64,000 bases of DNA, from positions 250,001-314,000 of the forward strand of contig JAJEKV010000213.1 in assembly GCA_021234155.1 (NCBI GenBank), written 5' to 3'. Within the stretch, counting starts at the first letter, position 1; each line of letters starts with the position of its first letter. Below, one piece after another: positions 1 through 64,000 of the stretch. The notes below the pieces were generated by a model that had not been told where the DNA came from, did not search any database, and worked only from the letters and a program-made list of their open reading frames with translations. The position numbers and the translations under genes were made by a program. The stretch is from Isoetes taiwanensis. Its lineage: Eukaryota; Streptophyta; Lycopodiopsida; Isoetales; Isoetaceae.

Positions 1-2
1 CT

Positions 3-320
3 TCTATAGAGACTACACAACCTGATTGTTGCAAATCAAAATTCTGGCAATGCTCTCACTATGAGAAATTGTCTGTAGACATGGACTCTGAAGATTTAGA
101 CCCTGACAAAGAGAATGCCCTCTCACACCACTTATCAAACACTGATAGCCTCTGGGACAATGATATCTACCTGAATGCTCATCAGGATAAGACTTCTGTT
201 GATCACTCTATTGCTAAAAAGATCAAAAAGAAAAAGGGCAAACATAATTCTGGTCTGCTCTACAATACCCCTGCAGCTAATACTCGGCTTAAATCCAAAA
301 ACGCTGCCAGACTCCATTGA
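3..320 (+). CDS. LINE ORF1, C-terminal part (partial)
   Basis: The frame is open from the window edge to a TGA at 318-320, so the true start lies upstream. A Cys-rich stretch (CCKSKFWQC) near the window edge could be the end of a zinc knuckle. An acidic stretch follows, then a strongly basic patch (KKIKKKKGKH) near the C-terminus. This fits an RNA-binding ORF1/Gag-like protein of a plant LINE. ORF1 and ORF2 are in the same frame, separated by the stop and about 33 bases. Assignment rests mainly on position before the endonuclease ORF. Confidence 0.6.
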   Translation, partial: SIETTQPDCCKSKFWQCSHYEKLSVDMDSEDLDPDKENALSHHLSNTDSLWDNDIYLNAHQDKTSVDHSIAKKIKKKKGKHNSGLLYNTPAANTRLKSKNAARLH

Positions 321-353
321 TTCCCCCCAAGGTTGCCTTTGCCTAATTTAACC

Positions 354-3300
354 ATGAAGATTCTAAGTTGGAATCTAAGAGGCATAAAGGGCCCTCTGAA
401 AAGAAGAAGAGCCATTTCCCAAATTAGGAGTTATGATGCAGACATCATTCTGTTTCAGGAGCTAAGGCTCCCCAGCTTTGAGTGCTCCAATCTTTCAGAT
501 TGGATTGGTCCAGGTTTTTCCTCCACATGGATTGAAGCAACTGGAACCTCAGGAGGGCTCTGCATTATTTGGAGACACCTAACTCATATCTCTGTCTACA
601 CTAGCCCTTGCAGAACCTGGCAATCAGTAATCTTTAAACATAATGACTCCAAATTTGGTGTGATAAATGTTTATGCCTCTATTGAGTCGAGATCTAGAGC
701 TAACACTTGGCTCAATGTAAACAATTATATTGCATCTCAGGATTGTGATACCTGGATTATGGCAGGGGACTTTAATAACACCCCTACATGGGATTTGAAA
801 ATTGGGAAAAATCTCAACATGTCCTCTGTTGAAAGAACTCAATGGGATCAAATGCTAGACAACCATTTTCTTCAGCACATCCCATCTTCCACCTCAGTCT
901 ACACATGGTCTAATAAGCAAGAAGGGAGTAACAGAGTATATTGTGCACTTGACAGGTTTTACATTAACAACACTTATAATGAGATATGGAATAATTGTCT
1001 GGTTTACAGTGATGAGTGTACTTCAATTTCTGATCACCAGCCTCAGTTCTTTACAACCAAACTTATGCTCTCCATCAAAAGGCATGGTAATACACCTTTC
1101 AAATTAAACTGCAGCCTCCTAGATTCTGAAGCCTTCTGTAAAGATTACATTGCATACTATGCCACTCTTCCCAAGGTCAGATCTACAAATTCTATGAGAA
1201 CCTTCTATGCCAATATTAAAAATTCAAAGGCCTGGATTAAACAATGGTCAAAGAATTTTCATGAGATCAAGCAGGCAAAAAAGAAATCTTGTCTGCAGGA
1301 AATGAAGGAGGTTAGAATCAATCTGCAAACTGACCCCTTCAATATTGAGCTTCATAGAAAAGAAGGAAGTCTAGAAATGGTAATTAAAACCATTGAAGAG
1401 CTAGAAGCTAAAGGAGCATCTATCAGGTGTAAACTAAAATACCTACCTAACATGGATCATGGAAACTCAAGGTTCTTCTACAGAGTTGCTAAGTCTAGGC
1501 TTATGAAAAGTCAACTTATCTCAGTCAAGGATGGAAATGATAACACCATTACAGATCAAAAAGAAATTTCCAACTTCTTCTGCTCGAACTATGCCAATAT
1601 TTTTTCCCAACACTCAGACAATCATGTCCAGACTGCAGAAGCTAAATCTTTCACTGATTTCATTGAAACTAATGGTTTACAAAGTAACATTGCCATGACC
1701 CCTGCAATGGAGGCAATTCCAAATGTTGAAGAGATTTTCTCCACCCTAAAAAGTCTTGCAAAAGGTAAAAGTCCAGGTCCTGATGGGTTACCCCCAGAAT
1801 TTTTTATTAGATTTTGGGAAATTCTTAAAGATGACTTTGTGCATATGATCAAAGGCTTCTGGAACTCGAACCACCTTCATCCTTCTCTTTCATCTGGCCT
1901 TATTACTCTAATTCCCAAGGTTGACAATCCTCAATCCTTCTCTGACTAAAGGCCTATCTCTCTGACAAACTCCACCTATAAGGTTTGTGCCAAAATCATA
2001 GCCAACAGGATCAAATCTCATCTCCAAGATGTTATTAGCTTGAATCAATCTGCCTTCCTCCCCAACAGATTCATCCTGGATAACTACATTGCAGCCATGG
2101 AGGGAATGCACTGGAATAATCTTACTAAGCAAAACTGCATTCTGCTCAAGCTAGATTTCTCCAAAGCTTTTGACACTGTTAGGTGGAACTTTCTAGAATT
2201 TTCTCTTCAAAAGCTTGGCTTCAGTGAAAAGATTATTAAGCTTATTTTGGGCCTAAATTCCAGATCTCAATCAACTGTCCTTGTCAATGGTTCCCAAGGC
2301 TATTTTTTCCCTCTTGCTCGAGGGGTGAGACAGGGATGTCCCCTTGCACCTTATCTCTTTCTGGCTGTAGCAGAGATGTTAACTAGAGTGATCAATTACC
2401 ATCAATCTATGGGGAATATTGTTGGACTTAATCTTCCAGACAATACAACCAATCTGTCTATTCTTCAATATGCAGATGACTCGTTCAGCTTTCTCAAAAA
2501 TGATTCTAGCATCATTGCCAATTTTCTCCACATCATTCACATCTTTGGAGCTGCCTCTGGCATACAGCTGAATCTAAATAAATGTACTATCATTGGAGAC
2601 ATGAACACTGATAGCATTGCTGGTATCAAATGCATTAGATCAACTGAGACAACTAGCCTTTTAGGTATGCCTCTGTCACTCAATCCCAGTTTAAAAGAGT
2701 TATGGTCTCCTATAGTTGCAAAAATTAGAAAGAAATTAGGCAACTATGGCAATTGTCTCTCTCTGGCAGGGAGAACAATAATTGCTAATTCAGTCATTGC
2801 TGCTTCTCACATTTATTACTCCTCAGCTCTCTTGGCTCCCAAAGGCATTTATCAACAAATTGAGAGAATTGTAAGAAATTTTATCTGGAAGAATCATCAC
2901 ATGGTTAACTGGAACACTATCACCAGAAGCAAGATACATGGTGGCCTTGGCTGCAAAAATTTGACCCTTCAGGGTTTTGCATTAGCAGGAAAATACATTT
3001 GGAAATCATTATTCAATCATAACAACCCAGCTATGGTTTTTATCAAATATTGGTTATCTTGCAGTCACCCTAAAGGGCATCCTTCGATCAGCCATAGTTT
3101 ACCTTCCTCAGCTTTCACAACTTTGAAACCTGCCCCTAATACTTCCCCTCTAATGAGAAGTTTCATTCTGGCTTGGAACAAGGTTCACAAAACCTTTGAT
3201 AATTCTGCTATTGAGAACAGTCACTCTAACACAAGTTTATTCTGGAATCCCAATTTCTCCAGGGATAATTCCACTCCTTTGGCCATAAACCACCCAAAGA

Positions 3301-4160
3301 TATATAAAAAGTGGATGTCCTATGGAATATTACATCTCGGTGATCTCTGGGATCACACAAGGTGGACATCATGGACCAATCTGAAAAATCGAATCAGAGG
3401 CAGTTCTTCAGACAAAATTATGTACAGATTCATCATGCAAAGAGTTGGCAATGTCAATATCCAACACAATCCTATCACTGCCCAATGGACTCTGTGTGGT
3501 AAATCCAATTACAAGGTATCCAAGGTTTATACTTGTTTAAATAAGCCTAAGTCTAAGCTCTATTGGGATCTTTCAGATGACACTGAATTAAGATTATTCA
3601 AAAATATTTGGCTTTCCTACTTGCCCCCCAAAATTTCTTATTTTGCGTGGTTAATTGCAAATAAGAGTGTGCCATGTCTGGAGACTATCTCAAGGCACTC
3701 CAATTCTGCAACCAATTCAGTTAATCCCTATTGCCCTCTTGGTTGCAGATATGTTGAATCTATGGAGCACATATTTGGCTGTGTAAAGCTCACTACTTTT
3801 TGGGCATGGTTTGAAGAAACCTTTCATATAAATTGTCCTGCTACTTTACTGGAATTTTTGATGAATGATGATGCTTATAAGAATACTTTATGTTGCATTG
3901 CATTATGGAATGTTTGGAAGCATAGAAACAGATGCCAGTATGGAGGAAAACAAATATCTATGTTCTGGATCAAATCACAAGTCATATATGACATTGAGAT
4001 GGTTGCCACCAGTCAAAAACACTTGCACAAAGATGACTTGGATACAAAATGGTTAAATATAGGTCAATTCATAGGAGCTCATAGACTGTTCAAACTAAAT
4101 TGTCATGATTTACTTACTGACACTCATTGTACTTCTCCTAGATTACATGGGGAGCCTTAG
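354..4160 (+). pseudogene. LINE ORF2: endonuclease / reverse transcriptase, one internal stop
   Basis: The ATG at 354 begins directly with the endonuclease motif (MKILSWNLRGIKG). The catalytic-type residues are visible: QE in ILFQELRLP, the GDFNNTP motif, R.LDRF-like CALDRFYI, and SDHQP. The RT part has FSKAFDTVRW, the GVRQGCPLAPYLF motif and the polymerase box QYADDSF. The C-terminal quarter has the zf-RVT signature (PPKISYFAWL, then CPLGC...MEHIFGC). A TAA at 1947-1949 interrupts the RT just before the PISL motif; the frame is otherwise continuous to 4160. The stop may be a simple point mutation. Role: target-primed reverse transcription of the element RNA. Confidence 0.9.
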
Positions 4161-4884
4161 CAGAGACTTTGGCACTTCAGTGGAGCCTGCAGAATACAGA
4201 CTTTTTCCAGGGCAGAGGCTGGTACATGACATACAATACACATATGATATGTGGACAGGCACAGTTAGAGGCGTCACAAATATAGACATAATTAGCATAC
4301 CTGATGAAGAATTAGATTGGGCTATGGAGTTCTGCAGAAGCACATACCTTATGCACGAGATCTGGTGGTTTATGGAGAGTAACAGTAGAAGAATGACAAA
4401 TCAGCAGTTTGAGTATTACAGGGAATGCTACTACCATCATAGGGGACTGGCAGATGCATATGGCACTCTAATAATTCTGATGTCAACTACCAATGCTGAC
4501 AGGCTGATCACTGAGCTAAACTGGGGAAATGGCAGAACCCTTATACTTCAACCAAACTTTCGAGCTCACTATGACTTCCTACACACATATCACTTTCACA
4601 CAAACCACCCTACCCTTCCAAATCGGTGGATCAAAGACCCACGGCTTGAAACGGACTTGCATATAACTTCTACAAAATTTTTATTAACATTTACTTTTTC
4701 TCTGCAGGAATTGTTCAATTATGCTGCTTACACACTTAGAGGCAGCACATCATATTTCTCATCTTCTATTTCAGTTCACTACTGTTTTTGTTACTATTCT
4801 GCACATTACATTACTATTATTATGTGCTTACAACAGCACCTATTTCACTTGTGTTCATTTGATAGTTTTTATTATTATGAGTAG
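4147..4884 (+). CDS. unknown ORF overlapping the end of LINE ORF2
   Basis: An open frame of about 245 codons in a different frame. ATG at 4147 overlaps the ORF2 stop (4158-4160) by 14 bases; an alternative ATG lies at 4105. The first 170 residues look protein-like: rich in W, Y, E and D (DELDWAMEF, LMHEIWWFMES, RMTNQQFEYYRECYYHH, ITELNWGNGRTLI). The last third is low-complexity Y/S/H/F and may be 3' UTR translated by chance. No RNase H signature (no DG..., no E...DS pattern) and no recognised domain is seen. Not explained by standard L1 architecture. Whether it is translated is unknown. Confidence 0.4.
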   Translation: MGSLSRDFGTSVEPAEYRLFPGQRLVHDIQYTYDMWTGTVRGVTNIDIISIPDEELDWAMEFCRSTYLMHEIWWFMESNSRRMTNQQFEYYRECYYHHRGLADAYGTLIILMSTTNADRLITELNWGNGRTLILQPNFRAHYDFLHTYHFHTNHPTLPNRWIKDPRLETDLHITSTKFLLTFTFSLQELFNYAAYTLRGSTSYFSSSISVHYCFCYYSAHYITIIMCLQQHLFHLCSFDSFYYYE

Positions 4885-4968
4885 CCTATCTATAAAGGTT
4901 CACTCACTATGCTGTACCTTTTTCTATAATTAATGAAAAAAACCCCATTCACTCAAAAAAAAAAAAAA

Positions 4969-5174
4969 CAATGCTATATATTATAAATAAGCCGTAAAAT
5001 ATTGGTCTTCCATGTGCAAAATGATCGCGATCGCGATTTGTCCAACCTTTTTTGCCTGTTTTTGGGTCACCAATGAGGTACTCGTGAATGTATTTTTGCG
5101 ATTTGTATGGCCACTGCAACCTATTTCAAGCTTAACGAGAAATCCAAATTTCTCAAAATAATGAATTCTTGCTT
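4969..5174. other. short intergenic stretch
   Basis: Unique-looking AT-rich DNA downstream of the LINE. It contains a GC-type palindrome (ATCGCGATCGCGAT near 5021-5034). No gene is seen. Confidence 0.5.
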
Positions 5175-5601
5175 TGTGGTAGTCCAGGGTGCACCTCGTT
5201 TAGAATATGTTGCAAAATAACAGGGGGTTCCAGGGGGATTTGGTATGGATATAAAAATAACAATTCCTGAAACCATAGACCATATATCCCTAAAACAATC
5301 GAATAAGTTGTTATAAAAAAAAACAAAGATTCAAAATAAAAAATAATCATATTAGCTCACTAGGTATATTGGTTAAAGTAGACTTAGTTAGGACATTGAA
5401 TTATTTTGGTAGAGGTTCGAACTCTCATATTTCAAATTCTAAAATCTTAGGCAAACGTATTTCATGTTTCAAAATCATAGGCACCTCCAACCATAAATAA
5501 CTATAAACGAAATGAGAGGTGCCCACAGGCCCCAACATACAACCTAGGTCGTAGGATCGACGAATCCGATGACTGTGGTAGTCCAGGGTGCACCTTGTTT
5601 A
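5175..5601. repeat. 28-bp direct repeats flanking about 370 bp
   Basis: Positions 5175-5202 and 5574-5601 match over 28 bases with one C/T difference (TGTGGTAGTCCAGGGTGCAC core). They enclose the tRNA-like SINE candidate. This could be an unusually long target duplication, or two copies of a host repeat. Confidence 0.6.
5340..5540 (+). mobile_element. tRNA-derived SINE candidate
   Basis: Pol III-type internal promoter boxes: an A-box-like TAGCTCACTAGG at 5352-5363 and a B-box-like GGTTCGAACTC at 5414-5424, spaced about 50 bases as in a tRNA-derived SINE. The tract after the B box has a self-complementary piece (GGCACCTC at 5480 region, GAGAGGTGCC at 5514 region). The 3' tail is not clear, so the end is approximate. 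Confidence 0.45.
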
Positions 5602-5803
5602 GCACACAAAAAGAACATTCAGGTTTTCTTCCACTGTCTCAATACCACAAGAGCACAAAGGTTTCATCTAATCACAAAGTCATGTTTTTTTTCCCCTGCC
5701 AAAATCAAAGCAGCATGATGAAGAACATTGTGTAATATTTCCCTGAATATATTTCTAAAATCTTTTTTTACCTCCAGAATTATGTCATCGACAATACAAA
5801 AAC

Positions 5804-6415
5804 TGATATGGTTTAAGGTTAATAACTAATAATGGTGCTCGGGGGAGTGGCCTTGCATGGAACAATATTTATTGATATGATCAAGTAAGAAAGTCATCCA
5901 GTATGTCTAAGCCTTGCTATTATCAAAGAGAGAGCTAAAAATAAACCTTGACCTTTATTTAGAGGCAAAAAGGCAAAAAAAGGTATTGTTGCCTATAAAT
6001 AGAAGGACAACTTTGAGATGTGATATCTCCGCAACCACAACTCAGAAATCGGCGATCCTTACCTTGTTGGAAAGCTCTTGAAGTCTAGTTTCCAGATTGG
6101 GCTTGGTTGTCCATAGATTCCTTACGGTTTGAAAGTTAAGCCCAGAAAGGTGCATAGGGGTCTGAGTTGACTGCACAGCTAGATCTGCTTCTTCCTATGT
6201 TGATGATGAGCCTAGCCTTACCTTCTAGTATCTTCTCTTGTTCCTTGCTTGATCATATCATTAGAAAGAGTTTGTTCTTATACAGTCTTGCGGAGTAGCT
6301 TGACTTGGTGATATCTCTTCTAGTTGGTCCGGTTGGGTGGTAAAACGAGTACCCTGTGGTATTTTGCTTTCTAATTAGTTGATGAATTTGCAGAAAGATT
6401 AGAGCATTCGTAACA
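5804..6415 (+). repeat. 5' LTR
   Basis: 612 bp, TGATATGG...CGTAACA. It is 35 bp shorter than the 3' LTR. The missing piece (present at about 7882-7916) lies between AGAA micro-repeats, suggesting a microhomology deletion after insertion. Confidence 0.92.
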
Positions 6416-6417
6416 AT

Positions 6418-6429
6418 TGGTATCAGAGC
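6418..6429 (+). promoter_or_regulatory. primer-binding site
   Basis: TGGTATCAGAGC, three bases after the 5' LTR: the standard complement to the 3' end of initiator Met-tRNA used by many plant LTR elements. Confidence 0.9.
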
Positions 6430-7405
6430 TCAGTTCCGGTCTTTACCAGCGGAGCTGTGGGTGATAGAAGAGTTGGAAATTTGAGTGGCTTAGCGGCACT
6501 CAAGATATCTTAAGGAAATAGGTTACCTCTTGTCTGGTATGAACTTGATGTTTAGGGATTGTGATTAGAATCTTTAGATATTTCTTATTGCATCCTTATG
6601 GCTGAGGTTGGTGCCTCAAGTTTGGAAAGAGTTGGTGCTCTTGACCAAGTGATTGGAATGAGCGGATGCCATGTCCAAGAGATTGGAATGAGTTGGTGCT
6701 CATGTCCATGTGAATAGAATGTTTGTTATTCCCGATGATCGCAGTCTTCCGGGTCTTTGGAGATTGCAAACTGGAATGGAGATTGATCAGAAGTTGGTGC
6801 TTCTGGTGGAGGTTAGTAAACATTTTGAGACAAATTAAGTTGATTTTCTTTATTTGGAATAAGGAATAGATACTTTTATGTGTATACCCATGGTAGATTA
6901 GTGACTACGATTGCAACGTAGCCGGCTTGAACATGGTATACTTGATGTGAATGCCTCTTGGTAGATCAGTAATTGTGTCTCCAAAGCACAATAGGCTTGA
7001 ACAAAGAGAGCATAAGATGTAAAACTTTGAAGACTAGTAATTGTGGTTGCAACACAATTGGCTTGACAAAGTTACATCTGTACCTGGTACGAGGGGTATT
7101 CGGTACTTTGGAAGTACAAGAATATCCGTAACTATTTCTGAGTTGTGCAGGAATAAGATATTTCTAGTTGTGGATTCAACTAGGGTTGCAACCATGGACT
7201 TGGTTGTGGTAAATTATTTTCTGATTGTGGATTCAATCAGGGTTGTAACCATGGACTTGGTTACGAAAATTTTTAGCCTAACTGGACTTGGAAATTTTTA
7301 GCCTAAAGGGCTGGACTTGACAACTTTTTATTATGCAGGTTGTAGCCATGGACTTGGTTGTGTCAAATTTCCCATATAATTTCTTGATCGAGGACGATCA
7401 ATCCT

Positions 7406-7420
7406 AAGAAGGGGAGGAAT
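7406..7420 (+). promoter_or_regulatory. polypurine tract
   Basis: AAGAAGGGGAGGAAT lies immediately before the 3' LTR; the purine-rich primer for plus-strand synthesis. Confidence 0.8.
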
Positions 7421-8067
7421 TGATATGGTTTAAGGTTAATAACTAATAATGGTGCTCGGGGGAGTGGCCTTGCATGGAACAATATTTATTGATATGATCA
7501 AGTAAGAAAGTCATCCAGTATGTCTAAGCCTTGCTATTATCAAAGAGAGAGCTAAAAATAAACCTTGACCTTTATTTAGAGGCAAAAAGGCAAAAAAAGG
7601 TATTGTTGCCTATAAATAGAAGGACAACTTTGAGATGTGATATCTCCGCAACCACAACTCAGAAATCGGCGATCCTTACCTTGTTGGAAAGCTCTTGAAG
7701 TCTAGTTTCCAGATTGGGCTTGGTTGTCCATAGATTCTTTACGGTTTGAAAGTTATGCCCAGAAAGGTGCATAGGGGTCTGAGTTGACTGCACAGCTAGA
7801 TCTGCTTCTTCCTATGTTGATGATGAGCCTAGCCTTACCTTCTAGTATCTTCTCTTGTTCCTTGCTTGATCATATCATTAGAAGGAGTTCATGTAACACC
7901 AGTGGTTGGTGGCTAGAAAGAGTTTGTTCTTATACAGTCTTGCGGAGTAGCTTGACTTGGTGATATCTCTTCTAGTTGGTCCGGTTGGGTGGTAAAACGA
8001 GTACCCTGTGGTATTTTGCTTTCTAATTAGTTGATGAATTTGCAGAAAGATTAGAGCATTCGTAACA
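7421..8067 (+). repeat. 3' LTR
   Basis: 647 bp, almost identical to the 5' LTR apart from the extra 35 bp and two substitutions near 7738 and 7756. Confidence 0.92.
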
Positions 8068-8072
8068 AAAAC

Positions 8073-8458
8073 CACATCTCATGTTTGTCAAGTACATTTG
8101 TCAGATAAGTAGCTAGGTTACCACTGCGACTATAATTTATCATGCAAATCATTGTCCAAGGCCAAAAAAATTTCACATACTAGAGAATGGGCTTATCTAT
8201 AAAAATGCTAGTTGCTCTGGATATATGCAAATTGACGGATTAAATTTGCAAGACGAAAATGTGGCAAGCAAATAGACACATAGATTGTGGTGCGAAAAAA
8301 TTAGACGTGAAAAAACAGAAACGAAAAATTGGAAACTGCATTAACTTATATGTGAAATTTTTTATTTTTGTGACACCAGCCCTATGATGTCAACGGGAGT
8401 TGCCAAGTGGTTTTACTGTCTCTGTCTCTACTTTTGATTCAAACATCTGCAGGTAATG
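8073..8458. other. intergenic, no gene seen
   Basis: AT-rich sequence with no open frame of note. It shares a short string (GTTTGTCAAGTACATTTG) with 17130-17147. Confidence 0.5.
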
Positions 8459-8468
8459 TTTATTCTGG

Positions 8469-11400
8469 TTGATGGTGTCTTGGAACTGTCGGGGCTTCCC
8501 CTGGCAGAAAGGCGAGAGTCTCAACTCTATTGCACCGGATATGGATCTCATTTTCCTCATGGAAACATGGGAGCATGCAGAACCTGTGACCGCCAGACCT
8601 CCGGGCTATCGTGATTTCTCGGTGTTCAATGAGTGCACAGGCAAGCGAGGGCATGGCGGGGTTGCCCCTCGCTACTACCAGGTGCAACCTTGAGGCACTC
8701 GGGTCTCGTTGCACAAAACAGACGCAATAACAATCGCTACTTGTGGGTGCGCTGCGGCAAAGATGACAAATGGCGACACTCTCCTCATAGCAGCATGCTA
8801 CTTTCCACATGCCGAGAGCAACTTTTATAACACTCATTCAGATGTGGATCGATTGGAGCCTTATGTCGATCTATATGATGACATACAGCAGCACAAACAG
8901 TTGGGCAGGGTTATGTTGCTTGGCGACTTTAATGCACGCACAGGAGCCGAGCAGGTTCCAAAATTTGAGCCCCTGGCAGAGGACGTCTTGCAGCTGAACC
9001 CCGCAGAGGTGGCTTGGTCAAGGATATCAGATGACAGCCATATTTCGCGCTATGGCAGGCAGTTGCTGTTGCTGGGTAGTATCTTTGACCTGGTTATCTG
9101 TAATGGGTTGGTGCAATGGCCGTCTTCCAGCTGCTGCACTTGTAGACAGGAGAACCAAGGGGCGGCTCGGTGGGTGGATTATCTGGCTGGTTGAGGAACT
9201 GGAGTGCGCACTGGGTTACTCATTTTTCCATCGGGACGGACACTTTCGACGCAGGAAGTAGACTCACCACCGCCCCTGCTCATGCATCTCCGGTGGGAAG
9301 CTCCCCGTGCACCCCCGCCTCAACACACCCGGGTGCCCCAGCCTTTGCAGGGACCTATGCCCGGTTGCTTGAGCATGATCTGGCGGGGGCGGGCCGCAAC
9401 TCCCCACACTTCAAGAACACCTGCTCGGTGACTCACGCCTTCGACGGCTGCAGAAAGATGCTTTGGGAGAGGCCGCGCCACGCGCAAGCCTCGTGCACCA
9501 CCACCTTCCCCGCAACCCGATGGTTTGATGATGAGTGTCGGGAGCTCAAACGACACTCCCAAGCAAGTCATCGATCCCATCTCCAAGCCCGCCGGCCGCC
9601 AAATCAATACCGTTCTTTTCAAGAACAAGAAGGCCAGATACCTCGCAGAGCAAAAGAGCAGATGTTTGGTCTCCCGACCCGCACCCCAGACATACGGAGA
9701 AGGGTCTTGAGCAAACTGCCGCACACCCCGGGGAACATCACCTGCGGAGCAATGGGTACAAGATTTGCAGCAATTTGTATGACCATTTCGGGGGCGGGCA
9801 TCAGTCCCTCCACAGATAGGCATGGCTACGGTTATCGCGAGAGGGGATGTCATCATGGGCCTACAGCGCCTAGCTAATGGGAAGGCAGCAGATTTAGATG
9901 GCATGCATGCAGAGCTTCTGAAATGGGCTGGGCCTCCACTGGTGCCTGTTCTCACGGCATTGTTCAATAAAGCATTGCGAGAAGGCTTCCCTACGCAATG
10001 GACCACTAGTAGAGTAGTGCCCATATACAAAGCAGGGGACCCTCAATGTCCGGCCAACTACCGCACTATTATGGTCAGCTCTCTCTTTGCAAAACTGTTG
10101 GCTGGCATCCTTGAGCAGCGGCTGACAATATGGGCAGAGGAAACGGAGGTGCGAGCTCTTACACAGGCAGGTTTTCGGCCCAGACATTCCACCATTGATC
10201 ATATCTTCACTCTGCGCACATTGATTGAAGATAGCAGGAATCGCCGGCAGAACCTGTACTGTTGTTTCGTGGATTTTGCAAAGGCATTCGACACAGTACC
10301 CCGCAATAAGCTATGGGACAGATTGCGGCAGCTGGGGACCCCCCTGGACTTGCAGAATGCAGTATATAGGCTGTACGAGGCATGCTCAGGCCGTATCACA
10401 TCAGCAGCACAGCCGGTGACCAGTAGCATTGGAGTGCGTCAGGGTTGCCCCCTCTCCCCCACACTCTTTGGCCTGTACATTGATCAGTTGGAAGATTGGC
10501 TCTCTGAGCATGGAGGTGCGGGCGCACATATCATGCATCACACAATCCGGCAACTCATATATGCTGACGATGTCAACCTCATGGCCTATACTCCAGAGGA
10601 CATGCAACGCCACCGGATGCTCTTGACACTTTTGCCAATTCACGGCATGCAAGTTAACTTGGCCAAAACTAGGTGTGCCGCTAGTTGCATCATCCCGCCG
10701 CCCAAGGCTTCCCACATTCACTTACGGGGCAAGAGGTAGAGGTGGCTCCGACCTACAAGTACTTGGGGATTGAGTTCTCAACTACCACCCATTGGGATGC
10801 GGCTATCGGGTTGCCGCGGGTCACCTGCGGGTTGGAAAGCACTATATGCCATGCAGAACAACAGCCACAAGGCAGAGTTGTATGCCTGGGGTCACCAGTC
10901 ACATTTGTTTCGGGCCTTGGTTGAGCCGGCCCTTTTGTATGGGGCAGAAGTTTGGGGTCCAGTGATATCCCTCAACACCTGGAATGACCTCGAGCAGGTG
11001 CAGAAGGCCTTCTTGGCACGGGCCCTGGGGGTGAAGTCCACAGTTCCGTACCAGATCCTACTCCAGGAGACAGGATTTCTACCCCTTCAACGGGCTGCAT
11101 TGGAACGCCATATCGTTTACTTCCAAAAGGTGGTCGCTATGGCTGATACACGCTTGCCCCGCCTTGCTTTGGCCACGGCAATGGGTCCCCAACGCCTGAA
11201 ATCCTGCTGGAAAGACAAGCAGGCTCAGTGGTTCTCACGCTGGGGTGTGCAGGCAAACAGATGTGTCCAGGTCAGGACAAAGAAAGATCGCGAGGCACTT
11301 AAACTATACCTTGATGCTACTTTCCTTCGCAGGCTGTGGGATGCAGAGGCTCTGACACATGTTAAGCTGGCACACTATCGCCAAAGAAGTCAATCCTAGG

Positions 11401-11920
11401 CTCACAAGAGGCCCACACCAAAGATTTGTACACCCAGCTACCCATGAAGAAACGCAGGCTTATAGCTTCCATTCGCACGGGGGCACATCGCCTCCGCATT
11501 GAAACAGGGCGTTGGGCTCGTGAAGCACGGGAGCAAAGGCTTTGCCAGTGTTGCCACCAGGGCGCGATTGAGGATGAATGTCATGCCCTCCGACACTGCC
11601 CAAGATTTTGCCCATATCCGAGCCGATATGTTCGATTACTAGTGCCCGCCAGCCGTTGCATCAGTTATTGGCTACGGCGTCAGTGGGTTTGTTGGGGTCA
11701 TACCTCCAGGAGGTTATGGATGCACGGACTCGTTTGTGTCCTACGGGACGGTATTGAACTGTCCTATGCAATTGTACAGTGTGCCAGCAGGCTTATTACT
11801 GCTAAGGTTTTTCCCTCGAAAACCCTTCGGGGCGGGGGTTTTTTAATCCTGTCAGTAATATGCTTGCTGCTCTCTTTTTTGTTTGGGTCCCATAGGCCAA
11901 TTGGTCTCCGTGGACGCTAA
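8469..11920 (+). pseudogene. LINE endonuclease-reverse transcriptase, frameshifted
   Basis: Endonuclease: VSWNCRGFPWQ, LMETWEH, then after a TGA at 8691-8693 GDFNARTGAEQ and WVDY. The frame shifts near 9180; SIGTDTFD and RWFDDECRELKR lie in the new frame. RT (9822-10739, original frame): NGKAADLDGMHAELLKW, VDFAKAFDTVPR, GVRQGCPLSPTLFGLYID and polymerase box IYADDVNLM. It then shifts for YKYLGIEFS, again for EPALLYGAEVWGP, and again for a C-terminal zinc cluster (CQCCHQGAIEDECHALRHC). At least four shifts plus one stop. RT wording (FRPRHSTIDHI, WGP.S..) differs from the plant L1 type, so it belongs to another non-LTR clade; I cannot name it. Confidence 0.85.
11819..11844 (+). other. GC-rich hairpin plus T-run near LINE 3' end
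   Basis: AAAACCC, loop around TTCGGGGC, then GGGTTTT followed by more T. It lies about 80 bp before the microsatellite tail and may be part of the 3' structure recognised by the element's own RT. Inferred only. Confidence 0.35.
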
Positions 11921-11956
11921 AAACCTATTCTATTCTATTCTATTCTATTTATTCTT

Positions 11957-14935
11957 TTGAGGTCTGAAAATACGACCTGCAGGCATGGAAAATTCAGTAC
12001 CGATGAATGGAAATTCTTCAAAGGCGCTCTTCTTCCAGTCACCTTTCTAATTAATATTTCTTATCTGCACAACAAGGAATCTGAAACCTCATTGGATGCA
12101 TATGCTCTCGATGTATTATCTCTGAATGTAACATGGGCAATTCTTGTCCCTTTTTTATTGGAAAATGGGATCTGAACAATGAATTCAATCTATTTTAATT
12201 GAAAGTGACTTATGGATGATCAACATAAATAAAAGATTTGGTGCAGATAAAGTATGAATTCTAGTTGGGAGAAAAGCAGAACCTATGAATACTCATGACT
12301 GGTGAGCCTTTTTTCTGCAGTGAAGGCTTGGCTAGATCTAATTTGATGTTCCATCTTATAGGTCTGTTGTACATCACTGAAGGGTTTGAAGTTAAATTTT
12401 GTATCTATCAACAGATCATTAGATGGATTTCCAATTACTGAAGTTCACCACCAGTTGCTCAATCAGAATAGGAGGCGTCTAGGTGATTTCAGAGAATGTG
12501 CGCCATGCACATGCTGCAGTGACACCGCGAAAAGATTTTTTTTCCTAACAGTTTGCTGCTTATTGAATGTGATATCAGACGTTTACCATTTGGGCTATGT
12601 TCATTCACGTCTGTCTCTTGTAATTGCCTATCATACACCTGAAGATGTGTTATTGTGCCAGATGTGCTATTTGAGAAGGCAGATCTGAATGGAAATTTCC
12701 TTCACGATGTTATACAAATACTGAAATACTACTCACATGTAAATGGAGGCTGTCTTGAGCAATGATCAAAAGTAAGTTAACTTAGAATGTAATTTTATAA
12801 ATTCAATCCAATTTTTATCTTTTACTTGCCTGACATATTTGTCATACTAAATATGATACTAGGAGCAATCCTTTAAATTCAAGGATGCAAGACAATTTTT
12901 GAGCAATGCCTTACTGAAGTGGAGGACTTCTATTGATAGATCTGCTTTATTATTCTGATCTAGGAGTATTTTCTCTTTGCTTCCTCGATCAAGGGAATAG
13001 CTAATGTTATGCGAAGAGTAACATGATCCTAATCCAATAAACCTTGCTAGTAATCATTTGTGTGGTTGCTAATAAAGTTTTTGTAGTGACAATATTTCAG
13101 CCCAACTAAAATTTCTCATTCTCAAGCAGCCAAAGGAGTCATATTTATAAAAATGATGGTAACAAGTATAAAACTAAAAGAATATGTAAAAATTATGCAA
13201 TTTTTTCAGGCAACAAACTGATCAAAAGAAATATTTTTACAAAATAAAGCAAATATCTAAATGACCCACAGAGAACCCAGGTGATTAATGCTATTTTTGT
13301 GTTGCCCCTAAGGGGGCAAACCCTTGCTCATATGGGTTTTTGGTATATTCCAGGCATATATGCCTGGAATATGCCAAAAATTGCTCCAAACTGGCTGTTG
13401 CCAGTAAACTGGCGGTCATCCTTGTTGCTGGTGGGGGCTGTTATAACCGCCTAACTGGCATGAAGTTTGATGCCGTAAGATCAAGCTTCTAGGTTTGATG
13501 CAAGCCGAACTAGATCTTCACAAATCATCCTTCCTGGATAGATGCATTTTCTGAAAACTTGTCTAGTCAGAGAACTTGCCATTAGGATCAAAGCAAGTAA
13601 ATATCTGGTTTACATTTCTGCAATGAGAAAAGTCATTACATTTACTGCTTCTTCCAAGTTCAATTACAGCTTGGCCCACATACTGGGGTTGCAGTTGGTT
13701 GGCAGTGGCAGTGATACGGGGGATGCTGTTTCTGGAGAGTTGAAGGTTAGTAGTTATCACAATGGAGGAGTGCATGCATGATTATATGCTGGAGGCTGAC
13801 TAAAATGTGTAATGGATATCATTGATCTTCTTTTTTCCTCTAACGCATAATACAACAAGTTATAAACCAGTAGGCATGTATGCTAAGCATTTATTGATTG
13901 TCATAAAACATGCACAAGCAGCCAGGCATTGGAACCACCATATGGTCTGAGGAACACGTTACCTGGTTGCTCTTTGCTTGTCGAAAATTATTGGTCCTAG
14001 TTTCTCTTAATATTTTTTCTAATGTGGAAGTAACATGTATTTGGTCTAGGTTGGCCCAACAACATTTGGAGTTACAGATCAATATAATCACCAGTTTTCT
14101 TCAAAGTCCAAAGGTCAGGTTATGGCAAAAAGAAAAGTTAGTCACTAGCTAATTAGCCTGACAGAAATCACGGATGCCCATTTGGATTTGCATAAAAAAT
14201 GATTGTAGGATGCATGCATTGTGGTTTCCATATTACTACAGAAACATTGTAGTTTTTATAAGTTTACATTGCAGATGTATTTGCATAGATGGTGTCTCCT
14301 TTGAGCTTTAAACAACAATGCTCAAGAGACGCTTCATGTGTGGAATTGAGTGCCAGCAAGTTATTTTGTAGCTGGTCTGCAGTGTAATGGTGTTGAAGTG
14401 GGAGAGAAGGGATTTCATGAGAAAGATCTGAATATTCAAAGTGCTTGATAGTCAGATGCCAGTTGTTCTACTTTGTTAGTTAAATGTCACCTGAGCCGTA
14501 AACATATAAAGTGATGAACTTAAAGATCCTGGTACAAATGCAGCACCAAATCATTTCTTCTGTTTCATATGCACAAAGTCGTGAGTGCAAGGCTAACAAT
14601 AACTTGCTTTTGCATGCCTGTGTAATTACATTTTTACCAAAGAATGACACGTATCCTGTAAATGATATTCTATTATAGACATTTTCTGCCAAGTAGCATT
14701 TACTGATGGCTGCTTATCTTCTGATGTATTATCAGCCCTGTCATAGTGGATTGTGAGATAACTTAGTGATCCAACCGACTGTCTGTACAACATGGTGTAC
14801 AACATGAGGTCATGATGTTCACCATCAGAATTTACAGCCAATTTAGCATTAGAATATGTAAGCTAAAGTTAATCGTTGTAGATTGGCGACAAGTACGCTA
14901 CATATGGACAAATGAGTGATAAAAGTCCAAGAAGT
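11957..14935. other. about 3 kb without a recognisable gene
   Basis: AT-rich, with only short chance frames. The only structures seen are the palindrome at 13337-13380 and a nearby short GC-rich inverted motif (GCCCCTAAGGGGGC, about 13303-13316). Confidence 0.5.
13337..13380. repeat. 44-bp near-perfect palindrome
   Basis: Arms 13337-13358 and 13359-13380 are reverse complements with one mismatch and no spacer (centre GGCATATATGCC). It could extrude a cruciform or be the core of a foldback element; no flanking target duplication recognised. Confidence 0.75.
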
Positions 14936-15056
14936 TGTTAGTTTGTTAGCATAGAGACGTTAGAATTCATGTATAAATATCTCATCTTTCCATAGAAATG
15001 AATCTCAGTTCTTGCATGCTTAGTTCTTCACGATCTTCATCATGGTATCAGAGCCT
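14936..15056 (+). mobile_element. LTR end plus primer-binding site (remnant)
   Basis: TGGTATCAGAGCC at 15043-15055 is a Met-tRNA primer-binding site preceded directly by CA. That makes 14936-15042 (TGTTAG...TTCATCA) a candidate LTR of about 107 bp, short as in TRIM elements, with a TATA-like GTATAAATAT inside. The true 5' edge is uncertain. No matching second LTR is found downstream, so the element is incomplete. Confidence 0.6.
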
Positions 15057-15378
15057 TCCTAGGATGATCAAGAGTGTGGATTGGCACTTGGTTAGAATAT
15101 CTTCTTAGATGTTTTATTATTCTTTCTTAGGTTCATCTAGGCTCTCATTTTGCAGGGATTTTGGCTAATGCTTGATCCGCCTCTACTTGAAATCAAAGCT
15201 CTGGTACCATTGTGATGTCCCCTACAACTATACAATGCCTTGATCATTTAAGCGGAGAGGATTTTCCTTCTCAGCAATATACCATTGCCAAAAAGGACAA
15301 AAGGGGTCATCTGTCTAACTTGGACCACTTCTGATGATCAAGTGTTTTGCGAAGGGCATGAACGTGTCATTGGAATTG

Positions 15379-15755
15379 GCAGGATTGCCTTCACTAGGAC
15401 GAGGAGGGGGGATTGCTTCTATCGAGGTTTTGATCTTGGCAGCCTTGGTCGAATCTCTGTTTTCATGCAGGATTGCATGATCGGAGGAAGGCTTCTGTTG
15501 TTGAAGGCAGGATTGCCTTGTTGGGTCTGTGACTGGTGAACTTGGGCCATTTGAAGTTTGTATTGTCTTGGCAGGATTGGTAGGACATGAAAGTAGGATT
15601 GCTCAAATTTGATATTGCGAGGGCAGGTTGACATTCTTTTGTTGGTCGAGGGTTCCATGTCTCAATCAGTTGCATTGTTGCCGTTAGAATTTGCGGAACA
15701 AATAGGTTGTGGCATTGTTGCTTGCAGGATTGCATGGTAGGGGCAGGATTGTACC
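15379..15755. repeat. irregular repeats of a GGCAGGATTG motif
   Basis: About nine copies or near-copies of GGCAGGATTGC are spread over 380 bp (for example near 15379, 15467, 15506, 15572, 15592, 15621, 15723, 15741) with 15-100 bp spacing. It follows the LTR/primer-site remnant and may be its internal domain. No protein signature. Confidence 0.6.
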
Positions 15756-16060
15756 CATGAAATGCTATTTTTCTGTGACCTAAAGGGCGTGAGTGTGGGA
15801 GTATTTAATCCTTGCAATATGGGACATTCTGTTGTATTAATGAAAATGGAGAGTTCCTTCTGTTATCTTTTGTGTTCTACTTTTTGCAGTTTTATCTGTT
15901 TCTCAAACTTTTTAAACCATTATGTTTATTCTAAATAAACGATTATCATTTCACGACAACTCTTGTATAAATGGGACCTAAGAAATAGATTCAGGATAGG
16001 CGAGCCTACCAACCATTTCAAAGATCAAGTGTAGATAGAATATATGTACTTGCATATAAT

Positions 16061-16620
16061 CTAACACGGGAGACACTTTAAAAACAAGGAACAAACAACA
16101 ACGAAGGAAGATTTCTTAGCTCGAACTAAGAAAATGAAATCATATATTCTATCTCGGACCACCGAAGGGTAATTCCTCGTGCGCAGCACCTTGTTTTTTA
16201 TAATAATCCTTTCAATTGTATTAGTTGTGTAGTCTATGGTCACTTGCCTTTCTGCTATGCTTTCAGGTGCTGTGGTTTGCTGAGATTTGCTGGTCTCTGC
16301 TCTGCTCGCTGGAGCACTGCTGGTGGGTTCACTTTTAACCTTGCCGTTGTATGCAAATAGGTATGATACTGTCTTTCTAACTTCTCTGTTCTTCAATCCG
16401 TCCGGGTATATTTTGCTCAGAAGTTCAATTAGAGCTTCTTCGTGCTCTGGCCTTACCTTATCAATAGAAGTTTTGCCAGGAATGACCCCGTTGGTATCCC
16501 AAATTTCATTGTACTCTGCTGCAAATATGAGATCTGTTCGAAATTGAGAGGGATGAACGCCCTCATTTGGCAGACCCGTTTCCGCAATCAGCCAGGTCCG
16601 GTCTTAAGGGAACGTTTCTT
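16061..16620 (-). CDS. unrecognised minus-strand reading frame, possible exon
   Basis: Open minus-strand frame from about 16600 to 16061. It is hydrophilic and protein-like, for example PEHEEALIELLSKIYPDG, then NREVRKTVSYLFAYNG, then a Ser/Thr/Ala/Gln-rich tail. Just upstream on the same strand lies a possible first exon (ATG at 16764, MVKKVIDHPPAQAVIPTEAM) ending at CGCCGG|GTAAGC, with a TTCTTCCAG acceptor near 16635. Joining them does not give one clean frame: a TAA precedes the open part. It is either a damaged gene or a chance frame. No family recognised. Confidence 0.25.
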
Positions 16621-16964
16621 CTGGCCTGGAAGAATGCAAGAAAATCGAATTAACAGGGGACCACCCATAGAAATTTTGTTTAGTTGCTTTTTGCTTACCC
16701 GGCGCATGGCCTCCGTTGGAATTACTGCTTGAGCTGGCGGATGATCAATCACCTTCTTTACCATGGTTGATCTGTTTGTTTAATGTGGAAATCCGAGAGC
16801 ACAAATTCGCGGGTTGCTTGGCCGGAGTAGAGAAAGTTGGGAAAGAGAGATTTGGAAAACACAAATTCGAAAGTTAGTTTGTCTACTAGTTCTACATTGC
16901 AGCGGGTCGCATTCATTACCGCGGGCGGCAAACAGGTAATGATTGTATAAACGGGTACGGGCAG

Positions 16965-17065
16965 AGACGGGCAGAAAATAGGTGGGGAAGAGACGGGCAG
17001 AAAATAGGTGGTACTATATAGGTGAAGGGTGGGAAAAAAATGTATGAAGGGTGGAAAAAAATGTA
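16965..17065. repeat. short tandem repeats
   Basis: AGACGGGCAGAAAATAGGTG occurs at 16965 and 16991 (period 26). It is followed by two copies of GAAGGGTGGRAAAAAAATGTAT (17024 and 17046). Confidence 0.8.
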
Positions 17066-17199
17066 TTTTGGGTGCTGGTGCTGGTGCTGAGCTCGCGTTT
17101 ATTTGCTACCCACCAGCATACTTTTGCCCGTTTGTCAAGTACATTTGCTATATAAGTAGTTGCCTTTTCTTCTAGCCTCCCTCCTAATAACTCAAGTAG

Positions 17200-19227
17200 C
17201 AAAGAATATGAATCAAAGCAAACAGATGAAAAGATCTTAGCTCAGAGCATAATTTGGTCGAAATTGCCATGCCTTTAGGATAAGCATTACAAAAACCTTC
17301 CTAAAGCGCCCAGGTCAAACTGCCTGTGTCACATCACTAATATACATCTTTTCATCTGAATACGCCTCATTAACCTTACGAAATCATAAGTTATAATTAT
17401 ACCTTCATCTCAACTAGCAAACATTATATTGCTATTGGTGGAACAATTCAATCTCTAACTCATATGCATTTGAACACATGCATATCCAAAACTTGCTCTC
17501 ATTTTTCCAATAGAAATTCATTTTTCTTATGCTGATGGATTCTGCTATGTGATGATCCCTGACCTTAATTAGATTTGTGAGTAACTGGCTTCTTGGTTGG
17601 GTAGTTGATCCGTGTTCGCGAGGCCTGGTTGGGCTACTGATTGTAACCGATGTTCATAAAAAAACCGTCTGGAATTTCTCAACCGAGCTCTGTAATTCTT
17701 CCTGAATTGATGAAATCGGCCTGTCTTCAAGTTTTGACCTGACTCTCCGCATCTATAATTGATAATTCAACACCAGTTTGGGTTTGCTGTGATTCCTTGA
17801 GCTTGACGAAGAAACTGTGCTAGGTTTCTTATCCTACTCACACCAGAATCCACTCCTTCCCATTCCACATAACATCATGCATTTCTGCTATTGTCTACTA
17901 TATGTATGTCTGCTATTCTCTACTATTAAAAACCCTGTCAGTTTTCCTCAGAAAACCAGTTCTGTCTGCAAATAACAAGCTCAAGAAGGAGTCTCGATTT
18001 GATTCCCGCTGGGAAACACGAATTTGTAGTGCTGAATCGCCAAAAATCCTTTGTCGGGAGAATTGCCAATCACTGGAACAAGGCCGCTGGCACTGCAAGC
18101 AAATAGATTCACGCTGCTTTAGCTGGAAACTAGTTTAAGAAATTAGATAGAAAACGTATATGAAAATAAAGACACTGAATATGGCCACAGACATTCAATT
18201 GGGGCATTCCATTGTAGGCCTGCCATGAATAATTGATTGGGCCTCAATCCGGTCCCCTACTGTAGAATCCGGTCATCAATCCCTGTAAACCAAGGCTTAT
18301 TCAGTGTTTGGGAAGAACTTCCTTCTGCCAGTCGATCCCTTTTGCTTGCTCTATGCTTGAGTTTCTGCGGAGAATTTGGATTTGGGTCTAAAAAGCCAAC
18401 TCTTCTTTGCTGGAAATTAGCCTTGATAGAGTTCTGGAAGGATTGCCGAAGTAGAACCTTGGAACCCAGCCGACCTGTTCTGTGTTCTGGCCGCCATCGC
18501 TTCTTCTGATACTGCTGCTTTTTAAGGGGCTACCCAGGTCCCGGTATCCCCCATGCATATCAATATATTTAGTGTCTAAGGTTTCGAACCATAACCCCAT
18601 GCATTTATATTAGTTATATATACGATTCGATGATACTATAGCATGCCTTCACCTTTTCACATATAGACTATACTCTATTAGGACCACAGAGTCCATCTTT
18701 TAGAGACCTAGTTTTTGCATGCCTGCTTAGAAACAGAACTTGAAGCCACGTTTGAATACATATTGGCTTAAGTTATTGACCCCTACATATTAGTAATAGA
18801 ACCTTACCTTAGCAAGCCTTGGTAGCTTAAACCGTAGAACCATGTCGTAGTATATAATGGTGGTGTTATAAGCAGAGACCATTGAATACGGAGTTCCCTT
18901 GCTTTAGATTTATGTTCTTGCTAGGTATTTTTATGGTAATGGCCGTAATTTCTAAGTGTGCCTCTTTCTGACCAATTTCATAATATTGATGGTTAAATTT
19001 TTAGCCCATCAAGCTGGTTAAATTTTTCCTCAAAAAGATGCGTATGTATTATCTTTTGATTGGACTTGCTGCAAGAATGATTGAAGATATTCAGCAAATT
19101 TGATTGGTGAAAAGAACCTAACCATTGCTTTTAAGCCATTGCGATTTCAAAGAAAAATTGTAACTTATTCACTTTGGTAGAATAGCGGGATGTTGCATAT
19201 TAGGCCATTTGTTATGGGCTGAGAAAG
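17200..19227. other. about 2 kb without a recognisable gene
   Basis: Only short chance frames. A GGTTCGAAACC string (minus strand, about 18578) resembles a pol III B box, but no A box was found. Confidence 0.45.
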
Positions 19228-19277
19228 AGAAACGTTTGCGGCGGCCTTGGCGGCCTTGGCCGCCGCGATAAGTTTCT
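19228..19277. repeat. GC-rich hairpin element, copy 1
   Basis: AGAAACGTTTGCGGCGGCC, a central TTGGCGGCCTTGG, then CCGCCGCGATAAGTTTCT: an imperfect foldback. Related to 29982-30022 and 33681-33706, so a dispersed repeat. Confidence 0.7.
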
Positions 19278-20206
19278 TGTAATATTTAACATAGATTGCC
19301 ATTTCAAATATGTAAACTTCATAAAATTTTGCTTGAAAAAATTGTAGTCGTCCATAAAATACTAGAATCTTTGAAACTAAAATTCCGTCCAGCTTAAAAC
19401 GTAGGCAAAATTTTTGAGTTGATAGGTATGCTGAGAAACAATGGAAGAGGACTATTTTGATGCGTTCCCAGGCACCATATCACCGGCGGTTTTATTTCAT
19501 CAGCCACTTTATTTGAAGAACCGTAGACTTCGTTTAAGAGCTTCTAAAGCCATTAGAGTTTCGAAGCCATTTTTTTAAATCATCCTCAAGTTCTTCTCGA
19601 TTATCGAATTCAATTTAGATTGCGTGCAATGAAAGTAAGCATCTTTACCAATGTTTTAATATAAAAGTCATACTTGCTGCTTTCCAAACTTTAAATATAT
19701 TCCATCATGGAAAAGGTGAGAATATTCACATGAGCAATGTGTCTATTCAAGCAAATATACATCTTTTAGATCCTTTTGGATTGGACTTTTATCATAATAG
19801 ACAAAATCCACAGTACTTGGCTTTTAGCAGCTCTGAAATTGTACTAGTACCTGGCTTTTAGCGACTCTGAAATTGTACTAGATTTTAATCTGAAAACTCT
19901 GTTTATAATTACAGAATAGTCTGAACTTTGCTTTATAAGTCAATCTCTAAAGGATCGTATAGAAAGCAGTTAATGCAAAACTTGCCAAATTCTCAATTGC
20001 CGGAATGCCAAGGACTATTTGATAAATCTGGCATCAGATCATCCTCTGCTACTTAATTGAAATATGATGTAAGTTAAGCCGATTTTCCATGGGATCAGGA
20101 ACCAGGCTACTAAGTTGCAGAAAGCAGGTTTTCTGCCATCAGATCATCCTATGAAGTTTGTGAGAATTGAAATATGGTATTTTCAAATGATATGCATATA
20201 TCCTGA

Positions 20207-20407
20207 CTACAACCTTGATAAATAGTTGCCTGCTGGAAAATAATTCACCACCAAAGGGGCAGAAACTCTGGGTTTGCGCATCTTCTTGGAAGGGGCCTTG
20301 GATTTGGGAGCCATGTTCTGGTCTGATACTTTGTTAGAAGAGCGAAAGAGCTTCTGAAACAACCTCTTTACTTTAGAACGCTTGCGCATTTTGGTATTCA
20401 CCTCCAT
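20207..20407 (-). CDS. small basic protein, family member A1 (66 aa)
   Basis: Intronless minus-strand ORF of 66 codons. Three zones: a basic N-terminus with an amphipathic stretch (MRKRSKVKRLFQKLF), a Ser/Asn/Lys linker (SSNKVSDQN, then K/A/P-rich), and a conserved C-terminal end (SAPLVVNYFPAGNYLSRL). No signal peptide and no transmembrane segment. At least four other copies in the window share the same start, both motifs and the same stop position, which supports a real gene. A TATA-like CTATAAG lies on the minus strand at about 20485-20491, some 80 bp upstream. Function unknown; family not recognised. Confidence 0.6.
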   Translation of the reverse strand: MEVNTKMRKRSKVKRLFQKLFRSSNKVSDQNMAPKSKAPSKKMRKPRVSAPLVVNYFPAGNYLSRL

Positions 20408-20482
20408 AGCTGAAAGTTTGAGTCAATGAATGCAAAGTGTAAGATGCAGCTTAGTTGATGAGGAATGAAGAGATGGATAAAT

Positions 20483-20510
20483 TCTTATAGCATTGGGATA
20501 ACTTGCAGGT
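20483..20510 (-). promoter_or_regulatory. TATA-containing core promoter of A1
   Basis: The minus strand reads CAAGTTATCCCAATGCTATAAG. The other copies have the same layout: an A-rich start, TCC, AAT or ATT, then CTATAA. Confidence 0.5.
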
Positions 20511-20861
20511 GAAGAAAGAAAGAATTCTCTAAGCAGGGACTGTAGCCACTCAGAACCAACGTGGAAAGGATCTCAGTTTCAGTGCAGTTACGTGGAAAGG
20601 TATTCCTAGGTTCTGAGAGTAGTTTCAGTGCAGATCTCATGGCACTACTTAGTCAAAAATCAAACTCAATGCCAACAATTCCTAAATTTTGTGGGCAGCA
20701 CCTTTGTTGGAAAAAAGCTGAACTCCTTTATTTTGAAGTGAGACAATTTCGTCTGTCCCACATTATATATCATGTCTACTTAACAGCAAAACCAAAAAAC
20801 TTTACTCGTCAGCCAAATTGGACCACCAAAACCATATTATTTTACTCGTCATGTTTGAGAT

Positions 20862-20897
20862 TTATGATAACTTCAGAAACAACCTCTTTACCTCCAT
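20862..20897 (-). pseudogene. truncated family-A copy
   Basis: Minus strand from ATG 20897: MEVKRLFLKLS then TAA, only 11 residues. It matches the start of the longer degenerate copy at 33936 and marks one edge of the segmental duplication. Confidence 0.6.
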
Positions 20898-21526
20898 GGT
20901 GGAACAGTTGGCAAATATATATGAATACTAACACTTTATAGCGATGGATGTACTGAGATTTTAAGCTTGCCTTCCCTATTAATTCTGCTAAAAATACCTC
21001 TTCCTCTACAAGATAACAGCATGGAAAGGGTGAATCCCATTTTTCATTATGAAGTTTACAATCATTTTGACATTAAGAAAGTGCTAATTCTTTACATATA
21101 CCAGAAAGAGGCTCTGTTTTTCTAGAAGAGTGAAATTTTAAAGCATATCAAACAGGCCAAATCCATAGCACAGCAAACCAACGATTATTTTTACATGGTA
21201 TCCATGGTCAATCTACCTACCTGCCTTACGAAACACAAGGTAGGCTATGAATAAATTCTCAGACGCAGATTTGCAGGGAGAAGATTGCTTAATACTATCT
21301 AAGCTTTACAAAATGCAGGCCAAAAATGGTTTAACAGAAACAGCAGGGCAATACAATTTCCTAAAATCAAAAGAAGCCACATAAATATCGTTACTGGACA
21401 TTTAATGTATCAAAGGACAATCTGAGATCTATTCAATGTACAGTAGGATTATGATAATAGAAGCTCCCTTACACATAACAATATAGCTACAAGAATTTTC
21501 TGCAGCTGCCACTCATAATTTACACT

Positions 21527-21772
21527 TCAATCTTTCTGTTCATTGATGTTGAAGCCATAGGAAACGTACAGTTTTCTGCTTGGAAATGCAGGCCCATTAA
21601 ACATTCCAAAACTATGCCTCTCTTTGTGATCACGAACTTTTCCAGTTGAATGGGACCTTTTTTTGTGTGCTGAACTTTCATCGGCCACTTTGTTTGACGA
21701 ACAGAAGGATTTGAAGATCTTCTGGAGCCACTCTGTAAAGAAAAACGTCTTGGTCATTTTGCCCATCTCCAT
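21527..21772 (-). CDS. small basic protein, type B member B1 (81 aa)
   Basis: Minus-strand ORF; ATG at 21772 chosen (MEMGKMTKTFF) because it aligns with the starts of type A, though an in-frame ATG 13 codons upstream gives 94 aa. It shares the centre of type A (WLQKIFKSF, then SSNKVADES against SSNKVSDQ). It differs after that: a His/Lys/Arg-rich middle (HKKRSH, VRDHKERH) and a different C-terminus (PSRKLYVSYGFNI). Its duplicate at 34531 is intact and similar, supporting coding potential. It lacks the APLVVNYFP end, so it may be a divergent relative. Function unknown. Confidence 0.5.
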   Translation of the reverse strand: MEMGKMTKTFFFTEWLQKIFKSFCSSNKVADESSAHKKRSHSTGKVRDHKERHSFGMFNGPAFPSRKLYVSYGFNINEQKD

Positions 21773-22120
21773 AACCAAGTCCAGATAGTTAATTTGAGAA
21801 ATGGGGTTCAACGAAAGTAAGCGTCATATGATTTAAGCCACTATTTTGGCATAGAAAATCACTGTTTCTACTTTTTTCGGACCATTCAATAGCCATCATA
21901 GGAAACGTGAGAATATTCACATTTTCCTTAGTGCTCATACATCAAGCCAAATAATATTTAATCCTTTGGATTCCTCACAATGGACGAAATCCAAAATACT
22001 TGGGCTTCTTATCGTAGCTTCAAAGCCTGAAGTCTGTTTCTTAGTTATCTCTAAAGAATCATATAATCTATGACCATCTAAGAATAGGCTTATCTTCAGA
22101 AAATCAGTAGCATAGCGTGA

Positions 22121-22321
22121 TCACAAGCTTGACAAATATTGGCATGCTGGGAAATAATTAACCACCAGAGGCGCAGAAACCTTGGGTTTCTTTATCTTTT
22201 GAGCAGTGGCCTTGGCTTTGGCAGCCACATTCTGGTCTGAAACCTTGTTTGAAGGGCTGAAGAGCTTCTGAAGCAACCGCTTTACTGGAGATTTTTTGCT
22301 CATTTTGTTGCTGCCTTCCAT
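22121..22321 (-). CDS. small basic protein, family member A3 (66 aa)
   Basis: Minus-strand ORF; ATG 22321 (MEGSNKMSKKSPVKRLLQKL) chosen because it aligns with the family. The frame extends further upstream, but the extension has no counterpart. It has SPSNKVSDQN and the C-terminal end SAPLVVNYFPACQYLSSL, with Cys-Gln for Gly-Asn. TATA (CTATAAAAA) lies on the minus strand at about 22410-22418. The leader between TATA and ATG is similar in A1, with CCTCATCAAC..CTGCATCTT. Its duplicate at 34980-35088 is a deletion pseudogene. Confidence 0.6.
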   Translation of the reverse strand: MEGSNKMSKKSPVKRLLQKLFSPSNKVSDQNVAAKAKATAQKIKKPKVSAPLVVNYFPACQYLSSL

Positions 22322-22408
22322 AATCAAGCAAATGATTGCAAATTGGCAAAGAAAAAAATTTGAGGAAGATGCAGCCGAGTTGTTGATGAGGAATAAGAGG
22401 AAGGGAAG

Positions 22409-22436
22409 CTTTTTATAGCATTGGAGTTGTTCGTAG
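22409..22436 (-). promoter_or_regulatory. TATA-containing core promoter of A3
   Basis: Minus strand GAACAACTCCAATGCTATAAAA, about 90 bp before the ATG; the clearest copy of the family promoter motif. Confidence 0.5.
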
Positions 22437-23342
22437 GTGAGACGAGAGTTCTTGGAAGAAAGAAGGAAATTCTGTATCTTAGGCTCAAGTTTGAATTCTC
22501 TATGCTGATTTTTTGACTGTGATGTAAACAGTTTTGGATATAGCAAGGAAGAAGAATCTCTTCACTATCTGCCTAAACCTCTGACTAAAGATATAATAGC
22601 ATTTTAAGATGGCGTGAAATACAAGTAAGCATATGTTTTTCATAGCAACAACAATTAAATCAGAATATCCACCACTAACTCAGTGCTTCTACACCATTAA
22701 TTAGAGTACAACTATTTATCCTTTGGTTGGACTGCGGTCAATTTTGATTTCTTAAGAGAAGTGATACAGCTAGCTCCAAGTGTCTCATAAACATTTGATC
22801 TGCACAAAAGTGGTTTTACAAAAGATTTATGCTGTCGTATGTGGTTGAAGATTTTTGCTGGCGTATGTGGTTATGATATCTTTTATATTACAGAGCCATT
22901 CTATTTCTAGGATAATCCATCTGTGTATGTTTGGGACATGATCCAGACTTGATTTGAAGCAAATTCCAGTAAAGTAATCATCTATCTTGAACCAGATACT
23001 CAGATTTTGGTATCCACAAGCTTCTAGGCCTGTCATCAGAATGCCAAATGAAATAAACACTAAAACCACACATGCCTGTTTTTCTCAACGTAGCATGGCA
23101 TGGGAACATGAGAAAGCTCAAACTTAGCAATCTGCCTCATTTAAGTAGATCCTTTACATTCGGTCAGAATGGAAGGGAAAAAAACATCCTTCTTCATTCA
23201 AAACTTAAAAACAAAACTAAATACTTGCTTGCTTTGGCTTCTGATGGCTCTTATATTAAAAATCTCCTTCAGCATGTGCATAACTAGATGTATTAATGTT
23301 TCACAGAACATTGACCTTATTTAATTTAATTATATCAGTAGA

Positions 23343-23415
23343 ATGTTGCACATTAGATGTAAATTATATGTCCAATATCATATTGGACATATAATTTACA
23401 TCTAATGTGCAACAT
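23343..23415. repeat. perfect 36-bp inverted repeat, 1-bp spacer
   Basis: 23343-23378 and 23380-23415 are exact reverse complements. The duplicated locus (about 36141-36176) has only the left arm, so one inverted arm was gained here or lost there. Confidence 0.9.
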
Positions 23416-23558
23416 TATATCCATCACATCCATGGACAAATTGCCTGCAACACTTAAGGATGAGCCAGCATCTAAAGCTGTTGGCTCTTTAAGGACCAAA
23501 AGTGGCAGCCCATGCCCTGTTTCTGAGCATTCAAGCTTAAAAAAACTCCATATTATGA

Positions 23559-23753
23559 TCACAATCTTGAGAGATAGTTCCCTGTTGGGAAATAATTGAC
23601 AACCAAAGGCGCAGCAGATTTATGAATCTTTTTAGAAGAGGCCCTGGATTTAGCTGCTATTGTCTGGTCTGATACCTTGTTTGAAGGGTGAAAAAGCTTC
23701 TGAAACAACCTCTTGATTGAAGAACCCTTGCGCATTGACTTAATCTTTCCCAT
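23559..23753 (-). CDS. small basic protein, family member A4 (64 aa)
   Basis: Minus-strand ORF with ATG 23753 (MGKIKSMRKGSSIKRLFQKL) in a good context (CCATGG). It carries HPSNKVSDQT and the C-terminal APLVVNYFPTGNYLSRL. An upstream in-frame extension to 23798 is not conserved with other members. TATA (CTATAAAAT) lies at about 23864-23872 on the minus strand. The duplicate at 36326 is intact and nearly identical. Small, basic, no membrane segment; function unknown. Confidence 0.65.
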   Translation of the reverse strand: MGKIKSMRKGSSIKRLFQKLFHPSNKVSDQTIAAKSRASSKKIHKSAAPLVVNYFPTGNYLSRL

Positions 23754-23861
23754 GGCTAAGCAATTGAAGAAATGACTGTAAAAATATTGCAAGACCAATT
23801 TCAGAAGGAAGAAGCAGGCGTTGAAGAAAGTGATGGAAATGCGGAATAAAGAGGAAAGGCA

Positions 23862-23892
23862 GCATTTTATAGAATCGGAATTGTTTGCACTT
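23862..23892 (-). promoter_or_regulatory. TATA-containing core promoter of A4
   Basis: Minus strand CAAACAATTCCGATTCTATA then AAAT; same motif order as the promoters of A1 and A3. Confidence 0.5.
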
Positions 23893-24059
23893 GAAGAATA
23901 CGCCTGTGAAGAAGGGTGGGAGAAACTCTATGTAAACATGGTCAATCTTAAATTCGGAACAATTCAATCGACAGCGGATTGGAAACAGCATGGAATGCGT
24001 GAATCCGAAATCGTCGACTGTAAATGCGGGTCATTCTATTCTAGAACAACATGAATATA

Positions 24060-24345
24060 AAGGTTCGGCCAAAAAAAAAATCATTTTGATTCCCACATTA
24101 TCATCTCATTTGTTACTAGTGGGATGTTTATATCTTGTTTTCTAGACCATTGATCTGGGGAATATTCTCAGATCAAGGGCCCTTAATTTTTTGCACAGGT
24201 ACCCCACGAAAATTTCAATGGTGCAAAACAGACCAATGGTTCGTGCCACAAAAAATAAAAAGAATCATTGAAGTCGGCTATGGACTGCGGGAATGAATAC
24301 TGACAAGGGCTAATAGCTGAGCTTGACCCCATCGGCCAGGCCTGT
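24060..24345. other. intergenic, no gene seen
   Basis: AT-rich DNA after the segmental duplication. Confidence 0.5.
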
Positions 24346-24351
24346 CATGCA

Positions 24352-24500
24352 TCGCCACTGCTTCAAGGCAAATCAGCTTCAGAGCTTCATGGCAAATCTG
24401 CATCAGTGCAAATCGGCCTCAGTGGCTTCAGGGCAAATCAGCCTCAGGGCAACGTGGCCTCAAGGAAAATCGCCTTTAGTGGCTTCAGGGTATTCTTCCG
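24352..24500. repeat. degenerate GGCTTCAGGGCAAATC repeats
   Basis: Five to six degenerate units built on CTTCAGGGCAAATCAGCCTC, irregularly spaced by 18-30 bp. Confidence 0.65.
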
Positions 24501-26130
24501 GGCATTCCTCAGCTCCAAATCAAAGCATTGGAGCCAATAACGACTCCAACTCGGCTCCATTTGTCGCACAGAGCAGATTCATATGCCAGAAACTTTGGCC
24601 CGCTACCAGCTTCGTCCGGCATGCCCACGCCCAGGAGGTCCTCACCTGTCTGCTGCCCAGCCGCCTTCACATGCATTCCAATTTTGGACCTTTGAAAACA
24701 GACCGAAAAATTCTCTTAAAAACCCATCCAAAATTAGAACAATTCCCTTAAGCCAATTAAGCTCCTCAAAATGGCCTAAATATACCCTTTTCTATACAAT
24801 ACCATACCCAAATCATAACCCCCACCATTGCCAAAATACCTTCCCCCAATACCAAATGAATTGGGCAAACATAATTATACCATTGAAAGAAAGAAAAGAT
24901 TACCTAAAAGACTTTGTCCAAATGTGACTAGGAAAGAAGAAAATTATTAGATGTATTTACACATACGTCAAGGAATGTTGGTATCAACTCTTGTTTCTCA
25001 TCCAATGTTATGCCGCTACGTGGTGACCATATTCTATTTCGAGAATGGGAAATCGATATCGTATTCTAGTCTGACCTATTACAGCCAGTTACTACGCAAT
25101 CAAGAAGAACATGCATGAAGTTTCAAAAGACAGGTACGTCAAGAATTCATAGCTTTACCCTGCATGAAGCTTCAAACAGCTGAAGCAACTCCGGCAAGAC
25201 TTCATAGCCAAGCTCCCTGAAATTCCGGCTGAACTCGAGTTGAACTCTCAAACCAGAATCCCTCTTCAAAATCCGGAACTGGCTGAAATGTGAAAACCGT
25301 TTCAAACTCTGGAACTCTGGCTGAAACCTAAATCCCGCTTCTCTTGATGATTTAGCATCCATATAGCCAAAATCCCAAAATCCTTGCTTTCCTTGATGCC
25401 GTGGAATGCAGGTCGTGCATTCCGGCCATGGCAGGAGCAGTAGGTCGCGCCTACATGGCACTCCTTGCTGCTAGCGGTAGCCATCTACCCCTGTCAAGGC
25501 CAGAATGCACTGCCTTGTTGCATTCCACATTCAGTCATGTCTGCCAACCACACCTCACCATGTGTCCGTTTTACTTTTTAGCAAAGTTGAACTTTTGTGA
25601 GGTCATCACATTCTAACTGATTTCACCCCGTGAATTGTTGTACTCTTGATTTCACATTGTATGATACATCTCGGGGCTTAAAATTCTGGTATGTCAACAG
25701 TGCCTCTGCCTAACGACGTTAAGGCTGAAGGCTCACAATTATAAACAAGATTGCGTATTAAACAGGAGTGAATCATCGAAACGAGAGCAAACAAAATATT
25801 CCTTAAAAATTCCCTTATTTTTTAATAAAAGGTGGGTAAAGAGGTTATTAAAAAAAAAGAGTGCATGAAATTGTATTTTGACGCCCTCCCCCTAATGATT
25901 AATTTTTTTATGCAATGATAGAAATGACTTTTCTAAAGTGACACTTTTCCTTGCAAATAGAATTTTCTTTCAAATTTTTATTTTTTTATAGCTAATATTT
26001 CTGGGTTCTGCCTCCGGCGAGGCCGACACGTATGCTTCATTTATTTTTTTTCTTTTCGTGGTTCTCTGCAACAATCTAGGTGCAGCAATCTCTGCACACG
26101 ACAAGAAGCCCACAGTTTTTGGGCTTAAAT
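24500..26130. other. about 1.6 kb without a recognisable gene
   Basis: Several short frames on both strands with low-complexity translations. Small internal repeats built on GGAACTCTGGCTGAAA near 25200-25330. Confidence 0.45.
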
Positions 26131-26139
26131 CCGGCCAAG

Positions 26140-26450
26140 GGGATATGGCCGGAGTCGAAATATGGCAGCGACAGTATAGTTGGAGTGATAGACACAGGGA
26201 TATGGCCGGAGAGCTAGGCTTCAGGGACGAAGGGATTCGTAGAGCCATAGAACGCACACTGCTTCGATCGCGGCAGGTAAATTTGAATGCAAGTTTTTTT
26301 TGGATTGGCCGTCGGATTAGCGTAGGGTATGGTCCCTTTGGCCCGAATCGCTGTGTACAAAGTTTGTTGGGCTTGCAGTGGTGGATCAAGCTCTTGGCGA
26401 TGGCGTAGATGCGATTTCTCTGTCCCTTGGACCTTTGTCTAGGACATCAT
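26140..26450 (+). pseudogene. subtilisin-like protease (subtilase) fragment
   Basis: Pieces of the plant subtilase catalytic domain in different frames. At 26176 comes the Asp-box ([13 protein letters not shown], with the catalytic Asp), then SFRDEGI-like text after a shift. At 26332 comes VPLARIAVYKVCW, and at about 26393 DQALGDGVDAISLSLGPLS. The His-box region between the Asp-box and ARIAVYKVCW is almost all missing, and the Ser region is absent. GGGATATGGCCGGAG is duplicated in tandem near 26140 and 26200. A subtilase would be a secreted serine protease; this copy cannot encode one. Confidence 0.8.
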
Positions 26451-26611
26451 TCAAAATCTAGGACCTTTGTCTACCTCACTAGCTGCTAGTGGAGGCCATG
26501 CACATTTTGACAAGGACGTCACTTATTCCATCCTAATTCCTAAACAAGTCGACAAAATGAATTGTGACAGATAGACCAACAATATTAGAAGGTATATCTA
26601 TGTAAAAAGGA

Positions 26612-26641
26612 CTAGAAACATGTGCCCGGCGATGCCGGGCA
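26612..26641 (-). mobile_element. Helitron-like 3' terminus (copy A)
   Basis: On the minus strand: GCCCGGC, loop ATC, GCCGGGC hairpin, then ACATGTTT and CTAG followed by T. A GC-rich hairpin about 10 bases before CTAG, with T in the flank, is the signature of Helitron 3' ends. The element body would lie to the right. Its 5' end was not identified. Confidence 0.55.
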
Positions 26642-26649
26642 TTAGCCGT

Positions 26650-28680
26650 GAATGTGGCAATCGATAGATGCAGTGGAATAAAAAGGTGTACATGTAGTCG
26701 TGTTTGTAAGCTTTAGGCGCGTAGAATGGTTAGGAATCATAGAATGCAGAGTGCGGATAGAATGGATAGACATAATGGATGCATAAAGTTTAGGCTCATT
26801 TGTAAGACTTTAAAGTTTTATTGAAGAACATAGCTTCAATGTATAGTCAACACAATTGCAATGGGATTGTAGTGGATAGTTAGATATTAGTTGTGTGTGG
26901 AATGGGAGGTGGAATATGTGTGTAGGTAATGATTGTGTGTGATGGACGGATTTGGCAGATTGGCTGCGTTCTTCGCTGCCAGAGCTACTGGTCAGGAATG
27001 GCCAACGTGGTCTTCTTTTGCAAGGCTCAGCCATAAGTTTCTTGTGGCCTTGCCTAGATTTCTCTTCCATCCAGGTTTTTTTTTTTTGCCCCCATAGCTT
27101 GTGGCTAAGAATTTCTTGCAGGGCCAGGAATTTGCCAACATGCTCGGAATTTCTTATTTCTTGCAGGGCCAAGGATTTCCCAAATGCTCTTCTTGCTTGC
27201 AATGGCAGAGAAATCTGCATAATGGAAAGGATGGTTTATGATTATCTGGCAGTTTTGCATTCTGATAGCTGCAGTCATTGTGGGTTGCAGTCTCCAGATC
27301 TCAATCTGTAACAGTGTTGAGAAGAATTACGAAGGTCTTTCTTGAAGATAATGTTGATCAGTCTTTGTTTGGAATCCGTCCTCCTGCTGCTTCTGCATCA
27401 TCTTTTGTTGGTAAGTCCTTCACCATTTTATGGTTCGTCATTAATTTGTCTTAAGCTTATTAGCATTTCATACTTAGTTCTGAGTTAGGTTTATTTTCTT
27501 TAAATTCTACATGCTTATTCTTTCTCAAATATTGCAGCTTTAAGATGAAAGTCCCCATCAGAAAATCCTCAGAACTCCAATCATTAACCTCGATCCTCTA
27601 ATGCTGAAAGCAGAACTTCAGATTGTTATCATCTGCCACACTGGTAAGCATATTGGGTTTTTTAATATTCCAGATGCTTGAAAGTATTTTTATTTACTGA
27701 TGGTTCTTCTGTTGCTTCTACGCGCGTGCTTGACAGGTTCCGCAATGAGGTATATTTCATTGACATGAATTATGTTTGTCACTTTTCCGTGTATGCTTTT
27801 CTGTTTTAGGTTAAATGGAAGGTGCTCATTTTTCCATCTTAATTTTGCCAATAGTTTATTTAAAAAATTGGATTTCCGAGAATTTCAAGTCCGTTGTGGC
27901 CATCTATGAAGACCGGTTGGAACTTTGGACTTTACGCGAGGACACAGTTCAGAAAGACAAGAGGCAACATAGAAGGAATAGCAGAAAGATTTTGCAAAAG
28001 AAAAGAGTCTGGTACAAATAAATTTGCCATTGAAACGGCTTAGGGAGTTGAAAACCTTGAGAGGCTGGTACGGTTCAAACATTTTTTTTCCATGTTGTGC
28101 ATTATGTTATTTTAAGTTCCCTAAGATGGTCTAATTCACAAATTATGGTTCACTTCAGGAAGTTGTGTTACAGTCTATACCTGGAATTTGCTGATGTTAT
28201 TAGACCATTACTTCAAATATTTCTAGCCAAAGCAGGAGAAGCTATATCTTTTCTCCTCATGACCCTTATTGGGAGGTCTTTAGGACTTATATATAGGGGA
28301 ATCCGCCAGAGCCTCAGATGGTCCTGAGGGTAATGCTTGAAAATTGCACACTATTTGCGCGCTGAGAATCAAGTTGAATGCATGTAAGTTTTGGATGAAC
28401 TCTGGCATTGATGCAAGTTTCAATAATCAGGTATCAACTATTATATTCAAAGCTCGTGTATGAAAGGAATTCATCATTTTTTTATTTGGTTTACAGAGCC
28501 AGGAAAGAGGTGCAATATCTGCAATGCTGGTTTGTGTTCACCTGTGACCAATGCATGAGAACGTGTTGAGGCACTTAACTCATGGAAATTGTACATTATA
28601 TAGTATGGCTGTATTTCCCTTTATAGTTTCATATATGTTTGCAATATTATGTGTTCTCAATTTGACATGATTTGTACGTG
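26650..28680. other. about 2 kb, weak exon-like pieces only
   Basis: Some stretches look spliced: an open piece ending ASASSFVG with GTAAGT at about 27412, an acceptor TATTGCAG at about 27538, and a basic frame 27815-28021 (VAIYEDRLELWTLRED..., then Lys/Arg-rich). I could not join them or recognise a family. If copy A is a Helitron end, these could be captured exons. Confidence 0.3.
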
Positions 28681-28990
28681 GCATATCCACATGAAATACA
28701 CCTTCTAGAACTTGACATGTGATATTGAGATATAAATATAATTGCATTTATGAATCAAAATTATTGCCATATCCATATTAAATACTCGTTCTAGAACTTG
28801 ACATGTGATATTGAGATATAGATGTTAAGCCTTGTGTTTTCATATACGTTTGCACATGTTCTAATTGCATTTATGAATCAAAATTATTGCCATATCCATA
28901 TTAAATACTCTTTCTAGAACTTAGACATGTGATATTGAGATATAGATGTTAAATTCGCACATGCTCTAATTGCATTTATGAATCAAAATT
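28681..28990. repeat. tandem repeat, units about 105-123 bp
   Basis: Three to four units containing ATTGCATTTATGAATCAAAA and TTCTAGAACTTGACATGTGA. Unit starts are near 28741, 28864 and 28969, preceded by a partial unit. Confidence 0.85.
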
Positions 28991-29981
28991 ATTGCGAGAT
29001 TTGTTACATGATGTCAATCCCAAGATATTGAAATTACACCTAAGGATAATGAAATATAAGAAGTATATATATGAGATCTTGCATTTATGACTCATATAAT
29101 TGGCAAATTTGTTAGAAGATATCAATCCCAATATATATAGAATCTTAATGATATCCATTTTAGGATAATTATGGATATGAAATATATATCGAATGATATT
29201 AATAATTACATGCAAGTTGTAATGTAGACACTTGGCATAAATATAGCCCTAGATTAGTCATGTGTGTCGATCATCCAACAAAACTCCATCTTATAAATAG
29301 AAAGCCTTCTTATTATCTCGACGCATTGAGAGCACTTAAAGAGCTATTGTGAGCGCTTCTCTTCTGCTTCACTAATTGCATGCAAGGTAAATATTCTCCC
29401 ATTTTGTTACATTGCTAAAGCTTGGATTGTTTAATATGAAACTAGCATTTTTCTTTCATCCTTAATCTTGGCGTAATGCGTATGTGGATTCTATCGTTGT
29501 GTGAAATTGTAGCGAACGTTTGAGTTGATTTGCAATTATATTTTGATTTGCGAGAGATGGCGGATGAAAAAAACTACATTATTGAGCTAAATCTAGATGA
29601 CTTTTATGGATGGTGGATGAGCCTTTGGTAACTCACCCCTTTGTGTTTAGAGAGATGATGTATTGGAGTTCCTTTTGGATTTATTTCGTAATTTATATTA
29701 TTCGCAAAAATATCATTCTAGTGATGATGAGGCATCTTCAGTTCTGCAAATTGATAATTCTACTTGATGTTTGATGTTTGTGAACACATGAACCTTCAAT
29801 AACAAAAAGTATTGACCAACTTTTTAAAAGACTAAACTAAATATTGTACTTTGTAATTTCTAAATTAGAGTTAGAATGTAAGATCTTACAAAGTTGCTTC
29901 ACATCAATCTAGAATCACTTGGCCATTGCAGAAGAGAATGTTGGACGTTAACTGGGGTCCAACTGCACAGTTTTGAAAAAG
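28990..29981. other. intergenic, no gene seen
   Basis: Very AT-rich sequence without a plausible ORF. Confidence 0.5.
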
Positions 29982-30022
29982 AGAAATGTTCGTGGCGGCC
30001 TTGGCCGCCGCGATAAATTTCT
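29982..30022. repeat. GC-rich hairpin element, copy 2
   Basis: AGAAATGTTCGTGGCGGCC, TTGG, then CCGCCGCGATAAATTTCT. The outer base pair differs from copy 1 on both arms together (AGAAAC/GTTTCT there, AGAAAT/ATTTCT here). Confidence 0.7.
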
Positions 30023-30139
30023 TGTAGCTTGTAAATGTAATTCTAGCCAAGTGATTGTGTTATCGTAATGGGCAGTCAAATGTATGAATGCGCTATTGGA
30101 AGGAGATTAAGTACTTTCAGCATAGCATATAGTCCTCCT

Positions 30140-30744
30140 TGTTTGGGGTCCGGGCTCGGGATCGCCTGAGGGACAGATCTCTGTGAGATCCGTGAAGTCC
30201 GGCAGGGCAAATCCTGAGACACTCTTGTCACGCGGGATTTTTGCTAACAGAGGAAAGAACAAGAAAAACTCAGATAAAACAGCAATGGCAATACACAATG
30301 AAACACACAAGACACTTGTGGAGAACACGGCAATCCATTGATCAAAACAAGTGTACAATGAAGGCTCAAAAGAGCGCACAACAGGCGACCAGCATGTCTG
30401 CTCTGTAGTGACACAAAAGAACACTCTGAACCCTTTTTGAAGGAGCAAAAATGCTACAATATATAGGAACACGGAGTGGCCTACGGGCCTGAATCTGATC
30501 CTCATCATGACAACGCGTGCTCCACTACTTGGGCACTCGAACAGGAATCTGAGCTGTCCGCGGCCGTGCTAACAGACAAGTAGTGGCCCGCCGTGGGTCC
30601 TACCTTTGGGTCTTCTGCTTCTTGGAGGAGCTTTGACCCGCCGTGGCGCCTTGTGGATCCCTCTTCTTGGACACCGTGGCCAGTGGGGCCTCGCCCTCAT
30701 GCAGCAAGTATAGACCTGTGTGTCTGCCAGGCACAGGGCTAACA
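30140..30744 (-). mobile_element. solo LTR with 5-bp target duplication
   Basis: 605 bp starting TGTTTGGGG and ending GGCTAACA, flanked by CTCCT at 30135-30139 and 30745-30749. No internal domain remains, so a solo LTR formed by recombination between the two LTRs. The minus orientation is suggested by a CTATATATT TATA-like box at about 30463-30471 on that strand and the TGTTAGCC start. Moderately GC-rich at the right end. Confidence 0.85.
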
Positions 30745-30749
30745 CTCCT

Positions 30750-31810
30750 CTAGTTCATTGTTACTGAAGACGACCATTCTCTAGTCTTTCAGAATATCCT
30801 TGACTTCATATGTTATGTTTCAACCTGACTTATAGCTTCATAAACTTAACAAAGAGGTAGGTTATCTGCCACTTCTATTCACATACTCAGATTACAAAGG
30901 CAATGATCCTTTTAGTATTAACATATAAAAGATTTATAAGGAAGGCAACTGGAAGACAATTCTAAACCATAAATATCTGTAAATCCTTTATATGTGCATG
31001 TAGGTCCTCTTGAGTGTTGCAATTGTTCACAATCTGCCTTGTTAAGCATCACTTCCAAATAGTTGAAAGGAGACTTTGTGAAAACCAAAGTACAAAACAA
31101 AATACACAGCAAAATCTCGTCATAAAAAAAAAAACGCTTTGTGCAATCTATTGGTTATATCTGTATTTCAACCTAAATTAACAATCCTAATTCATAAATT
31201 AGAAATTGCATTTATTCACCTGAATTTCAAGAAATCTTTCGCAAAAGTGAGATGACAATGAGCTCCTATAAGAACTTGAACTGCAAATACAAATATTGAT
31301 AAAATCATACATCCATTCTCAACAAAGCAAAAGCAAAATAAAGATAACAAATGGAATCCAAATTAGGAACAGTTATATCATACTTGGAAACCAGCCTTGA
31401 ATAAATTAAACACGCAGATCTCACTACCTTTGACCTTATAGGTGCACAAAATACCATGCAAACATCTAGAATATTAGAATGTCCTTGGAGATTTACCTGA
31501 GGTACTGTCTAAAATGCAGATCTAAGCCAAAAACATTTCAGCATGAGAGGGCACTTATGAGCTGATCCTGCAAGAGATTGAGAAGCAAGTGCAAACAACT
31601 ATTATGTTCTGGACATGACTCCTATAAGAAAAGGATAAGATACCTTTGGAGGACAGGAAATCATTCCAATCAGGATGCAGCTGTTTCCCCCTGTATTCTG
31701 ATCCTTAACCAAGAAGATTGATGAAGAATATAAGAGCACGCACTATATCAGCAGGAAATCTGGAGGATGAAGAGGCGTTTCTAGAAGCCCTGATAGATCC
31801 CATTTTAATA
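30750..31810. other. about 1 kb without a recognisable gene
   Basis: AT-rich, no convincing ORF. Confidence 0.5.
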
Positions 31811-32162
31811 AGAAAGATAATACCATGAGTATTGGCTGGAACAAAAAGCAAATACTATAGATCATCTACATCAACAAAAAGCCAGAGTTTACAACAAAAA
31901 AGCTTCAAGCCGCTTAATGCTTGCAATAGACCACAAAATTATGATAAAAGAGTATCCCAGCTTTGCTCATGTAATGGATCTCCAACTTTTTCGAAAGTAA
32001 AATAGCACAAATTGGACTGGAGAAAGATAATACCGTGAGTATTGGCTGGAACAAAAAGCAAATACTATGGATCAGCTATATCAACAAAAAGCCAGAGTTT
32101 ACAACAAAAAAACTTCAAGCCGCTTAATGCTTGCAATAGACCAGCTTTGCTCATGTAATGGT
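31811..32162. repeat. tandem duplication, period 210 bp
   Basis: 31811-31933 and 32021-32143 are nearly identical (AGAAAGATAATACC ... TTGCAATAGACCA). The following CAGCTTTGCTCATGTAATGG is also repeated. The second unit lacks about 24 bp. Confidence 0.9.
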
Positions 32163-32217
32163 CTGGACACCACAGCTTCATAAAGATTTTGTAGATGCTG
32201 TAGCTGACCTTGGCATA
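32158..32217 (+). pseudogene. GARP DNA-binding domain fragment (LUX/PCL1-like)
   Basis: MVWTPQLHKDFVDAVADLGI matches the start of the GARP (Myb-like) domain of plant factors such as LUX/PCL1, type-B response regulators and related proteins, whose first helix reads like WTPQLHxxFVxAVxxLG. Only about 20 residues are present; the second half with the SHLQKY-type motif is absent. It begins exactly at the edge of the 210-bp tandem duplication, so the fragment probably arrived by rearrangement. Confidence 0.7.
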
Positions 32218-32817
32218 TCAGAGTCTGGTTTTTGGGAGACATATCAGAGTCTGGTTAACAACATCCAAAGTACTATTACACTGGCTAGGCATTTTAGAAA
32301 CAGCCACATTCAGATAACCTTCTTTTCTGCAAGCTGCTGGATCTTCTCCCTGTTCCTTTGCAACGATTTGAATTGTCGGATCTCCTTCCTGCCGGATCTG
32401 AAGAGCCTAATTATAGCCATCACAGACAGACAACCATCGTTGCAAACTAATTCATCCGAAGATATGAAGACCTTCATTTCAACTTTATGGTTTAATCTAA
32501 TTTTGACTTGACGTGGCAAACTCTTAACTGAAGATGAAGCTCAAACTGAGAAAAATGAGAACCCTAAACTCAAATTAACTCTCTGCCAGTCTCGCCTTGT
32601 TAAATTAAAATGAAAGAACAGATTTTGTAAAGCAGCAACGACACTAACCTCTAGGAAGATAGGTTGATGACTAAGCTGCCTCTTCTTCCTGTTCCTACAT
32701 CAAATTTAAAGAGGAAGAAACGATTAGCAGTTTCAAAATGATAGTAGGAGGAAACACGATGCAAATAATAGGAGGAACACACACAATGAATATGATGGCC
32801 TGAATGATGGGCTGCAC

Positions 32818-32953
32818 AGCAAGCTGCCGGATCTTCTCCCTTTTGCAACGATTTTACTAAGCAAGCTACCGGATCTTCTCCCTTTGCAACGATTTTACTA
32901 AGCAAGCTACCGGATCTTCTCCCTTTGCAACGATTTTACTAAGCAAGCTACCG
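32818..32953. repeat. 41-bp tandem repeat, 3 units plus partial
   Basis: Units AAGCAAGCTACCGGATCTTC... at 32818, 32859, 32900 and a partial at 32941. A diverged single copy lies at about 32329-32370. Confidence 0.9.
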
Positions 32954-33680
32954 TGGAATACTGCAATCCTGCAAAAAATAACAATCCTAAGAATATAGCA
33001 TTATCAGGATTTCGGAAATAACCACTTACTCCTGTCAATCATGAACTCGACTCAGATCAAGGGAAAAAATCGTAGCTGTGTGAGGAGGAGTGAGGCGCCA
33101 AGGAAAAAACGATCTGATGGAGGGAAGAATCATAGAAACGCCAGGAACATCTTGATCGAGGTTGTGATAATTTCATTCAAATTTTGCATTCAAAGCTAGC
33201 AACTTGCGAACCGCAAGAGGAGCCGCAAACTAAAAGGGAACGCCGCATGCGTCTGCACAACGGCGTTCCCGGCACAAATTTCAAAGGCCTCTCATTTTAA
33301 AAAAGAAGATTAGATATCATCACAATTGTTTTACCCAATCATCAAATTTGCTATCCAATAAATTAGCGATTACTATAAACAGAAGCATTCTTCACACGAC
33401 CCAGCTAGAAGAAAAGGAGGAAAATTCACAACCACAATTTCCTACTATATTGATGCATATAATTAAATCAATATGACTTGAGTTGTGACGAACACAATAG
33501 AAATTAAATCCAACTTGGCTTGAGCTGTTAGGAACACAATAGGCAATATCAACTCCCTAGCAAAGTGTTTGAATATGCACTTCCCACAAATGTAGAAAGA
33601 GTCTCCAACCATGAAAAAGGTGCATATTCTCCTCCAAGGGTGCGAAACTTTTGCATCGAATATCTTATGTACAACGCAAG
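32954..33680. other. intergenic, no gene seen
   Basis: No recognisable feature apart from short chance frames. Confidence 0.45.
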
Positions 33681-33706
33681 GTGGCCGGCGCGATAAATTT
33701 CTTGTA
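33681..33706. repeat. GC-rich hairpin element, copy 3 (half)
   Basis: GTGGCCGGCGCGATAAATTT then CTTGT: matches the right arm of copies 1 and 2; the left arm is lost. Confidence 0.55.
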
Positions 33707-33794
33707 TAATAATGCAGACTCACAATTGAAAATTCGGTAAAACAAGTTGATATGCAGTGGATCATATTGTGATCACAATCGTGACAGTTAACGG

Positions 33795-33936
33795 CTTTCT
33801 GCTGGATCGTCAATTGTGCACGGATTTTGGGTTTATGAATCTTAGTGGAAAAAAACTTATTCTTGGTAGCCACATTTTGATCTGAAACCATGTTGGAAGG
33901 ACAAAGGAACTTCAGAAACAACCTCTTTACCTCCAT
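33795..33936 (-). pseudogene. family-A copy A5, degenerate
   Basis: Minus strand from ATG 33936: MEVKRLFLKFLCPSNMVSDQ keeps the amphipathic start and the SNxVSDQ block. The C-terminal motif has decayed (IRAQLTIQ instead of SAPLVVNYF), and the frame then runs on without the family stop. Its upstream TATA has mutated to CTCTAAAG. It corresponds to the truncated copy at 20862-20897. Confidence 0.65.
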
Positions 33937-34530
33937 GGTGGAACAGTTGGCAAATACAAATGAATACTAACACTTTAGAGCAATGGAATTGCTTGCACTT
34001 GAAGAATGCATACGACATGAGGACTCTTGATATGCAAGATAACAGCATGGAAAGGATGAATCCCATTCTTCATTATGAAGTTTACAATCATTTTCACATT
34101 AAAAAAGTGCTAATTCTTTACATATTCCAGAAAGAGGCTCTGTTTTTCTAGTGTTTCAGTTAGAAGAGTGAAATTTTAAAGCATATCAAACAGGCCAAAC
34201 CCATGGCACAACAAACCAACGATTATTTTTACATGGTATCCATGGCCAATCTACCTACTTGCCTTACGAAACACAAGGTAGGCTATGAATAAATTCTCAG
34301 ATGCAGATTTGCAGGCAGAAGATTTCTTAATACTATCTAAGTTTCACATAATGCAGGACAAAAATGGTTTAACAGAAACAGCAGGGCCATACAATTTTCT
34401 TCACCAAAAGAAGCCACATAAATATCGGTACTGGACATTTAATGTATCAAAGGACAATCTGAGATCTATTCAATGCACATAACAATATAGCTACAAGAAT
34501 TTTCTGCAGCTGCCACTCATAATTTACACT

Positions 34531-34776
34531 TCAATCTTTATGTCCATTGATGTTGAGGCCATAAGAAACGTACAGTTTTCTGCTTGGAACTGCAGGCCCA
34601 TTAAACATTCCAAAACTATGCCTCTCTTTGTGATCACGAACTTTTCCAGTTAAATGGGGCCTTTTTTTGTGTGTTGAACTTTCATCGGCCACTTTATTTG
34701 ACGAACTGAAGGATTTGAAGATCTTCTGGAGCCATTCTGTACAGAAAAACGTCTTGGTCATTTCGCCCATCTCCAT
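34531..34776 (-). CDS. small basic protein, type B member B2 (81 aa)
   Basis: Intact duplicate of B1, same start (MEMGEMTKTFF) and stop. It has FTEW-like CTEWLQKIFKSFSSSNKVAD and ends in SYGLNINGHKD. Differences from B1 are scattered substitutions with no frame break, which suggests the ORF has stayed open since duplication. Function unknown. Confidence 0.5.
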   Translation of the reverse strand: MEMGEMTKTFFCTEWLQKIFKSFSSSNKVADESSTHKKRPHLTGKVRDHKERHSFGMFNGPAVPSRKLYVSYGLNINGHKD

Positions 34777-34979
34777 AACCAAGTTCAGATAGTTAATTTG
34801 AGAAATGGGGTGCAATGGAAGTAAGCATCATATGATTTACGCCACTATTTTTGCATTAAAAATCACTGTTTCTACTTTTTTCGGACCATTCAATAGCCAT
34901 CATAGGAAACGTGAGAATATTCACGTTTTCCTTAGTGCTCATACATCAGGCCAAATAGTATTTAATCGACGAAATCCAA

Positions 34980-35088
34980 AATACTTCGGCAACCATATTC
35001 TGGTCTGAAACCTTGTTTGAAGGGCTGAAGAGCTTCTGAAGCAACCGCTTACTGAAGCTTTTTTGCTCATTTTGTTGCTGGCTTCCAT
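34980..35088 (-). pseudogene. family-A copy A6, frameshift plus deletion
   Basis: Duplicate of A3. It starts MEASNKMSKKAS, then loses frame by a small deletion. The KRLLQKLFSPSNKVSDQN block continues in the next frame. About 180 bp that held the C-terminal motif and stop are missing. The TATA and leader are preserved (TATA at about 35170-35178). Confidence 0.75.
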
Positions 35089-36325
35089 AATCAAGCAAAT
35101 GAATGCAAATTGGCAAAGAAAAAATTTGAGGAAGATGCAGCCGAGTTGTTGATGAGGAATAAGAGGAAGGGAAGCTTTTTATAGCATTGGAGTTGTTCGT
35201 AGGTGCGACGAGAGTTCTTGGAAGAAAGAAGGAAATTCTGTATCTTAGGCTCAAGTTTGAATTCTCTATGCTGATTTTTTGACTGTGATGTAAACAGTTT
35301 TGGATATAGCAAGGAAGAAGATTCTCTTCACTATCTGCCTAGACCTCTGACTAAAGATATTATAGCATTTTAAGATGGCGTGAAATACAAGTAAGCATAT
35401 GTTTTTCTTAGCAACAATTAAATCAGAATATCCACCACTAACTCAGTGCTTCTACACCATTAATTAGAGTACAACTATTTATCCTTTGGCTAGACTGCGG
35501 TCAATTTTGATTTCTTAAGAGAAGTGATACAGCTAGCTCCAAGTGTCTCATAAACATTTGATCTGCACAAAGGATGTGAGAAAAAGTGGTTTTACAAAAT
35601 ATTTATGCTGCGTATGTGGTTGAAGATTTATGCTGGCGTATGTGGTTATGATATCTTTTATATTACAGAGGCATTCTATTTCTAGGATAATCCATCTGTG
35701 TATGTTTGGGACATGATCCAGACTTGATTTGAAGTTAATTCCAGTAAAGTAATCATCTATCTTGAACCAGATACTCAGATTTTGGTATCCACAAGCTTCT
35801 AGGCCTGTCATCAGAATGCCAAATGAAATAAACACTAAAACTACATATGCCTGTCAACGTAATACTCCAGCATGGCATGGGAACATGAGAATGCTCAAAC
35901 TTAGCAATCTGCCTCATTTAAGTAGATCCTTTACATTATGGAAGGGAAAAAAGACATCCTTCTTTGTTCAAAACTTACAAACAAAACTAAATACTTGCTT
36001 GCTTTGGCTTCTGATGGCTCTTAAATTAAAAATCTCCATCAGCATGTGCATAACTAAGTAGATGTATTTGATCTGCACAAAGTAAAAAGCAAAATGTTCC
36101 ATAGAACATTGACCTTACTTCATTTAACTATATCCGTAGAATGTTGCACATTAGATGTAAATTATATGTCCAATATCCATCACGTCCATGGACAAATTGC
36201 CTGCAACACTTAAGCATGAGCCTGCATCTAAAGATGTTAGCTCTTTAAGGGCCCAAAGTGGCAGGTTGCAATGCCCATGCCCTGTTTCTCAGCATTCAAG
36301 CTCAAAAAAAAACTCCATATTTTGA

Positions 36326-36520
36326 TCACAATCTTGAGAGATAGTTCCCTGTTGGGAAATAATTGACAACCAAACGTGCAACAGATTTATGAATTTTTTT
36401 AGAAGAGGCCCTGGATTTAGCTGCTATCGTCTGGTCTGATACCTTGTTTGAAGGGTGAAAAAGCTTCTGAAACAACCTCTTGATTGAAGAACCCTTGCGC
36501 ATTGACTTAATCTTTCCCAT
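36326..36520 (-). CDS. small basic protein, family member A7 (64 aa)
   Basis: Intact duplicate of A4 with the same start MGKIKSMRKGSSIKRLFQKL and the C-terminal LVVNYFPTGNYLSRL. Two changes precede the motif (SVAR for SAAP), so the usually conserved Ala-Pro is Ala-Arg here. TATA at about 36630-36636 on the minus strand. Function unknown. Confidence 0.6.
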   Translation of the reverse strand: MGKIKSMRKGSSIKRLFQKLFHPSNKVSDQTIAAKSRASSKKIHKSVARLVVNYFPTGNYLSRL

Positions 36521-36821
36521 GGCTGAGCAATTGAAGAAATGACTGTAAAAATATTGCAAGACCAATTTCAGAAGGAAGAAAGGCGTTGAAGAAAGTGATG
36601 GAAATGCTGAACAAAGAGGAAAGGCAGCATTTTATAGAATCGGAATTGTTTGCACTTGAAGAAGGGTGGGAGAAACTCTATGTAAACATGGTCAAGCTTA
36701 AATTCAGAACAATTCAATCGACAGCGGATCGGAAACAGCATGGAATGCGTGGATCTTTCGTGCAATGTGTAACAGCGGAAACTGTCGACTGTAAATGCGG
36801 CCCATTCTATTCTAGAACAAC

Positions 36822-36851
36822 ACTACTAAACGTGTGCCCGGCCTTGCCGGA
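36822..36851 (-). mobile_element. Helitron-like 3' terminus (copy B, mutated)
   Basis: Minus strand: TCCGGC AAG GCCGGG hairpin, CACACGTTTA, then GTAG instead of CTAG. It lies exactly at the edge where the segmental duplicates diverge. Confidence 0.4.
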
Positions 36852-36856
36852 CAGAG

Positions 36857-38054
36857 TGTGTCTAATATTATGGGCCTTCTATATATGGCTGACGCTATAG
36901 AGTTGGGACATTTACTAGATTTGCTTTGAGAGATAACTTCCAACGTTTGAGTTTGGTACTTGTGAAAGGGTTTGGTTGGACTAAGATTTTTGTGGCGTAT
37001 TGTATAAAAAATCGTATATCTTGCCATGTTTGAGGAGCTTAATGTTATTTAGAGGTCATGTTGCTTTTTTGGGTTTTTATATGGCTTTTATTTTGCAAGG
37101 TTAAAAAGAATAAAATTTTTTTGGAGGCCGTTTTTTTGGGGCGTGGACAGGAATGGATGCTCCCTTCTTTTTTTGGCTGGGGTAGCGGAGCAGAGGTGGA
37201 GAGCAGAGGAGGCGGCTTGAGCAGAGAGGTAGAGAGCAGAGAGTAGAGAGGATGGCTTGAAGCCCAGAGATGGTATGGTGGATGAAGCCCATAGATGCTA
37301 TGGCGGATGAAGCCATCGGCTATGGCGGATGGTGGCATATTTCCTAGTGGCAACGCTAATTTGTAGCATGTCGGCTTTGCTGCTGTTTGGTTGTAGCATT
37401 TACGCATCTGAATGCCTTGCTTTGCTGCTGCTTGTTTGTAGCATTTATGCATTTATGCAGGATAGGTAAGATGGCATTAGAAGGGTTCTGGTGAGGCCGA
37501 CATGGCCTGGAGGTTCAAATCCTCCAGCCCTGGTGTAAACAGCAACGTCTGTACGTTGAAGATGATTGATTCCGAGATTGCGCAAGATTGATTTGGCAGC
37601 AGGATTCATTCAAGCAGTTCGAAATTTTGGATTGACTGCAGGATTAATTGGGGGAGCAGTGTAGGGTCAATTGGGGCAGTTTGGTTTAGCACAGGCAGTC
37701 TGGTTTAGCAGAGAGACCATGGTTTTGTAGAAATTGTTAATTCTATGGTTTATTATGCTAATGCTATTTTCAATCGAGACCATAGGGAATGGCATGGTGA
37801 ATTTTTGGGAAATTGTTAATAGCCATGGATCTGGCACAATACTAGGAATATGCTGCCAATCAATGGCCCCCAATCAACGTTGAATAAAAAACCCATAATA
37901 CTTGGAAAAAGCATAAATGGACTCTTGCATTTGCTTTGAGAGAATTGTTAGGTGCAGGTAACCCAAAGTGAAACATCTAGATGCCTTCAAACATGCCATG
38001 TGCAGCTTTGAAAAATCTAGATATGAAGCAAAGGAACCTCTCATCAAAAACAAA
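36857..38054. other. intergenic, no gene seen
   Basis: It contains repeated GAGCAGAGAG/GTAGAGAGCAG purine-rich strings (37190-37250). At 37500-37516 a perfect 5-bp T-arm-like hairpin (GGAGG TTCAAAT CCTCC) looks like a tRNA or SINE B-box remnant. Confidence 0.4.
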
Positions 38055-39477
38055 GTTTAAAATGAAACGCACTTATTTGCTGCAAACGCACTTCAAAAGG
38101 AATCTTTGAAAGATTCCCTAAAATTCCCTTAAAAAAGTCCATTTTTAAGATTTTTTTGTGACAGGTGTGACAATTTAAGTAATTTAGGTACCATTTTTGA
38201 GGGGTTGATTGAACATAACTTTCATGCAAAAATTCTAAATAGCAATTTTCATCCTCCTAAACTAGAATAAAAAATAGTTACTTTTATAAAGTGTAGCAAA
38301 AAAGGGGCAATAAAAAAAATAGCAAGGGTAGTAGAGTGACAAAGAAGTGATATATTCAAGGTTGTGAAAATTGTACAAAATTATGAAGAAAATTGTCAAA
38401 AATATAGGACATTTTGACATTGCCTCATCGAAGCAAACATTTTCACACGGGGGTTGACTCCGGGCAACGAGAGCTGTTGGATAGGCATATTCACCCCTTA
38501 TTCCTTAATCTACACCGTACGTAAAGTTCCTCATTTGTGGGGTATGCAAGTACAATATTTGCTATACTGTATAACAAGATTCGCAAAATACTATAAGATT
38601 TCAAGCGGAATACTATATGGTGTTGATTTTGTACGTGCAAAATACAATTATGAGGGCTCTCGCTGCCCTACGTCACCCCCCGTGTGAATATGCACCCAAA
38701 CCAAAGGGGGTTTAAGGGGGATTTAATTTAAATGTGTTGGACCCAATGGTTGTGTTAATTAATGTCAATGGTAGTTATGTGTTGGTTGTTAATATCAATG
38801 GTTGTTATGTGTTGGGGGATTTAATTTTTATATGTTGGATATTAATGGTTTGTGTTGCAAAAAAAAAATTTTGGCCCCTTCGGGGCCTTAGGGACGCCCC
38901 CCCGGTGTGACAAAAATTTTAGAATTCAAACCAGAAAAAAACTAAAATTCATTTGAGGCTTTCATCACCTGTAGCTTTTGAATTTCATCACAATAAAACA
39001 AATAGAACACCCATACACAAACATTTTTCAACTGGAATTTAACAGCAGCCTTTGGCCTCCATGGATTCTTGTGGTGAGAAACCAAAGTGGGAAACTTTTC
39101 TGCTTGTTAGCACAAGGATCTAGAAGCCTTGGAATTTGCTTAATAACTGCCTCAAAATCTAAAATCTAAAAATGCATGGTAAGTTTTTGCAACCTTCATT
39201 CGGAATGAGCCATAAAACAATATCCAATAGCGCAATCCTGTATTGATCAGCTGGTAGGATGTGAAAGCCTACCAAACCCGGCCAAAAAATTGCTGTTTTA
39301 GCATAGATAACTTAACCAAACAAATCCATATCATACACTATCAAAAAGATCTCGGAGAGAGCTTTCCAACGCAATAAAAATCATCTCAAACAGAGCTCTG
39401 GATCAAAAGTTATGATAAGAAATGTGTTGCCGGCTGGGAAACTGCACTACATGCGCCCTTCAAGGCCTTCATGTGCC

Positions 39478-39648
39478 CATTATGCACCACACACACAAAA
39501 AGAGGGCTTTTGTTGTGAGCCATTGGTTGTTGACCATTATGCACCACACGCACAAAAATAGGGCTTTTGTTGTGAGCCATTCGTTGTTGACCATTATGCA
39601 CCACACGCACAAAAAAGGGGCTTTTGTTGTGAGCCATTGGTTGTTGAC
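39478..39648. repeat. 57-bp tandem repeat, 3 units
   Basis: Units start at 39478, 39535 and 39592. Because 57 is a multiple of 3, frames stay open on both strands with a 19-residue repeat (MHHTHKKRAFVVSHW-like). This looks incidental. Confidence 0.9.
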
Positions 39649-39983
39649 CATTGGAAAAAAAAAGGCTAAAATCAATGGCTCTAAATGGTGCACTCTAGAT
39701 ATAATGATTAGTACATCCATTTGAATACATCACGAAATCATAGGAAAACCTTAGTGAAAAGCGCGCATAAAAACACAAAGAAAACCCCATGTTATTATGC
39801 TACATATTCACATGAAAGTATGCCTCATTGAACAAACTTACACTTTGAAGTGCAAGTTGAGTCAAGACGCCGCTCTTCATCTTATATACTTGCTTTTATT
39901 TGCTCATCCGTCTTGCTATAGATCGATGTATACCGGGCGATGACAATGCGTGGACATAACGTCTTCAAAATAAATTTCTAGAT

Positions 39984-40402
39984 GGTATAAATTTATACTA
40001 CAATAGATAGTGTTGTGTGGATATAACATGCCGAGAGTTAGCATGGTATAAATTTATACATAGAAGTGGACTGCGGTATAAATTTATATCGCTGAGAGGA
40101 CTCTCACGGTATAAATTTATCTGAGAGAGCTCTCTCGATTCATCATGCGAGCTCTCCGCGGTATAAATTTATACCGGAGAGCTCCCTCGTTATTATACAT
40201 GAGAGCTCTCTCGGTATAAATTTATCTGTGAGAGCTCTCTCGGTATAAATTTATACCGCAGACAACCTTCAGACAACCAATTTATATACATATATGTGTA
40301 TATATATATAATATATACACATACTTACATATATATATCCGACAAGAAAAGAGAACTCTTGCGGTATAAATCTATCTGGAGAAAGCGGTATAAATTTATA
40401 CC
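39984..40402. repeat. palindromic satellite GGTATAAATTTATACC
   Basis: Nine copies or near-copies start at 39984, 40045, 40075, 40108, 40160, 40213, 40242, 40362 and 40387, with a tenth at 41095. Between many of them is a second palindrome, GAGAGCTCTC. Spacing is irregular, 25-120 bp. An AT microsatellite follows (40285-40455). Confidence 0.9.
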
Positions 40403-40455
40403 CAATTGCATATATATATATAAGACTTTTATATATATATGTATATATATATGCA

Positions 40456-41579
40456 GTCCAGAGGCAAAATATATATCGTGTAAAATCTTTTGGGGTCTTT
40501 CTTGCTCGCCAAAGGGTTTGGCAACTGAAAACTACTAAAGTAACACACATAAGGGATAATTTTACACACTTTTCTTGGTTTTTTAGTCTAAAAAGTTCTA
40601 AAACTGTTCTAAATTTTCTAAGCTTGTAATGCAATGTTAGAGCATAAAGTAGTCGAATCATGTTGTTATTTCTACTTTTTTTTCTCTATATACATGCGAA
40701 CTTCACTTCAGGTAGCTCAAAAATTGCTACTAAAGGCAAAGAACTCCAAAATGTTATGGTGACAGGTGTATTTGACTTAAAAGGAAACTACATGGTTTAT
40801 CCAGAGGGGTGCGAGGAGTAGAAACCCCTCAGAAGTTTACCTATTTATTTGCAAATATATAGGAAAGGGTAAGGCAGACGAATACTTCACTGCCAGAGAA
40901 ATGTGCATGGTGCCCACTGCTACAGATGACGTAATTGTGATGAATATGCTCAACATTACTAAAGAGATTGACTATCTTCTGAGCATCACCATGTTGTAGA
41001 AAGACATGTGCGTTCAAAAATACATCTCCGAGAATAAAAAAAAAGGAGGGCATGTAATCATGGGGCTTCATTACTTCAACTTGTGTATCCCTCGGTATAA
41101 ATTTATTTGCATCATCAACTAAAACTTCAGCTTAGCTACAAGATATCGTGGATGTATTGGCATTTATAATACTATGTGATGCAAAAACAATGGTTTGTCA
41201 TTCAAGAAGTTTGTTCAACTGCCTCCCAATGTGTTTTAAGGTCCATTAGGATGTTTAGCAAAAATGGTTGTGAAATAACAAATTTCTTGTCTTCTAAAAC
41301 AGCTAATATAAAAGTTTTCAGGGACAAGGTACAAAAGCATCTAATTTCTTCATACGAATTTGCCCCATAGTAAATCTTTGAATTTCATTGTAGTTCTTTC
41401 CCCCTCTAAAATGGGATTTTTTTTGTTTTGTGTTTTTCCTTAATACTAAGTCTTCTTAAAATGTCTGTTTTCACGAGCAATTTTATAAATCTTTGGACTA
41501 ATGGTAATAAAAGGGCCCTTTTTAGAGGGATTTTAGAATTTTATAAATTTTCAAAAGGAATCTTTCAAACGCACTTCTT
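40456..41579. other. intergenic, no gene seen
   Basis: Only short frames; one isolated palindrome copy at 41095. Confidence 0.45.
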
Positions 41580-41678
41580 AAATAAGTGCGTTTCATTTTA
41601 AACCTTGTTCAAATGCAAACCTTCAATAACTGCACACAATGTTTCTTCCACAATGCCACCAATGTGAGTTGGATGAAG

Positions 41679-41706
41679 AGGTAAATGTGTGCCCGACATT
41701 GCTGCA
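41679..41706 (-). mobile_element. Helitron-like 3' motif (copy C, degenerate)
   Basis: GTAAATGTGTGCCCGACATT then GCTGCACAT resembles copies A, B and D, but the hairpin and CTAG are degraded. Confidence 0.25.
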
Positions 41707-42152
41707 CATAAGTAATGGTGTGTGTTTTTAGTAAATGTAGCTCAATCTAGTTATTTTCTGGGGCATCAAGTTTTCTTTTCTGGTAATAAGGCACCCGAGT
41801 TTATGGTTCTGCATTCTCTCTCCTTTGCTTCCCAGACCTTGCATCTCCCTAAGATGATTTTTTGAATAGGTAATGGATTCCTGAAGATGATTTCTGAGGA
41901 GTGGCTGACATAGCAATAACTAAAGTGCTTATTTTCCAATTACATGAATCATGGATGTCCAAAAGTAGTGTTTTGGACATGTGGAAAAATAATGTTCGAT
42001 ATCTTGATATTGAACTAATATTTTGCTTTAATAAAAGGGGCATATTCATTTTGTTTAAGCAACATTCTTATTGACTAAATTTGAGGATATAACTGGGCAG
42101 TTCATGCAAATATGTAAAAGGTCGCTTTGTTTCTTCTTTATGCATTGAATGT

Positions 42153-42266
42153 CCTGCTCGCATACTATGTACATACCTCAAAGACTAATTCCTGCTCCCA
42201 TATTATGTGCATGCCTCAAAGACTACTTCTTGCTCCCATACTATGTGCATACCTCAAAGACTACAC
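42153..42266. repeat. 38-bp tandem repeat, 3 units
   Basis: Units at 42153, 42191 and 42229 (CTGCTCCCATACTATGTGCA ... CTCAAAGACTA). Confidence 0.9.
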
Positions 42267-42309
42267 ATGCTCTCTGATATGATGATTAAACTGATGTATA
42301 TTTTCTGAT

Positions 42310-42600
42310 GCATAGGTGTCAGACTAAGCATCAGAACAATTGTCAGGATAAGCATCTGGTAATCAACAGAGCACACATCAGGAAAATTGTCAGTTGAATC
42401 GTCAGATTAGTTGTCATATTAAGCATCAGATAGACAGTCAGATTAATTGTCAGATTTTGCATCTGGTAAAACATTAGATGTATAGTCAGATTACGCGTCA
42501 GATTAATTGTCAGGTTAAGCATCAAAATAATCGTCACATTAGTTGTCAGAATAAGCATCAGGTAAATCGTCAGGCCGTTTGTCAGGATTATAGTCACTAT
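42310..42600. repeat. degenerate 12-bp repeats (GTCAGATTAATT / GCATCAGATA)
   Basis: Roughly two dozen units of about 10-12 bp alternate between GTCAG- and GCATCAG-based forms. Dense short subterminal repeats are typical of CACTA elements, which would fit the possible transposase piece to the right, but the CACTA termini were not identified. Confidence 0.7.
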
Positions 42601-42737
42601 AAGATAGATAAATAGATAGAATTTATATCATTCAAAAGAGGAATTAGATTGTTGCAAAACCATATAGATATTGCGGTCAAGAGAATCAAATAAAAGCAAT
42701 ATAACGCAATATTTCTCTTTCCCCCTCCTTGCATCCT

Positions 42738-43740
42738 CTATCCCCTTCTCCACCAACATATCACGAGCCCAATTGGATGTACCCTCATGCGCACCCTCCA
42801 TGTCAATGTTACCTTCCATGTTATCTTTGTCAGCATCAATCTCACATTACCTTCCATCATGGCTGCCCCTCCACCGTAAAGCTCATTCCTATCACATTCT
42901 TCATCTTCCACTCCATCCACGTCTTCTTCACCTCCATCAATTTCAATGTCATTGTTGCCTCTCTCCTCCTCGCCATGGACCTCATCTCTTAAATCTTCCA
43001 TTATTTCTTCTTTCCTTCAATCTTTGTGCACATCTTTGTTTGCCTCCTAAAAAATGAAAAAAAAGAGATGCACACAAGTTAAAAAGAATAATAATATAGC
43101 TTTAATGTAGAAAATTTAACATGTTCATGTAAAAGATGTTTATCTTTTGTATTCAGCTCCAATTTCCTAAATATTCAAACAATATCCAAATTCTAATGCT
43201 CAAGACAAAGATGAATTACCTTTCCTTGCCATTTTCCCTCCTTATTCTTTCTCGCCCCCTTCTTTCCAATATGATCTATTGCCTTGTACTACAAAAGAAA
43301 TAGTTATCTTACTAAAATTAACCATATTAATAAAGAATTTTGAACGTTCAAACCTACATTTCCGAGAACTTTTCCTTGGGCAATTAAAGTTTCTCGATAA
43401 ACTTTGTATGACCCTTTCTCCACAATTAGTCGAACAGCTTTTGCAGAAGGATAATGCTCCAATCTCGATACTAAATAATCATAAGTTAGTCAAGTAAATT
43501 TCTTATGCATTAAAATTGCGTATAGATTCTTACATAGTCCGCTTTCATGCCAGCATGCCCCCGTCGTCCCAAGCCATGTGTCCCATTTATTGCAACAACA
43601 ACTCTTATTTGTTGATCATGATTTCTTCCTTTGTTCTCAATAAATTTGTCCCAAACTTCAGGCTTAATATGCAAGGGACGGTCTTGAGCACCAGTGAAGG
43701 TAGTCTCTATAGACTTGACACTAATGGACCAGCTTCTCAA
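42738..43740 (-). pseudogene. possible En/Spm-type transposase fragment
   Basis: Minus-strand pieces: HIKPEVWDKFIEN and, after a gap, HGLGRRGHAGMKADY at 43510-43740 resemble the spaced W...F / H.LGR.GYAG pattern of the plant transposase family linked to En/Spm (PF03004 type). Further down, in another frame, comes VRLIVEKGSYKVYRETL (about 43300-43430). At 42738-43001 an acidic Asp/Glu-rich frame follows. Frames are broken. The family call rests on short motifs. Confidence 0.35.
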
Positions 43741-46458
43741 GTGGCTTTAACAGCCCATACAAAGCAGGTTGAAACCTTGAAGTGGCATCTCCGCCTTGGA
43801 CATGCTAGCAAGCATGTACTCCGCAAATCAAGGCATAACAATTGGTCCCAAGCAATGACTTAGATTGCAATATGCTGCCCATATGCGAAGGTTGTGTCTC
43901 TGGCAAGCAACATCGTCTTCCTTTCCCAAAAGCAAGTGATACAAGCTCCACACAAATCTTGGAATCAATTCATTCTGATATTGGCGAATCACCAGACTAT
44001 TCCGACACTGGAGCTAAGTATTTTATCACTTTTATTGACGATTTCTCACGGTTTACTTCGGTGTATTTCCTTAAGAAGAGATCTGCTGCATTTGAAGCAT
44101 TTCAACAGTATAAAGTTTATGTTGAGAATCAAACAGGCCGCACCATTAAAAATCTTAGATCTGATAATGGAGGCGAGTACAATTCCCGAATATTCATTAC
44201 TTTTTGTACTGCAAATGGTATTGGAATGCAGTTGACTGCACCACAATATAACGGTGTTGTAGAGCATAAGAATCGGACACTAGCAGACAGTACAAGAAGC
44301 ATGCTGAAAATTAGTGGCCTGTCCAACTCTTTTTGGGTAGAAGCTCTTGCTACAGCAATATACACTCAAAATCGCCTTTCTATCTAACCTTTACATGGAA
44401 AATCTCCATATAAAGTATGGTACAACAAGAAATTCAATTTAACACATTTACGTATCTTTGCTTGTGCAGGATATATCCATGTTCCCAAGGCTCAACGCAA
44501 GAAATGCGATGATAAGAGCGATAAATGCATCTTTATAGGCTACAGTCCCACTGCTAAAGCCTATCGACTTTATCATCCTAAGCGAAAGAAGGTGATTATT
44601 TCTAAAGATGTTCTCTTTGACGAAGCCACATTTCCAGCTTTAAGTATTGCAATGACCCAACACTGTAGGAGATCAAGTATCTTCCATTTTCTGATGACCA
44701 TGAAGACACTCAAGATGAGCTACCTATACCAACTCAAGTTGCTCCACTTGTATCTCCTCCCGACATTTCTGCAGAGATCTTTGAAGATCCTTCTTCAAGT
44801 GCTACCCTTGACAACCCTGATCAACAACATGTATCAGAAGACTCCGACTCCGAAGATCATGATCATTCACAACCTGAGCCAGTTATACACCCTGCCTCCC
44901 AGAGCACCGGTCGCTTTGGACGTAGACAGACCCCCTCTTTCAAGACTATGGACAGCACCACGAAGTCTATGCAAAACTATTTTGCCATGTCGGTACTTGC
45001 TGAACCCCTTACATCCAAGGATGCTTTACAAGGCAGCGAAGCACAACTCTGGCGGGCTGCTATGGATTCCGAATACAATCCTCTTATGAATAACCAGACA
45101 TGGTCCTTACAGTCCCTTCCTCCAGGTCGCAAGGCCATTGGTTGTAAATGGATTTTCAAACGCAAGTTAAAAGCCGATGGCTCCATTGAGCACTACAAAG
45201 CTCGATTAGTAGCCAAAGGCTACTCTCAAATAGAAGACATTGACTATATAGATAGATTTAGTCCAGTTGTGAAGATGACCTCTATTTGAGCTTTATTAAC
45301 GCTTGTTGCAGCTGAAAATATGCATGTCCATCAAATGGACGTCAAAACTGCCTTTCTCCATGGGCAATTAGAAGAAGACACCTATATGCATCAACCAGAG
45401 GGATATATCCAGCCAGGGCAAGATCAACTAGTTTCCAAGCTGCACAAGTCTTTGTACGGCCTCAAACAATCTCCCCGTGTATGGTATCAACACATTGATG
45501 CATTTTTCAGATCAAATGGTTATGGGTCCGGAGGCGCAGATTCAAACATTTATGTCAAACGCCAACACCATTCTCTTGTCTTTATAGCTTTATATGTTGA
45601 CGATGCCATCATCGTAAGTAATGATCTTACCTTACTTCAAGAATGCAAGTTTCAATTGGCTGCTGCATATCATATGACAGATCATGGTGAGATCTCTTAC
45701 TGTTTGGGTCTCCAAGTGATCCAAAATAGGCCTAACAAGACCATTCACTTGAGTCAAAATAAATATATTGAAGACATTCTTAAGAAGTTTGATATGGCTG
45801 ATTGCAAGCCCATCAGCACTCCATTGGATATCAATACTCATTTGTCCAAGGACCAATGCCCTCAAACTCCTAAAGATAAGGCTGCCATGTCTCGAGTTCC
45901 TTATCAAAGCGCTATTGGCAGTCTCATGTATGCTGCCATTTGTACCCTCCCAGATATATCTCATGCTGTGAGCAGATTGAGTCAATTTCTTACTAATCCA
46001 GAGCCCTATCATTAGTTTGCAGTCAAACGAGTTCTTCGTTATCTATGACGAACAACTGATTACGGCCTCACACTAAGAGGGAGTAATGTCAAACTGACAG
46101 GTTATTGTTTTCAGCTTGGAAGCAGCACTATATCCTAGACTAGTAAGAAACAAGAAACTATTTCTCCCTCCAGTGCTGAAGCAGAATACATTGCTACTTG
46201 TCATGCTACAAAAGAAGCAGTCTGGTTACGAAGACTCCTTCAAGATATCAACATTTCAACTGAATGTCCAGTAATACTCAAAACTGATAGCGAAAGTTGT
46301 ATTGTCATGGCCAAGACTCCAAGATTTCGAGCACGTAGCAAGCATGTGGAAATTCAATATCATTTTGTGCGAGAAAAGCTGACCACTGGTGTTATTGAAT
46401 TGAAGTATTGTCCCACGGAAGATATGGTGGCAGCTTTTCTTACTACAGCTCTATCATG
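43700..46458 (+). pseudogene. copia pol: integrase, reverse transcriptase, RNase H (decayed)
   Basis: Pre-integrase WHLRLGHAS in one frame. Integrase core in the next frame from about 43842: CEGCVSGKQHRLPF, then D in HSDIGESP, FIDDFSRF, SDNGGEY and the GVVEHKNRTLA region. After a frame change near 44660, RT: CKWIFKRKLKADG, MDVKTAFLHGQLEED, SLYGLKQSPRVWYQ and polymerase box YVDDAIIVS. Last, RNase H with SSAEAEYIA. In-frame stops at 44385, 45287, 46013, 46046 and 46136 are each one C-to-T or G-to-A change away from the codon expected in the family. Non-functional. Confidence 0.9.
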
Positions 46459-46518
46459 AGCTAAATTTGAATTCTGTAGAAAATCGCCTGGTCAAGAAGG
46501 TGTAGGCTAAAGGGGAGT

Positions 46519-46839
46519 GTCGCGAATGTAGCCATCCACCTATCACAACCATGCACCTGTCATCTGCCATATCATCGATCCGTCATTCCATCTGCCTGTT
46601 CATACACCTCTTTGTATCAAACGTAACCCTAATTAAGGCGTGACAGTTCAGCCCAAAACCGCAGCCTATTTCATCCCTTCCATTCTTTCTTCACTCAATT
46701 CGATTTCAAGAGTAGCACAGAACAAGGGGGAGATCATCATCAAACAGATATGTATTCTGTTCAATCATGAATATATTTGATGCTTTCTTTCTCTTTGTTC
46801 TTGCATTATATATGTGATTCATATTTCATAATATTGACA
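46519..46839 (+). repeat. copia 3' LTR (right end approximate)
   Basis: It begins TGTCGCGAATG right after the polypurine tract. A plausible end is ATATTGACA near 46839. No 5' partner exists in the window to confirm the boundary. Confidence 0.6.
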
Positions 46840-48334
46840 ATCACTTCGCCTCATAGACACTGAGCTGATTTGATACTTTCTGCATTCAAATTGTCTGGAT
46901 TGCACTGAACCAGAATTGTCTGGATTGCACATTTTCTAAGAATGCAATGCAGTTCTATAAGGTCAATGTTATGTTCACACTGATTTCATCTAGATCAGAG
47001 CCATTGTGATCTAATTGTATCCTCCCTCTTTGTTTTACTGCCCAAACATCCGACTTGTACAAGACTTAGCTTCAAATGTAACCCACAAATTGGAACAGGA
47101 CTAAGTTATCACCTGAGTTATACATAACTTGCTAAAGAGATTAGAATATTAAGTACACAAGAACATCAAAGACAAATTTAACTTTTGTAACAAGAGGTTC
47201 CTCAGAAACTCTATTCTCTATTAAGTACACAAGATTATTAAAAAAGTACTCATCTATTTTTGAACATTTACAAATTCATACAGAATTCATTCACGAGCTA
47301 CATACTCGACCATGAAGACATTAAAATCTAAAATCCATCACGAAGTCACAGCACAAGGTGGAGGTAGATTCCTTCTGAATGTTGTAGTCAGCAAGGGTAC
47401 GACCAGCTTCCTCTTAGGAGCGTTACTGTGTCACTTAAGTGTGTTAGTTCATGGAGCAATATATTCTGTTTTTGCATCCATGACACCAAATGCTTTTGCA
47501 CACCTAAATGTCCCACACCATAACATAGCTATTTTTCATCTATAACTGATGTCATCAGGGTTGGAAATACAGGTTAGTGAACAATTAGGCAAGTGTATAT
47601 GTGTGATAGGACTATTTTATGTTACTCACAATATACAATGTGACATAAGGGTGAGCAAATCAGTTAAACTCTTGGCACATTTTAATTCAATATAACAATA
47701 CAACCATCTGCAGACTTTACAATGCTTGTACAATTCATCTGCCCTGTAATAACTATTTTTCATCTGTAATGATCAGTGATAGGTAAATGCTTTTCCACAG
47801 GTGGACATGTTCCTAAAGTCACCAAACAATGTGTACTGCAGGAATGCAATGTTATCTGGCAGAGGCAAACATTCAAACTCCTGAGCTTATTCAAAAATGG
47901 GGAGGGGTGACAATGCTGGGAGATTACTCTGCAAGTGATGTGTGTTCACTTGTGTTGGATGATGAGGGATATATTGCAGTGGTAATCATGAAAAGTCTGG
48001 GCATAAGTTATACCCTGAAGTGTATGAATAGAAGGAACACATTCAAATAAAAGCTTCCTAAGTTAGTATCTTGTATTATAAAAGTAATTTGCACTTCCTT
48101 CTGCTATTCCTAAATATGAAATTTAAGAATAATTTCGTTGTAACCTTAAACACAAAATCTACTATAGATTTATCTAGCTCCAATAAGGACAGAACCAGAG
48201 TTCCATTTTTGAAGTAAAGAAAATTACAAGTAAAGAAAATTACACAATGTCAGTTTTTGTTGCATATACAATGCCAGTTTCTGAAATCATTTGTGTTGCA
48301 TATACAATGCCAATTTGTGTCAATCTGAACAAAT
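46840..48334. other. about 1.5 kb without a recognisable gene
   Basis: Only short frames, none resembling a known family. Confidence 0.45.
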
Positions 48335-49483
48335 TCAGATAATGAACAATGCCATTTGTGCCAATTTCTTCAACGAGTTGATGGCTTCAGCAAGTATTTT
48401 CGTGACTTGGATCTCTACTTGGAAACTAGCATCGTGCATTTTTCTCGTTGCTTCCATCTCGCTTTCTGAAATTTGTTTCAATGCTTCAACTTGAGATACC
48501 GAGATGAATTTTTAAGATTCTGAAATGGCTGTAGCCACAGTCTGGGACGACGAGCTCACTGCACACATGTCATCTAATGCATCTACTCTTCTCCTCTTGC
48601 ATCTAATGCATCTACTCTTCTCCTCTTGCGTTTTCTTCCACTAGATTGTCTGTCCTGAGTGTTCTCCTTACTAACTGGTTGAAAATGAAATGTAAAACAT
48701 GTAAACAAGCGAAAAGTATATACCACGAATTGCAAAAGACTAATGCTGATCATGATTACTTTGAGTCTCATTTTCTGGCTGATCGTTTTGAGTCTCATTT
48801 TCTGGCTGATTGCTTTGAGTCTCATCCTCTGGCTGATTGGTTTATGGTTGAGTGTAATATGAACCTAGAGGGAAGCTATAAATAGGCTGACTTCGTGGTG
48901 TAGATGTTGGCATGTTCTCGGTCAAGATATTTTGGGGATTGTAAGCTTCTCTACCTCCTAGCTAGCTCTGCATTGCATCAAACAATTGTTTATTAAATGT
49001 TCTTGGCAAGTCCTTCTCCCTACACTGTGCTTCAGTCATGTCCAATATGAAGAATGCCCTGATGGTATGTTATTCTCGTAGGCATTGATCTTCTTACAGT
49101 TTTTATGATATCTTTCCCAACATGATCTGCATTGGATGGACGTGGGGGAACCTACATGACGACAGTACCTATGCAACAATGAAGAAAAATCATTCAAGAA
49201 AATGTGTAACAAACAAATTAATAATAAAATTTTAAAGTTCTAATTCTTATCCTGCTACTGCTTCCCATCGTTGATTGTTGTTGTGGCTTCTTTGGAGAGG
49301 TGTTCCATGCCTCTGAATCATCCAATCTTGTTTCTTAGCATTGTTAAGAATTAAAAGTTCGTCCAATGTCCAAGTTCCAGAGCTTGGACCCCCAACTACA
49401 CTGCCCATTTCTCTCCATTGTTCAACTTGAATTGCAGAGGAAGAAGGCAGCCTTAATGCTGTTCGATGGGCAGTTGGTGGCAT
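48335..49483 (-). pseudogene. trihelix / Myb-SANT-like DNA-binding protein
   Basis: Minus strand. N-terminus from ATG 49483 (MPPTAHRT). DNA-binding domain: GTWTLDELLILNNAKKQDW, then RWEAVAG, an intron of about 80 bp (acceptor TTGCATAG near 49170), then YCRRHVG, QCRSCWERYHKNCKKI. A frameshift near 49052, a stop near 48970 and another near 48838 follow. Then three 9-residue repeats (NQPENETQ type, 48758-48838), a basic patch (GRKRKRRRVDALD) broken by a 29-bp tandem duplication (48572-48629), another stop, and a coiled-coil C-terminus (VEALKQISESEMEATRKMHD). The intron lacks a GT donor (GCAGGATAAG). It could derive from a host trihelix factor or the Myb-like ORF of a PIF/Harbinger transposon. 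Confidence 0.7.
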
Positions 49484-49499
49484 GCTGTACAAAACCAAA

Positions 49500-50707
49500 T
49501 CATATGCATTATAATGTTTTTATATTATTAAGCATGTCATTCTGAAAGTGATGATGTGATGGTAGGAAAACCCACATAATTTTGGGGTACAACAGCCTGC
49601 TATATAGACAATCAACATTTTCTTTTCCTACTATAACTAGGTCTGAGGATAGCAGCAGATGGTATTTCCAGTGGATAGATCCTTTGCAATCCCACCTTGT
49701 AAAATATTTGCAAGCCTCTAGTGCTGAGCCACATTTGGTATAACGCAACGTGTTCTTTTTCAAATCCATCGTTTGCTATTTGAGGATTAGACGATCTTTA
49801 CATATTTAAAGATAATCAAGTCCTAGCATTATATATTTTTAACCTCTGGAGATGGCTTGTATTCAAAATAACAACATTCAAAATGACAGAAAAGGAAGAT
49901 GAAGTTGTTGAAACCTGGATTCATCAGACATCGCTTCAAATGGCAAAGGCGCTCCACATTTCGTAGTCTAGATTACCGGATTTATTTCTTAAAATTACAG
50001 GTCACACACCTGAGATTACGGGTCACATGCAGACGTGGTAGTTATGAAGGTCATGATACCATCATGTAAAATGGCAGATCCTTCTACGCCACATAGGACT
50101 CATGCCATGCCAGATAGGATAATGGATCATTGCCCACCATTACGATGTCCAACTTTTTATTGCATGTGAACACCCAACCATCATGACTGTGATATGTCAC
50201 ATGTGAACCCAACCCTAATAGCCATTTTAATACAATAGGACAAAGTATGCAATGGAGAACGCTTTATATTCTACAAGACTAAGAGTCATTAGAAGAACTT
50301 AGGGTAAACGCACTTAGGTGGGGGGCATTTTCACGAAATCCAAGCACCCCATCAGCATAGCACCATGACTTTTTTTTAATGAAGTTTTATGGAATCTTTT
50401 GCCCGTCAATTTAATTTCTTCGCACTTCACCGTTCTCCCGCGCCCGAGGTTCGAAGATGGCGCCCTAGCTGCGTCCATTTTTTGTGAAAGGATGATCAGA
50501 GTGCATCAGACCATCATTTTGAAGCAAATAATTTTGGAGTAGATAATTCTGGAGCCATCCTTTCAAGAATGAGTTACATGGAATCATATGATGAGGATCC
50601 TTCATGCTGGCACTATCCGGAAGAGAAACAATCAGTAAGTCTTTTTTTGCCTTATTTTCCTCCCCCTTTCTATCTAGATCTAAAGGGCGCTTTGTCTTGC
50701 TTAAGAG
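49500..50707. other. about 1.2 kb without a recognisable gene
   Basis: Contains the upstream region of the 326-codon ORF. No clear promoter element is picked out. Confidence 0.45.
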
Positions 50708-51688
50708 ATGAGGTTCGCTACAACAGTTCAGGAGTTTCATGAATACAGGAGACTGCCAAATGAAGGAAGGGATCCAAAATCTTTAAGCTGGGATGATTGC
50801 AGCATTGACGATTTTTTAAGTGTCTGGTCCACAGATTTGAAGGGTGCTAAGATCAAACTGCACCAAGTTAGGCCTGAATTTGCTGATGACCTAGATGATT
50901 TGGTTTATAAGGTTTACCAGTTTGGCTTAAAAAACAAAGAAGCCAGAACTATTTTTGCCAGAGCCTTTGCCTACCAGAATACTAGACGTGCTTTAGCTAA
51001 CCCTGCCAAGCATAAGCTTAACTGGGCCCTTTTCGGATGGCAGACTCTGCAAACCTCTAAAAGAAACACAAGGAAAAGAATGAGTAGAGAAGAGACTGTT
51101 GTGACTAGCATTGCAAGAAGTATCACATTAATGGAAGATGAGCAGAAGTGCATTAAAGTTGAAGTGCGGAATTTGGAACAGGAGTTGAAGGCAAAGGAGA
51201 AAGCTCTTGTTGGATTGAATGGTCTGCTCGAAGGCCTTGATAAATTGCTTGTCTCAGTTTCAGCTGACATACAAGAGACTAAAAATGATATTATAGCATT
51301 AAAGGAAATAAGTCCCAATGAAACAGTTGCTTTGCAACAATTAGCTGATCGAGAAACAGTTCAATGGCTAACATTGCTGAATCTTTTGAAACAGAAGAGA
51401 GCATCAGATAATAGTGAAATGCTTAATGAAGAGGTATGTGTTATCAATGAAAGACTTGCTTCTATTAGGACTGTAGAACAGGAAATAGATTCTAAGATTG
51501 CCAACATGACTTCATTGAAAGATAAATTTGTGAACACTACAATCATTAGGCCATCTACTGGAAATTGGGTAATAACAGTTGACAGGGATTTAGGTTGCTG
51601 TGTTTGTGGCATGGCCTTTAGGTCACCAGTTCCACAATCTTTGCTTTCATATCTGCCTGCAAAACCTACAATGCATTTGTCATATTGA
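50708..51688 (+). CDS. coiled-coil protein of unknown function (326 aa)
   Basis: Uninterrupted ORF with ATG at 50708, the longest intact non-transposon frame in the window. Residues 1-115 look globular (LSWDDCSIDDFLSVWSTDL, FADDLDDLVYKVYQFGLKN, NWALFGWQTLQ). Residues about 125-280 are heptad-rich and charged (EVRNLEQELKAKEKAL, LLKQKRASDNSEMLNEEV, VEQEIDSKIANMTSLKDKF), a predicted coiled coil. The end has a CxxC (GCCVCGMAF). No intron is needed. An antisense frame (51361-51873) overlaps, but the coiled-coil periodicity on this strand is more convincing. Family not recognised; it could be a host gene, a retrocopy or a transposon accessory protein. Confidence 0.5.
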   Translation: MRFATTVQEFHEYRRLPNEGRDPKSLSWDDCSIDDFLSVWSTDLKGAKIKLHQVRPEFADDLDDLVYKVYQFGLKNKEARTIFARAFAYQNTRRALANPAKHKLNWALFGWQTLQTSKRNTRKRMSREETVVTSIARSITLMEDEQKCIKVEVRNLEQELKAKEKALVGLNGLLEGLDKLLVSVSADIQETKNDIIALKEISPNETVALQQLADRETVQWLTLLNLLKQKRASDNSEMLNEEVCVINERLASIRTVEQEIDSKIANMTSLKDKFVNTTIIRPSTGNWVITVDRDLGCCVCGMAFRSPVPQSLLSYLPAKPTMHLSY

Positions 51689-52795
51689 AGTCTCCGAAGA
51701 TCTATGTCAAGAGTTAGGCTATCTGGATTTACAAGGTGATTTACAAAGATGTTGTCTTCATTCTGTTTAATCTGTTCCATCATTACTTTGGCCTTGTTTG
51801 CCATCATTGAAAGTCGATATTCCTTTAAAGAAAAGCGGATAGGAAGACAAAAGGGGGAGGGGGGTTGTCCCAAGTATTATATTGTGGGCTTCCAAGTGCT
51901 ATATTGTGGGTGCAAGGAATACAACACCCAAAATATGAGTGAAACATCTAGTGAAGTAAAGATTCCTTAATCACAACAAGTTCTCTCAGCTAGAAGCTAC
52001 TTGTTTGGTATGTCCTGAAATAATGACCAATGACACCTAATATAAGCGCTTGGATTATTATTATTATCAAATAGTAGAGCACATGCATGTTGGATGAGAT
52101 GGATTAAGTGTTGCATTAGATTTTTCGTCAACCATTAGTAAGCTTATATGTCTCAATCTGAGAATTGGAATCAAGATATATTAGCACAAAGAGGTCGATT
52201 CTTGTGCATTAGGCATCTTCCATGTATATCGTATAGCAGCTACTCAAGATTTGGATTATGGTCCTAATATTAACATGCCTTTAGAAATATGAAAATCCTT
52301 TGGACCATGATCAATAACCGCGCTTTGTTATTAATTGCTCTATATCTGATTTTACATAGAATTCTTCTTGGTATTGCAGTATCTAAATGAGACACTTGAT
52401 ATGCAATAAGGACTTAAGGACCACCTCCATGTTCATAGGGCATCGTGCATGCAACTGAAGTTCTTTTCAGATTCGATTTCATTCACACATTTGCATATCA
52501 GTAAATAATAATATCTTAATTAAGTGGAAACAGTCAAGAACACAATTATTTGTGAAGCTGCATTTGTGATAAGCCATGCATTACATTGCAACAAACATAT
52601 CCTTGCTTATTACAGTAGATCATATGAAGGACAAATCCACAGAGAGAGCATTTTTTGAACATGGTATTTTTAAGCTCTAACACAAGCTAGAGTCTAAAGA
52701 TGATATATCTCCAAATGCACAAGCTGCTATTGCTACGAATAACAAATCTAAGTTTTCATAAGCTGCAATAGGCTATTGCCACTTGATCACTCCCA
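51689..52795. other. about 1.1 kb without a recognisable gene
   Basis: AT-rich, no convincing ORF. Confidence 0.5.
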
Positions 52796-52948
52796 TCACA
52801 GCCTAGACAATTTGTTCCCTGCTGGAAAATAGTTGACCACCAGAGGAGCTGTTATTTCCTGGCTTGATACCTTCTTGGAAGAAAAAAAGAGCATCAGAAT
52901 AAGTATTTTAATTGGAAAACACTTGTGCGTTTTGCTAATGCCCTCCAT
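52796..52948 (-). CDS. small protein, divergent family member A8 (50 aa)
   Basis: Minus-strand ORF, ATG 52948, TGA ending at 52796. The N-terminus is diverged (MEGISKTHKCFPIKILILML) and the Lys/Ala linker is missing. FSSKKVSSQ still matches SSNKVSDQ, and the C-terminal end TAPLVVNYFPAGNKLSRL is almost identical to A1 although the rest has drifted. A TATA-like CTATAAAAGG lies on the minus strand at about 52975-52984, close to the ATG. It is 16-32 kb from the main clusters. Preserved C-terminus with eroded middle suggests the C-terminal motif is the functional part. Confidence 0.6.
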   Translation of the reverse strand: MEGISKTHKCFPIKILILMLFFSSKKVSSQEITAPLVVNYFPAGNKLSRL

Positions 52949-54404
52949 GGCTAAAGGAATCAAGAATGTGGATGCCCTTTTATAGAAATAAAATGGAAGG
53001 CGAATGTGAGATAAATAATTAGTGGCAGGAGCGAGTCTTATAACATGGAATAGTGCGTAGTTGAAGATAGAGAAGAAATTATGTTAAAATTGGACTATAG
53101 TGGAACTGTAGCAACGTGTGCATTTCATTTCAAATGGTTGATTCGCATTTATTCATTGCTTCTCGTGGACATTAAAATTTTTATTGTGCCATTTCACGCT
53201 TCTACATTCTTCAAAGTGCATAGGCTTTAACTTATAGGAATTTGCTTCTCAAATAGAATAGAATAAACTAGAATCGAATAGATTAGAATAAAATAATATA
53301 GAATAAAACTTAGAATTTTGTAAACATGACCAAGCCGAAATGCTAAAGAATTCAATTGTAAAAAGGGCTTCAAGAGGCTCAAAACATAATTTCTATATAC
53401 TTTATAGTCACATTTGGATGAATTCACTTGCAATGTAGCCAAATTAGTTTTGTGTTGCATGTGACGACTTTCAAATGTAAACCTTGCAAATGTAAACCTT
53501 TGAAATTGATTGGGCACTTGCAACATCGACATGTTTTTTGTTTTTTTAAATCCTATGCTTCTGTAAATTCAATGGGCATCTAGGCAAATTCCCTGAAAGC
53601 CTATGCATCTCCCTCAAACCAAATAATCAGATTTTGAAAGAAATTGTAATGCTAACACTAATCCATCAGTCCATTTAATTTTGAAATTGGGAGATCAACA
53701 TGAACAGACAGAATGAGCAGGAGGGGTAAAACACAAGTAAGAATCATAACCCCATTTTACTGTAAGGAATATACATAAAATTGATATGTACAAAAAAAAA
53801 AGTCCAAGGTATTGAAATTACTAATATTGAATCATTTTGCACAATATATGTTAAATCATATGTCCAGCTCTGAAAAAATAAAATCCTTGACTGCATGGCA
53901 TTTGGGTAATGAAGGATGTGCCATGGAATGACTTGGTCTTGGAACGATTATATTTTTAATTTTTATTCGCACGTTTGCACAAACACAAGTTGACACTTTG
54001 AAGCAATTTTAGAGTGTCCACGTTTGCCGCCAAGTGGGATTTTTGTGCAAGTGGAAGCTATTTTAACCGTCTGATTTCATCTACGGTGAAGAAAATACAT
54101 GAAAATTCCAGGTGTTCAGGGGCGTTGGAAGTTATGCTGGCGTTAGAGAGAACGAGAATTTGTATTGGCTTGTTCTTGCCAATACAATTTGTATTGGCAA
54201 TCGGATCCTTTACTCTTATTCTGCGCAATCAGCTTCATATTCCATAACAAGTTAGGGCTCTGGCCCTTAAATTAGATTGATCGGCCATAACCCAAATAGC
54301 TCAATTCGCTTTTTGGTACTCTATTATGTTCTAGGGTTTCACCCGAATTGGCTCTCCTGTTTAGGGTCCCGTTTAAACTACGTGGTGACATATGGTCATG
54401 GGAG
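52949..54404. other. about 1.45 kb without a recognisable gene
   Basis: AT-rich. Contains an imperfect (AGAAT)n-like microsatellite at 53255-53310. Confidence 0.5.
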
Positions 54405-54844
54405 GGAACTCCGTATATCTCAAGCGGGATGTGGTTAATGTGGCCAAAAACTTTTGGGTTAATGTGGTCAGGCCACATTAACCACTGGTTAATGTGGCCA
54501 TCCGATATCAGCCAGGTGGTGAATGTGGCCAAAAAAGTGGTTAATGTGGCCAAAAAACCAGGCTTCAAACTGCGCGGTCGGGGCAAAAATTTCAATCGAC
54601 TGGTTCTTTCTGCTCTATGGGCAGTTTGATTCGATTTAAAAACCATGCCAATCGCTTCATCTACCTCTTTTATGCTAGATCAGTGAAGAGAGGAAGAGAT
54701 TTGAAGCAAAAAGGAGCCGGATCGACAAAAAAACACCAAAAAATGCCAAAAATAGTTGGTTTTTGGGCTTCAAACCGCGCTGTTCTTCATGGCTGATACA
54801 GGCGGCCACATTAACCACATCCCGCTTGAGATATACGGCGTTCC
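54405..54844. repeat. 41-bp inverted repeats just before UBP start, with internal direct repeats
   Basis: 54405-54445 and 54804-54844 are reverse complements with one mismatch. The right arm ends 3 bases before the ATG at 54848. Inside are several copies of GGTTAATGTGGCCA (54431-54560, one inverted at 54472). GGCTTCAAAC appears at both 54558 and 54767. It resembles a small foldback transposon inserted in the 5' leader. Confidence 0.85.
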
Positions 54845-54847
54845 TCA

Positions 54848-55961
54848 TGGGAGCCTCTGGCTCAAAGTTAGAGAAGGCGCTAGATCAGTTCCCAGAAGGT
54901 GAACGGTATTTTGGATTGGAGAATTTCGGCAACACATGCTATTGCAATAGTGTCCTTCAGGTTAGTCTCCATTCTTCTGTTTAATTGGTGGATCTTCCCT
55001 GTTGATTTGAATTTCATGGCAAAACGACCGAGAATTCCCGAAGTTTAGGCCAAATGATTTCGATTTCATTTTACGACAAATGGCTTAATAAAGCGAGATA
55101 GCTATACCACGGTTATTCTCACACGGATCCATTTTAACTCCGCTTTTGTGCCTTCGTAACGTGACAAATCTTTCTATTGATTTAAAAGGCATTTGAGTGA
55201 AGGCGGGACTTTCTTGCTTAGCATTACGGTTTATTTGGAAGACTTTGAAAATGGTGTACATGAACATGTCCTAAGCTGGCATATTCCAACCGTCGATTTC
55301 TTTGTTTGCGGTGCTTTATATTTCCGTGTACCATTTAGGGAACAACTTTTAGAATATTACAGGGGGTAGCAAGGCATTAGGAGAACGAGGAAGAGAACTT
55401 CCGACATGTTTGGCGTAGCTGTTTCTGTGAGATATTTACTTCTCACGCTTGTTTATGTACAGGATTCATGTTTTGGAAGGTTTGAAACTAAGAAGTCAGT
55501 TACCATCTTTTGATAAAAATCAAAGTCTAAACACATCTTACGTGCCTTTACCTAGGAGTTGGCGGTCTTGACATTCATCTGTTAGTGAAGGCTTTTAATG
55601 TTTGTTTTTTCCACGGATAAACTCTCAAAAGAAGAAGACTGGTGTAATAGCACCAAAGAGGTTTGTCCAAAGAGTAAAAAAGAAAGAATGAGTCAATTTT
55701 TAGCTACATGCATCAAAACGATTGTCATTTAATTGTCTCTTAAACACGACGATTACGTGCTAAACCTTGTATTTGTGTAGGGCGCACATGAATTCTTAAA
55801 TTATTTGTTAAATGAGTTGGTTGAGATATTGGAGAAGGAGGCGCTGAGGTGACAAACGGGGAATTCAGGTGTCCCAAGAGAAACTGTGCAATGGTTCCAT
55901 GAATGGCAGTGCAAACGGGACTCATCAGCCTGTTGCTACATGGGTGCATAATATTTTCCAG
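54848..55961 (+). pseudogene. UBP3/UBP4-like: ubiquitin-specific protease UBP3/UBP4-like, N-terminal exons
   Basis: Exon 1 (54848-54960): [20 protein letters not shown] then the Cys-box [11 protein letters not shown] with the catalytic Cys, ending CTTCAG|GTTAGT. Exon 2 (about 55315-55435): ALYFRVPFREQLLEYY, then a frame break before LPTCLA, and its acceptor lacks AG. Exon 3 (about 55625-55722): [19 protein letters not shown], with a one-base shift before SYMHQ. Exon 4 (about 55780-55961): AHEFLNYLLNELVEILEKE (start of the His-side box, Asp to Gly), a shift, then VATWVHNIFQ|GTAAAT. The later exons with the catalytic His and Asp are absent. The family removes ubiquitin from substrates in the nucleus and cytosol; this copy cannot. 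Confidence 0.85.
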
Positions 55962-56406
55962 GTAAATCAGTATCTTCATTAGGCCTTCTTCCTAGAGGTA
56001 AGCGTCTATGGCTTTTTGCAATCTCAATCTGAAACACATCTTATTTTTCCCTCTCACAAAAGGTTTTTGCTATTTTGCCCTTCGTTTTGCCATTCCGACC
56101 ATTTTGAACCATTGGTTATGGGGGGCGTGTTCTTATTCTACAAAGCTCTTTTCTGCAATCCAGTGGCAGAAGGTTATGCAGGTGCATGTTAGGTGGCGAT
56201 GGCAACCATGGAAATGCTCCTTACCTGATCTTGATCCTCAAGCCTTTCTCTGGCATTTCAAAGACAAAAGCATAGATGAGCATTAGAAGGGTTTGTTTTT
56301 TTTTAATTCTAGGTTACTGATATAAGGTTTGAAACATATATGAGGTTTATACTCTATTAAGTTTTGCTTGTCAATAACAGTGCCTATAAGATCATGTTTC
56401 CAAATC

Positions 56407-57497
56407 AATGATATGAAATGGGAACCATTTTTGTTAAAACGGTGATGCATTTACTAAGAAGACGTTGCCAAAGTGTTGGTGATTCTGGTTCTAGGCCATG
56501 ATTACAGAGCTCATTGATAAGCAGAGTCTCCAACAAAGAAGCAATGTTCTTGTTTTCTGCCACAATATAGACGAATGGAAAATCGTGCATGCCAGGTAAT
56601 GTAATTCGACCTTTCAAGTTTTCTGTCTGTATAAGAAAATAGGAAAGCAGTTCATTAAGAAGATAAGATAACTTCGGTATGGATGGTGACAATGTAAGTT
56701 AATGTTTGACCAACATAGAACTTCCTATCAGGCCGATGTAGCATATAGACACAAGACTTATTTGTTAAAAGTGGAGGTGGTCGTTGACACTTATCAATAA
56801 ATCCGGACATAAACATGTCTGTGGCAGACACATTTGATGATGATGGCATCTGGCAAATAATCTCATCAAGCTTCTTCTGGTTTATTTGTAATAAAAGAGT
56901 CCCTGCATTTTAAAACAGGAAGACATATGCATAAATCATACCATTATCTTCCTTGCTTATGGTTTGCGGTAACCTAGGATTGTGGGTCTTGTTTTGACTG
57001 CCATCTTGATGCCGCTGTTTCTTCTCATTTACTGCAACACAATTTATATCTTCTAGATTGGAAGAATTAGCAATGTTGCTTTTCAAGTTCTGGATACTAC
57101 TTTCATCATCATGTATGCCAATAGGATTTGACACTGCATCTAATCCATACTTTAAGTAATTTGCCTTGTAAATACCATTCGCTCTTTCAATTAGAGAGTA
57201 TGGAATCTCTTCTTTGAATGCAACCTCAAAAGCTAGACTTTCCCTACAAACTCCATCTAGAAGTTTTCAAATAGGCTGAGCTTTCCATTTTCATCCTCTA
57301 TGGCTATTGCTTTCAAGATCATATTCTTTGTGTTCAATTTCATATCAAGAAGTCCGTCAAGGTGACTAGACAAAATACAAATGCATTCAATTTCATCCGG
57401 AGCTTCAAGGACAGTTGCAACAATTGATATTCTCTTTTGCACTTTTGTGCCCTTGCATAGCTCATCCATCAACACTAGGCTATTTTTTTGTAGCCTT
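56407..57497 (-). pseudogene. MSH1: MSH1 (organellar MutS homologue) C-terminal fragment
   Basis: Minus strand. It starts just before Walker B: KATKK, a one-base shift, then LVLMDELCKGT, and CICILSSHLDGLLDMKLNTK (57260-57497). A TGA replaces Trp before KLLDGVCRESLAFEVAF (about 57220). Then come IPYSLIERANGIYKANY and a poorly conserved linker (to 56910). Next is the GIY-YIG nuclease start CVYMLHRPDRKFYVGQT (about 56760) and, after an intron with acceptor TTATACAG near 56630, GMHDFPFVYIVAENK and IASLLETLLINEL. GIY-YIG after MutS is specific to plant MSH1, which suppresses recombination in mitochondria and plastids. The N-terminal and Walker A parts are absent. Convergent with the UBP fragment. 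Confidence 0.85.
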
Positions 57498-57499
57498 CT

Positions 57500-58730
57500 G
57501 CAAAATAGTGCATTTTTTTAAGCTAAAAATGGCTTAGGATTCCACCGCAGATAGAGCTCATAGGATGTTGACTACCTTGCATTTTATAATTGTTCAAGTC
57601 TTTGCCTCTTGTAGAAATGTTATGGAAGCAAATCAATCATTTCATGTTGTTTAGAGAGTAGAAATGCCAGAGTAGAGAGTATTACAGATCGGAATATTGC
57701 TTTAAGTCAATGTAACACTGTCTGGTGTGTTTTATACCAGCTTGCATCATATGTCTAAAGTGCAAAAGTAGCATTTTGCGATTGGTAAGTTGGACATGTG
57801 TTGTTATCACGCAATTCCATGAAACCAGGTCTCAATGTTTTTTCTACTAATACAATAAGATCACTGTTTTATTAATGCAGCATGGCTCTGTCATACTGGC
57901 TAGTGTCACTGCTCTTCATATTAATGTGTGCTGTTCATATTACTGGCTAGTGTTGGCGCAATGTTTGTGCATTCATTGCAACCACATTAATGGCCTGCAT
58001 TTTTCAAAAATTATATCGCGGACCAAAATCAATTTGCAAACTTTAGAAGTGCGCACTTACATGTTAGTTATTAAACTAAAATAAATGTCACTTTCATGAG
58101 GGCAAAGTGGGATCGAGATTGAATGACAACCTAGAGATGTCCAGCTATAAATACCTGCTCGCTTACTTGTTAGTTTCTCATGTACAATAAGATGCATACT
58201 AGGATGTAAAGGATTTATTCAAATAATGGTTTTGCACGTTCTATAGGTTAAAGCTTTGGAAAGGCCATTCTATTTTACCTACCTTTTTAGTGATGCTGTT
58301 TGAAGAATGGGTTAAAGTAGCCCAAACAGGCATGTAATTAACCGTGTTGAATGTAAAGATAGATGGGCATTTATAGGGTTTGTGGAGAACGTGGTATACT
58401 TGCCTTGCGTTTGATATTTCTCTAGTAATTTATAGAAGAAAATCTAGTCTATTACAATACATTTCAATTTGACACACCATTAGCAAACTATCAAATGATA
58501 TGCCCTCCTCTTTAAAGATGTAAAACTTGCACTTCCTTCTCACATGCCCTTCTGAATCCGCATATGATACCTCTCATTGTCATGCAACATGGGACCTATT
58601 ATTGCCATTGGTTGGTCTTATGCAAAGTGGCAACTATCTTACATTTAATTATGTAGCTACATGTTAATGCGGGTTTACTATGAAGAGGCAATATTATTCA
58701 AGCAATGGGACCAAATTGATGTGGGGCAAC
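57500..58730. other. about 1.2 kb without a recognisable gene
   Basis: No further MSH1 exons were recognised upstream of the Walker B exon. Confidence 0.45.
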
Positions 58731-58734
58731 ACTT

Positions 58735-58764
58735 GCCCGGCAATACCGGGCACACGTTTACTAG
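58735..58764 (+). mobile_element. Helitron-like 3' terminus (copy D)
   Basis: Hairpin GCCCGG CAATA CCGGGC, nine bases (ACACGTTTA), then CTAG followed by T in the flank. This is the clearest Helitron 3' signature in the window. The element body would extend leftwards and could include the UBP and MSH1 fragments. No certain 5' TC end was found. Confidence 0.6.
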
Positions 58765-59347
58765 TTCAATTTTATATTACAAAACACCACCTACACTATA
58801 TCCTATAATTTGCTATACAAAGTAATCAAACGTGCTTTTGACTAGTTTCTATTTTTAGCAGGGTTGCCTAACCCGAGCTGCACACTTTTCTGAAATTCTA
58901 GCTATGCCACGTGTCCTGCATGTCACCTGAAATCATTTTGAGCCGTCCGATTCTCTAATTTCGAATCCTAGGGCCAGGGAAATTAGAAAACCCAAGTAAT
59001 TCTCTGCCGGAGTAATTTCTGGCGCAAGTAGTCGCCGCTGTTAACTGTCCAGATCCTTGGCCAGATCCTTGACGCATGCTTAATTGTCTTTCTTTTCTTG
59101 TATTTTTTGACAAAGATGAGGGTTCTTTTGCAAAGCGAAGGATTTGGAAGACTCCTCTGTTCTGCTAACAATTGTGACGAGTCTTTAAATCTACCAGTAA
59201 TTCTTGACGATTCTTGAATTTTACCACAGAGCCCGGTATGAGCCAACGATCAAAATGCGACTGCTCGGTTCTTCTTTACCTCGGTAACTGTTTGGTCATG
59301 CATAATCTTAGCTTACTATTTTGCCTCCAAGGTCCTACATTGGCAAA

Positions 59348-59622
59348 ATGATAAAGAAAGGGAAGGATTTGAAGCGTATTTCCTGGTCTAGGTATCTGGA
59401 GCCCTCCGTTGATGAAGAAGCAATGGGAGAGGCTGACGATTAGACGATAGACATGAAAGAACTATTTTAGGCTTGAAATTTGCAGGGTATATACATAGCC
59501 TATTTTATGGTAGCCTATTTTATGAAGAAATCTACCATGGCTTGCCTGTTGCAATGAAAATAATGAGATTTCCAGATGATAATGAAGAGCTTGCTAGTAA
59601 ACTAGATCGAGATCAGATTTTG
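59348..59622 (+). pseudogene. Raf-like protein kinase, N-terminal fragment
   Basis: In pieces: MIKKGKDLKRISWSRYLEPS and EADD before a TAG, then IDMKELF, and after a one-base shift LKFAGYIHS. Finally EIYHGLPVAMKIMRFPDDNE, which holds the VAxK ATP-binding Lys, and ASKLDRDQ. The order SWSRYL, DM.EL.LG.KFA, Y.G.PVA.KI...PDD matches plant Raf-like MAPKKKs of the HT1-type group. The sequence stops after the Lys subdomain and is joined directly to MinD text. Disabled. Confidence 0.7.
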
Positions 59623-60076
59623 TAAGCCATCTTTGTGCATTTATTCTGATAGATTGCCCTGCAGGAATTGATGCTGGTTTCATTACTGCAATAACACCAG
59701 CAAAGAGGTTGTTTTTGTTACGACTCCTGACATCACTAGTTTGAGAGATGCAGATAGAGTGACTGGCCTTCTTGAGTGTGATGGCATAGGACATTAAGAT
59801 GGTAGTAAACAGGGTCGGAAGTGACATGATAAGAGGAGAAGACATGACTTCTATTTTAGATATACAGGAGATGCTTGAGCTTCCTTTGCTAGGTGTGATA
59901 CCAGAAGATTCTGAAGTTATGAAGAGTTTCCATTGGTATTGAAAAAGCCTCCAACTCTGGCAGGATTAGCACTAGAGCAGGCGGCATGGAGGTTAGTAGA
60001 ACATGACAACATGAAAGCAGTCTTAATTGAGGAAACCCCTTCCAAGAGAGGTTTTCTACCTTTCATAGGTGGTTGA
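59623..60076 (+). pseudogene. MIND: MinD (chloroplast septum-site protein) C-terminal fragment
   Basis: LIDCPAGIDAGFITAITPA (Walker B-type region of the MinD ATPase), then a one-base shift and VTTPDITSLRDADRVTGLLE. Another shift leads to IKMVVNRVG, MIRGEDM, LDIQEMLELPLLGVIPEDSE. A further shift leads to PLVLKKPPTLAGLALEQAAW and the end KRGFLPFIGG at a TGA (60074-60076). Wording is that of plant plastid MinD rather than bacterial. Walker A and the transit peptide are absent. MinD positions the plastid division ring; this copy is dead. No intron is seen, but plant MinD is commonly intronless, so this does not prove a retrocopy. Confidence 0.85.
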
Positions 60077-61139
60077 TGTTGCACTGAAGCGCCAAAATAG
60101 AATCGACAATTGAATAGAGCTGATGGCTTATGAAATTTGTAACATAAAATAACCATTCACCTTTCATAGGTATAGGTTCCATTTAACTCTCATTTAGAAC
60201 CATTACTGTTGCAATAATCAAATATCTTCTTTATTAAAATGGGAGAGTGTTGGTTTCTGTGCCGGAATGCCCCTGCGGAACTATTTTGGTCGTCTGCGTC
60301 TTTCGTCTCTCTTACCTGTTGAAACTTTGAGCGGGAAGAGAGCGGCACAGGGCAATGATGGCGTTCTCTATTTCTTTCCGGATAATTTTCTTTAGTTCGC
60401 GCTTTGAATAGGAAATTCAAATTCCACTAGATTTCTTTCTTTGGCTTTCGGTTACTTCCACAACAAGTTTGGCGATAGCGATGGATCTGCCTCCGCCAGT
60501 GCTTGCTCCAAGCGCAAGTGTGGAGCTCTCATTCATCTTCGGCCAGGTTTTTGCTTCTCCAAAAATGCCATTTGTTTCTTGGGTGAGCACTTCTCGTCTT
60601 GGAGCCAGGGGCCAGTAGTTTCTTTCTCAAGCTATTTCCTCATCAGAGTTATTCTTTAGCCATTTCGTTGCAAAGAGATCTGCCCTTGAAACGTTTTTTC
60701 CTACTTCTTTCAGCTCTTTGGCTTTGGGAACAGGTGGAGCAGGTCTGAAGGGCTCAATTTCTCTATATTGTGCTTCATTGAGGTGACATTTTTTGTTCTC
60801 TTATGTTATCTGATGTAACATTTGTAGGGCAAAGTTGCGACCATTTCAGTTGGAATTACATTGTTTCTTCTTCATGGTGATTCTTCACTTTGATGCCCTT
60901 ATGCTTTTATTTAAGTTGGAGGTTAAACTGGATTTCTCACTTTTGATAAATATTTTGTAGTTTTTGGAGAGATACTTCTATTAATATTTTGCAAGTTTTG
61001 GGGAGGAGACGTACATTATCATGAAATGATTTAAAACTGCGTTGCTACTTTGATTTTTGATCCCAAAACTGAGGTATTTTCGTAAGCTGCACTTTTTGCT
61101 TCCTATGATCTTTTTTTTCACAATTTAGTTGCATGCCAG
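60077..61139. other. about 1 kb without a recognisable gene
   Basis: No RRM-type exon was recognised upstream of 61140. CCTTTCATAGGT from the MinD tail recurs at about 60161. Confidence 0.45.
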
Positions 61140-61407
61140 ACGGAGCCGAATTTTGATCTTGACATCAAGGATGATGTTCAGGAAGAGTGTTTAAAATTTG
61201 GACTCATTAAGCACATATTTGTTGACAAGTAAGTTACTTTTGAATATTGTTTACTTACAACTATTTGAGTCACTGACATAAGCACATTGCAGAAATAGTG
61301 AAGGACATGTATATCTTCGTTTTGATTCAGCAATTGCAGCCACTAAAGCACAGCAAGCCCTACATGTTCGATGGTTTGCAGGAAAAATGATCACTGCAAC
61401 ATTTATG
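61140..61407 (+). pseudogene. RBM39/CC1-like splicing factor, two C-terminal RRM exons
   Basis: Exon a (61140-61228): TEPNFDLDIKDDVQEECLKF and KHIFVDK, ending GACAA|GTAAGT. Exon b (61293-61407, after TTGCAG): NSEGHVYLRFDSAIAATKAQ, then ALHVRWFAGKMITATFM, ending before GTATAT. This is the C-terminal UHM-type RRM of the RBM39/CC1-like family, which bridges splicing factors in the nucleus. Both exons are in frame with canonical splice sites. The next piece, after TCTTGCAG at 61789, reads IYQEW then stop and does not match the family. The first two RRMs are not in reach. It could be a fragment, or the last exons of a gene with very long introns. Confidence 0.7.
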
Positions 61408-61409
61408 GT

Positions 61410-62150
61410 ATATTCATCAAACCTGTTTGCTCTTTGTGGTTGCCAGTTCCTGTTATATCTCACTCTCTATTACTTTCCAGACTATTTCTGCTTATGAGGA
61501 AAAATTTTCCGAGAGTGGTTGACGAATTCGTTTTGCTATTTCTATGGCCATCAAACCGTGCTGGGTCATCAAACTCAGCATGTGGTTGTAACCTGATTTG
61601 TAGTTGTATATGTGATTGTACACTGCTATGTAACTTCAATCCATTTTTTTGGTTGTCAGCAATAGCTCGCTCATTTCCAATTTTTGGAGTATTAATTTGG
61701 CTGGGATTTTTGGGGTTTAAAGCAAGCTTCTAGGTTTTCATCTGATTTATCTGTTTAGCATTACACAACCAATTATTTGTCTTGCAGATTTACCAAGAAT
61801 GGTGAAGTGAGTCCTTTGTATCAGACTGCAGCAAATGTTAATGCAGGTTGGATCTCTTTTTCTGCTCCTATGTGTCTTATGAATGGATGCATCCGTATCT
61901 TTTTATTCCTGCTACAGGATGTCATACTTGACTCGGTTGATATCATGGCAATAAATTGTAGGTAAATGAGTAGGTTTTTGATGTGTTTAAAGATGAAGCA
62001 GATTATTAATTTGTGCATTTACCAGTTTATGCACTGGAAAAGAGCTCTAATCTGTGATCGAAGGTGTATTCTCATTCCGCAGATGAAGCAAGAAGTTTTT
62101 GCTCCTTTTTTATTTTAGTTTTTTGAAATGGCCACAGTTGTCTTGCTTTA
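61410..62150. other. intergenic or intronic, no further exon recognised
   Basis: Splice-like signals occur, but no conserved peptide was recognised. Confidence 0.4.
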
Positions 62151-62159
62151 GGTAAGTTT

Positions 62160-62790
62160 AAGTTTTCTATAAGTCAGCATGGAATAATTTAAGGGCTAAA
62201 CTTAGCTATTTGGCGATTTTTTTAGCACATTTTCGAAAAAAATTGGCTAAAGTAAATGGAAAAAATTGGGAAAAAAATAATAATTTTAGCTTAACTTTTT
62301 TCGGGACTGCACCAACCCTGTAGCTCTTTAGCCAAAGGCTAGAAAGTAAGAGAGTAAAATTTTATATTGTTTAGCTAAACCATAGAAATTTTTAGAATGA
62401 ATTTCGGGCTAGGTTAGCTAATATTATTCTAATTTCTAAGAAATATATGATTAGTAGTTTAGTTTCTAGCATTATAAATTAATTTGAGTCATAGATTTTG
62501 CTAATTAGCATTATTTTAGAATGTTTTCACAAAGAAAATGACTAAAATAAGTGGAAACAATCGAAAAAAAGTATAGTAGTTTGCCTTAGTATTTTTCATT
62601 GGCCACACCATAAAAATTTTTGGCATGATATTTGGGGTAGTTTAGTTAAACGCTAGAAAGTATGAGAGGAAAAATATGTAAAGTTTAGCTAAACCACAGA
62701 AAGTTTTGGGATTAATATCGAGCAAGTTTAGCTAAAGTCATTCTAGCTAATAAGAAATATGCGATTAGTAATTTATTCCCTGTAAGTCAG
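62160..62790. repeat. diverged tandem duplication, period about 313 bp
   Basis: Two units share GCTAGAAAGT, TTTAGCTAAACCA(T/C)AGAAA, TTAGCTAA and AAGAAATAT(A/G)(T/C)GATTAGTA in the same order. Confidence 0.75.
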
Positions 62791-63617
62791 CTGTAGATTC
62801 TTATTCATAATACTTAGGTGTTTTTATAAAGGCTTGCTAACTTCAATGGAGGTCTCTTTTTTCCGTTTTGATTTTTTGAGTCTGCGTTTTTTAGAATTTG
62901 GCGTGGTAGATCACAAAAGCATTGCTAGAAACTTGCAATTCAATATGGCAGTGTAGTCATATTCAACTTAGGTCTAGCCATATTTAAGTAGATTGAATAT
63001 ATGCAAATTCATGTGCAAATTGCTTCACATTGCAGGACTTGGGAAATGCTACAAAGCTAAAACCATGACTCTGAATTTCATAGCAGATAGGGAGATGGAA
63101 ACATCTTGCGTGCATGTAGATTATTTCGCTACCAGGAAATCCTAGAGGAGACACTGCATGCATCTTAGATGGTGAGGACCACCAGGTGAGCTGATAAGAA
63201 AAGAATAGAATTTGTAATTTTGCATGTGCATGTGTAGAAGCAGGGAAGCAAATCGGTGCACTTATTAAGATTAATCTGTTGTAGCACGAAGATAAATGAA
63301 GATTATGATTTGGAAGATTTTACTTGAGTGTTATAACTGTTCATGTAGCTGTAAATGTGATCATGAAGCTTTTTTTACTAAGTAATTGCTTAGCCATCTT
63401 AACCTTCCATGTCCCTATTATTGCTGATTTGTTGGCTATTATGAAATAACTTTTATTGTCTTGATATATTTATCTTGCAAGTGGAAGCATCCCAAGGGTG
63501 CATCCCAAGGGTGGTGTAAGTGGCACCAGTGGAACAAGCTCTACCAGTAAGGATACTGAAGCCCTTTGAGTTCATTAGATTTAATGCATATAGAGCCATC
63601 AGATTACTGAATGACAA
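62790..63617. other. intergenic, no gene seen
   Basis: AT-rich. GCATCCCAAGGGTG is duplicated in tandem at about 63487-63513. Confidence 0.5.
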
Positions 63618-63621
63618 TAAG

Positions 63622-64000
63622 TTTTTTTTTTTGATGAACGTGGACCTTTATTACTCAAAAGAATACAAAGAGTACATGGGGGACTCAAAACCCAGTGGAG
63701 AAGATATCCACTAGAGCAACACTACCCACCACATACATAACATAGAAAAGTAGAGAATACAGATCACCATGAGCACAACTGTTTGCTATGAGTAGGTGTG
63801 AATCTGAAGATATTGTTCCCAAATGACACTTTTGATGTCATCCTTCAAGGAAGAACATTTGTACGCCTTCACAATGCGACTACGGGCATCGCTAATCCGT
63901 TGGGCGTATCTGAAAAGAGCTGTCCCTTGAAGATGAGGAGATTTCGTCTCTTCCAGATGGACCAGATGATCCAAGCATGCTAAGTGGAAAGCCCTCTTTG
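63622..64000 (-). mobile_element. LINE 3' end, continues beyond window
   Basis: Minus strand: AWIIWSIWKRRNLLIFKGQL (about 63990-63925) is the typical end of the plant LINE zf-RVT region (W.IW..RN..IF.G). A short 3' UTR follows with AATAAA near 63648 and a poly(A) run seen as T at 63622-63632. In-frame stops (near 63865 and upstream of the motif) suggest a damaged copy. Same general clade as the element at the window start but opposite orientation. Confidence 0.75.

Follow-up and report, generated by a model that had tools for sequence, protein, structure and literature searches.

A small basic protein family in Isoetes taiwanensis with a candidate peroxisomal targeting signal at its conserved C-terminus

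The window, meaning the whole stretch of DNA that was analysed, is 64 kb of the Isoetes taiwanensis genome. As shown in Table 1, the five open reading frames of a small protein family that a preliminary description had picked out there (20207, 22121, 23559, 36326 and 52796) were all present and all on the minus strand. The two copies of the duplicated segment showed about 88% identity within aligned blocks, and the genes at 23559 and 36326 are, judged by their sequence, a single gene doubled together with its segment. In gene 4, V-A-R replaces the A-A-P of gene 3 before LVVNYFP. The short member was found to have 16 residues fewer in the middle of the protein than the full alignment, and a second TATA match is located at -36. 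In the broken duplicate of gene 2, about 16 bp lie between blocks 34967/34984, compared with about 250 bp between 21963/22216.

Table 1. Members of the family, their TATA boxes, broken copies, relics and duplicated segments in the window.
Feature	Position	Strand	Evidence
Gene 1 (L001), intact, 66 aa, ends LSRL-stop	20207..20407	-	ORF and genome search
TATA box of gene 1, TATAAG, 82 bp before ATG	20484..20489	-	
Duplicated segment, first copy	20869..24051	.	
Probable relic, open 81-aa frame	21527..21772	-	similarity to the family's first half only
Gene 2 (L004), intact, 66 aa counted from ATG, ends LSSL-stop	22121..22321	-	
TATA box of gene 2, TATAAA, 96 bp before ATG	22412..22417	-	
Gene 3 (L007), intact, 64 aa, ends LSRL-stop	23559..23753	-	
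TATA box of gene 3, TATAAA, 118 bp before ATG	23866..23871	-	
L019, a broken copy with readable first half and C-terminal motif out of that frame	33802..33936	-	
Duplicated segment, second copy	33908..36822	.	
Probable relic, second copy in the duplicated segment, open 81-aa frame	34531..34776	-	
Broken duplicate of gene 2, frame interrupted near start, C-terminal half missing	34984..35088	-	
Gene 4 (L012), intact, 64 aa, ends LSRL-stop, duplicate of gene 3	36326..36520	-	
TATA box of gene 4, TATAAA, 116 bp before ATG	36631..36636	-	
Short divergent member, 50 aa, ends LSRL-stop	52796..52948	-	
Short member's TATA-like box, TATAAG, 94 bp before ATG	53037..53042	-	

The first of the two 81-aa frames shares only KM..LQKIF..SSNKVADE with the family; it lacks the C-terminal motif, and no TATAA[AG] was found in the 250 bp searched upstream. 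Alignment scores of these frames against the family were above those of shuffled sequences in eight comparisons (p 0.0005 to 0.05). Since the genome search with gene 1 recovered neither of them at E <= 10, both are regarded as probable relics only.

The genome search with gene 1 and its follow-up identified 17 intact copies in Isoetes taiwanensis, with 5 inside the window and 9 on its contig, as well as at least 12 broken copies genome-wide. The intact frames encode 63-66 aa, with the single exception of 50 aa. Among 14 further candidate stretches, remains of the family were present in seven (L027, L029, L030 and L036-L039) and were not found in the other seven (L028, L031-L035 and L040). Copies in both states, intact and decayed, support the proposed local expansion. 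In this quillwort genome the family numbers about 17 very small genes.

Upstream of the coding frames, a TATA box was located at 69-118 bp in 16/17 copies; the same search gave 7/17 and 3/17 in two control stretches and 14% in shuffled sequences. The start context was also conserved among the copies. An intron in the 5'UTR, with its end at the TCAG that directly precedes the ATG, is not favoured, given the TATA box so close upstream in all copies except one.

Selection on the coding frames was estimated from the aligned copies. With 15 copies, omega was 0.46, and the likelihood ratio against omega 1 was 20.0-20.5; with all 17, omega was 0.56-0.57 (likelihood ratio 12.7-13.9). Under empirical codon frequencies the two values were 0.54 and 0.63, and for the 17 copies the fit exceeded that of omega 1 by about 3.7 log units. 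In six representatives, the most constrained parts were the helix described below, with a ratio of 0.13, and the PLVVNYFP core, with 0 non-synonymous and about 31 synonymous differences over 15 pairs, while the first 12 alignment columns were the least constrained (ratio 0.75). The recent trio L004-L006 showed 0-1 synonymous and 4 non-synonymous differences per pair. Compared with L014 and L015, its nearest relatives, the short member gave NG86 omega values of 1.12 and 0.90, and looks to be under relaxed selection. On the dN/dS check suggested earlier, therefore, the family as a whole is not near 1, but the short member is.

The coding parts were better conserved than the flanks. Out of 1200 bp compared on each side, the distant pairs L007/L008 and L001/L004 shared just 51-60 bp upstream and 0-30 bp downstream; the closer pairs L008/L009 and L014/short member shared more, which stems from segmental duplication. 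The copies do not all lie inside one common repeat, as distant subfamilies share so little flank, and the common surrounding element looked for as a mark of a repeat- or transposon-borne frame was not found. Omega below 1, the TATA box with its start context and the 17 intact copies together support the original view of a gene family rather than chance frames, and the members look like real small protein-coding genes, most of them kept by selection.

The proteins share an amphipathic helix with the core KRLFQKLF and a C-terminal segment APLVVNYFPxGNYLSRL. They are very basic (pI 9.9-12.0), with 1-3 acidic residues per protein, and E occupies position 2 in 11/17 copies. The structure model placed a helix at residues 12-21, with a pLDDT of 85 over residues 11-20 and 56-65 in the other blocks; the model was weak overall (mean pLDDT 64.8, pTM 0.23). 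Three of the 17 copies were scanned against Pfam without a match at E up to 10, the PDB gave no accepted match for the one copy searched, and no Rfam match reached the gathering threshold within the window. The single PDB match of that copy, to eS17 at E 0.81, was taken as chance. The products are best read as small, basic and mostly disordered proteins that combine a single amphipathic helix with a single motif for partner binding.

All 17 intact copies end in S-x-L directly at the stop (12 SRL, 3 SSL, 1 SML and 1 STL). Each of these four endings is an experimentally validated plant PTS1 tripeptide (PMC3427985, Table A1), so that a validated tripeptide stands at the extreme C-terminus in 17/17, although the copies share descent and are not 17 independent events. 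According to PMC3487989, a PTS1 tripeptide needs two or more of the strong residues [SA][KR][LMI], and every copy has two, S at -3 and L at -1. Variation among the last three residues occurs only at -2, which the same text and PMC9328179 describe as the most flexible PTS1 position. In the 16 copies compared, the codons of the S (TCA/TCT) and of the L (TTG/CTT/CTG/CTA) differ among copies, and the stop codon also varies (TAG/TGA). D and E are absent from the last 14 residues in 17/17, and PTS1 domains only very seldom contain acidic residues (PMC3487989); the same paper treats SSL, SML and STL as non-canonical endings in need of upstream enhancers. Among the other ATG-started frames of at least 30 aa in the window, 4/407 (1%) could be read as PTS1, a background that understates chance, as the PTS1 reading is post hoc and several kinds of C-terminal signal are recognisable.

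The C-terminal motif had been called invariant, which proved too strong: its end takes the form [LF]-S-[R/S/M/T]-L, L012 has A-R-L for A-P-L, and L018 carries APSAVNHLPAVHYLSTL at this place. L018, the most diverged full-length copy, lies outside the window; it has lost PLVVNYFP and kept the ending LSTL. It is the best single witness for PTS1, has a long branch and may itself be decaying. The identity of the tail with a peroxisomal targeting signal had been missed in the preliminary description. On these grounds the conserved tail probably serves, at least partly, as an address label.

We consider it rather probable that the family consists of small PTS1-bearing proteins of the peroxisome matrix, with a C-terminal segment that would do two jobs. 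Open frames and TATA boxes are there, the family is under purifying selection, and S-x-L is on every intact copy; from these we infer transcription, translation, PEX5 binding and import. Each gene would be expressed from its own TATA promoter and uninterrupted coding frame, the last three residues (SRL/SSL/SML/STL) would be recognised as PTS1 by the receptor PEX5, and PEX5 would deliver the protein to the matrix of the peroxisome. There, PLVVNYFP and the helix would be the working parts, probably through a hold on a partner protein or on the membrane's inner face; the partner and the biochemical role are speculative.

A cytosolic or nuclear regulator, whose whole C-terminal segment docks to a folded partner while S-x-L resembles PTS1 by coincidence, is a less likely though credible reading, as is the accompanying idea that the basic part provides nuclear or membrane affinity. 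It would account for a core kept more strictly than PTS1 requires (0 against about 31 differences in the six representatives), for the high pI and for the helix ratio of 0.13, but not for L018, which retains S-x-L without the core, for variation restricted to -2 within the last three residues, or for an ending exactly at the stop in every intact copy. The basic amphipathic segment close to the N-terminus and the scarcity of acidic residues would also suit a mitochondrial or plastid protein with the basic N-terminal part and helix as import presequence and the C-terminal motif as mature part; we regard this as improbable, because the first 12 columns are the least constrained, E stands at position 2 in most copies and the S-x-L ending is left unexplained. 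That the frames arose by chance or are repeat-carried relics, as the many broken copies and the short member's omega near 1 might suggest, is scarcely credible against the family omega, the conserved TATA box and start context and the little flank shared by distant subfamilies.

If import is confirmed, the peroxisomal reading would make this an amplified peroxisomal microprotein family under selection, for which the literature offered no plant example among the matches listed. Peroxisomes would gain an unexpected component in a vascular plant of an early-diverging lineage, and the case would show how a conserved but unexplained C-terminus in a small family of orphan proteins can be interpreted as an organelle address. 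No described family like the Isoetes one was found among the literature matches listed, and a text search with four motif strings returned 0 papers. The peptide pattern fitted 9 stretches in the prokaryote collection and 168 in the viral one, none of them confirmed as relatives.

Several known systems were compared with the family. Isoetes Aux/IAA loci carry SAPVVGWPPVQSFRKN or similar as domain II degron, superficially like SAPLVVNYFPAGNYLSRL. The GWPPV core, present in 5/6 Isoetes Aux/IAA loci read, occurs in 0/17 copies, the likeness did not clearly exceed that of shuffles (p 0.06, 0.20 and 0.06), and the AUX_IAA domain (PF02309) was not found at E up to 10 in the 3/17 copies scanned; the degron was rejected. 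A PTS2 in KRLFQKLFHP, compared by eye with the PTS2 consensus, was likewise rejected, since no copies other than L007, L011 and L012 have the H. Catalase is a peroxisomal enzyme, and its segment VNYFPSRFDPVRH resembles the family motif above shuffles (p about 0.002). The Isoetes catalase locus L041 has exact VNYFP, and the other three of the four loci taken from 109 matches have VDYFP or VGYFP. As evidence of identity this pentapeptide was set aside, being five shared residues chosen after the fact. Isoetes is an aquatic plant with CAM photosynthesis, and in this setting one may imagine PTS1-delivered microproteins that regulate catalase, VNYFP mimicking the catalase VNYFPSRFDP and hindering or helping assembly in the peroxisome, with family expansion tuning hydrogen peroxide handling; we hold this to be very doubtful.

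Known PTS1 matrix proteins are mostly enzymes. The family resembles those of plants in its validated PTS1 ending and in having no acidic residue in the last 14, and differs from the enzymes in its length of 50-66 residues and in that no domain was found (three copies against Pfam, one against the PDB). The LSU proteins of Arabidopsis offer a precedent, being short proteins of a plant that interact with catalase and influence peroxisomes (PMC11511919); the same paper describes them as coiled-coil proteins, which sets them apart from the family.

We searched the genome (1,658,258,908 bases in 1110 contigs) with five family proteins and with a nucleotide pattern encoding P-[LF]-V-V-N-Y-F-P, and these protein and pattern searches recovered at least 17 complete open frames, each running from an ATG to a stop. 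The five intact frames claimed for the window in the preliminary description were present as described, all on the minus strand. At least 11 further loci read were broken copies (L016, L017, L019, L020, L027, L029, L030, L036-L039), and one more broken copy lies in the window besides these. In the broken copies L029 (contig C1058), L030 (C1067) and L038 (C1057), the tail motif occurred twice, degraded and not in one frame, a pattern resembling the spread of a single decayed copy. Five copies were common to C889, the contig that carries the window at 250001-314000, and C1040, in the same order but inverted, and the five pairs showed 95.5-98.0% identity in the coding part compared with 86-94% in the 1.2-kb flanks where these could be aligned. 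These pairs could be either segmental duplicates or strongly diverged haplotypes, so 17 possibly overstates the gene number per haploid set. Within the window, one segment is repeated at ~88% identity, and the gene at 36326 is therefore a duplicate of that at 23559.

Coordinates of family copies and other elements (window positions unless a contig is named)
Feature	Position	Strand	Remarks
Intact copies on C889 (n = 9)	207.9, 270.2, 272.1, 273.6, 286.3, 302.8, 345.8, 611.0, 613.1 kb of C889
Intact copies elsewhere	C1040 (n = 5); C929, C930, C1031 (n = 1 each)
C889/C1040 pairs			L009/L013, L001/L002, L004/L005, L007/L011, L008/L010
Broken family copy	35.0 kb
Repeated segment	20869-24051; 33908-36822
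LINE-like element	321-4157	+	endonuclease match 321-1946; reverse transcriptase and zf-RVT 1950-4157
Reverse transcriptase RVT_1	9783-10736	+	E 1e-26; inside 4-kb block 8001-12000
Copia-type retrotransposon pieces	43839-46012	+	integrase core and RVT_2
Match to start of ubiquitin-specific protease	54679-54981	+	open frame; UCH E 5e-5, 23.5 bits against Pfam cut-off 23.9
Repeated 561-bp piece	54840-55400	+	10 further near-full-length genomic copies (90-94% identity) and 12 shorter matches
MutS domain V match	57260-57517	-	E 1e-7; MutS-homologue gene or fragment
Catalase-like matches	C1034, ~6.9-7.2 Mb		clustered; most with internal stops

Selection on the copies was examined by pairwise counting and by codon-model maximum likelihood. 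NG86 dN/dS was 0.19-0.56 between six representatives (L001, L004, L007, L008, L009 and L014), and 0.14-0.69 over all between-subfamily pairs of 16 copies (L018 left out). By maximum likelihood under three frequency settings, omega was 0.46 for 15 copies (short member and L018 dropped), with a likelihood ratio of 20.0-20.5 against omega 1 (kappa on a grid); all 17 copies gave omega 0.56-0.57 and a likelihood ratio of 12.7-13.9. MG models yielded 0.40 for the 15 copies and 0.46 for the 17, and empirical codon frequencies 0.54 and 0.63, respectively. On the dN/dS check proposed earlier, the family thus fell below 1 by maximum likelihood, while the short member was near 1 (NG86 1.12 against L014 and 0.90 against L015) and is apparently relaxed or dying. 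Recent pairs count against selection or carry no signal; each pair of the L004-L006 trio had 4 non-synonymous versus 0-1 synonymous differences. Regional pN/pS, computed from the six representatives (15 pairs, not independent of each other), fell from 0.75 (columns 1-12) through 0.56 (linker), 0.41 (SNKVSDQ), 0.31 (last three residues) and 0.28 (C-terminal motif) to 0.13 (helix). It was 0 in the PLVVNYFP core (~31 synonymous and 0 non-synonymous differences), which is changed in L012 and L018, both outside the six representatives.

Upstream of the ATG, TATAA[AG] (typical form CCAATGCTATAAAA) was found at 69-118 bp in 16 of the 17 copies, L006 having no such box upstream; the same test was passed by 7/17 copies at -600 to -400, by 3/17 at +200 to +400 past the stop, and by 14% of mononucleotide shuffles. 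With the start site assumed 28 bp past the TATA box and a 60-bp leader assumed for L006, none of the 17 leaders held an ATG earlier than the real start, and the start context was TCAGC[CT]ATGG in 11. This would fit a short leader with an uninterrupted coding frame, and a 5'UTR intron may be an alternative for the leader region.

At the C-terminus, S-x-L stood directly at the stop in all 17 intact copies, which are related and not independent: SRL in 12, SSL in L004-L006, SML in L014 and STL in L018. The C-terminal motif had been called invariant; its S-x-L end held, while the -2 residue varies and L012 and L018 differ in the core. Table A1 of PMC3427985 lists SRL, SSL, SML and STL as experimentally validated plant tripeptides of PTS1, the C-terminal peroxisomal targeting signal, a match spotted after the fact. 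Passages of PMC3487989 allow 16 residues at -2, the position with the greatest freedom, require two strong residues of [SA][KR][LMI], describe acidic residues as very rare in PTS1 domains, and make weak tripeptides dependent on upstream enhancers. Passages of PMC9328179 name Arabidopsis proteins with SSL and SML ends and state that position -2 tolerates a non-canonical residue best. The tails of the family fit these rules on -2 flexibility, strong residues, acidic rarity and non-canonical tolerance. Listed tripeptides ended 9 of the 412 ATG-started frames of ≥30 aa in the window, five of them family members (background 4/407). We regard L018, in which PLVVNYFP became PSAVNHLP and the S and L of the tail were retained, as the strongest single point for a predicted PTS1; its branch is long, and it may be decaying.

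AlphaFold, run with the five window proteins, placed one helix at residues 12-21 (pLDDT 85 over residues 11-20), the chain outside it being of low confidence (overall mean pLDDT 64.8, pTM 0.23). The basic amphipathic KRLFQKLF segment described earlier was borne out in 13/17 copies, with a best moment of 0.66-0.80 reached by 0.6-2.6% of segment shuffles; it was weaker in L014, L015 and L018 (0.56-0.57, shuffles 12%), and the best window of the short member was a different segment. The helix, the flexible basic linker and the strictly kept hydrophobic-aromatic segment before the predicted PTS1 can be read directly from the proteins, and from them we infer that a family protein would be imported by the PTS1 receptor PEX5 and would then bind a protein or membrane.

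Mobile elements also occupy the window. Block 8001-12000 has 51.5% GC compared with 36-42% in the other 15 blocks, and is possibly a recently arrived element. Given its many genomic copies, the 561-bp ubiquitin-protease piece may be part of a gene that travels with a mobile element, not a single resident gene. Beyond the window, internal stops in the clustered matches on C1034 suggest a local array of catalase pseudogenes.

No Pfam family was found at E up to 10 in the three of 17 copies scanned, a PDB search with one copy gave a single match, at E 0.81, and prokaryote and viral collections yielded no confirmed relative. Neither the I. sinensis nor the I. taiwanensis genome paper has the string "peroxisom" in its main text, none of four motif strings was found in the open-licence papers searched, and no description of the family was among the matches listed for open-licence literature on small peroxisomal proteins of plants, on the peroxisomes of Isoetes and on its orphan families. 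Aux/IAA membership was excluded, because the degron core was absent in 17/17 copies and the likeness was not clearly above shuffles. As a lead only, the catalase stretch VNYFPSRFDP resembled the family, over five residues picked after the fact, above shuffles (p about 0.002).
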